The notes under the pieces: generated by a model
Database searches by the model: none
What the model was told of the DNA's origin: nothing
The model's input: only the letters and a program-made list of their open reading frames with translations
Position numbers and translations under genes: made by a program
Origin: Crossaster papposus
Taxonomy: Eukaryota > Echinodermata > Asteroidea > Velatida > Solasteridae
DNA: 64,000 nucleotides
Direction of reading: 5' to 3'
Assembly (NCBI GenBank): GCA_037893245.1
Contig: JBAIAA010000398.1
Coordinates: 930,001-994,000, forward strand
In this document: positions 1 to 64,000 of the stretch, piece by piece
Layout of the letters: each line of letters opens with the position of its first letter
Numbering within the stretch: the first letter of the stretch is position 1

Positions 1-248
1 TTGTTTGAACAAAGGTTTCCATCGTCTTTTCAATTGCACAAAAAATTTCACAGAATGCAAATTTTCTTACCATTACCTTGTGTGCATTTATCCAAAAAAA
101 AAAAAAAATCATTGAATCTTGTTTTGAAATTGCACACAGTTCGAATACCGAACTGGCTTTTTTTCATGGGGTATTTAGTACCAGTACATTCTTGAATCCA
201 AGTGAGCTTTGGGATAAATGCAAATGATTCATATATGGTAGGACTTAC
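1..248. other. left edge, no gene seen
   Basis: AT-rich sequence with an A-run near 98-110. It should be HSPA14 intron leading to the last exon. I looked for the C-terminal HSPA14 exon on the minus strand here and did not find it. Confidence 0.5.
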
Positions 249-3200
249 CGTCTGTAATGGAAGACTGATGTCACATGGAATTCTTCCTCCGTCTCCGTTT
301 CTAGACCATCAATTACAATCTAAACAGGGACGAAACAAACACACATTCAAATTGATACACTCCGGAATTATTTTCGACATTGTGCGGGATTGTTTTTCAC
401 AAACATCGATTCGAAGACGCGTTCAGGCCGGCATCTGTGGGTAGCCCACCCTGATTTTTCCGGCCTCGCTTGCTGTGAGCTGGTCGCCGACAGATATTTC
501 TGGCCTCGCTCATTACGGGTTTATCTGTCATCCATTCTGAATATCGCAAAACCTTTGGGATATACGAAGTGGTTAACAGTGGTGATCGAGTTGTTAAAAA
601 TAAGGGGGGGGGAAATCTTTCTCCACTGCCCACATTTGACCTTTCTTAGCTCTACAAGTAATTTCTCCTCTTGCTTTCAACAATTTCTACAAGTCACCCA
701 AATTTTCTTCCCCATTTTTTTGACAATTTATCCTTTTCCCAACGCAACCCCAAACCTGTTTACATTGCTGAATCCATAAATCAATATTGTGGTGGACTGG
801 ATAACGATATGTATAGTCAAACCAGCTGCTGCATTTTGTTGGCAAATTAGTTGTGCGTAATAACTCTTCTACGCTACATAACCCTTAAAGTTTTGCAACA
901 CCACTTTTGCCCATAGAGTTAGCACCCTAGCTATGCATTTCTTTGAGATAATCTTCTGAGAAGTATGCAAATATCCCTGCACAATAAGTCAGCTCGGTAT
1001 TCAAACTGCGCATTTCAAGATAAATTTATCATATCGGGCAAAAGCATAGCGGGTACCAGCAATTTTTTTGTTAAAAATGATTTGCGTTTTCAGGTGTTTT
1101 GTGTGTCAAAACTTTTGTTTAAAAAAAGTTTCAATTGTGTTTTTTAATTTACGAAAAACTACACATAATGCATATTTGGTTACCACGTCCGGCCCCCATA
1201 GCCTTGTGTGTATTTATCTGACTCGTTTATCCCAAGAGAAAAATCGTCAAATCTAGATGTGCACATGCGCAGTTGATTGTAATAACGAACTGGCTCATTC
1301 GTTGGTGGTGTGAAGCTCAGGTTAAGCAGGCAAATGCTTCACTGATCTTGGCAATGATGTCTTTTGTGCAGTGACTTTGTGTGGCAGTATTAACACTTTA
1401 TACCCTTCCCACTATTAGAGGGTTAAAAAGGTTCCTAAACAAATATGAATAAGATAAACGAACTTTGGTTTGCATTTAAATACCTGTGCCAGTAAAGTTG
1501 AATCTTCAATGGAAGCGTTCTCTAGAGTCTGGTAAATCTGAATACAGACTGACGTCTGGTCTTTGCCAACATTGAAGTCATACTGCCGACGTATTGGCAA
1601 GTATGAGTACTGTGGAATGACGATTTCTAGGTTGGTTTCTTCAGTTGGATCTAAGACCTGTTGAGTCAAGAGTGGGAGTATTTATCACCTTGTAGATCTG
1701 AATACAGACTGACGTCTGGTCTTTGCCAACATTGAAGTCATACTGCCGACGTATTGGCAAGTATGAATACTGTGGAATGACGATTTCTAGGTTGGTTTCT
1801 TCAGTTGGATCTAAGACCTGTTGAGTCAAGAGTGGGAGTATTTATCACCTTGTAGATCTGAATACAGACTGACGTCTGGTCTTTGCCAACATTGAAGTCA
1901 TACTGCCGACGTATTGGCAAGTATGAATACTGTGGAATGACGATTTCTAGGTTGGTTTCTTCAGTTGGATCTAAGACCTGTTGAGTCAAAAGTGGGAGTA
2001 TTTATCAGCTTGAAGATCTGAATACAGACTGACGTCTGGTCTTTGCCAACATTGAAGTCATACTGCCGACGTATTGGCAAGTATGAATACTGTGGAATGA
2101 CGATTTCTAGGTTGGTTTCTTCAGTTGGATCTAAGACCTGTTGAGTCAAAAGTGGGAGTATTTATCAGCTTGAAGATCTGAATACAGACTGACGTCTGGT
2201 CTTTGCCAACATTGAAGTCATACTGCCGACGTATTGGCAAGTATGAGTACTGTGGAATGACGATTTCTAGGTTGGTTTCTTCAGTTGGATCTAAGACCTG
2301 TTGAGTCAAGAGTGGGAGAAATAATATCTGTACACGAATGCTTGACATTGTATTTATTGCCTGATGAATCCATCAGTGCCAGGAAGTCAACCAGGGTGGT
2401 TTAGGGCGGTACAGCAACGAACTGGTTCATCAACAAGACTTGAGTCACAAGATATCAGTGCACACACTTATTCTTTGATTACAGAAATGCTGAATCTGCA
2501 TTATATTTTAACTACAACATAATAAGAGCTGTAATCGAGTCAGTTGACAAGTCAGTTGACAAGTCAGTTGACAAGTCAGTTGACAAGTCAGTTGACAAGT
2601 CAGTTGACAAGTCAGTTGACAAGTCAGTTGACAAGTCAGTTGACAAGTCAGTTGACAAGTCAGTTGACAAGTCAGTTGACAAGTCAGTTGACAAGTCAGT
2701 TGACAAGTCAGTTGACAAGTCAGTTGACAAGTCAGTTGACAAGTCAGTTGACAAGTCAGTTGACAAGTCAGTTGACAAGTCAGTTGACAAGTCAGTTGAC
2801 AAGTCAGTTGACAAGTCAGTTGACAAGTCAGTTGACAAGTCAGTTGACAAGTCAGTTGACAAGTCAGTTGACAAGTCAGTTGACAAGTCAGTTGACAAGT
2901 CAGTTGACAAGTCAGTTGACAAGTCAGTTGACAAGTCAGTTGACAAGTCAGTTGACAAGTCAGTTGACAAGTCAGTTGACAAGTCAGTTGACAAGTCAGT
3001 TGACAAGTCAGTTGACAAGTCAGTTGACAAGTCAGTTGACAAGTCAGTTGACAAGTCAGTTGACAAGTCAGTTGACAAGTCAGTTGACAAGTCAGTTGAC
3101 AAGTCAGTTGACAAGTCAGTTGACAAGTCAGTTGACAAGTCAGTTGACAAGTCAGTTGACAAGTCAGTTGACAAGTCAGTTGACAAGTCAGTTGACAAGT

Positions 3201-6200
3201 CAGTTGACAAGTCAGTTGACAAGTCAGTTCTTAAGTCAGTTCTTAAGTCAGTTGACAAGTCAGTTCTTAAGTCAGTTCTTAAGTCAGTTCTTAAGTCAGT
3301 TTAGAAGTCAGTTTAGAAGTCACTTCACAAATCACTTCACAAGTCAAAGTTCATTTTAAATAGCTTGTGAGTAAAAGACTGAATAACTTGTGATTGACTT
3401 GTGATTGACTTGTGATTGACTTGTGATTGACTTGTGATTGACTTGTGATTGACTTGTGATTGACTTGTGATTGACTTGTGATTGACTTGTGATTGACTTG
3501 TGATTGACTTGTGATTGACTTGTGATTGACTTGTGATTGACTTGTGATTGACTTGTGATTGACTTGTGATTGACTTGTGATTGACTTGTGATTGACTTGT
3601 GATTGACTTGTGATTGACTTGTGATTGACACGTGATTGACACGTGATTGACACGTGATTGACACGTGATTGACACGTGATTGACACGTGATTGACACGTG
3701 ATTGACACGTGATTGACACGTGATTGACACGTGATTGACACGTGATTGACACGTGATTGACACGTGATTGACACGTGATTGACACGTGATTGACACGTGA
3801 TTGACACGTGATTGACACGTGATTGACTTGTGATTGACTTGTGATTGACTTGTGATTGACTTGTGATTGACTTGTGATTGACTTGTGATTGACTTGTGAT
3901 TGACTTGTGATTGACTTGTGATTGACTTGTGATTGACTTGTGATTGACTTGTGATTGACTTGTGATTGACTTGTGATTGACTTGTGATTGACTTGTGATT
4001 GACTTGTGATTGACTTGTGATTGACTTGTGATTGACTTGTGATTGACTTGTGATTGACTTGTGATTGACTTGTGATTGACTTGTGATTGACTTGTGATTG
4101 ACTTGTGATCGACTTGTGATCGACTTGTGATCGACTTGTGATCGACTTGTGATCGACTTGTGATCGACTTGTGATCGACTTGTGATCGACTTGTGATCGA
4201 CTTGTGATCGACTTGTGATCGACTTGTGATCGACTTGTGATCGACTTGTGATCGACTTGTGGTGATGCGCTCAAAGCTGTATAAATGTGCAACTGATGCA
4301 CAGGCATGCAATCACCCAAGTAGTTCTACCACAACTTCAAAATCAGATTAGTCTTGTCACAATGTCTTCAAATAACTCTTTACCGTAACATGACTTGGTC
4401 TGAGAAGTAGAGTTGTAGTCGAGTCACTGCAGGTCAAGTCACAAGTCCAGTCACAAGTCGTTTTATAAAGCCAGTCACAAGTAACTGAATGGACAATAAC
4501 AAAGGAATGCTTTTGGCAAAGCTCATTTGAACAGTTTGTGATTTGAATTGGGACTGGAGGACTTGCGAATGAATTGCAGGGAATTGTGATGGACTCAACT
4601 ACATCCCTGCTGAAGATTTAACTTGAAAACAAGATAACTTGAAATCTCTTAAATTCTGCTTATTATAGGTAAGGAATGCTTGTAATTGTAATTTGTTAAA
4701 AGGGACAACGTTTTTGAGAAGCTTCTTTCCAAAAAATTTAAAAGACCTAAAAAAGAAAAGTCATATTTCTATAAACTTCTGATTATCATCCTATCCTGTC
4801 TTAGTAAAGAATCAGTCGTGCTGATCACACACTTTTTACTCCAATAACCACAAAAATAACCAGTTCGCACCGGTTTGTTAAATTTTATTTACCGGACCCA
4901 GGCGCAGGAGTATTTTTCACGAACATCGTCCCCAGGAGGCCCAGGCCGACAGTTCCCGGGCCGCACACCCACACATGCCAGCTGCGAGTCGATCACCGAC
5001 AGATATTTACTACCTCGCTCAGAGTTGCTTGTGAAAACACTTTTAATGTATACACGTCTTCCGTGGCAAACCGATTATTAAGGACAGGGCTTTTTTTTTT
5101 TTGAACCGAGTTGCCTTTACCTTGAGTGCAACTGCCTTGGTGCAACAGCTAGCATTGATGTCTGCTTCAGTCAGTTGTACACTGCCATCTCTACTGCTTA
5201 AAAGAGCTGCCTGTAGGTTACAAATAACATAATCAGAATGGAATTCAAGTGCTGTGGCCTAGTTGTCTGGAGCATTGAATTCACAGTCTGTTGGTGAAGC
5301 TGTGGGTTGTGGGTTTGAGTCCGGCCTGGTGCCCTTGGGCAAGGCACTTTGTCACTCCCCGCCCAGGAGTAAATAGGTACCTGTGAGGGATGGCAGAGAT
5401 TGTTGTTAGCTGCTTTGCGCAGAAATGGCAGCTTTGAGCTAGATACTCTCCAGGGAGCTGAAATAGGATTTTGTTTCCTGGGCCCAATGAGCAGGGGTAA
5501 TAATGACACAGTGCCTTGAGTGAGAGTCTTGGTAGATCTGTGCGCTATATAAAAACTGCCTATTATTATTAGGGTGATGTGAATGTTTTGCTTTTTCTCC
5601 TCACCAACCATACTGAGTATACAGCGGTTATAGGAGTACATGTCGGTGAAGGACAAAACGCAATATTTTTTATAATTTCATCTTGGAACAGCTATGTGTT
5701 TGGGTAACAAGAATATGTGACTTGTAGTGTCCAGTCTGAGTCATTGTCATTTTTCTTTCATGTATATTGCCTAGAACCTACATTGTATTTCATGGCACTG
5801 CTGAGCACATTATTTTCTGCTAACAGAGCCTCTGTCTATTTCATGGAGACCGTAAGCAGTTAGCACACCAAAAAGACAAGCTTAACCGAAGAGAAAACAA
5901 ATTGTTTAAATCAATCATGTAACAATAAAAATCTCCATTAGAACAAAAATGTTCGTACAACCACGCTGTAAAATAGGGCTTATAAGGTTGGCAAAAAACC
6001 AGGGTTATATACAAACCAAATGTTCAGGTGATGTTTATTGTTTGTGACTGGTATTCAGCTAGTTTTTGCTTAGCATGCAAAGCCCATGGAGTTTTGGATG
6101 GTTAGCTATTTTTACTTAGCAAGACTTTTTAACAGGATACCATTGACAGGGTTTATAATGAAATGTTCCATTCCACTGGGCCTCGCCTCACCACCTGTCA

Positions 6201-9200
6201 CCTCACCACCTGTCTCCGCATACAATTATTCTTACCATTGCACACACAAACATTCATTATTTGTATATTGTTCCTGGCCGATATGCACAGACTCACCTCT
6301 TTAGCAGCTCCTAGTGCAATCACTTCATCTGGACTGTCACCTGTCATCGCATAAAATTATTCTTACCATTGCACACACAAGCATTCATTATTTGTATATT
6401 GTTCCTGGCCGATATGCACAGACTCACCTCTTTAGCAGCTCCTAGTGCAATCACTTCATCTGGACTGTCACCTGTCATCGCATAAAATTATTCTTACCAT
6501 TGCACACACAAGCATTAATTATTTGTATATTGTTCCTGGCCGGTATGCACAGACTCACCTCTTTAGCAGCTCCTAGTGCAATCACTTCATCGGGACTGTC
6601 ACCTGTCATCGCATGAAATTATTCTTACCATTGCACACACAAACATTCATTATTTGTATATTGTTCCTGGCCGGTATGCACAGACTCACCTCTTTAGCAG
6701 CTCCTAGTGCAATCACTTCATCGGGACTGTCACCTGTCATCGCATGAAATTATTCTTACCATTGCACACACAAACATTCATTATTTGTATATTGTTCCTG
6801 GCCGGTATGCACAGACTCACCTCTTTAGCAGCTCCTAGTGCAATCACTTCATCGAGACTGTCACCTGTCATCGCATGAAATTATTCTTACCATTGCACAC
6901 ACAAACATTCATTATTTGTATATTGTTCCTGGCCGGTATGCACAGACTCACCTCTTTAGCAGCTCCTAGTGCAATCACTTCATCTGGACTGTCACCTGTC
7001 ATCGCATAAAATTATTCTTACCATTGCACACACAAGCATTCATTATTTGTATATTGTTCCTGGCCGATATGCACAGACTCACCTCTTTAGCAGCTCCTAA
7101 TGCAATCACTTCATCTGGACTGTCACCTGTCATCGCATGAAATTATTCTTACCATTGCACACAAACATTCATTATTTGTATATTGTTCCTGGCCGGTATG
7201 CACAGACTCACCTCTTTAGCAGCTCCTAGTGCAATCACTTCATCGGGACTGTCACCTGTCATCGCATGAAATTATTCTTACCATTGCACACACAAACATT
7301 CATTATTTGTATATTGTTCCTGGCCGGTATGCACAGACTCACCTCTTTAGCAGCTCCTAGTGCAATCACTTCATCGGGACTGTCACCTGTCATCGCATGA
7401 AATTATTCTTACCATTGCACACAAACATTCATTATTTGTATATTGTTCCTGGCCGATATGCACAGACTCACCTCTTTAGCAGCTCCTAGAGCAATCACTT
7501 CATCTGGACTGTCACCTGTCATCGCATGAAATTATTCTTACCATTGCACACAAACATTCATTATTTGTATATTGTTCCTGGCCGGTATGCACAGACTCAC
7601 CTCTTTAGCAGCTCCTAGTGCAATCACTTCATCGGGACTGTCACCTGTCATCGCATGAAATTATTCTTACCATTGCACACACAAACATTCATTATTTGTA
7701 TATTGTTCCTGGCCGGTATGCACAGACTCACCTCTTTAGCAGCTCCTAGTGCAATCACTTCATCTGGACTGTCACCTGTCATCGCATGAAATTATTCTTA
7801 CCATTGCACACAAACATTCATTATTTGTATATTGTTCCTGGCCGGTATGCACAGACTCACCTCTTTAGCAGCTCCTAATGCAATCACTTCATCTGGACTG
7901 ATGGAATCCAGTATCTCAGTCTTAGGTAAGACGTCTCGAATCATCTGCTGTAGCTTGGGGATACGTGTTGAACCACCAACTAACAAAACCTGCCAAGAAA
8001 TACCAATGTCAATCATTAGAAGTTATACTATATTGCATTACATAACATTGTATTCATAAAAACCTTAGACAGTTTACCCATTTCTATTGGCCGAGAGCCG
8101 GTTTTAAACGGTTGATGAAACACCGGGGCCAGTTTTAAACACTTTTCCGGTCAACCAAATATTTATTGCCTTATTTATTCCTCAAAAAATTATTGAAAAC
8201 CACATGATGAGCTTTCAACCGATAGCAATGGGTTCAAGAGTCTCAAATATTTATTAATAATATTTAACGCTGATGGATATTACAAGTGACTTCACTGATA
8301 ATGCCCCAGATTACGCCCGCCCGTAAATTGTCGCACACTGTTCTCTATAGATTACTGAAAAATAACAAGCATCAGTTTTGCCTGTTTCTCAAATCTATGA
8401 TTACCTTGTTTATTTGTTGTGGTTCTAGATGCGCTGCTGAGATAACTCTCTTGATGAGCTCTAGACTCTGCTGAGCATGGTTGCTAATGAGTGATTCAAA
8501 CTTTACTCTGGGAAGAAAAACATTATTGTTATGCTTTTTATTATCTTGCTTTTTGTAGTTAATTTGCGAAACACATTGTCTATAATCCAGTTTTCATGTG
8601 AAGTTTTGTTTTCCTTATTATAAAATATTTGTCACCTTAGGATGGTAAATTATATCACCCATATTGAGAGTTTTAATATAGAAACAAATGCTTTGCTTGA
8701 GAGAGCCGATTTATCTCAAGCAGCTAATTTCAAGATAAAGTGTGTATCTTACGCAATGCATATGACATACACAACAAATTTGGCGTAGCTGCAGACTGTG
8801 TTAAATAATATAAGCATCTTAGTCGAAGAGAATAACAGCTTTATCACGGCTGTTTGTGTATAATTGTGTGTTTTTTCAGATAGTTGTTTAACCCTAACCC
8901 CCTAAGCTCTCGCACTAGAAAGCATACCAAACCTAACAAACTTCAACAACTGCACACAGGTTCAGTAATTATTGGTACACTGTACTGAACCTAACAGTAC
9001 TAAACCTGCCAAACTCCAACAGTTGAAGTTTGATTGACTTGATGCAGTGATAACTGGCCAGTGGTATTATGTGCTGGACACACCAGGAACTGTGCCGTGA
9101 CCATGTGGGTCACCCACGAATAAATGCCTGTGCATTCTCCAAAACTCTAACATTTTGACAAGTCTCATGCCTTTCTGTCCTGAACCTCACAGAATTCAAC

Positions 9201-12200
9201 AGAGTCTCCCTGGACCTTTGGTACTGAGTCAAACAAAGTCCAACAACAAGTTGTTACGGTTTGGTACCAAACCTGCCAAAAACCTAGCAAAACCTGCAGT
9301 TGGAGTTTGATGGGTTTGGGGTAGTTAGGGTTAATGACCTCGACCCGCCATTTTGAAAATAATTTTGTCCAACTTTTTCAGAATCCTGCGGCAACTCTAA
9401 ATAACAATTTGTCATGAGTAAAATAGCAATTCATTCATTCAAACACAAAGCTGTGATGCAATTAATTGTGGCACAAAGGGACTTGCGGCATTGCGTAACG
9501 TTTTGTGAATTCTGCTGCTGAACATGTTTATAGCTCACAATCACAGGAGATACTTTCCTGATTTTTTTCTTCATCTTATCAACTCCAATAATGTACGGTG
9601 TAGGCCTATTACATTGTATTTTCAATGAATAATACACAAAACCATTTGGCCTGGCAGTTTTGTGGGGTTACAGTGACTAATGGGTCAACAACAAAGGTTT
9701 TCTTGATCTATTATACCAGAAATAAGTAGTAGTGGGTAAGAATAACTGTGATGCTTATATAGCACTTTCCATCGTATTAAAAATCTCAAAGCGCTTTACA
9801 ATTATTATCCTGTTCATCAGGGTTTGGGCCACACAGCAGCCAATATCAGTGCTCACGTGGCCTTGACCCCCAAAGATACCCATTTATACTCCTGGGTGGG
9901 GAGAGGCAATTGTACTTAAGTGTCTTGCTCAAGGGCACAAACACCATGTTCCTGGCAGGGTTTAAACCCACGCACCATCGTACATGAGTCAAACACCTTA
10001 ACCACTGGGCCATGGTATTCCACAAATGGTAACTGCCACGTGAGATCCAAACCTGCATGCTGACCTTGGTAAGCTTAGTGTTTAAGTGGTAAGAAAACTG
10101 CACTAATAAACAAAAGGTCAAAGGTTCGAGTCCCATGAAAGTAAGCTAAGCTTGTGAATATTTTCTTGCAGGCTTTCAGAAAGCATCAGGTATAGGTCTC
10201 TCTCTCAAATGTTGTTATTTCATTTAGATCAGCTTATTTGAGGGTCAACTTGCATAACGCGTATCGGCTGCGCCATTTTGAGCAACGAGCGTGTGTGTGA
10301 TTGAAATATTGTTCACACTGCGTAACACATGCTTGATTGCATAGAATACACACTTGCAGTTCTCTACAAAGATGGCCGTCTTTGAGAGAGATATGGGTGC
10401 CGATTAATTGCTTTGCGAAGGGCAAAGTCCAACATTCAAAGTGAAATTCTAACCTTGAAATGTTAGTGTGGTAGTCAATGCCCTCATACAAGGAATCAAT
10501 GGAGCACTTGGCTGATGGTAATGTCGATAAGATGTGTTTACTGACTTCACATGCACTCTGCAGCTTTATCATTGCTCGGCTATTGTCAGATAAGTTGCAT
10601 TTCCAGGTCCTGTATTTACACAAATAATAATAAAAAGTTCAAGAAAGTTAACACTTTAAGTCAATATGATGTTTTCAAATTCAATTTTTAAAAGAAACAA
10701 AAACCCTGCAACTTAACTACGCCGGTGGAATTTCAGAGTTTACAAGACCTTCTGTTGTATCAAAAGAAAAACACCCCAAACCTATTAAAATCCCAAGGCA
10801 CAGTTCTGGGCAAGAAGTGATGTGAAGGTGTCTCCTCCATATAGCTGAGGTCCGTCTCAGATGCCATCACACATAGCATGCCATTGCTGTCTTGTAAGAC
10901 AGTTACACTCACATATTGAAATCCAAGGCACAGTTCTGGGCAAGGAGTTATGTGAAGGTGTCTCCTCCATCTCTGAGGTCTGTCTCAGATGCCGTCACAG
11001 GTAGCATGCCATTGCTGACTTGTAAGACAGTCACACTTACCTAGTGAAATCAGAGGCGCAGTCCTGGGCAAGGAGTGATGTGAAGGTGTCTCCTCCAAAG
11101 CTGAGGTCTGTCTCAGATGCCATCAGACTTATCATGCCCTTGCTGACTTGTAGACAGTTACACTCACCGATTAAAATCCAAGGCACAGTTCTGGGCAAGG
11201 AGTGATGTGAAGGTGTCTCCTCCAAAGCTGAGGTCTGTCTCAGATGCCATCAGACTTATCATGCCCTTGCTGACTTGTAGACAGTTACACTCACCGATTA
11301 AAATCCAAGGCACAGTTCTGGGCAAGGAGTGATGTGAAGGTGTCTCTTCAAAGCTGGGGTCTGTCTCAGATGCCATCAGACTTATCATGCCCTTGCTGAC
11401 TTGTAGACAGTTGCACTCACCGATTGAAATCAAAGGCACAGTTCTGGGCAAGGAGTGATGTGAAGGTGTCTCCTCTATAGCTGAGGTCTGTCTCAGATGC
11501 CGTCACACATAGCATGCCATTGCTGACTTGTAAGACCGTCACACTTACCTATTGAAATCCGAGGCGCAGTTCTGGGCAAGGAGTGATGTGAAGGTGTCTC
11601 CACCAAAGCTAAGGTCTGTCTCAGATGCCATCAGACTTATCATGCCCTTGCTGACTTGTAGACAGTTACACTCACCGATTAAAATCCAAGGCACAGTTCT
11701 GGGCAAGGAGTGATGTGAAGGTGTCTCCTCTATAGCTGAGGTCTGTTTCAGATGCCTTCAAACGTAGTATGCCATTGCTGACTTGTAAGACAGTCACACT
11801 CACTTATTGAAATCCAACACAGTTCTAGGCAAGGAGTGATGTGAAGGTGTCTCCACCAAAGCTAAGGTCTGTCTCAGACGCCATCAGACTTATGTCATTG
11901 CTGACTTGTAAGACAGTTACACTCACCTATTGAAATCCAAGGCACAGTTCTGGGCAAGGAGTGATGTGAAGGTGTCTCCTCCATAGCTGAGGTCTGTCTC
12001 AGATGCCATCACACGTAGAATGCCATTGCTGACTTGTATGACAGTCACACTCAGACTGGTGCCCCCCAGTCGATAGACAAGCACATTGCTGCAGGAACAT
12101 GCAGTAAGAAAAAGCATTAGTGATGAGCCATTTGCAGATTAAATTTAAATAACATCTGGTACACACACCGACTTGCTCGAAATGCTTGGCACATTTAAAC

Positions 12201-15200
12201 TTTAAATTATCCAGACAAGGTTGTCAGGTTGTCACATTGTTTTCTTTAATTGTCGCTTGGGGCCAGATTTAATTGCTACCTTTGTCCACATGTGGATTAG
12301 GTTTGTGTACTGAATGAATCTGATGAATTCCTCCAGAAAATTATCCTAGTGTTTTTCCTTCCACATCTAAAACTAATTTTATCTCATTGTCTTCTTGACA
12401 TGTTTTTTTTCAGGCTTGTGAGGTACAATTCCTACCTAGGGCGCTTATCTGGAATCCATGGTTTTCATTTCCATAAATAATAATAATAAAACATAAAACA
12501 TTGGAAGGAATTCATATAATGAAATGGAATTTGGTTTTCAGAAAACCCTATGTGTGCACAAGAAGAGATACACTGGAAATTCTACATGTTTTATCGTAAT
12601 TCTGTGAGCAGTTATGATGAGCAAAATTGTTTGACAAAAAACACTAGTAATAAATATATTGATGAACATTTGAAAACTTTTACAAAAGTTCTGAGAGATA
12701 CATTCTTTTCTATACTGTTACACATCTTTACATCTGTATTCGAAACCTGTTCTCGTGTTGAATAAACCTGTGAACAGGGTTCCAAATGACGAGAGCCAAC
12801 ACGCGAACTGTGTTTGCGAACAAGATTTTCACTCCCTTCTAAGTGGGGAGCAGATAAAGAATCATAAAAAGTAGTCAATGAGCGCACGAGCAGTGTAATT
12901 GATAAAAAATAAATTGTAAGTGATCATAGAAGTGGGATTATCTTTTATTGCTATTCCAGAATGTAAATATTGTTATAAAATCATTAGGTTTCTTTTCTTT
13001 TCATCTAGAGATTTAATGCTGGGTGCCATTTTGAATTTTTCTCTACACGCACTTCTCACAGACTTGGGCATTTATAATCGGCATTCTGATGAGATTTCCT
13101 TTCGCTGGCATTTCGGAAACAGGGTATCGAATACAATAAAAGAGTCTGAAAAAAAATTGTCAAAATCTGACGGCTGCAAATATCATGTTCACCAGTTATT
13201 TTTAAAAAGAGTACCTTTTCTCTGCTGTCTTTGTGTCGCACATTCCGTAAGCAAGGGCAGCTGCACTCGATTCACTGATGATTCTAAGAATATTGAAGCC
13301 TGCATCAATGGCTACCTCGCTGCACAGATACAAGGAAGCAATTTAACAATAAGAAGACAACTTGAGAGAGGTTTGAAGGTGCACCAAGGAAGGTAAACTC
13401 TGCCAGGGTTACGGCTGAAGTGATGGGGGTCTTAAACATGCAGTATTTGTAGAGAGTGCCCTTGATGTGGGGCTGTCATTTTGGCCTCTGGATTACATCA
13501 CGGTGATGTTTACCTGATCTGTCTGAAGTTTTACAATCATGAATGCCAAGAATAAAAAACAAAAACATCAATGTTTGTTTTCAACTGGCGTCGGACTGGA
13601 ACCCACAGACTACAAATTCAATGCTCCAGACCACAGCACTCCATCTGCTGAAAGCATGTTTTATGACTGATGCAAAATAATATTAGGCCAAATGTTTCAA
13701 TAGATGAAATATTAAGTCAATTGATTAATTATAAATGAAAAGAAAATAATTAATCAATTAAAAAATAATAGTACAGTTATGGGTGGGTGTATGCTAATTT
13801 TATTCATACCGTAATACACTGCGCTGTTGGTCTGTGTATTCTAATGGTGCTGTGAGTACGACGTTCTTATCGTCTCCACTTCCTCCTTGATGAGATGCAA
13901 TGTCTGTCATTAAAATTAAAAGAAAAATATAACAATTGAATCAATTGGATTATAAGAAAAAGAAATCAACAAAACAATTTTAAAGGTACATAGTAAAAAT
14001 TCAAGAAAATGACAATGAGTGGTATGTTTTTATGGTATGTTTATATTTTGAGTGAGTGGTATGTTTTCATAGTTGTATATAGTTGTATATGTAGTTGGAG
14101 CGAGTGGTATTATTTGCATAGTTGTATAATTGGAGTGAGTGGTACTATGCTTTCATAGTTGTATATAGTTGGAGTGAGTGGTATGTTTTCATAGTTGTAT
14201 ATAGTTGGAGTGAGTGGTATGTTTTCATAGTTGTATATAGTTGGAGTGAGTGATATGTTTTCATAGTTGTATATTTAGAGTGGTATGTTTTCATAGTTGT
14301 ATATTTGGAGTGAGTGATATGTTTTCATAGTTGTATATTTAGAGTGGTATGTTTTCATAGTTGTATATTTAGAGTGGTATGTTTTCATAGTTGTATATTT
14401 AGAGTGGTATGTTTTCATAGTTGTATATTTAGAGTGGTATGTTTTCATAGTTGTATATTTAGAGTGGTATGTTTTCATAGTTGTATATTTAGAGTGGTAT
14501 GTTTTCATAGTTGTATATTTGGAGTGAGTGATACGTTTTCATAGTTGTATATTTGGAGTGAGTGGTATGTTTTCATAGTTGTATATTTGGAGTCAGTGGT
14601 ATGTTTTCATAGTTGCATATTTAGAGTGGTATGTTTTCATAGTTATACATGTATTTTTTTTCGAGTACTTTCACATAATCACTGTAAAGCCTAGTTCCAA
14701 AGTAAAAGTGAACAACAAATTCACAGCATCAACTTTTCATTGTGACAAATTTGCTTTGTGTTGGAATTTGCGTGAAGTAAAAACTGTCCTTCACCAATTT
14801 ACTTGTTCCCTTACTCCTTTTCCCCTTGGTGCACAGATGGCCGACAAATAACCATCATGCAGACTGATTCTCAAGGATAATATTTCACTCCTACAATTAC
14901 TTTAAGAATAAATATACAGATTTGTTATCATGTGATTACTGTACATACTCTGTCCTCCAGCATTAGGTGGAAGCACACTTTGTGAATCACAACAAAGTAG
15001 AGTATAGCCACTCACAATTCCATTACAAGTCATTCAGACCATGTCAAGTCAAGACACTCTTTTGTTATTATTTATTTCATCTTGTTCAATATACCAACTT
15101 GTATATCCGACTGGTACCCGACCACTAATGTCAGGAATTGGTTCCAGATTATAGAATCTGGTACCCACAACTAAACATCACAAATTACATGTACTTATAG

Positions 15201-17386
15201 TTCATAGACAATTTTGTCGGGACTTGTCAGTGCTGACTTCTAGGATTTGAATTTCGAGTAAGGTTTTCTGTTATCGGTATTCAGATACACCCTTCAATAG
15301 GGTGCCAGGTTTTCCTACTACCCATAAATGCACACTACTACTGACTTTTGGACCGATTTGATCAGATTTGACTAGATAATTACAATGTACTAGTATGTAC
15401 CAAGGCTTTCGTGTACCTTTCAATTTTTTGAAGACGAGTGTAGCCACAGCCTTTGGTGTAACATAAGTCTGCTTGTCTTTGTAATCCACCTGATACAAAG
15501 GGTAGCCATTCTTGTCAATAATCTTGGTGGGACCATCTCGAATCTTCTGTTTCACGACTGCGTCTTCAATTCTAGTGAGACAGGAACAGACAGATCAAAA
15601 ATTGAAATAAGACTGTCAGGATATTTTCAAATATTGAAGGATTTGGTAGGCAACTTTAACTTTGCATGGTACCCAATGCCTGTTCAAAGGTTTTAGTACA
15701 AAGAGTGTGTCATTGCATTCCTGCAGAGTATTTTATTTCGGAGGATTCATGACGATTAGGTTAAAGAGGCTTTCAAACAAATTCAAATTATACAAGTTCT
15801 GAACTTAACAACAATGACATATGTACAAAAATAACTGAAACATCTAATTTTTTTGGGAGTTTCACAGGTCATCTTTTTTTAACAGCATCTTAATTTTTAA
15901 CATTTTAGTATAATTGATCTCAATTTCACCTTCTTCCCAGGGTGTGCTTGACATTGCTGATGGTATTAACTGCATTCCGTATTTTACCCTGTTTGGCCGA
16001 CAAACCAACATCCTGTCCACAAAGAAACAAAAAAAATACAAATACAAAACCAAATCAGAATATTTCAAATTGAATTTTCTCAAGTACATGTACATGTATC
16101 AGCTTGCAAATAAAGAATTGCCAATTCTGCCACATAGTGTGACATAATAATAATAATAATAATAATAATGAGATTTGTAAAGCGCACATATATCCACCCT
16201 GCAGGGTGCTCAAGGCGCTGTAGACAACAACAAGTTAAGTAAGTAAGTAAGTAAATTAATCCTTGAAAATTTGTGACATCAAGTAAGTCTTAAGAAGCGA
16301 TTTGAACCTAGTTGTACAATGGCATGATCTGAGTTCAAGTGGCAATGAATTCCAAAGTCGAGGAGCTGCAACAGAAAAAGATATGGCGCCCCATGTTCGT
16401 TTAGCAATTGGTTCCTTGAGAAGTTGACATGTGCCTGCCTAACTAAGTTCTCCAGAACAAGTGGTAGTCAAAGCTTATGAAATTGTAATTTGTACTTATT
16501 CAAAAAAATACAGAAAACATAAAATGAATACCATTACTATTATACCGTAGGACTCTCTTTTTATTGTTAACCCATACCCATGAGTGGATAAAATAAACTG
16601 GTAAAACTGTTCACATTCTCAGCCCCCCAAAAAAATAAGAAACAGAAAAAAATAGGTTTGTAGTCAATTCTTCATTATTAAATCACAATGTCTGACCATA
16701 GAGTCAGGTGTCAGCGATCGAGGCCAAATATATCAGGGTGTGCTACCCACAGATGCCTACCTGAACCAATCTGGAATTGAGGTTGGTGAAAAACGATTCT
16801 CTGACTGGGTCCGGTCAATGTCAAAATATTCTGGTGCCAACTGTTCAAAACGGTTGGTTTTAACCTTGCTCTATGTTTTAACTGAGAACATACAAACCCA
16901 TTTCGGTGTAAAAAGGTGAAAGTACGTACAAGACAGATCTCACCCACAACTTACAATGATCAAATGAAATCCTACAAACAATTACCTTATCGTTTCCGCT
17001 GTATGCAACTATGGCAGGTGTAACTCTGTCACCAGCATCGTTGGCTACAACATCAGTCTTTCCATCCTAAATTGATTGACGAGCAAATGAGACAATTTAT
17101 AATTAATAAGGGAATAAATGTGTGTTTGAGAGGTTTTAATCACTCTGTTTAATACCGCTTGGAGTCTGGGTGCTGATAATTACCAGAGCCGAAGGCGAGG
17201 GTAATTATCAGCACCCAGACTTCAAGCGGTATTAAACAGAGTGATTAATACCGACCGAACAAACATTTATTCCTATTCATAAATTTTTTATTTTTTTTTA
17301 ATTCAGCCAAAAAAGCCCCTAAAATCACAGAAAATTGTCGCAAGTAAATTTCGGTGTTTCGCCATTCTGTGTGTGTGAAATGACAT

Positions 17387-17419
<33 letters not shown>

Positions 17420-18045
17420 ATACGTCAACATTTAGAACACACAAAGAACTCAACTATCCCGTGTACCGTACATTGGTGTACATGTGTTGGGATGCCGTGG
17501 ATCGCTATTGACGCGACGCTTCCAACTTTCATATTGCACGCTGAAAGTGAAACAACACCACTCTTGTTTAAGCACGTATGGCTCTTGCATGCCGTACAGA
17601 AAAAAACTGTCAATGACCGACTGTGTTGAATTTGATTGATATTTCTTTAATTTGAATACAATTATTCCAGTTTTGTTCACAACCGGATTTTTTGTTCACA
17701 ACATGATTACATCTCAACTTATATTACAAAACACTAACAACAGCGCCCTCTTTCGCATTTTCCTGGCTTCCGTACGTCCGTGCATATACGTACGGTATAT
17801 CTAATGACAATCTTAACCCGTCCATACAACTTCAACGTGCGATGGGTTCCGTCATTCGTCAAGACTGTTTTTAATTTTTTGACTGGATTAGGATGATGCG
17901 CCAGTATAACAAACAATGAACTCTAATTGTATGCTACCACATGGAAGTAAGAAACAAAGGAAAGAAGTTGAGATAATATACTTACTTTGCTTATTGCCAA
18001 ACACGTGGTCGAACCTCCGAAATAAATTCCCATGGAGGCCGCCAT
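249..18045 (-). CDS. HSPA14: HSPA14-like atypical Hsp70 (partial: last exon off the left edge)
   Basis: Coding exons in order on the minus strand: 18045-17986, 17066-16986, 16012-15930, 15571-15417, 13903-13810, 13319-13215, 12088-11927, 10609-10454, 8507-8405, 7989-7861, 5210-5121, 1657-1484, 319-249. Every junction is AG/GT and the phases join without a break into 487 residues; human HSPA14 is about 509, so only some 20-25 C-terminal residues are missing. Visible motifs: [18 protein letters not shown] (N-terminal nucleotide-binding start), [11 protein letters not shown] in exon 7 (the family's altered phosphate loop), [14 protein letters not shown] and [11 protein letters not shown] in exon 10. 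The substrate-binding part is short, as in this family. HSPA14 is known to pair with the DnaJ protein DNAJC2 in the ribosome-associated chaperone complex in the cytosol. The start is the ATG at 18045, and the gene is divergent from MANF. Exons 7, 10 and 12 each carry a tandem array of their own boundary. Exon 13 is the least certain, since similarity to the human C-terminus is modest. Confidence 0.93.
385..560 (+). repeat. dispersed repeat, family D1
   Basis: Shares words such as 'CATCTGTGGGTAGCC' and 'CCGACAGATATTT' with segments near 4890-5040, 16690-16835 (inverted), 23050-23135 (inverted) and 53665-53730. The family is unnamed here. It lies in the HSPA14 intron between exons 13 and 12; the rest of 560-1480 shows nothing else I can identify. 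Confidence 0.5.
1658..2303 (-). repeat. exon-boundary array A1 (HSPA14 exon 12 acceptor side), 160-bp unit
   Basis: Five copies including the true exon, with acceptors at 1657, 1817, 1977, 2137 and 2297, an exact 160-bp spacing. Each unit holds the 3' end of the upstream intron ending CAACAG and then the first 129 nt (43 codons) of exon 12. In the copies starting at 1817 and 1977 the exon piece ends at AAG|GTGATA, a plausible donor; in the copies starting at 2137 and 2297 that donor has become AAGCTGATA. The copy at 1484-1657 is the only one continuing into the true exon end. Copies are nearly identical, so expansion is recent or homogenised. Confidence 0.93.
2541..3350. repeat. 12-bp satellite array (CAGTTGACAAGT)n
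   Basis: About 57 nearly perfect copies up to about 3228, then a degenerate tail with CAGTTCTTAAGT and CAGTTTAGAAGT variants. The long open frames across it on both strands result from the 12-bp period and are not genes. It lies in an HSPA14 intron and starts inside a sequence like the terminal repeat of the small inverted-repeat element at 4409 and 24889. Confidence 0.97.
3385..4262. repeat. 11-bp satellite array in four homogeneous blocks
   Basis: Unit GACTTGTGATT. By position there are 22 units of this type (3385-3626), 18 units of GACACGTGATT (3627-3824), 25 units of GACTTGTGATT (3825-4099) and 14 units of GACTTGTGATC (4100-4253). Changes between blocks are abrupt. The second block carries a CACGTG palindrome in every unit. 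The open frames across the array are artefacts. Confidence 0.97.
4409..4608. mobile_element. small inverted-repeat element, family M2
   Basis: Left end AGAGTTGTAGTCGAGTCA and right end TGGACTCAACTACATCC are inverted repeats. The interior contains several CACAAGT words, the core of both neighbouring satellites. A second copy is at 24889-25022. No coding capacity, so a MITE-like element is inferred. Confidence 0.65.
4885..5060 (+). repeat. dispersed repeat, family D1
   Basis: Related to 385-560 by shared words around 'CCGACAGATATTTAC' and 'CCTCGCTC'. It lies just downstream (on the minus strand) of HSPA14 exon 11. Confidence 0.45.
5250..5575 (+). mobile_element. tRNA-derived SINE
   Basis: A 5' tRNA-like head has an A-box-like TGGCCTAGTTG and a B-box GGGTTTGAGTCC, followed by the common SINE body word CCTTGGGCAAGGCACT, and a 3' end GCGCTATATAAAAACTGCC with an ATT-rich tail. 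About 325 bp, in an HSPA14 intron. A fragment of a similar head is at 13583-13660 in the other orientation. Confidence 0.75.
6168..7860 (-). repeat. exon-boundary array A2 (HSPA14 exon 10 donor side), 131-bp unit
   Basis: Thirteen copies of the exon 10 end and its GTGAGT donor, spaced exactly 131 bp, or 129 bp where one CA of a CA run is lost. Each unit has the last 37 nt of the exon, then about 94 bp of intron ending GGTGACAG, which abuts the next exon piece and resembles an acceptor. The first copy (7861-7989) is the complete exon. The 37-nt pseudo-exon is not a multiple of three, so its inclusion would shift the frame. Confidence 0.93.
8060..8270. repeat. dispersed repeat, family D2
   Basis: The segment containing CCACATGATGAGCT and the following AATGGGT...TATTTAT stretch recurs at about 51890-51980 in ACTR8. 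Both are intronic. The type is unknown. Confidence 0.5.
8888..9334. mobile_element. inverted-repeat element, family M1 (TTAACCCTAAC ends)
   Basis: Left end TTAACCCTAACCCCCTAAG, right end GTAGTTAGGGTTAA. The 447-bp interior has no coding region and carries repeated AACC(T)AACAAACT words. Other members are at 30418, 43042, 50331 and 57948. It lies in the HSPA14 intron between exons 9 and 8. A MITE-like nature is inferred from the inverted ends and the copies. Confidence 0.6.
9735..10025 (-). mobile_element. tRNA-derived SINE, inverted
   Basis: Read on the minus strand: CCCAGTGGTTAAGG head, GTGGGTTTAAACCC B-box-like motif, CCCTTGAGCAAGACACTTAA body, then AAAGCGCTTTGAG and GTGCTATATAAGC at the 3' end. 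These are features of the widespread deuterostome SINE groups. Intronic in HSPA14. Confidence 0.75.
10786..11926 (-). repeat. exon-boundary array A3 (HSPA14 exon 7 donor side), ~127-bp unit
   Basis: Ten copies including the true exon 7 (11927-12088). Each has the last two-thirds of the exon plus a donor (GTGAGT or GTAAGT). The joint between units reads GTGAGTGTAACTGTCTTACA, close to an internal stretch of the exon, CTGAGTGTGACTGTCATACA, so a duplication across that similarity explains the unit. Copies differ by substitutions and small deletions; some have lost the exon frame while keeping the donor. Confidence 0.92.
12780..13060. repeat. dispersed repeat, family D3
   Basis: Similar in order and wording to 55960-56215 (AGAAGTGGGATT, CTGTTCCAG/CTATTCCAG, then GCCATTTTGAATTTTT). 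Both copies are in the same orientation. No coding region recognised. Confidence 0.5.
13583..13660 (-). repeat. SINE head fragment
   Basis: On the minus strand GTCTGGAGCATTGAAT and GTGGGTTCCAGTCC match the head of the SINE at 5250-5575. The body is absent or unrecognisable. Confidence 0.45.
14034..14660. repeat. minisatellite, 30-38 bp unit
   Basis: About 18 copies of a unit built on GGTATGTTTTCATAGTTGTA followed by TATTTAGAGT or TATAGTTGGAGTGAGT. A central block uses the shorter 30-bp form, with longer forms on both sides. It is intronic in HSPA14 (between exons 5 and 4) and is not derived from an exon. Confidence 0.93.
16143..16445. repeat. dispersed repeat with (AAT)n and (AAGT)n tracts
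   Basis: An AAT run at 16146-16168, then GCGCACATATATCCACCC, CAAGGCGCTGTAGA, a short AAGT run and TATGGCGCCCCATGTTCG. The composition looks like an interspersed element fragment, but I cannot name the family. Confidence 0.4.
16690..16835 (-). repeat. dispersed repeat, family D1, inverted
   Basis: On the minus strand it carries GGCATCTGTGGGTAGC and GACCGGACCCAGTCAG-type words shared with 385-560 and with 23050-23135. Confidence 0.45.
17108..17281. mobile_element. fold-back element (near-perfect hairpin)
   Basis: Arms of about 49 nt (17137-17184 and 17199-17248), beginning TTAATCACTCTGTTTAATA, flank a loop of about 14 nt. Weaker inverted similarity (GGAATAAATGT) extends it to roughly 17108-17281. 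It lies in HSPA14 intron 1. No coding region. Confidence 0.85.
17388..17417 (+). repeat. 30-nt G homopolymer
   Basis: An uninterrupted run of G in HSPA14 intron 1. The true length may differ because such runs are hard to sequence. Confidence 0.9.
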
Positions 18046-18501
18046 CTTTCTTTATGAATACTGCCACCTACCGCTGACCCGGATTTCGACGGATTGTGTC
18101 AAAATGCCGGGTACGTCACAGGTAACTGACCAATGAGAAGACGACAAATGTATTAGGAAATAAGTCCACGTTGTCCGTCTCTAGCTAGTACGCATAATAC
18201 TTGCGTGCACATTTATATCGTGTACATGTGTATCGTGATGAAATTCGTTTGCAGAATAGCATTTAGCGAAGAGTTAAAATACTAGCGAAACGAACCAGTT
18301 CAAGAATGAATTCTTAAGTATGCCATTAAACTAAGTTTACTTTGATCAAAGCTTACTGTGGTGTACCGTTGTGGATTTTGTTGGGTTTGACGTTTCATTG
18401 GAAAAGGACTTTTAAAACTAATACTATTTTGGCTAAAAACTATCCAAATTTTGATTGAAACTTATTATCTGCAAACAGTGATTTATATTTTTCGAGGCGA
18501 C
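18046..18501. promoter_or_regulatory. shared 5' region of HSPA14 and MANF (divergent pair)
   Basis: The two start codons are 456 bp apart on opposite strands, so this interval must hold both 5' UTRs and probably both promoters. It contains an ACGTCA (CRE/ATF-type) site at 18113-18118, CCAAT at 18130-18134 and CCACG at 18166-18170. MANF is known to be induced by ER stress, but CCAAT and CCACG are 31 nt apart rather than the 9 nt of a classical ERSE, so UPR control is only suggested. Confidence 0.55.
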
Positions 18502-21500
18502 ATGAATCTCCAACTCCAAGCATATACCACGGCCAGTTTGTTCTTGGCTTTAGCGGTATGCGCAGTTGTTTTTTTCCAGTCAACAGAAGCCAAGCTGAAA
18601 CCGGGCGAATGTGAAGGTTTGTGCCAATGTGTTGCCGGCCCTGTTTTGTTTTGTTTTGTTTTGTTTTGTTTAATTGGTTTTCAGTGTTGTGCTTTTGTAT
18701 CCTGACTAGTATAATGTCTTGTCTTGTCTTTTCTTGCCCTGTTCTGTTTTGTTTTGGTTGATCTATGTCAGTATGTGTGGTCTAATATTATTTATACCGT
18801 TTATAATTTTATTTTATTTTTAACAATTCGATGTGACGTGGGATGACAGGTCTAGTCTTACTACTAGTCTTAGTCTAGTGATTACTTTTGTTTTCCCAAT
18901 GCCCATCTTTATTGTGATAATATAGGCCTATACTATTAGTATTATTAATAATAATAATTTATTTCAGATGTCGTGGTTTGGCTTTTATTTGATTCCAAGA
19001 CTTAGTTTGCAAATCCTTTGTAACTTTTCTTGATCATGTTGACCTCAAACAACCGCAGTACACACTAGGGCTAGGCTAAACTCTCATTGACAACTGCTTG
19101 CGGTCGAGTGCTGTTTTTATAAATTCACTCATTTCCAGGATCCAGGGTTTGAGTGTCGGCAAGACCATGGAGCACCATGGCAAGACCCAAGATTTTCGCC
19201 AGCAAATATAAGAGAGAGAAGGATAATCTAAATATTAGAGGGAAAGTTGAAAGAAAACTAGAAGTGTAAATGTACATTGTAGGACGGAAAGATTGTTGCA
19301 ACCTGACACTACACGTATTATTTTTGAAAACAGAAAAATCACAATTTTTAGACTAAATGTTCCTGAAGTATTGAAAATGTGTGTACATCCTTCTGCAATA
19401 GATCTCAGATGGCCTCAGCTAACGTGAAAAACACAAGTGGATACGGAAATAATGTTTTTGCCTGACAATTTTGTAGTAGGCCCTACATTCGGCAATTATA
19501 CAAGTTGGCCTACATACAGTGTATCTTGCTTGTATGTCATTTACACCAGTTGTCAAAATCACTTGAATTTCAGTTTGCATTGAAACTCTTGAGAAAATTG
19601 GGAAGACCGTCACAAAAAAGCAGCATGATGAAGGCAGAGAAGGCGTTGAGAAAGCCATCAGAAAGTACTGCAAATCAGCCAAAAATAAGGAGAATACTTT
19701 TGTAAGTATATGGTCCCTGTGGAATTGATGAATTCATTGCTAATAATAGATGAAATTGTGCACGTCCAAACTTTTATTTAGTTGGACCCAATTGACCTAT
19801 CGCTGTTTCTGATTTAGCTACACCCCTCATCAGACAACTTTACACTTCGTCCAAGATTTGGGATATCATGCGATGTGCAACGACGTTACGATAGGATATG
19901 ATTGCGTACAGGGATAGGTCAATTTATGTCCGGACTGTCCCAATAAATAAAGTAGTTTAGCTGGCCTAGTTACAGTTGGTGTATGTGCTGCTATACCTGT
20001 GTCATGCAGGGGTGCACATTTATGATTTTCCACATTTATGAACCATGCTGTACATGTGAATGTACTGCATGTGTGAGTCAATCCTGCATGCTGCCAAGTT
20101 TACAGACTTGTATATTAAAATGATTCTTTATGGAGAAAAGGCAATTTAATTAATTCTGCTATAAAAATTATGCCAAGATACAAAAATATGTGCAAAATGT
20201 GTATGAGGCAAAGACAATTAAACCTAACCCTCCAGGTTTTTTTGTCTAGACACCCTGTTAGTTACACGCAGTAAAGTGCAGCAGCTGAAAGGATTTGTCA
20301 CGTGCAGTCTATTTTCTTGTATTAACTCCCATACAAAGTTATTGACCAGCTGATTAGTCCAGAACTATTTTAGTTGGGGTGGCCCAACTAGACAACTTGA
20401 GTTGGGATGATCCCAATTCCCAACTGAAGTTGGTCCCAAATGAAATTCACGATATACATGTACATGTAGTTTGGGCATAACATTTATACTAACACGAGTA
20501 TTAACTAATTACACACAGTGTTACAAAACAATGAAATATCCTTCCCAGTCTAAAGCAGTGGGGATTCCTACACCCCTCATCCCCATTCCTTAGCCAGGCT
20601 CTTGGTGTACACGCAACAAAAATACTACGAATAGCCTACGTGCAATACAAAAACTGCAGAATACATATCAAGTAGTTTGACTTTACTTTGGGGAGATTGC
20701 GACAAAAAGGCCATGCTTCAAAATTCATTTCCCACTCATTTACCCTTGAGTAAACAGTGTCTTTGTTTCAGTAAAAAGTGTCTCTGTTTAATTGAAAACT
20801 ATCTGCATTTAAGTCTGTTTACTGCCTTCTTCATTTCCTAGTGTTACTTCATCGGTGGAACAGCGGATGCAGCAACTGGCACATTGGGTGAGGTCAGTAA
20901 GCGGTTACTCAACTATGTACCAGAGGATAAAATATGCGAGCGTCTTAATAAGCTTGATTCACAGATATGTGAGCTTCAATATGGTAAGATATTAGTTTTT
21001 GTGTGATTTTTTTTATTTGATTTTAATTCGTTAATATCTGCGTCATTTTTATCTATAAATGTTAAAAGCGTTCCGTACACGGACACCACTTCACTACATT
21101 CCCCCAAAATGGCCTAAAAGTCAGCCTTTCTCAGACGACCTCAGGTTTGGCAAACCTAATTTGGATTTGATGGTGAATAAGTGGTGCGATAAGTGGTGTC
21201 TATGTATCGAACTCTTTTCAAATGTAATTATTTGCTTTTGTCACGACCATTGCCGACAAATTGATTGATAGACAAAAGATTTTAATATTTTGTTCATTGG
21301 AAACGTTTGTATGTTTTGTTGTGAGGCTGTTTCCAAATTTCTTGGGTACAGCTGGAATACTATATTAGTATAGCCTGTGGGAAGGTGGCTGCAACCGCTT
21401 CCCTAGGTGGCTGCAGCCGCTTCCATAGGTGGCTGCAGCCGCTTCCATAGGTGGCTGCAGCCGCTTCCATAAATGGCTGCAGCCGCTTCCATAGGTGGCT

Positions 21501-22157
21501 GCAGCCGCTTCCATAGGTGGCTGCAGCCGCTTCCATAGGTGGCTGCAGCCGCTTCCATAGGTGGCTACAGCCGCTTCCCTAGGTGGCTGCAGCCGCTTCC
21601 CTAGGTGTTTGTGTAATTTACAGTCGTAACCGTGTGTGACATTCAGGACAGTTTAACTAAATTTGTTACCATATTCATAATCAGTGTAATGAAATGATCT
21701 GGGTATGAATGCCCAATATTTTCACAGAGCTGAGGGACCTCCAATTATTTTAACCCTTATCACTCCAACCCATCCAAATCTGTTGAAGTGTGTACTGCAC
21801 AAGTAAACTGAATGTCTTTTACACGAGTACGCGTACCACCATAATTAATCACAGTTCAACAGTTTAGGTGTAGAGTTTACCATTGTGGCGTTGGAATTTG
21901 GAAGAAGGTTGAGGAAGATAGCGCAACAAAATTGTCTCTTTTGCATATATTTGTCAGATGTTTTATTTTATTTTTTTCCCCTCCCAGAAAAACAAATTGA
22001 TTTGGACTCGGTAGACTTAAAGAAACTGAAGGTGAAGGAACTGAAGAACATCCTGAATGTGTGGGGTGAGGAATGCAAAGCCTGCACAGAGAAGACGGAT
22101 TTCATCAAACGAATCGAGCAACTCAAACCAAAGCATTACAAGAAGAGAGAGTTATAA
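18502..22157 (+). CDS. MANF: MANF/CDNF family ER stress-responsive secreted factor
   Basis: Four exons: 18502-18616, 19574-19701, 20842-20983, 21988-22157, all GT-AG with matching phases, giving about 184 residues. The start chosen at 18502 opens a hydrophobic signal peptide ([13 protein letters not shown]); an in-frame ATG upstream at 18451 would add 17 residues before it and is less likely. The mature protein has the family's eight cysteines: GECEVC, KYC, CYFIGG, KIC, QIC and the C-terminal CKAC. The N-terminal half is saposin-like and the C-terminal half SAP-like. The protein ends KREL, an ER-retention type signal (human RTDL). Known role: ER proteostasis via GRP78 and secretion as a cytoprotective factor. 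It is divergent from HSPA14 and convergent with the UPF0739 gene. Intron 3 carries a 22-bp minisatellite. Confidence 0.95.
21370..21606 (+). repeat. minisatellite, 22-bp unit
   Basis: About 11 copies of GGTGGCTGCAGCCGCTTCC plus ATA or CTA, each with a CTGCAG palindrome. It lies in MANF intron 3. No exon similarity was seen. Confidence 0.92.
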
Positions 22158-24888
22158 CTCAGAGGAATCAGCCTCGGGGTGGAAAATGCACTGTTCCAGG
22201 ATCTACTCGTGTGCCTATAGAGCTATACTACAGTATCCAAAAAGTTACCCGTTTTCAACATTTTGTTTTACTAATTTGTTTTTAAACTGCAGTGTATGGA
22301 GTAATGAGTGAGCATTGTCATAATAGACCGTGTAATTCAAAGTCTCGCAGGCTCACGTTTGCTTTTTCTGTGAGTGTCTTGGTACCAAACACTGACTAGT
22401 CTAGTTACAAACTCCCGAGTTTGAATTTATCCAACTGTTATCTTCGTGACCGATTGAACGGAAGTTGAGGTTGATAAATTTAGAGTACATTGTATTTTCA
22501 ATTGGTTGTAAATTGTAATGTTTTGTTTTCTTTCAAAATACCCATTTAATGCCCTTGATAAGATGGGCCCAGTCATGATGCCAAAGACACGTAGATACTA
22601 TACATGTACATGGTGCACGGAGGGGGTGTATTCACGTAAAATCTCGCAAGATTTTGAGGTCAAATTATTGGCAAAACAAAATTTGCAAGTACATCATTAG
22701 TCAAAATCAATCAGTCAAGTTCACCCGGCCTACAAGGCAGGATTGACTGGCTGTGACTTGTATGTGGTACACATATGCTTTGACTTTAGGTGATTAATCT
22801 ACAGTTTGTTTGCCTGTGGGTACATTCTTTGAAAAATTCAGGGATTGTTAATGAAACCTTGTCAAACCCAAATCCACTTAATGCTATTTTTTCTTAACCC
22901 AGAAAAGTATTTTCAAAGTATTGGTGTCTTTAAGGGAAGTTAAGGAAATTTTCGGATAAACTCAACCAGTTGGTGTCGGAGGACGTGTAACTAAGTTTTA
23001 CTGAAATTCAAATCGGGTGACGGATATATCTTACAGCAACTGGCTTTCAGTGTGCTAGGGTATACTACCCACAGATGCTGGCCTGAACCCGTTTCGGATA
23101 GGTCAAGTCAATGTCAAAATAATCCTGACGCGAACTGGTAACACTTGCATGTAAATGTCTTCATCATGATAGGACAGTGGCGTGTGAACATAAATTATTG
23201 TACATCCTGTACATGTAGAACTTTACAACTTACACTGCTCAGGTCGGTACTCTATCATACACTACAAGTAAAAAACAAAATTAGTGTATTAAAAACAAAA
23301 TGAAAATAAGTTAGTTTTATGTGGACCAGATTGCGTACTGCCCATTCCAGGCAGGATTCAAACCCCGCCTGGTCCAATATGTGAATTAGTTTTTAAAAAT
23401 CACATCACCTGTACATGTATAGTGTTAACACATTGCGTTTCTACTGAAGAATCCATCTATATATGGATAGTATAGAGCTCTACAATTGGGGTTATAATGA
23501 TGTACATTGTAAAGGGTTAAAAAGATAGCTTTGCAAATTGTCAATTATCTGCAGTATTTAGGTAGTTTCCGAATAGGAATACATCGGTTCGCAGTTCATC
23601 CTGGATCAGGATATTTCCTAAAGTTTTGTTTTATATATTTTTTGTCCAAGGGTTTGAAGACTTTTTCTGTATATTTTTTGCACAAAAGGTTTTTTTAAAA
23701 CTTCAAATCCAAATAAATTTACCTAAAACAAGTTCTACTCTTGATCATAATGAACTGTAGTGCCTATTAAATTTATTTGTGGGTTCTTGTATAATTCAAG
23801 TTTTCTTGTAAATTCAGTTTGACTACTAGTCATCTGTGTTACTCATATTTGCTCCAATAAAAACAACTGTCCACAAGAAGTGTTTTTCTAAAGTTCAATT
23901 TGTAGATTAATTTCCCGAGAAGCAGGACCACAAGGCCACACTACCTAAGAATTGAAGGTTGTAGCGAACTGTTAAAATTGAGCGCACACAGTACATTTCT
24001 ACATTAAACGCAGGAAATTTATATATTTGTTTCAACATATTTATGACATTCATTTTGCAATAATAAAAGTAATGCAATTTGAAGTTAAATGGAGTGACAT
24101 TGTTGTGATTTTAGTCCAATTTAAAAAAGTTGACCACTCGTAGTAGGAATACATGTATACTTTGTCAGGTGTTGAATGGGGTGAAATAAACCAAATGTTA
24201 GTAATTTACTGGCCATTGCAAACAAATCAAAGAGTCCCTCTTCAATGGTGCAAGATTGTGGTAACCATTGTTCACTTTTGCCCAATGAATTTGCCATTGA
24301 AGGGGCCTCATAATACACACTGACCTTTATTGATACATATATTTTGACAATTTGAACGTACATGTACATTGTAATGTGTTTATACTACAAAACTCGGCAA
24401 GAATTTTCTCCCTCATAAGTCACTTTTTAAATAGAAAATTATATTTGGTTTTAAAATACAAAATGAATAGGTTTCTAGGCAAATTGCCAGGGGGAAATGG
24501 TTTAATTCCATAATATTTTCAACACATCACGGACATCACACAATTATTTTTCATAACCCTAACCTACCTAATTCCTTCAAAGTCCTATCCCTGTTTTGGA
24601 GGTTTGTAAACCTAGTGATATTTCAGGATTTTAATGGATTCAGAATGTCACCAACACTACCATTTTTGTGCATGACAAAATTGGTGAATTTTGGCAAATT
24701 TAGGATACTTTCTGTCTTAAAAAAAAAAAGGAATTGTGTAAATAAGAGTAAAAGAAATATAATTTGTTTTTTTACACAAAAACAAATGTAGAATACACAA
24801 GCAGTACCATGATAAATAACGTACTGTCACAGGTTCACAGAATGTGTGTGCATTACACCATCCGATTAAAGATACTGCAATTATTATC
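22158..24888. other. MANF 3' UTR and convergent intergenic region
   Basis: No further gene recognised. AATAAA motifs near 23855 and 24060 are candidate MANF polyadenylation signals. A D1-type dispersed repeat (inverted) is at about 23050-23135. Confidence 0.5.
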
Positions 24889-25022
24889 GGAGTTGTAATT
24901 GAGTCACAACAAGTTAATCACAAGATAGGTCAACTCACAAGCAACATGTATTTAAATGACAAAAGCATTCCGCTTGATGCTTCTGAACTGACAAGTTGTG
25001 AATGACTTGATATTACAACTCT
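24889..25022. mobile_element. small inverted-repeat element, family M2
   Basis: Left end GGAGTTGTAATTGAGTCA, right end TGACTTGATATTACAACTCT, an imperfect inverted pair. The interior has CACAAG words but no tandem array. This is the unexpanded relative of the sequence that starts the 2.5-kb satellite. Confidence 0.65.
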
Positions 25023-25195
25023 GATTATTATATATACACACAAGTACAAATCTCAAAAAAATGAATTTTTTTTTTATTGCAAGGTTGGATTTTCTTTATT
25101 TTTCAATTATACAACATTAATAGGTTTCTAGCCAAATTGCCAAGGAGAACGAATATTCCCAGTAACAAATAGAACTGTATACACACAACAGGACC

Positions 25196-25933
25196 CTATA
25201 AAGCAACAAAGGACACAGTCTTTGATTCATATGTCATCTTTAGTTTGATGTGCGTTCTACTTTGTACTTTTTGGAACCAATCATCAATGAGCTCTTCAAA
25301 GTGTGGCAAGATCACCTCTGGAACACTAAAGCTGTAAAAATGGTGTTTATCACCAACTTTGGCGACACGGTAAGCCCTGAGTGAAGCCATGGAGAGAGGA
25401 TTGGAACCATCTTTGTCCTTGTTGAACCAATACACCACGGGATACCCAACAAGTATGCCAAACAGGGTGGAGATATTCCACTTGGGTTTAGACTGCAACT
25501 CCAGTACAGGTTGTGAGTAGCTGTCTAGTTGGAGCTGGTCCAGCACTTCTCCTAGAAATTCCTTAATTTGTTGCACAGTCTCATCGTCCACTAGCTTTGG
25601 TTGTTCAAGATGCAACGACACATCCATTATTACCTGTCTGCCTTCTTCAAGATCTGTGTGCATCTGACAGATTGTTAAATCGACAAGGCGGATGTTAACA
25701 AGCAGCACATCTTGCTCAAGGCTCAAGACATGTAATTTCTTCTTGTCCAGTAAACCTAATGCAGCTAAGTCAGCCACCATCTTGGAAAACTCACTGGGTT
25801 CAACACAGGAATAGTCGTACAGGAAACCTGGCTTAATTCCTGAGGAGACGACCTCCATTTCCAGCAATATGTCCTTCCAGCGTTTCTTGGCTATGTTTCC
25901 AAGGTATTTTTTCATGATGTCTCTAGCCTCCAT
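25196..25933 (-). CDS. UPF0739 protein (C1orf74-like)
   Basis: A single uninterrupted frame of 245 residues; the vertebrate counterpart also has its coding sequence in one exon. It matches human C1orf74 along its length: GFLYDYSC near the N-terminus, WNISTLFGILVGYPVVYWF near residue 155, YSFSVPE near 205 and a VAL C-terminus. The family has no established function, and no signal peptide or clear membrane span is evident. The start at 25933 is the first ATG of the frame. It is convergent with MANF and divergent from the PLCXD gene. Confidence 0.9.
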   Translation of the reverse strand: MEARDIMKKYLGNIAKKRWKDILLEMEVVSSGIKPGFLYDYSCVEPSEFSKMVADLAALGLLDKKKLHVLSLEQDVLLVNIRLVDLTICQMHTDLEEGRQVIMDVSLHLEQPKLVDDETVQQIKEFLGEVLDQLQLDSYSQPVLELQSKPKWNISTLFGILVGYPVVYWFNKDKDGSNPLSMASLRAYRVAKVGDKHHFYSFSVPEVILPHFEELIDDWFQKVQSRTHIKLKMTYESKTVSFVAL

Positions 25934-26095
25934 AATGCTGTAACCTACCCTCTATTACTTAGCATGCACCAGTAAATCGCCTGCATATGGAACAAAAAGT
26001 GAAAGCACATGATTATGAATACACGATGTGCATTCATTTGCATAGCATTCGTTGTGGCTTGAACTGAGCCAAGGGGCTATGAGCATTTTGATAAT

Positions 26096-26255
26096 ATGTG
26101 ACCCAGCACGAGTAAATGAGACACTTTGCGGCAAAAATAAAAATTGAGATTTTGATTTCATCATTTAAAGCTTGTTTAGCTTTAAATGATGAAATCAAAA
26201 TCTCAATTTTCATTTTTGCCGCAAAGTGTCTCATTTACTCGTGCTGGGTCACATA
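26096..26255. mobile_element. fold-back element, 74-bp arms
   Basis: Arms starting TATGTGACCCAGCACGAG pair along about 74 bp with one mismatch around a 7-nt loop (26172-26178). It lies 160 bp upstream of the UPF0739 start codon. The open frames across it are palindrome artefacts. Confidence 0.93.
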
Positions 26256-26433
26256 TACCAATTACCATAGCAGCCAGGCTTAGAGGTCAATGCCTTTGTA
26301 TGTCCTGTGAATTCATTGTACACATAATGCTCTCTAAGATGACTGCTATGCATAAGGACTAAGCCCAAGTTCATATAGGCCCCAGTTCATATAGGCCCCA
26401 GGCCCAGGGGGTTAGGGGTAGTTGCAACATCCA

Positions 26434-26452
26434 CCCCCCCCCCCCCCCCCCC
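26434..26452 (+). repeat. C homopolymer
   Basis: A run of about 19 C in the region between the UPF0739 and PLCXD genes. Confidence 0.85.
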
Positions 26453-27016
26453 TTTGGGCTGCTGAGAAAAGTTGATTTCATAATTATCCCCCCAAAAGAG
26501 GAAACCCCCATAAATCGATAGTATCGATGTACATGTATTATAATTTCAAAGAAAAGTCGCCAGGGATCACCTCAGATTGGCTTCGTGCTATGCGCTCACT
26601 GGAGTCAAGTTTGGGAGGTAATGGTACAACGCACACTCCCCCTAATATAAAACCAAGATCCGCTCTTGTATTGCATTGATGGATAAAACAAAACTAAGGT
26701 CTGGACGTGTTTATCATCTGCCTCATTTAGAAATTGACCGTGGCTATTTTTACGTGACCGTAAACCTATGTACTTTTGCTATTTTTACGTGAGTTTTGGT
26801 TGCGCATGCGCAGTCCCTAGTTAATTGTATACGTCCCTAGTTTTTTGTATACATGTTATGTACACGACTTTTATACCATTTTCTATAGACCCTATTCATC
26901 TAGATGAGTTTATTAACCAATAATTTTGGTTATACAATTAACTAGGGATTGTAATTTAGGCTGTCAACCGTCGGTTTTTTTTGATAAGGTGATATTCATG
27001 GAGCAATAAAGTTAAT

Positions 27017-27209
27017 GCATGTGATGTCACACGCGCTACGCGTACGCGCTAATCGCACGTACAACCGGGCGGAGCGGTGAGGTCAAACCATGGAGGAATA
27101 AAACCTTCTTATTCCTCCATGGTCAAACACACTTTGTTTGCCCTCACCGCTCCGGCCGCATGGTTGTACGTGCGATTAGCGCGTACGCGTAGCGCGCGTG
27201 ACGTCAATG
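27017..27209. mobile_element. GC-rich imperfect palindrome
   Basis: Left arm CGCGCTACGCGTACGCGC with AATCGCACGTACAAC, mirrored on the right as GTTGTACGTGCGATT with GCGCGTACGCGTAGCGCG. The centre CCATGGAGGAATAA is also inverted. The right arm has about 20 extra bases. It lies 450 bp upstream of the PLCXD start codon. Confidence 0.85.
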
Positions 27210-27656
27210 CAACCCCTTTATTAGATTAGAAATAGAATCGCGCACAAGCGCGCGCATGCTCAAGTTTTGTAGCGCAAGCATTGCTACAGTACACGGCTTG
27301 CTACATTAATAATATTATAATAAACAAGCTAGGTTTCGCTCGTCTCAGTCAAATTGTGCTGCAAATGTGAACAACATACCATGAACTGCAACTTTGTTAT
27401 GTTAAGTTACAAACTTACATGACTTGATGTCAGTCGAGTCCGGACAAAAACCATAAACACCAATATTTCTGGTATTATTAAGTGATTTTTTTCAGTGTAT
27501 TTTCCGGTACTCAGTTCCTGTAGTTTCTCGTTGTTTTGGACGTGAACTGCGCCCTCAAGAGCTTTGTTATTGTATTGTGTAATTTTGTTGATTCGTTGAA
27601 TGCAATTAGTGCGGGCCTTAGAGCTTCGATTCGTCGTCTTTAAATTTAACGAAACC

Positions 27657-29754
27657 ATGGCTGCCACAGGGGACCCAAGTAAAGTAGAAAATGCTCAGGT
27701 TGAGAATGACGCAAACAATTCAGACTGGATGTCTAAATTACCAGAAAAACTTCTGTGTGAACCATTGAAAAATATCGCGATTCCTGGTAAGTTTTATTTG
27801 TTTGGGCCTTTTTTGTATCACTTTTTTTGCATTTATTAGCAGCAGCTCGAAAGCTGAATTACAAAGTGATTTTATAAAACAAACAAAATTAAAACAATTA
27901 ATTAACACTTAAAATCCTCAGATACAATAATTAATCTAAAAATTCAAGCTAATATTAATTAATATTATTATTGGCCTAACTAAAATGTCGAAACAGTTAA
28001 AAATCCCTTAAAATGATGAGTCTGCTATTGCTAAAATATTGTACCGGGCTATTTCTAGATCTCTATGCTAGAGGATACTCCTCAAGTGTTCTAATTCTAA
28101 CGTTACTTGATCTAAGATTCATGTGTAAACTTTTTAATTTAGGGAACCACTCATTAAATCTAGCTAGTGAAAAGTACTTGTTTTTAGATTGATTCAATTT
28201 GATTTGTTTGTTTGAGTGTAATGCTTGAGTGCCAAACTGGTGATGCGTATGATTGGTCTAATTATATAAAAATAACCTGTGTACTACAGTACTAGTTAAG
28301 CTTTTTTGAGTAAAGCAAGTTTTTTTCATTTTCCTGAGCATGACTGTTATTTTCTATTGGCTTTCTCATCAGCAATGTGCGAGTGTCACTTACTGTAAGC
28401 TACTAGGCTAGTACTATTAACTTATAGGTTAAAATTAATAGGTTTCTCAATTTACATTTCTCTGACTGTTGTTGGCCATTGGTTTCCACTCTACATAAAG
28501 TACATACAAACTTTGCCCCTAATGTAAATGTAAACGTAAACATGTACAATTAGAAAGAATGTCATATCCGAACATCATCCGAGTTCCTGTGTACAAAATT
28601 AAGCACGACCAAAAATATTGTCAAGAAAAAACAAATGTTTACAGTGGTATTCAACTTCTTACATTTAAGTGTCTTGTAGGCTTTGTACTTCTACTATTAA
28701 AGCTGTGACATCCTTATACATAACAATATCTGATGTTAAGATAAGGATTTCTTTGTATTATTTAGCTTTTCCTTTTGTCATATTTTCAATTCAAAAGTAG
28801 TGACACCCCAAGGCAAGGTTGCAAAGTCAAAGTACATGTACTTGAATTCATTCTTGCATTTATAAAGTTGATTATTTGCTTCTAAATTAAAGGAAATTAT
28901 TTTATATTTTCCAAGGCTCTCACGATTCATTTAGCTACACCCTTGACCTCAACACACCAGTATCACCATCGTCTCCGGACACCGTGCGTAATCTTGTCTC
29001 GGCCTTCGGTGACATGGCCAAGAAGATTGTGTATAGCTGGTCAGTCACACAGAGCCTAACATTCAGGCAACAGCTGGACCGAGGGATCAGGTACTTTGAT
29101 CTACGAGTGTCCACTATGAAAGGCAAACAAGAGCTGTACTTTGTTCATGGGTTATACGGTGCCGAGGTTGGGACATGCCTGCTCGAGATCAAAACCTGGA
29201 CAGACGAGCACCCAAAGGAGGTCATCTTGCTGGACTTCAACCATCTCTACGAGATGCAGGAAGCTGACCATGAGCAACTTGTGGCCACTCTGTCCAGTGT
29301 CTTTAATTCCAAACTGTGTCCTGTGATTGACATTGAGACCACGGCTCTAAATGTCCTCTGGGAGAAAGGTTTACAAGTACTGGTATTTTATCACCACCAT
29401 GGAATGGTGCGAAACCACCCTGAGCTCTGGTCTGGAGATTTTATACCCTCCGTATGGCCTAACGTGACTGAAGCCCCCAAGATGGTCAATCTTCTAGAGG
29501 CACATTTCACCCGGGGTCGACCCCCGGGGAGATTCTACGTCAGCCAGGGTGTTCTAACCCCAACAGGGACCACGGTACTGCAGTACATCAGTCGATCTTT
29601 GAAGGATGTCTTTGCTCCCATTGCCATCAAGAACGTGCAATATTTCATGAAGGACAAGAGGATCGGACCCAAAGGACTCAACATTGTCATTGCTGACTTT
29701 GTTGAGATGGGTGATTTCATTCCAAGTGTGTTGGCATTAAATCATAGGGCCTGA
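27657..29754 (+). CDS. PI-PLC X domain-containing protein (PLCXD2/3-like)
   Basis: Two coding exons, 27657-27786 and 28916-29754, joined in phase 1 within the motif AIPGSHDSFSY, giving about 322 residues, the family's usual size. The X-domain catalytic histidines are in SHDSFSY and FVHGLYG; other landmarks are WSVTQSLTFRQQL, GIRYFDLRVS, EVILLDFNH and the C-terminal NIVIADFVEMGDF. The last matches the PLCXD2/3 subgroup better than PLCXD1. The ATG at 27657 has a strong context (AAACCATGG); an in-frame ATG 57 bp upstream is less likely. Members are small intracellular proteins with only the X half of phospholipase C; phosphoinositide hydrolysis is expected but not certain. The intron shows no gene-like content. 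Confidence 0.92.
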
Positions 29755-29759
29755 AAAAT

Positions 29760-30417
29760 ATTCCTCAAAGCAATAATATTATGTATGAAGATAAACCTTG
29801 AGTATATCCTGAATCTGCCAAAATCCACCAATTGTGTCACACACAAAAACCTGCAGTACCAGTTGTCAACATGGAGATATCCTGAATCCGCCAAAATTCT
29901 TAAAAACAAGGGTATGGTTTTTGATGGATTCAGAGAGGTTTCGAGTTTAACCCTAACTCCATTTTTCTTACACATAACCTGAATTCTGCATAATCTTTCA
30001 ATTCCAAAGTGTTAAAACTCCATGTAACCTGAACCCTGCAAAATCCTCAGATATTTATTACTTTGGACCACCATGGAGCTATAGCTCCATGGGACCACTA
30101 CCTGAATCCTGGAAAATCTTGCAGTGGGTTTACCATTGAGCTACATTTGTATAAAGCAGCCAAATATAGAACAAACAGCTGCTATAAGTGCCCTATTACA
30201 ACAAGGGTCTGCACATATGACCATTGGTATGCAAATGTTTTCTATCCTTGACACATAACTTGCACCTTGACTGAAGCTATGGAGAATGTGAAAGTACAAA
30301 GTAACAAATAACACCAATTATCCAAAATTATCATTTAGATAACCATAACCTCAATCCTGCAAAATCACCCAGCATTAGTTTAGGCCTAATATGACCTGGA
30401 TCCTGCATTATCCTCTA
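29760..30417. repeat. degenerate tandem repeats, ~70-bp spacing
   Basis: Repeated CCTGAATCCTGCAAAATC-like words at irregular intervals (29810, 29878, 29980, 30027, 30102, 30350). Probably an old minisatellite downstream of PLCXD. No coding region. Confidence 0.45.
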
Positions 30418-30830
30418 GCCCTAACCCTACCTAATGCTACTTTTTACTACTAGTAGTAAAAAGTAGTATGCAGTACTCTCACTGACTTGTGTGCAATGCC
30501 TGTAGTAATTTTTAGTATTGGGTACTTCACCCCTAATTGCACTCATAGTACTTTTTAGCATTGGGTCCCTCTGCTTGCTGAGTGTGCATGGCCCATGTAT
30601 GCTATGTAGTGTGTTCTAAACTCTACAGCAAAAATTGTCACTTGGGACACAATGGGTCAAGGCTGGACTACTGCATTTTTTGCCAGGTAAGTATTACTGA
30701 CCTGTATTGCCACTATTAGTATTTTGTAGTTGGCAGTATCTGTACTCTGTCAGTACACACCCAATCATCAGTCACGGAGAGACCCAGTGTTACAAAATAC
30801 TAAGTAGTATTCTGTAGTACGTAGTTCTTA
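30418..30830. mobile_element. family M1 element, right end lost
   Basis: Nearly identical over about 400 bp to 43042-43470, same orientation, starting at CCCTAACCCTACCTAATG and including the hairpin CTACTTTTTACTAC...GTAGTAAAAAGTAG. It stops at GTAGTTCTT without the right TTAGGGTTAA end. Confidence 0.75.
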
Positions 30831-31319
30831 ATTCTTTAATTCTCATGGCTTAATCCTCCATTTGTTGGTTCTTCCTTCCCACTCTGTTATTTCTCTTGTG
30901 TGTTTCTCCTTCCAACCCTTTCATGCATCATGCTTGTGTGTCCTATTTATTTTATGTTTGTTTCATGTACACAGCCTTTTTGTCTCTGAAGAAGATCTTG
31001 TTAAGATTATTAGGCCCATCTAACTTATTTGAAATTAAAACGTGTCACTTGACACATCTTGACACAAAACGACAGCGTACCAAAATGAATAAATTCCGAC
31101 TGGGAGTTTTAGCGTAATTAATATTTACCACAAGTTTAAGCCTTTTACCCCTATTTTGTTGGGTTACTTTTTGTTAACCAGCCAGATACGGGACCGCGCG
31201 ACTCCCCCTTAATTAGTCCCTCATACCTATACACTCCCTAGACTATTGTTACCTAACATACACCCCCCTAGTAAAAACCTCAAAAGAAACCACAACATTC
31301 CGCAAGCACAATGACCACC

Positions 31320-31330
31320 ACAAAGGAGGG
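31320..31330. repeat. target site duplication of the LINE, 3' side
   Basis: ACAAAGGAGGG, identical to 37282-37292, directly bordering the (TTG)n tract that is the element's 3' tail on the plus strand. Confidence 0.7.
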
Positions 31331-31717
31331 TTGTTGTTGTTGTTGTTGGTGTAAGTTTTGTTGGCACGTATGTCACATTGAAATGTGCCCTTTGCGCCAC
31401 TAACTATGCGGCGATCGCTGGAGACTTAATCGACGCTTGCATTGTGGGTTGAGACGGTATCTGTCAGTGACGAAAAACTAGAAGAATCGATACTAGAAAA
31501 TTATAGAAAGAAAACAACGAATATATAGAAAATCCAAGGGATAATGTTTAGGGGAGACAGGGAGGCGTTCATCACCCCCAGACATAGCGCCACAAGGGAT
31601 AAAGAAACACCCAGTAGGCCGGTCCAGGCAGTCACTTACACCTCCCCATCACCCCCAAACATTACATAACAATATTAAGTCAATTCGAGAGGTACTCTGG
31701 AAAAAAACAAAGAATGT

Positions 31718-34700
31718 TTAGATATTGATATTACAGTTTTTAACATAATTAATGATGTGATTACAGTTGCGTTTTGGTCCAAGAATTTGTGTAAGGTTCA
31801 TTTGGTCATTTGAAAAATTCAGTGATTTTTGGAGTGATAGTCGTTGAGTCGTGTATTTGCAGCATTTGAGAATGAAGTGTGCAACATTGTCTGGACATGC
31901 ACAGCTTTCACATAGGCCATCAGGGTGTTGACCAATTCTGTACAGGAAAGTTTTCAGACCTCTACATGTTCCTAGGCGGAGTCTGTGTAAAATTATTTCC
32001 TTGGGTCGTTGCAGGCCCCAGTTAGTAAAAGATAAAGATACATCATAGCTGAAGTTGTTATTGGGATCCAAATTAGGAACGGTGGAAGCCCACTTTTCCT
32101 TGAGATGTGTTTTAAGAGTATGTTTAATTTCTGAGTCTAAGAGAGGGATACAGTAGTCAACATTGTTTTTGTATGTGGCTGATTTAGCGATCTGATCCGC
32201 TTGTTCATTTCCAGGGATACCGCAGTGGCTAGGTATCCAAACGAAATTAACAATGTTACCTTGATTTCGGATATTGATAAGAGTATGTCGTAAATCACAG
32301 ACAATTTTATGTACAGGAAAATGTTTGGAAATAGCTTGTAAGGCACTGAGGCAGTCACTAAAGATGCAGGAATAAAGGGGTTTAAAATCTTCAATCCATT
32401 CCAGAGATAGAAGAATGGCAAAGAGTTCCGAGGTAAAGATAGATACTCCGTTGTTGCGTCGGGAAGCTTTAGAATATTTCAGTTGTGGGATGTGTACTCC
32501 GCAGCCTACCGTATCATGGGTAGGATTAAGTGAGCCGTCTGTATAAATATGAAGACTGTTGTTCCATTTAGTGTTGATTAATTCCAGACTAATATTTCTT
32601 TTTTCATGTATACTGTCAGTATGTGCCACGAGAGAGTGGATTTCAGTTGAGATTTGAGGATTAGTATAGTGCCAGAAAGGAAAGGGGTCATTTAAAGGAA
32701 AGGTGTTTAGACCAGGATAATGGGAGATTCTTGCTTCAAAGGGGATGTAACGTGTAGAGGAATTCCATTTGTCGGCAAAATAGTGTTTTTGCCAGTTATC
32801 ACGGTTGAAGTGATCATTAGGGTGGTTATTTATAGAGTTAATTTTAATTCCGTAAAGATCGCTTAAAAACTGTCGACGTAATGCTAGGGGAGGATCTCCA
32901 CATTCGGTTTGAAGTCTGTAAAGTGGGGTACTTTGGATGGCCCCTGTACAAATCTTTAAAGCTTGATATTGGATAGTGTCCAGATTGTGTTTGATTGTCG
33001 GGGAGGCCGAGTCGAATGCCTCACATCCGTATTCAAGGATGGGTTTTATAAGTGCCGTATACAGTCGATAGAGCGTTTTGCACTCGGCTCCCCAGGAGTT
33101 GCCACAGATGCAACGCAAGATATTAAGTCTCTTTTTACATTTGGTGATAATGTTATCAATATGATTCTTCCAGGTGAGTTTATTGTCGAAAATTAGTCCT
33201 AAAAATTTAGCAGAGGAGCTCATTTTGATCGCTAAATTATAAATGTGTAAAGAAATAGGTGGGTATTTCAGTTTATTTGTGAAAAGGACAGCATTTGTTT
33301 TGGGGATGGATAGTTTAAATCCCCATCTTTCACACCATGTATTAATATTATCAAGGTTTTGTTGAATTTTCTTTTGTAAGTAAGGAATGTTTCTATTTGA
33401 TTTCCAGATGGCAATATCATCAGCGTATTGCGAGACATTGACATCGGTGACTTCTTTGACGAGATCGTTAACAGCAATGTTGAACAGAAGTGGACTAATG
33501 ACACTTCCCTGAGGGACTCCGTTTTCTAAGGTTCTTTCTTCAGAGAAAAGATTGTTGATACGAACTTGGATTTTTCTGTCGCCAAGGAAGTTATTAATCC
33601 ATTTAGTGATACGTCTAGATATACCTAAAGATTGCAATTTAATGATAATACCTTTCCGCCATAACATATCATATGCTTTTTCTAAATCAAGAAAAACAGC
33701 TAAAGTACTCTCTTTGTTAGAGCGGGCTTTATTAATAGAAGTTTCAAGGTTGAGTAAATGATCTTTGGTGCTTCTTCCCTTCCTGAAACCACTCTGAGAT
33801 TTGGAAAGAAAGTTATGAGTTTCCATATACCAAAGAAGGCGGGAGTTCACCATACGTTCCATGATTTTACAGAAAGTGGAGGTTAATGCAATGGGTCTGT
33901 AAGAAGATGGGTTAGCCGGGTCTTTTCCAGGTTTCAAGATGGGAATGAGGATTGCATCCTTCCATTGCTTAGGACAAGTAGAAGTGTGCCAGATGAAGTT
34001 GATAATAACAAGTAAAAAGTGACGAATTTTAATAGGAAGGTGTTTTAAAACAATATTACTGATACCATCTTTTCCAGGAGAGGTATACATTTAGAAGAAT
34101 GGATGGCGTGATTTAATTCCTGTATGTTAAAGGGTTCATTGATGACACTGTCATTATTATTATCAATAGTGAATTCTTTTTCAGCTTTGTCTTTAATAGG
34201 AATAAAGGATGGGCGGTAATTATTAGTACTGCTAATTCTAGTGAAATTGTCGGCAAGTGCTTCAGCTTTTTCTCCATCAGTGATGGCGTCTGTGTTGTTG
34301 TGATGGAGGACAGGGATATTGTTGACAATGCGGGTTTTCTGGATACGTTTGATTTTATTCCAAATAATTTTAGTGTTTGTTTTGGGGTTGATGTCATTAC
34401 AGAAAATTTGCCAATCTTTTCGTTTAGCGTTGTTGATATTTTTTCTTGCTATGGCACAAGCTCTCTTGTATCTAATAAGATCAGATGGAAGGAAAGTTTT
34501 TCTGAGAGTTTTAAGGGCTTCTTTTTTGTTGAGAATAGCTTGCTGACATTCGTCGTTCCACCAGGAGGAAGGAGGTTTGGGGTGGTTGGGGTTGGTTTTA
34601 GGGATAGAATAAGTCATAGTAGCATCAATTTGGCAAAGGAAGTTGTCATACATTTTGTCGACAGTATCCGCCTCATTAGGTTTAGTAATATATTGGTTAC

Positions 34701-35466
34701 AGGCGTCCTCGAATTTGTTCCAGTCGGCTTTTTTATAGGACCATTTGGGGCTATTTCTGTATGGGTTTTTCTGAATAGGGTGGTTGACATCAACAATTAC
34801 AGGACAGTGGTCGCTTCCCCATGTATCATTAAGAACTTTCCAGTTACATTTGGCAGCTATGTTAGGTGTAACGAAGGTGATATCGATACAGGAGAGTGTA
34901 CCATGTGCCGTGTCAACTCTTGTGCCCTCACCAGAGTTTACACAGACCATGTCAGTATCAATAATCACATCTTCGATGATCTTGCCATTATGGTCGAGTT
35001 TTGAACTACCCCACAAGGGGTTATGACCATTGAGGTCACCACACACTATACAAGAATGATCAGTTTTATCAAGGATATCTTTAATAGTTTTGGTGTCTAA
35101 AATATTACATGGGTTGTAAATATTTATAATAGTAATTTTATTTTTCTGTGTATCATAGAGTTCCCCAATTTGATATTCAACAGAGTTATTATCACCTAGG
35201 GTATATTTGAAAGCAATGTCTCGTTTGGCCAAGAAAGCGCATCCTCCACCCTTACTTTTAGGATCGTTTTTATTTCTGTCATGTCTATATATGTTATAGC
35301 CAGGGAAAGTAAATTGTTTGTTTTCTTTGAGCCATGTTTCCTGTATACAGATGACATCTGGTTTTTCTTTCCAAGTGTTAATGCAGTTTTTAAATTCTTT
35401 TCCATGAGCTAACAAAGACTGGGCGTTCCATTGTAAGATAAGAATCATTGTGAAAATAAGAGTCAT
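31718..35466 (-). pseudogene. LINE ORF2 (endonuclease-RT-RNase H), one frameshift
   Basis: Two overlapping frames. 35466-34045 holds the AP-like endonuclease (LQWNAQSL start, IQETW, CGDLNGHN, SDHCPV). 34090-31718 holds the reverse transcriptase (FLDLEKAYD, GVPQGSVISPLLFN, YADD) and RNase H (YTDGS, SELFAI, FSDCLSAL, GNEQADQIAK), then a cysteine-rich CESCACPDNVAHF-type knuckle. The frame changes in the overlap near 34045-34090 by the equivalent of one lost or two gained bases. No other stop interrupts about 1,250 codons, and all catalytic residues I can check are present, so the copy is young. The ORF2 start overlaps the ORF1 stop as ATGA, which suggests coupled reinitiation. Confidence 0.9.
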
Positions 35467-37064
35467 GTTGATGTGTTTTGGGGTTTTCTTGACGATTTTT
35501 GGCTATTTGCTAGTGAGTCTGTGTTTTCTTGGGTAGAGGGTGTTTTGTCCTTCTTTTGGGATGATTTATGGTCGGTGTTTCCTTGCTTTGTATTTGATGG
35601 CGGTTGAGAAGACGTTCTTGATTTTCCTTGTTTAGTATTTGGTGTTGGCTGAGAATAAGTTAGGTGGGTGATGTGATTGACGAGAGTCTTCACTGCCAGA
35701 ATTCTTTCTTCTTTATTTTTGATTGTTTCCCAAATCTGCATTGTACCAGTGAGGAGTTCGGTCAGGCGTTGTTCACTGCAAATACATTGAGTGTGTTCAG
35801 TTTGTGTTTGTGCTGTTTTTTCTGTTTGAGTGGTGGCGTCTTTAGTGGTTTTTACTGGTTGCTTTGTGGTTTGGCGTCTCGCTTCGATGGTTGGGCGTCT
35901 CGCTTCAGTGGTAGTCTTGGTGGGTTTGTTATTAGTTCTGTGTTGAGGTTCTGCGTGATTATTTGTTGGTTGAATTATAGGTGTTTGCTGGGTACCGGTA
36001 CTGATAGGGTATTGCTGGGAGGGTTGCTGCATCGGGGTTTGCTGGGTGGGCGAGTCATCCTGGCGAACGCTGATGTCAGTCTTGATTACCTTTGCGGCAT
36101 CGGCATAGGAAATATTGTAGGTTACTCTAAACCCTTGAATTTTCTTTTCCTGCTTTATGGTTTTACAACCTCCATATGCAGATGAGTGGCTTTCTCCACA
36201 CCTACAGCATTTTACATTATCTTTTTGCTCGCATTGATCAAAGGAATGTGGGCCCCCACATCGCACACATCGTGTCGAGCTGCGACAGTTGCTAGCTGTG
36301 TGACCAAGGCGCTGACAATTAAAGCATCTGATTACAGGGGGGATGAAAGGTTTGACAACGAATACTTCGTATCCCATTTGTATTTCTTCAGGTAGATTTG
36401 TGGTGTTGAAGGTTAGGCAGATGGATTGAGTTGCCTCTAATATACCATTACGTTTTCGCATTAGACGTTTGGCTTCAATCACTCCTTGTTTCTTGCATGA
36501 TGATAGGATCTCATCATCTGTGATGTCTGTGGTTATGCCATAAATGACTCCTTTGCTTTGGGTTTCTGATTTTGCGTAGGAGGTTTGGACAGTCCATTGA
36601 CCTAATTGGGTGATAGCCTTAAGTTTTGTAGCTTGTGCTGGGGTGTAGCATCGTGCAGTGATCCCTCCTTGGTTGTTTTTGGACACACTCTTGATGAGGT
36701 CCTTCCCTATTTTACTGAGGGCGTTAGCGATTTTGATAGGGTTTATTCTGGCTAATTTGACATCCGGGGAGTTTATGATAACAATTGTGGGTTGTTTGAT
36801 GTTTGGAACATAGCGGCGTTTTGTGGGTTGCTCATCAGGGGAGTCATTTTCTGAATCTGAATATACATCATTATAGTGCCAGCTGGATTTAGACCTTTTC
36901 CTATTTTGTGTCTGAGGTGTGTCATTTTGAGCTTGACTTATTAGTACGTCAAGAGTTGAGCGTGGTTGGTCAAGTAACTCCTGATCATTGGCATCCATTG
37001 GAGTATGTTGAGAAATTTGATCCCAAGATGTTTCATTGCTAGATTCATTCGGATCATCGTCCAT
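35463..37064 (-). CDS. LINE ORF1, gag-like nucleic-acid-binding protein
   Basis: Intact, about 533 residues from the ATG at 37064 (MDDDPNESS); the frame stays open to an ATG at 37106 whose extra residues look like untranslated sequence. Three zinc knuckles lie near the middle (CFNCQRLGHTASNC, CVRCGGPHSFDQC, CCRCGESHSSAYGGC), preceded by an RRM-like region (IYGITTDITDDEI). The C-terminal third is rich in T, Q, K and S and low in complexity. Expected role: binding the element's RNA in the ribonucleoprotein. Confidence 0.9.
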   Translation of the reverse strand: MDDDPNESSNETSWDQISQHTPMDANDQELLDQPRSTLDVLISQAQNDTPQTQNRKRSKSSWHYNDVYSDSENDSPDEQPTKRRYVPNIKQPTIVIINSPDVKLARINPIKIANALSKIGKDLIKSVSKNNQGGITARCYTPAQATKLKAITQLGQWTVQTSYAKSETQSKGVIYGITTDITDDEILSSCKKQGVIEAKRLMRKRNGILEATQSICLTFNTTNLPEEIQMGYEVFVVKPFIPPVIRCFNCQRLGHTASNCRSSTRCVRCGGPHSFDQCEQKDNVKCCRCGESHSSAYGGCKTIKQEKKIQGFRVTYNISYADAAKVIKTDISVRQDDSPTQQTPMQQPSQQYPISTGTQQTPIIQPTNNHAEPQHRTNNKPTKTTTEARRPTIEARRQTTKQPVKTTKDATTQTEKTAQTQTEHTQCICSEQRLTELLTGTMQIWETIKNKEERILAVKTLVNHITHLTYSQPTPNTKQGKSRTSSQPPSNTKQGNTDHKSSQKKDKTPSTQENTDSLANSQKSSRKPQNTST

Positions 37065-37281
37065 ATTGGACGATTTTCCGATTACAGGACAGAGAAAGTA
37101 AAGCAAGTATAAAGTACCTCTCGAACAAACTGATATTGCTTACCCAAAAAACCAGGAGAAACGAGGATGTTCAGAGAGTCAAACACCCCAAGAAGGGCGC
37201 GGTTTTTGAATTTCCCGCCACTGTCAAAAAAACACAAAAAAACCACGTCCGTCCACTCTGCTCGCGTGACCAAGCCACACA

Positions 37282-37292
37282 ACAAAGGAGGG
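37282..37292. repeat. target site duplication of the LINE, 5' side
   Basis: ACAAAGGAGGG, matching 31320-31330. Confidence 0.7.
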
Positions 37293-38283
37293 GGTTCTCT
37301 CCATCCCATATATTGTTGCTTCATATGTACTTTTTGGTTAGCCTGCCTGGGCCACTTGCCTTATGAATGGCCCATTGTTTTCTTGAGTTTGTTTCCTCGT
37401 GTATAGAACCATAAAGCTAGGACCTAGCTCTAAGATAAAACATACCTGCGATGAAAACCCCCCCATGTTATTCATGTAACCCTTTCATATAGCTTGTCAC
37501 CTCGGCATGTTTTTCAGTGAAATATGAAATAACTCTCCGAAAGCAACGAGTTACCGAAAACGTAAGGTTGTTAAAGGGGGATTTTTTTTCCGGTTATATA
37601 GAATTATATAGAGTTACAAAATGTATATAGTATTAATTTCTTAGTCTTTGAAAACGTGGCTTGTCTTTCAGTAATTCTGTGCAAAGTGTTTCTGTGGAAT
37701 GCTGGATGATCTTATTTATTTATTTATCTTCACTGAAAGTTTTAATTTATAGTGTAAACTTATAGTGGTTTTTTTACTGTCGAATAATTATGTAATGTGT
37801 ATGAACTGAAAGACAAGTTTGACTATTCAGTATTTCTGTATTTGTGTAAGATCATAATATATATCAAAAAATATAATAATTAAATGTTTGCATAATTATC
37901 CAAGTAAAATACTCAGTGTAAAAATCGAATGTCTTGGGTAACTGTTGATGTGCAAAATATGTAAAAAAAGATGAATGTATTTTATGAATGATACCAAAAT
38001 GATGAATGTATTTTGTAAATGATACCAAAGTATAGCCATAAGATGTTAACAGAACTACACAATTTACCTATTTTTACCGGATATATTATATATCCTTGCA
38101 TGTAAATAAAATAATATTTTAACTCGATTTTCCAAAAAATATAATGTACATATTGCATGTATGTTAAAACCATACGCTAGAGTGGCAAAGAATTGGGAAT
38201 TATTTTTTCCAAATGAGTGACGGGTGGAGAAGGTTATTTTCCCACTATTTATAATGAAATGCAATGAAAGACAGCTAGGATTT

Positions 38284-38314
<31 letters not shown>

Positions 38315-38426
38315 TTTTTTGGGGGGGGGGTTCAGGCCCGTCATATGTTTTTGTCCGATGGTTGTGGAAAGGCGTACCTAACCCCAGCCTTGTTATCCGT
38401 TTACATGTGTATTATTATTATTGTTA
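37293..38426. other. intergenic, no gene seen
   Basis: AT-rich sequence with a G run near 38321-38330 and short ATT runs. No open frame of recognisable origin. Confidence 0.5.
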
Positions 38427-39346
38427 TAGGTTTTCCCGGTAAATTTTTGCAAAAGAGCAGCCAATCATCCACCGCGCCATTCTATTTCGCGCGAAATTGA
38501 ATGCTGCCTAAAAATGGTCATTCGATTTCGTTTCATGACTGGTCAAAAGTACTGTTGCGTCAATCGATTTAACAAAATAACCATTAAGTTTAACAATTCA
38601 ACAAAACAGCATTCAAATTCGCCGGAGCTTTTTCGAGACGTGTGTTCGAAAAAGAACGACAAATTGCTAAATTTAACGCATTGCTAAAGGAATGTGAATG
38701 CCTCAAAACTAAATTAAATGCCCGAATTTTAATTGAATTTGGAACACAGCAAAAAATTGAGCTGTAGGAAAAATCGCTCTAATTCAAACGTCAAAGGGTT
38801 TAGAACATGTCAGCATAAAGATTTGTTAAAACTTACAATCAACAGTTACAAAGAAAACCCCGTCCCTGTTCGTTTTATTATTTCGTTAGATCGTTACTGT
38901 ATATCACACATGTCTGTTTGATAGAAATGTTTCAGACAAACAGATTTTGAACCTAAGCAAAAACTGGTAACTTTATCCATCTATTTTGTTTTAATTTGAA
39001 TGGCCAAACGATGAAAACGATTGCACATAAACGAAAAAGTAAAGAAAAGTATGGTAAATATGTCACATGCTCACCAACATTCGTGAATTTGAATGAATTA
39101 ACCGTCAAAAGATAGCAAGCATCTAATTTAGGAATGCTGCGTATTAAGTATTGTGTGCCCCAAAACGAAGTAAAATGGACAAAAATGAACGCTCTGGAAA
39201 ATAAAAAAGAGTGCAAGAAAATCCAAATTGGATGCCCAACAATTAAAAAGAAACACAAATTTGATTGGACATGCAAAGATCAGGCGAAATAGATGACTGA
39301 TAATGAAAATGATCAGACAAAATTGTAAATTCGCCGGGAAAACCTA
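38427..39346. mobile_element. non-autonomous DNA transposon with terminal inverted repeats
   Basis: Left end TAGGTTTTCCCGGTAAATTT; right end AAATTCGCCGGGAAAACCTA, an inverted pair with two differences. The 920-bp interior has no long intact frame. About 140 bp of its interior (about 38940-39077) is repeated at about 40778-40915. The superfamily was not determined. Confidence 0.7.
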
Positions 39347-40469
39347 TATTAGAGTTATCTAAAATACTAATTCATCCATTAGGCCTACGGCCACAGCATA
39401 CACGGGTACATTACGTGATGCTGGACAGCCGGGGTATGTTCGTGAAAATTCCTCTCATACACCCTAAACTTTGGAAAACTTGGAGGATAGAATCCACTGA
39501 AGATGCTACGTCAAACTCATAGGCCTACAGTTTCTATGTGTAGTTTTCCCGCCAAAAGTCGAGGAACTCTAGCACCACATTCAAATGTATTGTAACGTCA
39601 AGCGACACATCAGAGCCAACACGTACACCCAGCTTGCAAATTGACCTGTAATTTCCAAATCCATTTCGATGCCACCCTAGGTCTTTCACGAATACTAGAT
39701 GAGGATTAGATGATGACGAATTTTAAATTTCTTGAACATTCTATGCATAGTTTTCCTGAAATTTATCGTCAAATCACGGCATCAAAATTAGTGCCGTGTA
39801 ACGATTACCGTATATACAAACGCACGCAGTCTATAACTATAGCACACAAAATTATAGCAGTCACCAGCAAAACTCGGGCTGGAAGGAAACAACACAAAAT
39901 CAGACAGACGGCGCTGCCGGGTGGCAATGTATATGTTTTTCATTTTAAATTTAAACATTGTGAGGAGTTAGCCTTGGGTTTTAAATAAAATTGTCTTGTT
40001 TGGGTAAGAGTTTTCCACCATGGTCACCACTTTCGCCAGCCGCGCGTCCTGTAATCACTGCAGACTAAAATTAGACCAATTTGTCTGACCAATAAATTAA
40101 AAGCGTGATTGTATAGTTACAATATTAACGCCGATTGAAGGCGCGGCTTAGCTTATTATTTCACTTTTGTAACATTTCAATAACATTTTGAAGTAACTCT
40201 TTTTATTACTCCCCCCCCCCTCTTTTTAAGTGAATCAAGAAAAGAATAGAACGTACGTCTGCATTGGTGGTAAGGGGAAAAATTAGAAAATGTGGTGCAA
40301 TTCAGGGGTACGGACCTATGACTCAACACATTGACTAATTCCCAGGACTCTTCAACCTGGCAAATCAAGCCGCTAAGCTAACTCCGGTTAGTATTTGAAG
40401 ACGATAAATTAATTCTTTTAAAGATAAGATTGCGAAATCGCGCGCGTTAAAACTGAGGAAAAAATGACG

Positions 40470-40550
40470 TCGGCCACAACGGGAATTCGAACCCAGGCGA
40501 TGGAACCCCTCAGACGAGGAGCGCCACTCGGCCATTCGACTACCAGTCAA
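40470..40550 (-). repeat. tRNA-like (Ser/Leu type) sequence
   Basis: On the minus strand: TGGCCGAGTGG (A-box-like) and GGGTTCGAATTCCC (B-box-like) spaced as in a tRNA with a long variable arm. The stems are not convincingly paired, so a pseudogene or SINE head is more likely than a functional tRNA. Confidence 0.4.
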
Positions 40551-40760
40551 CACTGTTTCAAATCGATGTGACTTATGGGCTACTTTTGGGTACAAACGCA
40601 ATTCGCTTCACCTTATACCTAAATGTTGTCATATTTTTAATACTTCTGTTCATAATATAATTTTGATCATTTATTTGTTTATTCTTTGTTAATGTGATAG
40701 TTTAATGTTCTATTCTGTGTCAATGGCAGCATATTGAAATAAATGTAACCACTACTACTA

Positions 40761-40931
40761 AAGCGGCGCTATAGACACACAGATTTTGAACCTAAGCAAA
40801 AACTGGTAACTTTATCCATCTATTTTGTTTTAATTTGAATGGCCAAACGATGAAAACGATTGCACATAAACGAAAAAGTAAAGAAAAGTATGGTAAATAT
40901 GTCACATGCTCACCATAGCGGCGCTATAGAT
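40761..40931. repeat. duplicated ~140-bp segment flanked by 14-bp direct repeats
   Basis: The core, about 40778-40915, looks identical to 38940-39077. It is bordered by AGCGGCGCTATAGA at 40761-40774 and 40918-40931, as for an insertion with a target duplication. Confidence 0.8.
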
Positions 40932-42325
40932 ATTAGTTATCACATGGAGGTAGAAAACTACCTCCATGGTTATTATGTGTTAATTGTGATGTTCCTTTCA
41001 AAATGGCTACTTTTACAGTTTGGTAAACCATTCCGGCGTTTTACAAGTGTTATTCTTTGGTGAGAATATCTCAAGAAGTCAATGGTCAACCCACCCAAAA
41101 TTGAAAAGAAAATTCAAGACGACATCTTTATCATTTCTCTGTAGAGCCTAAACATTTGTGAGAATTTAAAGTATTTTTAAAAGAATTTTGAAGTAGGCCT
41201 CATGGTATTTATTACTGGTGTCTATGGAAATGTTGTGCACCCCTACTATAGTCTCTTTATTAACATGCCGTTAGAGGGCGCACTACTTCTAAATTATGTC
41301 TTTTGCAAGAGTAGCGTTTTTCCTGTGCACCGCACACCGCGCCGTTAATTTGATTGGTTTCTTCTTTGACCTAACGTGAATGATTGACTTTACAGGATGG
41401 TTGAGGTAAAAACATATTAACTAAATTTAACCTGAATTTCATTTTAAAGGCCAAACGTTAGCTTTAGGCCAAATTCTGAACTGTTTCTGTTTGATGTTAC
41501 AAACAAAAGTATACGACTACGAGAAGGACACTGAGGGCGCTGTTTGTTACTAATTTTTCTAAAATTGTGATTACAATTTTAATTTGTGTTCACCCTAGTG
41601 TTTCCTTTCTAGGATCTAGGTTTGAGTCCTGAGGAAACCCAAGGATGTTTGTCAGCAGGAGTAGTAAATAGTTTAGTGGAAAACGTATAATTTACGAATG
41701 TATCTGGAACTGTAAGCGTGTGAAAAATGTAGTAGAAAAATGGCTGAAAATATTGCGTTATTAAAAATAGTTCCTGTTCTGTTGCTCAAACGTTTCCGGT
41801 CATATTTAGAATTTGATAATGATACTGATAGCTAATAATAATACAACTAGCCCCACTAATGTGGCCCCCATATGCTGCGCTAACTGGACCACATTAACAA
41901 AAGACACACCACTCGAGATACAAATAATCATCGATGAATGATTAAAATCAAGGTACTTATCAGTCTGGGCTACTTACGATCTTCATGAAAAGTGAAATTT
42001 TCAGTTGAATTCCGAGAGCTCCTTGTCAGCCTCTCAACCGTAAATTTTTCTTTTCCTGCATGTGTATGTGAATGAGCTTTAAATTTGTTGTTAATTCTTG
42101 TGGTAAAACATTTCTAAGAGTATTGGTATGCCATGCATGAGTGCGATACTTTAGGCCCAAGTATGAGTACGAGTTACCGGTAATTTGTTTATTGTGTATA
42201 TGAGTACCTTTTCATGAGTTTGAGTACCAAGTAGGAATAAGGATAACTAACTCAATGTACAGTGACTTCTGAATAGCGCCCTCGAACAAAGATACTGACA
42301 ATTTGGGAGACCGCCTACATGATAT

Positions 42326-42398
42326 GGCAAGATATAGCTCGGTTGGTAAAGCGTCGATCCGTTATTCCAGAGGTCGCAGGTTCAAGTCCAACCTTGCC
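42326..42398 (+). pseudogene. tRNA-like 73-bp sequence, probable tRNA pseudogene
   Basis: GGCAAGA pairs with CCTTGCC (6 of 7). A-box TAGCTCGGTTGG and B-box GGTTCAAGTCC are present at tRNA spacing. The loop CCGTTAT would give a GTT anticodon, but the anticodon and T stems do not pair. It lies about 90 bp upstream of the first recognised ACTR8 exon. Confidence 0.4.
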
Positions 42399-42483
42399 AA
42401 TTTCTTTGTTCACTACTTCACTTTGAAATCAATGTACAGTTTATTAAAAATGTCTGAGCCTATTTGATTGCTTGGCTTTTCAG

Positions 42484-45400
42484 CCGATACAATGGGCCAC
42501 AGTGGTTGTGATCCACCCTGGTTCATACTGGCTGCGGATTGGTCGGGCTACAGATGCTGTACCGGTCGCTGTTCCTCAAGTCATTGCCAGACGACAGAAG
42601 GATCACTTCAACCAGCCAAAATACCAAGACTCAGTCCTCATCAGGGATGGCATATTCGTGAGTTTGTTTTTTTCGTATCCCTAACTTTGTTAAATACTCA
42701 AATTCCTTGCCTTTTCGCCAAATCTCACCTCAAAATTATGTTCGCATAATGGAGAATTCCGGAGGATTGAGGGCCTTTGAAAATGATAACATCGGATTAT
42801 TTTACATAAGGCTGGTATCATTTTTGTTGTTTTGTAGGGCAATTAATAAAATACAACACATGTCCGACCACATACATGATGACAAGGTCATTATTCAATC
42901 CTAACTTCTTGCTTCTTTTTACTAAATACTGTCTGCAAGAATCCATCACTCACTCTGCTTTCTATACATGAGCTAATGGAACCAAGTGGTGGATAATGTT
43001 GATGACTTGTTATGGAATTTGACTATTAATTGAATTGTCTTTTAACCCTAACCCTACCTAATGCTACTTTTTACTACAGTAGTAAAAAGTAGCATGCAGT
43101 ACTCTCACTGACTTGTGTGCAATGCCTGTAGTAATTTTTAGTATTGGTACTTCACCCCTTATTGCACTCGTAGTACTTTTTAGCATTGGGTGCCTCTGCT
43201 TGCTGAGTGTGCATGGCCCATGTATGCTGTGTAGACTCTACAGCAAAAAATGTCACTTGGGACACAATGGGTCAAGGCTGGACTACTGCATTTTTTGCCA
43301 GGTAAGTATTACTGACCTGTATTGCCACTATTAGTATTTTGTAGTTGGCAGTATCTGTACTCTGTCAGTACACACCCAATCATCAGTCATGGAGAGACCC
43401 AATGCTACAAAATACTAAGTAGTATTCTGTAGTACGCAGTTCTTTAGCCCAAAGTAAGGCCTAGGGGGTTAGGGTTAAGAAATAGGATCCGTAACTAGCC
43501 TGTGTATGAGTTAAGGAATAAGAAGTGGATTGAATTTCCTAATGTTATCGTTGATTTTTTATCTTTTTCAGCATCCTAACAGTGATACACAGCAGGAGCA
43601 CACACTCAAGATGGTGGAGCAAGCCATTTGGTCTCGTAAGACATCTCAGTGCCAACGAAGACAAGGGGTCCCTGCCACGGAGGTAAATGGCAGTGGGCTC
43701 ATTCTATACATTTATGAATTACTCATTGCAACAAACGTTTGGCTAAAAACAGTATCATACACAGCAACATGTACCATTTGTCAAAATGACAAGCCTACCT
43801 AGAGCAGCAAGATCCATCAGGTTGAAAATCTCAATGTCAACTGCCTTAGAGTCTGCGGTCACCCAACCCAGCAGGATGCATCTTTAATTCCCAATAGTCT
43901 TGGACTTGGCCGTTTATTGGTGTTGACAGCTGAATGCATCAAAGTGTAGCAGATGTTTATGTCCACATGATCTTGCACCTGGCAAGATGCGCCTGGCATG
44001 TCCTGCAAGTGTGAATATGAAATATGGACAACCTGACCCAGTAAATAATACAAATATTTGAATTCATTCTGTTTGATTGATAATTGCATTACAAAGTATC
44101 AAGGCAATCAGGAACAGTTTTCATAGAGACAGTCAATTGGGAATCAGGCATCTTTACAACTCAGAGAAACATCTCAGACAACATTTTTTAGTAGAATTTT
44201 AACCACACATCACAAGTAATTAAGTATTAAAGTCTGTCAGTACTTAGTTTAGGCTCGTGATCTGAAATGACTGACAATCATTTTATTTCTCCTGAATGGG
44301 ATGCCAGTTCACCACATTTTACACCCCGGCTATAATGCAGGTAATGGGAGTGGCTTGCACAAGGACATGTTGTCAGCAGCTGGATTCAAACCTCTAACCA
44401 CTATTGTCAACACGTACTCCCCATGATGTTAACAATTGTAGTCGAGAAACTTAGGATTGATATACATTACCAGTATTTGTTTTGTAATTTTTAGGTGGCG
44501 TGGGTTGGGTGAAGGACTTGCCTCTCACCTATGTGGCCCGGATTCGATTCGCTGATTGAGTCATGTGTAGAGTTGGTTGTTGATACTCTGCTAAGCCATG
44601 AGGGTTTTCTCTGAGTATAGTATAGAGGTTTTTCCCGCCTTTTCTTAAACCACGGGGTTAGAGGTTAGAGGTTAGGGGTTAGGGGTTAGGGGTTAGGGGT
44701 TAGGGGTTAGGGGTTAGGGGTTAGGGGTTAGGGGTTAGGGGTTAGGGGTTAGGGGTTAGGGGTTAGGGGTTAGGGGTTAGGGGTTAGGGGTTAGGGGTTA
44801 GGGGTTAGGGGTTAGGGGTTAGGGGTTAGGGGTTAGGGGTTAGGGGTTAGGGGTTAGGGGTTAGGGGTTACGGGTTACGGGTTACGGGTTAGGGGTTACG
44901 GGTTAGGGGTTACAGGTTAGGGGTTACAGGTTAGGGGTTACAGGTTAGAGTTGTTTGTTGATTCTCTGCTGATCCATGAGGGTTTTCTTTGAGTTCTCTG
45001 ATTTAACTATTTTCTTTATCAGGTGCTTTCCTACAACCGTGTTGTGAAACCACAGCCGCTGGATGACAATTCTGGTATGCAGTGGACTAACACATCTAGC
45101 AAACCAGAGTTCATTGTTGGTGAAGAGGTAAATGGGAAACATTTTTAGCGTTTAAAGCAGCTAAAGTTCTCCAAATTTTAAGAATGGTACTTGCTAATCT
45201 AACCTGCTTGTTTTAGCACTGTGAATGCTTCATGAAAATAATATTCTAAGATTTATATTTTTAACCAGAGTTAATTAACATATCCAAAAATACATATCTG
45301 AGACACATCTTTGGACTCCTTTTATTATTATTTTCAAAATAACAGCATGCCAGATGGAATAATTTCACAGGGAGTTTAGAGTCATTAGTATCTTTACATC

Positions 45401-48400
45401 AAGTAAGCTTTTGAACAATAATTTGGTTGGTTAAGGTACATACTTTCTCTTTAATACTTTTCAGAGCACTTGCTGGAAATTGTTTATTTTTTTTGCTGTA
45501 TATTATTTTAGTATCATTTGTTTAGTATCACTTTTCTGCTTAACATATTTAATAGTTAATGCTTGTAGGAATAACAGTCCCCAATCCATCAATATCAATA
45601 TGATTTGTACACACACTATTAGGTTATAGTGTTAAACACAATGGGTCTCAAGCATTAACAATTCTGGTCAATCTAAGTTTGTGTTTTGTCATTTCAGGTT
45701 TTGTATCTGCAACCGAGCGATAGTTATAGCATCCACTGGCCAATCAGACGAGGTTTGTTAAATCTTCACAAAGGAGTCGGTGGTTTGCTGACGAGCGTGC
45801 TGCAAGACTTAGAGACTATTTGGAGCACGGTCCTTGAGCAGAAACTGAACATACCCCTGAAAGACCTGAAAGTAAGTGAGTATACCCATTATAAAGAAGA
45901 AAGAAAACAACAAATTAATAAAGTAAATGAGTACTCGTTATGAATGCTGTGTTTGCATTGACAGCAGTTAAGCAGTCGCGCTTTCAAGGCTTGTACATTT
46001 TGTGTTTTTGCATATTTGTTATTACAGGTTACTGCGGTGTTTAGGTGTGCTTTCATGCCATATTGCCTTGTGGGTTGACATTATTAAACATGAAATAAGG
46101 ATTTAGTCATGAAATCTATCTTCATGTATTTCTATGACATGAATTGTAAGAAGTATACCCGAATAATCAATTTAAAAAAAATTTCATTTCGCACGCAGTG
46201 AAAGAAGAATTTGAAGAATGGAACAAAATCAATTTCAGTACACAGTTATCATTTGTCACTTGTAAGATGATTTTATTCAATCACTATTTCTGGAGTGTCG
46301 TGGTCGGGCGGTTAAGAACTCGGTTTTTTGTTCCGCAGAGCGTGGGTTCGAGTCCCTGTGTCGACACGTGTGTCCTTAAGCAAGGCAATTAAACCACTAT
46401 TGCTTTGTCCTTCGGATGGGACGTAAAGCTGTAGGTCCCGTGCGTTGTGTAATGCACGTAAAAGAACCCAGTAACACTCTTCGCTAAGAGAAGGGGTTTG
46501 CCCCGGTGTTCCTGGCAGCGCCTCGGAATAGGCAACTAGATAGACGGCGCTTTACAAATGCATGATGATCATCATCATCTGTACGTAGTCCATTTGTACT
46601 CTGTCCATCCATACGACATTCAAACATGTGTCATTTTGGTAAAAAATTGGGAAAAAATGGTCCGGTGCAAACTTCAGTTGCATTCAATCTTGAATCATAA
46701 ATGCAATATAGAAACTTCCATGGTGATATTAAAGGTCATATACTGAGGTCAAAGGTCATTTGAGGTCAAGTTGTAAAATAGGGGTTGTCGAAAAAGCAGA
46801 CAAGATTTGTTGTTCAAGAACGATCGTTTTAAAATCACCTTCATAAAATTCCTTTGTAAGTCAGATTTTGTTCATTAAAAATCATCAGTTTGGTGTGGAT
46901 TGCATTTTCGTTAATACATTTTGGGGAATTTAGCAATATTTCCTTTTCTTCTAACTCGTTTAAACAATTTGTTTACACAGCATTACCGTGCTGTTCTGGT
47001 GATACCAGACATCTATCATCGGCCTCATGTCAAGGAACTCATGAACCTCCTGCTGTTGAGGATGGGGTTTGGGGCTGCCATCGTACACCAGGTAAGCTGT
47101 AAATATAAGCAACTAACTTTAACCTAACCCTAACATAACCGCCTGCAGTTGAGGATGGGGTTTGGGGCTGCCATCGTACACCAGGTAAGCTGTAAATATA
47201 AGCAACTAACTTTAACCTAACCCTAACATAACCGCCTGCAGTTGAGGATGGGGTTTGGGGCTGCCATCGTACACCAGGTAAGCTGTAAATATAAGCAACT
47301 AACTTTAACCTAACCCTAACATAACCGCCTGCAGTTGAGGATGGGGTTTGGAGCTGCCATCGTACACCAGGTAAGCTGTAAATATAAGCAACTAACTTTA
47401 ACCTAACCCTAACATAACCGCCTGCAGTTGAGGATGGGGTTTGGGGCTGCCATCGTACACCAGGTAAGCTGTAAATATAAGCAACTAACTTTAACCTAAC
47501 CCTAACATAACCGCCTGCAGTTGAGGATGGGGTTTGGGGCTGCCATCGTACACCAGGTAAGCTGTAAATATAAGCAACTAACTTTAACCTAACCCTAACA
47601 TAACCGCCTGCAGTTGAGGATGGGGTTTGGAGCTGCCATCGTACACCAGGTAAGCTGTAAATATAAGCAACTAACTTTAACCTAACCCTAACATAACCGC
47701 CTGCAGTTGAGGATGGGGTTTGGGGCTGCCATCGTACACCAGGTAAGCTGTAAATATAAGCAACTAACTTTAACCTAACCCTAACATAACCGCCTGCAGT
47801 TGAGGATGGGGTTTGGGGCTGCCATCGTACACGAGGTCAGCAGGGTGTAATAGGCAGAGCACTTTGATTAATATGCAGGTCAGGGTCATGTGTGCAGCAA
47901 CTAACTTCTTGGTTGATTTTGGGAGTCAAATCTTAGATGATGGTGTTGTCCATGCAGGGCTAGTTGTAGAAACCTTACTTACCTAATTCTGCAAAATTCT
48001 CTTCCTGGTTGATTGTTTATTTGTATATTACAGGAGTCGGTCTTAGCCACCTATGGTAGTGGACTCAGCAGTGCGTGTGTTGTGGATGTGGGTGACCAGA
48101 AGACCAGCGTCTGCTGTGTTGAAGATGGCTTGTCCCACAGAAATACCAGGTACATGCACCTGTCGTGTCATGGGAGTGCCTGATGTTAATAGTAAACAAA
48201 GGCAATGTTTATCATACTAGCTGGGGGATTTCTTTCACTTGTCATGTCATTGGAGTGCGTTATATTAGCAAAATCCTTAACAATATTTATTTATCAATAT
48301 TTATTTAGGCAATTATTTATTTTTCCAAGGAGAGTTTTCTAAGCAGTTTGCTCATCTTTTTATATCCTTTATACCGATTCCTCGTACATGCCCATTATTT

Positions 48401-51400
48401 GTAAATTTATATTTCTATGAGGGAATATCAATATTGACCAATGAAATAATTGCACTGAATCATAAATATTGATGAAGTGTAATAATAGTTAATGGTGACG
48501 TTCCTTTTATTCAGATTGTGCATGACCTATGGGGGTAGTGACGTCACACGTTGTTTCACGTGGTTGTTGGAGAGGGTGTTCTTCCCTTACCAAGAATGCC
48601 AGCCAGCTAAGACGATGGATGCTCTGCTACTTCTTGAACTCAAGGAAACATTCTGTCATCTGGACCAGGTCAAATATATAATCTGTATTTTCTTTCAAAG
48701 GGGCCAGGAAGGGTTCGACATAGCCTATTGGTTATAATCAGAGGGGCATGACATTTTGATCAGGGCATATTTTTCTAAAATGCTTACACGGTGAGGCCCG
48801 AAGACGTGAAAACCTTTAGTTAGAACAAAACCGTGAAAAGTAAACAATCCTGACAATATCCCCCATTGTCACTTTTTAAATACGTTAGAAGGGGGCCTCT
48901 TGTACTTTTAACGATTTTCGTTCCAACTAAATGTTTTCATGTCTTTAATTGGGCCTCGCATGCTACATGTATATCTTGAGATTAATGAAAGGTTTTGCCC
49001 GATGAGTTATATTCAATTATATCTTTAGTTTAGCATTTCTGAATTTGTATAGACATAGTTGAATATAAACAGGTCTTCCCTTTGAAATTTTCTTGTTGGG
49101 TTTTTATATTGTTCATCAGCAAGTAGTGAAATAATTAACTCTCGCACAGACATAATATTCAAAAGGATATCTTTTGAAGTACGTGTTAATTGTATATCCA
49201 GTGTGCTTCAGATTTATGTTGGGGGGTTGTCTGCGGCTGTGGCTATTTTCTGTACTGTACTAATGACAAAATGTTCAAGTCGTACGTAGCCTTAAAATAA
49301 CACAATTACCCGTCCTGCATTGCATGTCTCTCCTGACTTTATTTTTCAATGCAAACTTTCCAACCAGGACCTAGATGGAGTCCAGCTACTAGACTTCCAT
49401 GTCCGGTACCCAGACCATCCCACCCTGATGTACCAGCTCAAGCTTGGTGATGAGACCCTGCAGGCCCCCATGGGACTCTTCTACCCGCTCATCTTTGGCG
49501 TCATCGGAGAGAAGATGACTTACACGCAGCAGCGCAACCAGGGAGATTCAGAAGATGTGCATGATGAGCTGTATCTGCTGCAGACGCAGAAAGAGCAACA
49601 ACAGGTGAGGATGTGTGGGGATTAAAGGGGGATTAGAGGATGTGCATGATGAGCTGTACCTGCTGCAGGTACAGTAAGAGCAACAGCAGGTGAGGATGTG
49701 TGGGGATTAAAGGGGGGGATTAGTGGATTTGCACGATGAGCTGTACCTGCTGCAGACGCAGAGAGAGCAACAGCAGGTGAGGATGTGTGGGGATTAAAGG
49801 GGGGATTAGAGGATGTGCACGATGAGCTGTATCTGCTGCAGACACATGCAGAAAAAGCAACAGCAGGTGAGGATGTGTGGGGATTGAAGAGGGGATTAGA
49901 GGATGTGCACGATGAGCTGTATCTGCTGCAGACGCAGAAAGAGCAACAGCAGGTGAGGATGTGTGGGGATTAAAGGGGGGATTAGAGGATGTGCACGATG
50001 AGCTGTATCTGCTGCAGACACATGCAGAAAGAGCAACAGCAGGTGAGGATGTGTGGGGATTTAAGGGGGATTAGAGGATGAGCGCGATGAGCTGTACCTG
50101 CTGCAGACGCAGAGAGAGCAACAGCAGGTGAGGATGTGTGGGGTTAGTGTAAATGTTGGGCATTTGTCAGCAATCTGTTTGAATGTCTCTCCCTGTGGTC
50201 TTCCTCAACTCCCTCTTCTTAACATTTGTTGCACACAATTTGTCATGGAATCTGCATGAACTGTGGATTACAGCACAATGGCGAACAGTGTTATAAGGAA
50301 CATGCACAACATTTTGCACAAAACTGTAGATTAACCCTAACTCCCTACACAACAAAGGAAGTTGGAGGATTTTGAAGGAATTGTATTGTTCAATAACAAT
50401 GGTGAGGGAGTTAGGGTTAAAGACTACATTTAGAGTCGCAGCTTTATCAACATCTTTTTCACTATACTCCATCTACAGTCAAACAAAAAATCTGGCACCG
50501 TCCCCAACTCGGATTCCACCAATCAGAATGTGGATGGCATGATGGCATCGTCGGGAAGTCAGTTGTCTAATTCCCCAACGAGCCAATCACAGAGTGACCT
50601 GATTCAGGCGGAGGAAGCCCCTCCCCCAACCATCTCCAGACGAATCTCCACTTCCCAGTCACTAGACAAGCCGCTAGGAGTAGACCAGGCCATACTGCAT
50701 AGTATCGACTGCTGCTGTAAGTCTAAACCTCATTTGACTAGGCCATACCACACAGTATCGACTGCTGCTGTAAGTCCAAACCTCATTAGACTAGGCCATA
50801 CCACACAGTATCGACTGCTGCTGTAAGTCCAAACCTCATTAGACTAGGCCATACCACACAGTATCGACTGCTGCTGTAATTCTAAACCTCACTAGGTCCG
50901 GCCATACCACACAGTATCGACTGCTGCTGTAATTCTAAACCTCATTAGGTCCGGCCATACTGCATAGTATTGACTGCTAAAAGTCCAAATCTCATTAGAC
51001 CATGTTATACTGCACAGTATCGACTGCTGTTGTAATTCTAAACCTCATTAGGTCCGGCCATACTGCATAGTATTGACTGCTAAAAGTCCAAACCTCATTA
51101 GACCAGGCCATACTACACAGTGCAGGATCGACTGCTGCTGGTAGTCCAAACCTCATTAGACCATGCCATATCGCACAGTATTAACTGCTGCTGTAAGTCC
51201 AAACCTCATTAGACCATGCCATACCGCACAGTGCAGGATCGATTGCTGCTGGTAGTCCAAACCTCATTAGACCATGCCATACCACACAGTGCAGGATCGA
51301 CTGCTGCTGTAAGTCCAAACCTCATTAGACCATGCCATACCACACAGTATCGACTGCTGCTGTAAGTCCAAACCTCATTAGACCATGCCATACCACACAG

Positions 51401-52969
51401 TATCGACTGCTGCTGCAAGTCCAAACCTCATTAGACCATGCCATACCACACAGTATCGACTGCTGCTGGTAGTCCAAACCTCATTAGACCATGCCATACC
51501 ACACAGTATCGACTGCTGCTGGTAGTCCAAACCTCATTAGACCATGCCATACCACACAGTATCGACTGCTGCTGGTAGTCCAAACCTCATTAGACCATGC
51601 CATACCACACAGTATCGACTGCTGCTGGTAGTCCAAACCTCATTAGACCATGCCATACCACACAGTATCGACTGCTGCTGTAAGTCCAAACCTCATTAGA
51701 CCATGCCATACCACACAGTATCGACTGCTGCTGTAAGTCCAAACCTCATTAGACCATGCCATATCACACAGTGCAGGATCGACTGCTGCTGTAAGTCCAA
51801 ACCTCATTAGACCATGCCATACCACACAGTATCGACTGCTGCTGTAAGTCCAAACCTTATTAGGTCAGGCCATATCGCACAGGATTGATTGTAAGTCCAT
51901 TTAAAGCCCGCCACATGATGAGCTCTCGACCAATGGGAATGGGTAAACTGTCTAAGGTATTTATGAATGAATAATAATAAGTGACACATTTTTACACAAT
52001 ACAGGAAAGTCTCTAATTGCCAATATCTGGTATATTTTTGTTGTACAGCATCGGACGAAACAAAAAAGAAGATGTACAGTTGTATATTGGTGGTTGGTGG
52101 TGGACTGAGTCATTTGCAGGGAGCGGCAGACATGCTTCAGCATCGTATACAGACTAAGATGCCACCGTCCTTCCGTAGAGTGGTGGACAAAGTAGAAGTC
52201 ATATGTAAATCAAAGGTGGGTACAGTAATGAGAACAGCATGGTTATTTGTTTTCCAGTATGTGCGCTAAAAGTACATTCATAACCTACTGATTTTGTGTG
52301 TGTAGCCATAAACCTAATGTACATAGCAATCCCTAAACGTACCTCACAATACGTAAGACGTAAACACAGAATGGTCTCTTGAAGTAGTTTAGGGATTGCT
52401 ATGGAATTCAGGTTTATGGCTACACAAAACAATCCAGTTTGTGGGCTAGAAATATATTCATTACCTACTATAAAATGCAATACATGTGTTGTTGGTGTTT
52501 AAACTTGGCACACACATTTCCCTCAGTTTGAACCTTTTTTGTGTGCAACTCCTTCCCCAGCAGCGTGGGGAAGGGGTTTATACAAACTATTGTCTCCACC
52601 CCCCTCAATCCTGCTCCCCCACCCCGCAGCCCCCTCCCCCACCCCGCAGCCCCCTCCCCCACCCCTATTGTCCCCTTATGGTGAAAACCCTGTCTACTCC
52701 ACTGTCGTCACCCCTCCCTCCCTCCCTCAGAAAAAAGCGTTACGCACACCCCTCCCTCGAACTATGAACCGCCCCTTTCTCCAGAAGTTTACCAAACCAG
52801 AATCCGATGAATGTGTTTCTCCTAGGATCTTGATCCGCGAATAACATGCTGGAAGGGAGGCACAGTCCTCGCATGCCTGGACACGGCGCAAGAGTTATGG
52901 ATCAGGCAGAAAGAATGGAGGAAACATGGACTCAAAGTATTAAGGGAAAGGTCACCATTTGTGTGGTAG
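42484..52969 (+). CDS. ACTR8: actin-related protein 8 (INO80 complex), N-terminal exon not found
   Basis: Eleven exons: 42484-42657, 43572-43682, 45023-45127, 45698-45871, 46981-47091, 48034-48149, 48515-48668, 49368-49604, 50479-50716, 52049-52215, 52826-52969 (stop TAG 52967). Phases join into 576 residues; human ACTR8 is 624, so some 45 N-terminal residues are missing. Diagnostic stretches: VVVIHPGSYWLRIGRATD, HWPIRRGLLNLH, VLVIPDIYHRPHVKEL, ATYGSGLSS, VVDVGDQKTSVCCVEDG, ETFCHLDQDLDGVQ, ILHSIDCC, LVVGGGL and the C-terminal LRERSPFVW. Arp8 is a nuclear actin-fold subunit of the INO80 remodeller that binds nucleosomes and linker DNA. Exon 9 encodes the divergent low-complexity insert. Four of the eleven exons carry tandem arrays of their own 3' edge. 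The donor after 48668 (GTCAAA) is weak. A possible first exon upstream could not be fixed. Confidence 0.94.
43042..43478. mobile_element. family M1 element, complete
   Basis: TTAACCCTAACCCTACCTA at the left; the inverse CTAGGGGGTTAGGGTTAA at the right; 437 bp; contains a 14-bp-arm hairpin near its left end. It lies in ACTR8 between the first and second recognised exons. Confidence 0.75.
44656..44950 (+). repeat. interstitial telomere-like array (TTAGGGG)n
   Basis: About 40 units with a 7-bp period, perfect in the middle, with TTACGGG and TTACAGG variants at the right end. About 50 bp on the left (44570-44620) and on the right (44945-44995) are copies of each other (GAGTTG.TTGTTGAT.CTCTGCT). 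It ends just before ACTR8 exon 45023-45127. Confidence 0.95.
46294..46562 (+). mobile_element. tRNA-derived SINE
   Basis: Head GTGGTCGGGCGGTTAAG with B-box GGGTTCGAGTCCC, body CCTTAAGCAAGGCAATTAAA, GTTCCTGGCAGCGCC, 3' end GACGGCGCTTTACAAATGC. The same family is present inverted at 63062-63370. Confidence 0.8.
47092..47835 (+). repeat. exon-boundary array A4 (ACTR8 exon 5 donor side), 93-bp unit
   Basis: Exon ends fall at 47091, 47184, 47277, 47370, 47463, 47556, 47649, 47742 and 47835, exactly 93 bp apart. Each repeat is 57 bp of intron (GTAAGC donor, CTAAC branch-like words, ending GCCTGCAG) followed by the last 36 nt (12 codons) of exon 5. Copies are almost identical, with only a GGGGCT/GGAGCT variant. 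The last copy ends CACGAG|GTCAGC, unlike the others. Confidence 0.96.
49605..50127 (+). repeat. exon-boundary array A5 (ACTR8 exon 8 donor side), 85-90 bp unit
   Basis: Seven copies including the true exon; donors CAG|GTGAGG follow 49604, 49689, 49776, 49866, 49952, 50042 and 50127. Each unit has the last 50-60 nt of the exon (around GATGAGCTGTATCTGCTGCA) and a G-rich intron piece GGGGGGATTAGAGGATG that resembles the exon's GGAGATTCAGAAGATG. Length differences are small indels. Confidence 0.93.
50331..50420. mobile_element. short family M1 element (90 bp)
   Basis: TTAACCCTAACTCCCT and its inverse AGGGAGTTAGGGTTAA enclose about 58 bp. It lies in the ACTR8 intron before exon 50479-50716. Confidence 0.7.
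50717..51895 (+). repeat. exon-boundary array A6 (ACTR8 exon 9 donor side), ~53-bp unit, ~22 copies
   Basis: Unit: GTAAGTCCAAACCTCATTAG, ACCAT, then the exon end GCCATACCACACAG and TATCGACTGCTGCT. The donor GTAAGT is kept in many copies and changed to GGTAGT or GTAATT in others. The true exon end reads CATAGTATCG where the copies read CACAGTATCG. Local blocks of identical variants (for example GGTAGT copies at 51457-51640) point to repeated local duplication. Confidence 0.95.
52290..52433. mobile_element. inverted-repeat element
   Basis: Arms GTGTAGCCATAAACCT and TAGCAATCCCTAAAC mirrored as GTTTAGGGATTGCTA and AGGTTTATGGCTACAC. About 140 bp, in the last ACTR8 intron. Confidence 0.75.
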
Positions 52970-53660
52970 GGGAGGCATATTCCTAGCTTGTCTGGACACA
53001 GTTCTAGCTTGCCTGGACACGAGGCAACAGTTATGGATCAGGCAGACAGAATGCGGAAAACATGGACTCATAGTACTAAGGGAAAGGTCACCATTTGTGT
53101 GGTAGGGGAGGCACGATCCTAGCATGTCTGGACACGGCGCAAGAGTTATGGATCAGGCAGACAGAATGCGGGAAACATGGACTCAAAGTACTGAGGGAAA
53201 GATCGCCCTTTGTGTGGTAGGGGAGGCACAGTCCTAGCTTGCCTGGACACGACGCAACAGTTATGGATCAGGCAGATAGAATGCGGGAAACATGGACTCA
53301 AAGTACTGAGGGAAAGATCGCCCTTTGTGTGGTAGGGGAGGCACAGTCCTAGCTTGCCTGGACACGACGCAACAGTTATGGATCAGGCAGATAGAATGCG
53401 GGAAACATGGACTCAAAGTACTGAGGGAAAGATCGCCCTTTGTGTGGTAGGAGAGGCACGGTCCTAGCTTGCCTGGACACGACGCAACAGTTATGGATCA
53501 TCAGGCAGAGAGAATGGAGGGAACATGAACTCAAAGTACTAAGGGAAAGGTCACCATTCGTGTGGTACGGTCATAGTTTGCCTGGACACGGCGCAAGAGT
53601 TATGGATCATCAGGCAGAGAGAATGAAGGAAACATGGACTCAAAGTACTGAGGGAAGGGT
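52970..53660 (+). repeat. exon-boundary array A7 (ACTR8 last exon), ~115-bp unit
   Basis: About seven copies of the terminal exon from GGGAGGCACAGTCCT to its stop (GTGTGGTAG), placed after the true stop at 52967-52969. Three adjacent units are exactly 115 bp (53213, 53328, 53443). Several copies carry internal stops (GTCCTAGC in place of GTCCTCGC), so only the first is coding. The joint is between GGGAGGCACAGTCC in the exon and GGGGAGGCATATTCC after the stop. Confidence 0.94.
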
Positions 53661-54544
53661 GGCTATTCGCTTGCTGCGAGCCAGTCGCTGACAGATATTT
53701 CCGGTCTTGCTCGTGACGTGTTTACCAGTAATCTGTTTTGAATTCTGAAAAACTGTGCGTATACATGTCCTCAAACTGGTTAAACTGAACTTTGAAATTA
53801 GTTTGAAACTACTTCAAAAAGATGTAGTATCTTCGTCGCCATTTCTTTGGTTGTGTAACAGTCTATGGAGAGTCACTTTTTCAAGTATTTCCCAACAAAA
53901 TTGGAAATGGTTCTCATCAGTCCCAGATTCGTATCTTTTTAATAATTTATATGAGAAAAACAATTGGCGTCAGGATGCAAGTCTCCCCCATACTTGCCCT
54001 GCACTTTTAGACAACAAATTAGTTGTATTAAATGTTGTACTAAATTATTTTACAGGGCTACTCGAAATCCCAACAACTCAGTCAGTGTCTGTCTTTTTCT
54101 AAATATGTACCCATTTCAATAAAGGAACAAGGGCGGCCTCTCAAAATTGGGTTGACTGTTTTCATAATGAGAGGAACATTTTTAATAAATTGTTTGGTAA
54201 TGTGGTCTAAAAAAGCATTTTGACAATTTTATTGAGGTGTTGCTTTCTAATGTTGAATATTCAGTCTACAATTCACGAAGGAAACTCTGTTTCTCGAACC
54301 AATTGTCTTGCCTACCTTTGCAATTACCCTTGCCCTCACTCAAATGACATTAAATGACTTTTGACCTTAGTATGTGACCTTTATTACCAGCACACGCAAG
54401 ATTCCATTTAGCATTTATGATGCAAGTTTTATTGCAATTGTACTTCGTTTTCAAATAAGACCAATTTTACAATTCCACCTTTTTCCAACGGCTGCTTAAA
54501 ATGCGCTGTGGGCCTGAGCTCACTATGTTGGTGGGCAACTTGTT
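53661..54544. other. intergenic, no gene seen
   Basis: Begins with a D1-type dispersed repeat (53665-53730). An open frame at 53755-54102 matches no family I know and has no clear coding features. Confidence 0.45.
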
Positions 54545-54772
54545 GGGTTGAAATTAGTCTTGATCCAAGACCAAGCTAACCGTTCGTTTGTTCTGCGGCG
54601 CGCCGTCCGTATATATTCGGGCTTATTGAGGGCGCCCTTAATTATCACCAGATTCGTTCCCCAACTTGTTGGCGATAATTAAGGGCGCCCTCAATAAGCC
54701 CAGATATACGGACGGCGCGCCGCGAAACAAACGAACAGCTAGCTTGGTCTTGGATCAAGACTAGGTTGAAAT
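54545..54772. mobile_element. fold-back element, ~100-bp arms
   Basis: Arms containing GTCTTGATCCAAGACCAAGC, GGCGCGCCGTCCGTATAT and TTGAGGGCGCCCTTAATTAT pair in inverted order around a loop of about 22 nt (about 54651-54672). Few mismatches. Confidence 0.92.
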
Positions 54773-54889
54773 TTGTTAGAGCCAATTTCCCCTTGATTTA
54801 TCGTGAACCAAACATATTAAGGGGTCTGTGAAAACACCCTTAGAAAAGTCCTTTGTTTAGCTATCCGTGAAAATCTGGTTGAAATAAAA

Positions 54890-55430
54890 TTGTTAAGGGG
54901 TTAGCCTTGTTTTTCTTTTATTAAAATTGGGCAAAATTATAATTTTATGAAAAATTAAATTTGTAAGTGGTTAACCTTGATTTTCTTTTATCAAAAAAAT
55001 GTGCCCAATTTTAAATTAAAAAAAACCGAGCCTAATCACTTACATATTTCATTTGTCATCAAAATCAAATTTTGCCCAATTTTAATAGAAAAAACAAGAT
55101 TAACCCCCTTACAAATTCCATAAAAAAAATAACATTTTGCCAAATTTTCATTAAAAAGCAAGTTTAACACGGTGCCAATTTTATTGCATTCGATGATTGA
55201 ATTTTGCCAGATTTGATTACAAAAAACAAGTTAACCCCTTACACAAAAACAATTGTTAAGAAATAGTGACAAATGATCAGAAAAAAACCAAACTTACAAA
55301 TTTCATTTTTTTAAGAAAAAACTAAATTGGCAACATTTTAATAAAAAAGCAAGGTTAACCTCTTGCAAATTTCAGAGCAATCAAATTTTGATCCAAAGTT
55401 AACCCTAACAAATTTCATTTTCACAGCCGA
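54890..55430. repeat. AT-rich diverged inverted and tandem repeats
   Basis: The motif GGTTA.CCTTG.TTTTCTTTTAT with AAAATTGGGCAAAAT occurs twice, then its reverse complement (ATTTTGCCCAATTTTAATAG, AACAAG.TTAACC) several times. No coding region. Confidence 0.7.
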
Positions 55431-57947
55431 AAAAAAGTATCCCACACCACCAAACAAGGACCAACAAATTATCTAAATTAATTTTTCAAAGTGAACAGAA
55501 ATTGGCAAAGTGGGACCTAAATTAATTTATTATAAGTTAACAATGATGAGATTGAAAATTATCTCCAGACATCCCAGCTACAAATATTCTACAGCAAAAA
55601 TACATGTACAAATCGGCACATCACACACCTGTTGTACATTTAATATTACCAATCCCAATAAATGAAAAATATGTATAAGACAAATACCACAAATAAAGTT
55701 CACCGATTGCTTTCTGTTCAAAATTACCATGTAAATAACCCCCATTGGGATGAAAGAAAAACAAAAATCATTTTTTTACAAAATAGTCTTCATGTATGTG
55801 CTGAAACAATTGTGAATGTACATGTATGTATAGAGGTGTTACATCTTGTGACCTTGGCAATCAACTAATAATACAACTTTATCTAGAAATATTTACTATA
55901 GCATTTCAATGTCACAGCCGCAAAACGACTAATTTTATGGACACTGCACGTATTTGAAAACCCGTCATGTTGAAAGATGGCAGACTTGGGCCCAGGCTCC
56001 AAAACCTTTTGGGCATAAAATTCAGTGCAACAGCAGTATCAATGATAAAGAAAATACAATTATTTGTGATCAGAGAAGTGGGATTTTCTTGCTTAATTTA
56101 AATCGCTGTTCCAGGATGTAATTTGTAAAATCATAAATTTTCTGATCTTTTTCTTTGGAGTTTTAATTCAGGGCTGCCATCTTGAATTTTTGCCTCTGTG
56201 TACACGTGCTGGCTGACATTCCCTGTAGCCAAGTTGATTATAGCAGTTTTTACCCCAAGGTCAAAGGATGTAACTTAAGATTGTCAGCTGCCTTTCCGTC
56301 AGCCTGTTTGGGTCCACACTATAGTGGCTTGTCCATACAGGCGTCATCATTGAGTGTGGAATACAACACGCACTCTGGCAGTAGTCATTATTTTGTGAGC
56401 AACAAATCGTCAAAATTAGAGCTTAGAAAATGGGGGACAAAAAGGGGAAATATTCTATGGAAGAAATGAACATCTGTTCTGATAATTCTAACAGTGGCCT
56501 ATTACAGATTGATGTATCTTATTGATTTACAAGTAGTAGGGTTATGCCCAAAACAAAATACAGTGAGGAGAAACTATGAGAAATGGCTAACATTGACTGC
56601 TTTGAGTAGCATAAAAAAAACTCCCAAGGTGAAACCTAGGCAAAATAAAATCCGCCAGTGAGACTAGTTTTACCACACCACGAGATAAAGCAGTCAATAT
56701 TTGCTTTATAACACCTGACCCACAGATTCTGCTTGAGTTCAAGTTAACGGATTAACTTCATCTGTAATTTTTTGAAAATCGTTGTCTTTTCAACCCCCCC
56801 CCCCCCCCCCACCCCCCATCAAAAGTTCGAAAAATACGCACAAAGTGCACACCAGTAATTATCTGCACTCGACACCGCAATACCATACACAGAAAGATAG
56901 CAAATGCTATGTGGCTCTAGACCAATCAAGACACAGAAGCTTTGGGTCAGGTATTGTACACCACAATTACTCAGAAAATGTTTGTGCGAGGACCCGTCAT
57001 AAACAATACACAAAACAGAACACTTTGTCAGGTAACCATTTCTATTATTCAACAGTTCCATAAAATTGGGTCTTTTTTGGTTTGGATGGGGATCTATTTG
57101 GATGGGGATCCAAAGGAGATTAAATAATGTGATGCAGTTTTTTGAGTGATACATTTATAAGGATGTTAAGAATACCGAGGACATAAACTTTTTACTCCAG
57201 TTTTACTACTGCATTTATTTTGGCAGATGATTAAAGGCTGATTCCTACTTCAACCGAATTTGTTAAAACTTCAATAGTTGACGTCATGAAATTCGCTTCA
57301 TATTTACATGAAGTATAAACTGGCCAATAAGAAGATACTAATCCACAAATGAGATCGGCTCCATGCCATGATGAGACGTCAGACTGATGAGACGTCAGAC
57401 TGATGAGATGTCAGACTGAAGTTATTGAGACTTTTCTAGTTGCTCTCCTGATGACGATGTTGCTCATGCCCACTGTATGTAATTACAATGGGCATTTACC
57501 TGCAAATAAAATGACACATTTGTACACACATAAAACATAGGGTCTCATGCAGCCGTTTTTTCTGCCACCGTTTGTGGGTAATGTTGTAAATTTCAGTTCC
57601 TTGTATATATCGAGTTAAAAAAAACCGCAGTTTAAAACCAGTTGCACCTTTTCACCACAAAGTTCACAAACGATTAAAAGTGCTATTTTGGCAAAAGGAA
57701 ACCGGTATATCTTAAAGAAAATACATGTATCAAAATGCTGCACTTCATTAGATGCATATCTTTGAAACGGCAGGCAATAATGAACTTGAGGGTTCGTTAA
57801 ATGGAAACAGCACCCACTAATAACCCCCCAAAAGGTCAAATTGAAGTTACACCCTTTTGCCAAAACAGGGTCTTTAATCAAAGAGTAAAATAAACAAGAA
57901 CCAAAACTATAAAATATCAATTTTAGAAGCAAATCAAGGTCGGATTA
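55431..57947. other. intergenic, no gene recognised
   Basis: Contains the D3 dispersed repeat (about 55960-56215) and a run of 17 C (56794-56810). Open frames of 90-110 codons (56182, 56819, 57615) match no family I know and lack splice-supported partners. Confidence 0.45.
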
Positions 57948-58360
57948 TAACCCTAACCCTCCTATTTGGCTACAAAACCTTCCTGCTTTAATAATGTAAA
58001 TGTAGGTCCATAAGGTCAAAAGTCCTCAATATTTGTGGTCACTGAATGCAGCCCGATTCAGCTGGCATTGTTCACAGGGACGATCTCACAATGTTTCATA
58101 GTTGGCAGTTTCTTGTGTTGTACAAATGTAGGATGAGTGCAGCAAGTAATACCATAGATGTTTAAACCTGATGCTATGGTTAAAAAATTGTTTAGGTGCC
58201 AACTTGCATGAGCCGAGAGGACCTTTGACATCTTTAAATGACTTCAGGTTTCAGAAGTAACACATTGTAAGCATTCTTAGGACCAATGTTATTTTCAACT
58301 CGATGTGCACAGACCATGCATGTATTTTGCACTTTGTTGGGTGTGGAAGGGTTAGGGTTA
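57948..58360. mobile_element. family M1-like element
   Basis: TAACCCTAACCCTCCTA on the left and GGAAGGGTTAGGGTTA on the right, 413 bp. The interior was not compared base by base with the other members. Confidence 0.5.
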
Positions 58361-59042
58361 CTGTTCAAGTTAATATCACGTATTGTGTCCACTTTTAATT
58401 TACATGTGAATGTTTTATCATTGTAACCATGTGCAAATAGAAATACACCAGGAATAACAGCCTAGTTATTGGTTCAACCAAGAAGTAGGGTTTTACGTAT
58501 ACCACTCAAATATAGTTAATCACACACATTATAGATGGACTAGGACTTAACTTTACTATTTACCGGGTAGGACCAGATTACTACATTTGCTGTTTTCCCT
58601 CCATATTACACCGATAGTTAGAAACTATTAGAATAGCCATTGAAAATTAAGGACCTAAAAAACAAACTCCTGGCATTTTGACAACTTTGCACTCCGTTTG
58701 TGCACAGAATTAAAGTTAAGTCAAAAATCAACTAGTCTATCAATGCTTCTGAATATCATGCTGTACTGTTCCTGGTTAAAACTAACCCTGCTGAATCCAA
58801 CAGAATCAACCGGATCCAACCAGTTGACATTTCAATTGGATTTAGCAGGCAAGTCTTTGGATATATTCTGGAACGCATTCAGAATGTCATTCTGTTAGAT
58901 CCAACAGCACCCCCCAATTTAAAAAAAAAAAATTAAAATAAATAAGACACAGTTGGACTCTGTTGGATTTAGCAGGCAAGTCATTTGATATGTTCAGGTA
59001 CTCAACAACTAGAGTTGGACTGTGTTGGATTGAGCAGTAAAG
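58361..59042. other. intergenic, no gene seen
   Basis: Carries repeated TCCAACAGAATC / TTGGATTTAGCAGGCAAGTC words in both orientations (58795-59040), probably a small inverted-repeat element that I could not delimit. Confidence 0.4.
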
Positions 59043-59750
59043 CAGGCCTGGAATTACAAAATTTTTAGGGCAAGGCCACTTTGGCCTTGGAGTATTCAAA
59101 ATTTGTGAGGGCACCAAGGCCAGTAGAAAGGGCACCAAGGCCAAAATTTGAAAATAAAAAAGAAGTCCAATTTCTTGCATTTGGCAGCAGAGTGTTCTAG
59201 TTCACCTTTAACAGTCCGCTTCAAACGCTCTTTTCGTGGCATTGTTACTCTATTAAATTCTTGTAGTTTAATCCGAAAAGTTTTGGACGGTGACGGGATT
59301 CATTCACTAAAAACGTTTTTCTAGTCATGCGGTGCAACAATTCCACCAGAAGAGGGCGTTCAAACAACAGAGAGCGCCCTCTGTTGGTCAATGTTTTTTA
59401 TTTTAGACTGGTCCCTTGTTTAAAGACGTCGGGTGTTCGTGTACAACGGGTGCCGAGAGAGTCGCGAATGCGTTGAACGTAAACAATTTACGCTAGTGCA
59501 ACTTCCTTTGACTCGTTCGAGCGGATTGCGCTGGATATACATTAAAACACGTCACAAGCACAAGATGCATCGTAGGCTGAAAACTAACACAAGTAAATAT
59601 TTAACTTTCATAAAAAGGGCACGACGGCCAACAGGGGAAAAGGGCACGACATTATGGCCGTGAAAAGGGTATTTTTTTGAGGGGCACCACGGCCAGTTGC
59701 AAGGGCATCGACGGCACTGGCCGTCGTGGCCGCCGTGTAATTCGAGGCCT
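59043..59750. mobile_element. non-autonomous DNA transposon with AGGCCTSGAATTAC ends
   Basis: Left AGGCCTGGAATTAC, right GTAATTCGAGGCCT (13 of 14 inverted). Subterminal GGGCAC(C/G)A(A/C)GGCC repeats occur at both ends. Ends of this sort are usual in hAT elements, but no clean 8-bp duplication is visible here. Confidence 0.65.
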
Positions 59751-59980
59751 TTACTTATAGGTCTCGGTTGCACTCTGTTGGATTTGAGATTACGGTTAAA
59801 GAAGGGCGCTGCAACAATGCCATTTAAGGTCTACCAAGTCCAACACTTGAAAAATCACATTTATTGAAGTATTTCCATGTACTTTGATCTAAAAATGTAA
59901 TATTGGAATACATGAAGTAGGAATGCGTAAACTTTAGGAATTATGTTTGATTCACTATCCAAAATGCAGCACTCTCTTCA

Positions 59981-60546
59981 TTTTAAAGGGAAACTCCACC
60001 CATAGTTTATAATTGCATAATGTTAAAGAGTGTCAATTGTCAACCCTTTTGTGTACGGCATAGTGTATACACAATGTGTACTATATGTGAAATTTGGGCT
60101 CAAAATCATACGGAGAAGGACCTGATGCCATAATTACTAGCTCACAGATTTTCTATTATTCTCAGAAAATACAAAAATAAACGATAGTTTGTGGCGCGTC
60201 AAGTCGATATTCTGCACAGAAATGCAATACATGTACTCGCAATAGTCGGGCGCCGTACAACATACGTCTGCATAATGTAGTTGGCCGCGTCAAGGTGGGA
60301 TACCAGTGCGAACAACAGGCAATAAAGCGATGTGCATTGAGGTGCAGCCACTACGTCATAATTTTCCGGGCGAGGCGGGAAATTTGAACAATATGGCCGC
60401 GCCCTGATTATATTATATCGTGAATATAATAAGCGCGTGTGTCGTTCTCGATAACAAATCAAAACAAATTCTTTGCGGAGTCAGTATGTTACCATAATCG
60501 TTTAGACTAGGTAAAATATTAGTGAGCCTGGAATTTCCCTTTAAAA
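59981..60546. mobile_element. non-autonomous element with AAAGGGAAA ends
   Basis: TTTTAAAGGGAAACTCCA at the left and its inverse TGGAATTTCCCTTTAAAA at the right (17 of 18). The 566-bp interior is non-coding. Both ends abut a TTAA, which could be a target duplication, though this is uncertain. Confidence 0.7.
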
Positions 60547-60876
60547 TACGACCTACATGTATTGACACGATTCAAGTTTGCCCACTCTGTTGGTACTAAA
60601 TGATAAAAATGAGTACATGTACATTCATTAATGAGACAGCGTTTTTACAATAATTTTAAAAACGTTTTTTTTCTTTCAAATATTATAATGTATTATAAGA
60701 TTTGGGTAGAAACCCACAGTAATGGCTAAGGAGATCACACCTACTAGGCGTGTTGGATTATTTCTCTGTTATTAATTAGATTTCATGGTTAATTGACCGT
60801 TATGGGTATTACAATTCCTTTCATGAAGCTAGAATTCATAATGCCACAATCTTATTATTTTTTTTCACTGCAATTC

Positions 60877-62637
60877 TCACCTTCCTCATCCACCTCCGGC
60901 TGGGGGTGGGGCTCTTGGTGCTCCACCTCTGCCTCCAAAGCCTCCCATTCTCCTACTGGGGCCTGGTGGCGGGCCTAGTCCTCTCCTAATAGGCAAGAAA
61001 ATAAACACACTTGGTTGAACTAGCCCTAACCTTTGGGCCTGGTGGTGGGCCTAACCATCTCCTAATGGGCAAGAAAATGAACACACTTTGTTGATTGAAC
61101 CCTAACTCTTGGGCCTGGTGGCGGGCCTAGTCCTCTGCTAATGGGGAAGAAAATAAACATACTTGGTTGAACTAGCCCTAACCCTTAGGCCTGGTGGTGG
61201 GCCTAGCCCTCTCCTAACGGTCAAAAAAACAAACACACTTTGTTGAACTAACCCTAACCCTTGGGCCTGGTACATGTAGTTGGCCTAACGCTCTCCTAAT
61301 GGGGAAGAAAATAAACACACTTTGTCGAACGAACCCCGACTCTTGGGCCTGGTGATTGCTCTTTCAGTTACATTGGTTGCCTACAGGGTTGTCACCAGAC
61401 CATTTATAGAGCCGGGTAATTTGTGCCATCGATCCGCGACCTGACGTGAATTATCTCCTAATCACTTTTTATTATACCCCCAAATACCGCGAGCACAGCG
61501 CTCTCAACGTTCAATAATACGACCTATTCAGTGTAGGGACCTGTAGCCAGTCTATACATGAGAGTAGTCTGGTGCCGTGTTTTTAGTAGTAAACAACTCA
61601 ACTACTTTGCTATGGTTGCCATGCCACGTTCGGTTCTCTACTGCAGGAAGGTAAGTACATGTACTTCGGTGCGCGATGCGTGGCAACCCATGGCAAGCAG
61701 CATTATGAAAACCAGTGTGCGGGAGCGCGCGTACGCTACGTACAATTTTACTTTCATAATGGGTCACAACGTTAACGTTAACACTTTCGAATACATAGTA
61801 CATGTATAATTAAAATGGAAAGGGGAACAACGGCCAAGTGGCCGTAAGGTACGTGTTTTTTTGAAGGGGCTTCACGGCAATTGGCTGGGGCATCACGGCA
61901 ATTGGCTGGGGCATCACGGCAATTGGCTGGGGCATCGCGGCAAGGTTGAGGCCTGAGTTAATTTGAGCCGGGCGGTAAGGCTCAACTTGACCTTGAGTAC
62001 CGGGCGGACATTTTGGGAGGTGGGTAGCACCGCCCGGCGCCGCCCGGCGTGGTGACAACCCTGGTTGCCTATACAATTTCGTATACATAAATCCTTCTGT
62101 TAATCTTCAAGGCTATTCATGATCTTGCTCCCAGATAATGCTAAAAACCATAGGTCACTGATAATTTGCACAAGCTGCTCCAAGCTTATGGAACCAGCTA
62201 CCACATGAGGTTTAGTCTGTTCAGTCCCTTTTGGTTTTTAAGAATAAGCTTAAGACTTTTTTTTTTACAAAGGCATTCGTGTAAAATTGTATTATTGTAT
62301 ATTTTACATTTTGGTAAATTTCGTTGTAAAAATCATTGTTTGACATAACTTTTTTATATAATTAATATTTTTATATTATTAGACTAATGTTTTCTTTTAA
62401 TTAGTATTATAAATATTTTAACAATTTTAGGGCTTGTAATGCGCATTAGGACATATTATGGTATCTGCACAAAATAAATACAATTATTTTGCTCCACTGT
62501 TTCACAGCTAATAAAGTAATAGACATGGTAGATGCTGGTAAGACTTAAATACACAGATCTGACAAGATGTCAACATTCTTGGCACTTACCCTCCTCCACC
62601 TCCTGCTTGGTAGTTTGATGTGTGACCACGCCCCTTG
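60877..62637 (-). CDS. SELENOK: selenoprotein K, 3' exons, with in-frame Sec TGA
   Basis: Terminal exon 60985-60877 encodes RGLGPPPGPSRRMGGFGG, then RGGAPRAPPPAGGG, then TGA (60888-60886), GGA AGG and a TGA stop (60879-60877). This matches the human SelK C-terminus, which has RRMG and ends AGGUGR, with selenocysteine at the same place. The preceding exon 62637-62590 (48 nt, KGRGHTSNYQAGGGGG) joins in phase. A 19-nt microexon at 62929-62911 with a strong acceptor and donor may precede it (low confidence). The N-terminal and membrane-spanning exons are not in the window. SelK is a small ER-membrane protein with roles in ER-associated degradation and palmitoylation with DHHC6. The 3' UTR should hold a SECIS element, which I could not identify with confidence. 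It is convergent with ACTR8. Confidence 0.85.
60986..61350 (-). repeat. exon-boundary array A8 (SELENOK last exon acceptor side), ~76-bp unit
   Basis: Six copies of the acceptor and first ~27 nt of the SELENOK terminal exon (on the plus strand GGGCCTGGTGG...CTCTCCTAATGGGCAAG), near 60959, 61034, 61111, 61188, 61263 and 61343. Each copy keeps a TTAG acceptor-like end, or a close variant, on the minus strand. A CCCTAACCC word lies inside each unit. The next element (hAT-like, 61384) starts 34 bp further on. Confidence 0.85.
61384..62063. mobile_element. non-autonomous hAT-like transposon with 8-bp target duplication
   Basis: Perfect 14-bp ends CAGGGTTGTCACCA / TGGTGACAACCCTG, flanked by GTTGCCTA at 61376-61383 and 62064-62071. 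The 8-bp duplication and CAGGG start fit the hAT superfamily. The interior has tandem TCACGGCAATTGGCTGGGGCA units near the right end and no transposase. It lies in the SELENOK intron. Confidence 0.88.
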
Positions 62638-63007
62638 CTAGTAAGATCAGGCTAAAGATTTAAACCAAAATTGTGTCAACTAATTGTTAAAAGTTTTACA
62701 CTATAAACATTTACATTATAAAAGGGCCAAAATTACTCACCGAAAAAAACACTTTACTAAGCAGGTGAACTGGACCAAATTTGGATAAAAATAGGTCAAA
62801 CACACAGCTAAATATTTGAGAAAGATAATTATCAATCCCAATAGAATGTATTTTTATTAAATATAAATGACACTAAATTGCTAAAATTATAACAAGAAAA
62901 GTAAACTTACCGTAACCATTGTTCGGAAGCTGTCATAAAAAGAATATAAAAAAAACAATCAAAAAGGAGTACCTGTCTTAAACATTATTCCCAATTCAAT
63001 CTTGATA

Positions 63008-63061
<54 letters not shown>
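63008..63061. repeat. (ATT)n microsatellite
   Basis: About 18 uninterrupted ATT units. It adjoins the tail end of the inverted SINE that follows, so it is probably that element's expanded tail. Confidence 0.9.
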
Positions 63062-63370
63062 TTCTGGTAATGAAACCAAGGATCCTTCAAAAGCGCTCAA
63101 GGCACTGTAGCTCGTAAGCCAGAAGAAACCCGTAGACAGAGGCTGTGTCAGCCAGGAACACCGGGGCAAACCCCTTCTCTTAGCGATAAGTGTTCTGGGT
63201 TCTTTTACGTGCATTATACAATTTTATAATATAAAATGGGAAAGATATATACACACATTATAAATTATACAACACACGGGACCTACAACTTTACGTCCCA
63301 TCTGAAGGACGAAGCAATAGTGGTTTAATTGCCTTGCTTAAGGACACACGTGTTGACAGCCGGGAATAAC
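63062..63370 (-). mobile_element. tRNA-derived SINE, inverted
   Basis: Minus-strand copy of the family at 46294: GTCCTTAAGCAAGGCAATTAA, CGGGGTGTTCCTGGC-like and GCGCTTTTGAAGG segments in the expected order. It has an AT-rich insertion around 63215-63275 (TATATACACACATTATAA). Confidence 0.75.
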
Positions 63371-64000
63371 CACCCCTCCAAAATCCTCCGGGCCGTATAT
63401 AATAATTTTGGAGGATTGAGGATTTATGGCAAAATATTTGTTGATTTTAAAAGATGCATTGTGTTGAGGTCATATGCTGTTTTTCCAGAACTGTAAGATT
63501 TTTACAAACTTTACAGGAAGCCAAATTAAAACTTGCTGTGGCAGAACATTATCAGATTCTTCTGTGAAATATAACTCTCTTGGAACAACATTTTCTGGCC
63601 CAGTATTTCATGTATGCAATATCGTGTTAGGGATATAAACCATCTGGGTCAGTTCAGTTGCCTGGAATGTAATTTAACGAAAAGGTGAAATTATGAGAAT
63701 TTTGCTTATCGACATTACACAAATATCTACTCAGCAGTCCGTCATTGCTGGTGTCGCATTGACACTCTTCTGCGCGCACACGTGTAGTCTTGGATTCCAG
63801 ATTTGCTTAATTACCGGTAGCAGTGGGAAGTTTTTACAGCACCCCACAAATCAAAAGTCTAAATATAATAAAGTCGAGTGCACGTAGACGTCTTGGATCC
63901 AAGACTACATACGTATTCATAAATTTTACTGTGTCTATCCACAACAAAACAATTTTGTTTTAAAAGAGTTACAGTTAGGGGATGTCAAAAAAAACGTGCC
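63371..64000. other. right edge, no gene seen
   Basis: Expected to be SELENOK intron on the minus strand. I found neither the membrane-spanning exon nor the first exon here. Confidence 0.45.

Follow-up and report, generated by a model that had tools for sequence, protein, structure and literature searches.

Tandem arrays at exon edges in three genes of the sea star Crossaster papposus are mirage-type minisatellites

The 64,000-nucleotide stretch of C. papposus DNA analysed here (the window) carries eight tandem arrays, A1 to A8, each sitting at a single edge of a coding exon, with that exon preserved in full at one end of the array (8/8). They are mirage-type minisatellites, a kind of repeat that is already known, and we regard them, with a probability of roughly 0.8, as neutral by-products of short-homology duplication and unequal exchange. 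"Mirage" minisatellites have been named in lancelets, in Adh3, the globin genes BflGb6 and BflGb9, TnC, and PGBD5 (PMC3087553, PMC3902484); the first-pass annotation of this DNA had used the name for amphioxus Adh exon-intron minisatellites, and for these genes it is indeed in print. The same annotation saw in the window an extension of mirages to acceptors. This is not new, because the BflGb6 mirage, as described, already duplicates an acceptor boundary, namely the 3' end of an intron together with the 5' part of an exon (PMC3087553). Our literature searches found no stop-codon mirage and no mirage under that name outside the cephalochordates, and the sea-star arrays may be the first case outside that group.

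All eight arrays were recovered by Tandem Repeats Finder, which gave 40 rows over the window. Before arrays were counted, we dropped overlapping rows per array, mono-, tri-, 5-, and 6-base rows, and rows with fewer than three copies, including one at 54882 behind ACTR8 (70-base unit, 2.0 copies, 76%). The earlier claim that eight exons of three genes carry arrays of their own edge in 5 to about 22 copies thus stands. HSPA14 was identified by tblastn with P. miniata P0121, and its protein matches P. miniata at 91% and Acanthaster at 81%. ACTR8 was identified by protein search and tblastn with Acanthaster P0001 and by PDB 4fo0, and SELENOK by P. miniata P0241 (91%, E 1e-20). In a search for the SECIS element of SELENOK, Rfam gave no match at the gathering threshold in the whole window and no fitting match up to E 10 in 57500-61000, and a hand-made pattern gave loose matches only. 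MANF and a DUF4504 gene, which we take to be UPF0739, were identified via Pfam, and the identity of PLCXD is weak (PI-PLC-X, E 5.6e-4, under the Pfam cut-off). Proteins of P. miniata, A. planci, and A. rubens were among the search matches, and genomes of sea stars exist.

HSPA14, on the minus strand, holds three arrays, and its live exon copies were placed by tblastn with P. miniata P0121 and by splice flanks. A1 (1532..2318) is an acceptor array at exon 12 (1484..1657; acceptor edge 1657; AG/GT flanks), with a 160-base unit made of about 126-129 coding and about 31 intron bases and with five edges. A2 (6207..7900) is a donor array at exon 10 (7861..7989; donor edge 7861), with a unit of 131, spacings of 129/131, and GAG/GTGAGT at 13 of 13 edges. 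A3 (10780..12053), at exon 7 (11927..12088; donor AATAG/GTGAGT), has a 127-base unit taken entirely from that exon, nine edges, and a degenerate terminal copy. ACTR8, on the plus strand, has three donor arrays: A4 (47044..47841; unit 93; nine edges, the last diverged to GAG/GTCAGC) at exon 5 in the numbering of this analysis (46981..47091; donor CAG/GTAAGC), A5 (49540..50143; unit 86-88, spacings 85-90; seven edges) at exon 8 (49368..49604; donor CAG/GTGAGG), and A6 (50681..51882; unit 53, spacings 50/53/58; 22 edges and a degenerate end) at exon 9 (50479..50716; donor GCT/GTAAGT). A7 (52855..53660) lies at the last ACTR8 exon (52826..52969; stop TAG 52967-52969) and repeats a wholly coding unit of 115 bases (52855-52969), with six edges and a degenerate end; the Tandem Repeats Finder rows cover 52861-53660, and the unit was traced back to 52855. 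A8 (60959..61354, minus strand) is an acceptor array at the last SELENOK exon (60877..60985; acceptor edge 60985; in-frame UGA near the exon end), with a unit of 76, 27 coding and 49 intron bases, and five edges.

A unit made of an exon edge plus adjoining non-coding sequence had been proposed for all eight arrays. This holds for A1, A2, A4, A5, A6, and A8, so that in six of the eight the unit spans an exon/intron boundary of its own gene, as in mirages, but not for A3 and A7, whose units are wholly coding, with no intron or UTR sequence. A3 and A7 are mirage variants that work like mirages. Over 126 bases the A3 unit can be aligned with the interior of exon 7, and its joint fuses AATAG/G with the exon-interior TGAGTG; a donor is thereby rebuilt at each joint, so additional A3 copies turn into intron. 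The final A3 copy ends in AATAG/GTTTGGGG, the probable ancestral donor. The A7 joint follows immediately on the stop codon. Where the joints can be read, homology ranges from 1 base (A3) to 10 bases (A8, where CACCAGGCCC is common to exon and intron), with CAGAT in A1, CAG in A2, and GGGAGGCA in A7, whose outer side, like the joints of A4 and A6, is not surely readable. Duplication across short imperfect repeats, suggested earlier as the origin, fits most of the readable joints.

At each exon end we compared 50 bases (19 in one short exon) with up to 1200 adjoining outside bases, using 60 shuffles, and 8 of 68 coding-exon edges gave z >= 13.8. The remaining 60 all gave z <= 2.6, so MANF, UPF0739, and PLCXD are without arrays, as the annotation had stated, and no decayed mirages or intermediates were found at these 60 mapped edges. 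All eight arrays with a unit of at least 50 bases and at least three copies lie at exon edges, and Tandem Repeats Finder found none away from them in the window. Ordinary short-unit minisatellites do lie inside introns, again as claimed (14176, 21383, 2538, 3386).

Minisatellites might arise anywhere in genes, the exon-rich window having been picked because eight happen to fall on edges. This account, which concerns placement only, is unlikely but survives best among the alternatives, since the window was chosen after the fact and intronic short-unit arrays do occur. Against it stand the lack of any other long-unit array of at least three copies in the window and P values of 3.6e-8 for the eight long-unit arrays under uniform placement and 4.8e-6 within the three carrier genes. 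P remains low when shorter units are included, at 4.1e-7 (11 arrays) and 1.4e-6 (16 arrays) under uniform placement and 4.6e-5 and 1.4e-4, respectively, inside the carrier genes. The most stringent null (confined to the carrier genes, GC matched, not wholly coding) gave 8.4e-5 for eight arrays and, as a product worked out by hand, 5.2e-4 for the six edge-crossing arrays without A3 and A7. Several thousand genome windows, by our estimate, could use up these last two values, and an excess over random placement, which the annotation had expected, is borne out within this window only. In the exon table behind the edge survey and the placement nulls, 4 of 59 scored splice sites are 1-2 bases off (HSPA14 8 donor, SELENOK 2 donor, MANF 2 acceptor, ACTR8 1 acceptor). 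GC content as the whole cause of the placement was rejected, as the GC-matched null is still 8.4e-5 (eight) or 5.2e-4 (six edge-crossing); founder units have 41-50% GC, the window 39%, and exons 47%.

A second alternative is that the arrays act in splicing, with spare donors or acceptors tuning recognition of the live exon or with copies included as extra exons. The copy sites are about as good as the live site in A2, A4, A5, A8, and part of A3, and GT is kept at every mapped edge of A2, A3, A4, and A5, although in A2, A4, and A5 this is weak evidence of use because the copies are highly similar. Of acceptor-donor pairs exceeding the live-site 25th percentile, 8 lie in 6.3 kb of arrays and 1 in 18.5 kb of array-free introns (mended exon table, with MANF 2, one base off, left out); the eight pairs, three in A2, one in A3, and four in A8, are not independent. 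Two A1 copies (1977-1849 and 1817-1689) are in-frame, stop-free 129-nt segments followed by AAG/gtgata, and an intronic minisatellite of C. elegans has been statistically linked to complex alternative splicing (PMC4039745). Several results speak against such a role. The reading frame remains open at the live edge in each of the seven splice arrays, and moving the boundary to a copy edge leads to a premature stop, in the same exon or the following one, at 63 of 63 copy edges. In A6, GT is missing at 9 of 22 edges (2 AA, 6 GG, 1 GC). Scored with a matrix from array-free exons, A5 and A6 lack strong sites of both kinds, and A1 and A4 lack a strong acceptor. A putative acceptor created at the A4 joint (CCTGCAG/TTG) was discarded, since the list of the 14 best AG sites for A4 does not contain it. 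Within the copies, the coding part shows no constraint, being more diverged than the intron part in four of six arrays and less in two; a conserved coding part, which would be a sign of use, was not seen. For lancelet mirages, splicing is reported to be undisturbed, as RT-PCR suggests (PMC3087553). The HSPA14 protein read from the live edges, which were chosen by the analyst, aligns gap-free to P. miniata. Judged from the protein, the copies are probably silent in splicing; they look neutral, with no demonstrated function, and a splicing role is improbable.

That the arrays are an assembly artefact is very hard to credit: the near identity of copies in A1, A2, and A4 (97-98% matches) makes copy number there less sure and possibly wrong, and a lancelet globin mirage appeared misassembled in a draft genome (PMC3087553), but differences of roughly 4-20%, including indels, separate the copies of A3, A5, A6, A7, and A8, and the exon-anchored design recurs in 8 of 8 arrays. 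A master-copy model, with the live exon reseeding the array, has no clear support, because in A1, A2, A4, and A5 the copies resemble one another more closely than they resemble the live exon, which is not so in A3, A6, and A8. The telomere-like filler AACCCTAAC in A4 and A8 was considered as a sign of break repair, yet it occurs 11 times elsewhere, so no link can be drawn.

For the neutral by-product reading, the joints suggest that a short segment, reaching from the exon interior to its edge or just beyond, would be tandemly duplicated by slippage or end joining over about 1-10 bases of homology. Subsequent growth and reshuffling by unequal exchange are suggested by the interspersion of variant copies and by higher-order repeats. 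A unit crossing a splice site would carry the site along in its copies; with a wholly coding unit, the first joint would itself supply the exon-ending signal, as the donor made in A3 or the joint behind the stop codon in A7. All copies other than the live one would end up in an intron or 3' UTR, and the gene would survive through the one copy that is still attached to the remaining exon and is kept intact.

Like the lancelet mirages (PMC3087553, PMC3902484), the sea-star arrays are tandem copies across an intron/exon boundary, donor or acceptor, several with splice signals, and their unit lengths fall in the same range (53-160, against 10-72, 60, 108, and 150-160 in the lancelet reports). They differ in their host, in their number (eight in 64 kb) and copies (up to about 22), and in having two wholly coding units and one array at a stop codon. 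Length polymorphism and somatic instability have been reported for lancelet mirages (PMC3087553, PMC3902484). There is also a likeness to intron gain by tandem duplication, as described for potato RdRp (PMC4974935): in both, a duplication that crosses or adjoins an exon edge provides or restores splice signals, and the A3 joint creates a donor by which what was once exon is turned into intron. Unlike the potato case, with its one duplication, the sea-star arrays have 5 to about 22 copies and no new intron position was seen in them, an existing intron being lengthened at one end; at the protein level, sea-star proteins could be matched with no additional intron in the exons that bear arrays. 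Human segmental duplications (PMC2812944) offer a further parallel, in that their internal tandem repeats vary, as minisatellites, at exon-intron boundaries and thereby alter gene structure. Repeat-retaining transcripts are reported as common there, whereas in the sea star the conserved protein requires that the copies be left out.

Neutral placement leaves the absence of long-unit arrays of at least three copies from introns unexplained. It is conceivable, though we hold it only tentatively, that exon edges are preferred birthplaces of such arrays in sea stars and lancelets through an exon-tied process, for example transcription- or splicing-linked breakage, and that intronic long-unit arrays are rare. 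Exon-internal duplications might then be rescued if the joint makes a splice site or sits behind the stop codon, turning coding sequence into intron or UTR, and the copies might persist as local fossils and could possibly serve the live exon as conversion donors. A3 may keep older versions of a coding exon next to the live one. If mirages occur in sea stars too, they are no cephalochordate oddity, and this little-studied class of exon-edge repeats, which can confuse gene prediction, may be common in deuterostome genomes. Such arrays can offer a visible first step to moved splice sites and gained introns.

Eight exon edges in this stretch of the Crossaster papposus genome, which belong to HSPA14, ACTR8 and SELENOK, carry tandem arrays, as the first-pass annotation had described. 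All eight were detected by Tandem Repeats Finder. A scan for the edge motif gave 5, 13 and 9 edges in the HSPA14 arrays (A1, A2 and A3, at exons 12, 10 and 7), 9, 7, 22 and 6 in the ACTR8 arrays (A4 to A7, at exons 5, 8, 9 and the last), and 5 in A8, at the last exon of SELENOK; degenerate terminal copies were present in A3, A6 and A7. A2 to A6 lie at donors, A1 and A8 at acceptors and A7 at the stop codon. In each array, the complete exon is the copy attached to the remainder of the gene. For every coding exon, the 50 bases at either end (19 in the case of one short exon) were compared with the flanking sequence, over at most 1200 bases, and scored against 60 shuffles per edge. Of the 68 edges, 8 gave z scores of 13.8 to 41.9, and the remaining 60 did not exceed 2.6, with nothing intermediate. 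This indicates that the arrays are young or kept alike, and that lost arrays leave no trace visible to this test. A control took 2508 fifty-base pieces from throughout the window and compared each with the 1200 bases after it. The threshold was reached by 383, 14 of them outside the listed arrays and minisatellites; two of these adjoin a 7-base GGGGTTA array (44654-44948, Tandem Repeats Finder) and the others are, by eye, short, AT-rich or dispersed pairs.

Gene placement was based on tblastn with sea-star proteins, Pfam and protein searches. HSPA14 (minus strand, 13 exons seen) comes first, followed by MANF, a DUF4504 gene, which we take to be UPF0739, a PLCXD-like gene, a LINE, ACTR8 (11 coding exons mapped, probably with an additional small first exon) and, last, the end of SELENOK on the minus strand. 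The LINE (31721-37139, minus) has a zinc-knuckle ORF and endonuclease, reverse transcriptase and RNase H domains; its endonuclease and reverse transcriptase parts occupy two frames, which overlap and meet near 34048-34090. HSPA14 intron 11 holds two ordinary minisatellites at 2538-4261 (a 12-base unit x67 and an 11-base unit x80, Tandem Repeats Finder), and degenerate related sequence extends by eye to about 4600. The telomere-like AACCCTAAC occurs 21 times in the window (0.59 expected), 10 times within A4 and A8 and 11 times elsewhere, for example at 8890, 24555, 47126-47785, 50333 and 61098. A long inverted repeat around gcgcgccgtccgtatat, seen by eye at 54553-54760, resembles a fold-back or MITE-type element, and a 213-base dispersed repeat occurs at 30617-30829 and 43232-43444, 12.6 kb apart with 97% identity.

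That arrays lie at exon edges beyond chance is borne out within this window, with P values of 3.6e-8 to 5.2e-4 for the long-unit arrays; these come from one window, picked because it was striking in appearance. Each array was collapsed to one unit; the units of A3 and A7 stop at the edge and were scored as if they crossed it. A unit-length segment contains an exon edge by chance in 6-18% of cases in the window. For 8/8, P was 3.6e-8 in the whole window, 3.3e-6 in the six gene bodies, 4.8e-6 in the three genes that carry arrays and 8.4e-5 in the latter when GC-matched and with wholly coding segments removed. For at least 7/8, the values were 2.3e-6 (whole window), 1.1e-4 (gene bodies) and 1.5e-4 (carrier genes). 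Without A3 and A7, the P product for the other six, worked by hand, was 1.8e-6 when the whole window was used and 5.2e-4 with the strictest null. Adding shorter units gave 4.1e-7 (8/11, unit of at least 20) and 1.4e-6 (8/16, all) in the whole window, and 4.6e-5 and 1.4e-4, respectively, in the carrier genes.

The proposed origin, duplication across short repeats, is in part supported. Joint homologies, meaning bases shared or nearly shared by the inside and outside breakpoints, were read by eye without statistics. CACCAGGCCC is common to both breakpoints in A8, and the other readable joints have CAGAT (A1), CAG (A2), a G run (A5) and one T (A3). These fit the proposal and, as far as sequence goes, are compatible with slippage or microhomology end joining. 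The A7 joint has GGGAGGCA, which could be no more than the unit itself because the outer side is unreadable; the joints of A4 and A6 are unclear. Tandem Repeats Finder also reported higher-order dimers of 255 bases in A3 (10780-12053) and 176 bases in A5 (49540-50143), which point to unequal exchange by whole units.

The mean pairwise difference among copies, coding/intron, is 0.005/0.043 in A1, 0.027/0.016 in A2, 0.009/0.000 in A4, 0.070/0.039 in A5, 0.185/0.126 in A6 and 0.148/0.160 in A8, indicating that the coding part of the copies is not protected. Judged by HSPA14, Patiria miniata is the nearest relative identified (446/488 residues identical), followed by Acanthaster planci (395/488) and Asterias rubens (341/488), which places the window in a sea star close to Patiria rather than in amphioxus. 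An ATA codon (I) of the live exon 7, the complete copy joined to the rest of the gene, is absent from 9/9 extra A3 copies, five having TTA (L) and four having lost one base there; the residue is L in all three sea stars. An ATT codon (I) is ATG in 7/9 copies, and the three sea stars have M. At a third site, serine is encoded in two of the nine copies (TCG, TCT), against TTG in the live exon and in six copies; the residue is S in P. miniata and Acanthaster and A in Asterias. Some copies thus preserve an older exon 7 in fossil form, and others carry the newer state.

For the mRNA, we joined each exon to its neighbor at every mapped copy edge, with degenerate terminal copies left out. The live edge leaves the frame open in 7/7 splice arrays, and 63/63 other edges lead to a premature stop (A2, 12; A3, 8; A4, 8; A5, 6; A6, 21, nine of them without GT; A1, 4; A8, 4). 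With the 25th percentile of live sites as the cut-off, 6.3 kb of arrays contain 8 acceptor-donor pairs above it and 18.5 kb of introns free of arrays contain 1; the arrays are therefore predicted still to contain decoy splice sites. A1 stands out among the arrays: two of its copies, each 129 bases, in frame and stop-free, have acceptors that score 9.5 and 8.6, as against 8.6 for that of the live exon, and are followed by AAG|gtgata, with a donor score of 7.2 versus 7.1 for the live exon 12 donor; with a matrix trained on array-free exons, the acceptors of these copies, and also the live one, fall below the 25th percentile.

In the lancelet literature such repeats are called mirages (PMC3087553, PMC3902484). 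The available passages of the globin paper describe an acceptor mirage in BflGb6 and a donor mirage in BflGb9, RT-PCR results that suggest regular splicing, repeat numbers of 6 and 3 in two haplotypes, and an intron-gain model (PMC3087553). Those of the PGBD5 paper add splice-site repeats of 60 and 108 bases, with citations of Adh and TnC (PMC3902484). Acceptors had been put forward as an extension of mirages, but BflGb6 is already a published case. Among the matches listed in a literature search, mostly of papers open without subscription, no paper dealt with mirages under that name in animals other than cephalochordates, and none described one at a stop codon; the word also occurs in one paper each on a pine, an ascidian and a spider. 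The passages found in a paper on echinoderm donor sites contain no such repeat. Related boundary repeats, not called mirages in the parts available, are known from human (PMC2812944) and potato (PMC4974935).

The first-pass annotation described the unit as an exon edge plus adjoining non-coding sequence. This holds for A1, A2, A4, A5, A6 and A8, where the unit combines 27 to about 129 bases of coding sequence with about 15 to 90 of intron, but not for A3 and A7, whose units are wholly coding. The A3 unit aligns over its full length to the interior of exon 7, and the "intron" behind the donor of each copy, GTGAGTGTGACTGTC, is the exon sequence TGAGTGTGACTGTC set behind AATAG|G. GTTTGGGG follows the last copy and is taken to be the old exon 7 donor; if so, the duplication would have swapped a poor donor for GTGAGT, and all sequence past the first joint would have turned into intron. 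The A7 unit is the final 115 bases of ACTR8, TAG included, so its copies sit behind the stop codon. We therefore class the six boundary-spanning arrays as mirages, in a phylum new to them, and set A3 and A7 apart as a variant; these two show a route by which a duplication entirely within coding sequence can survive.
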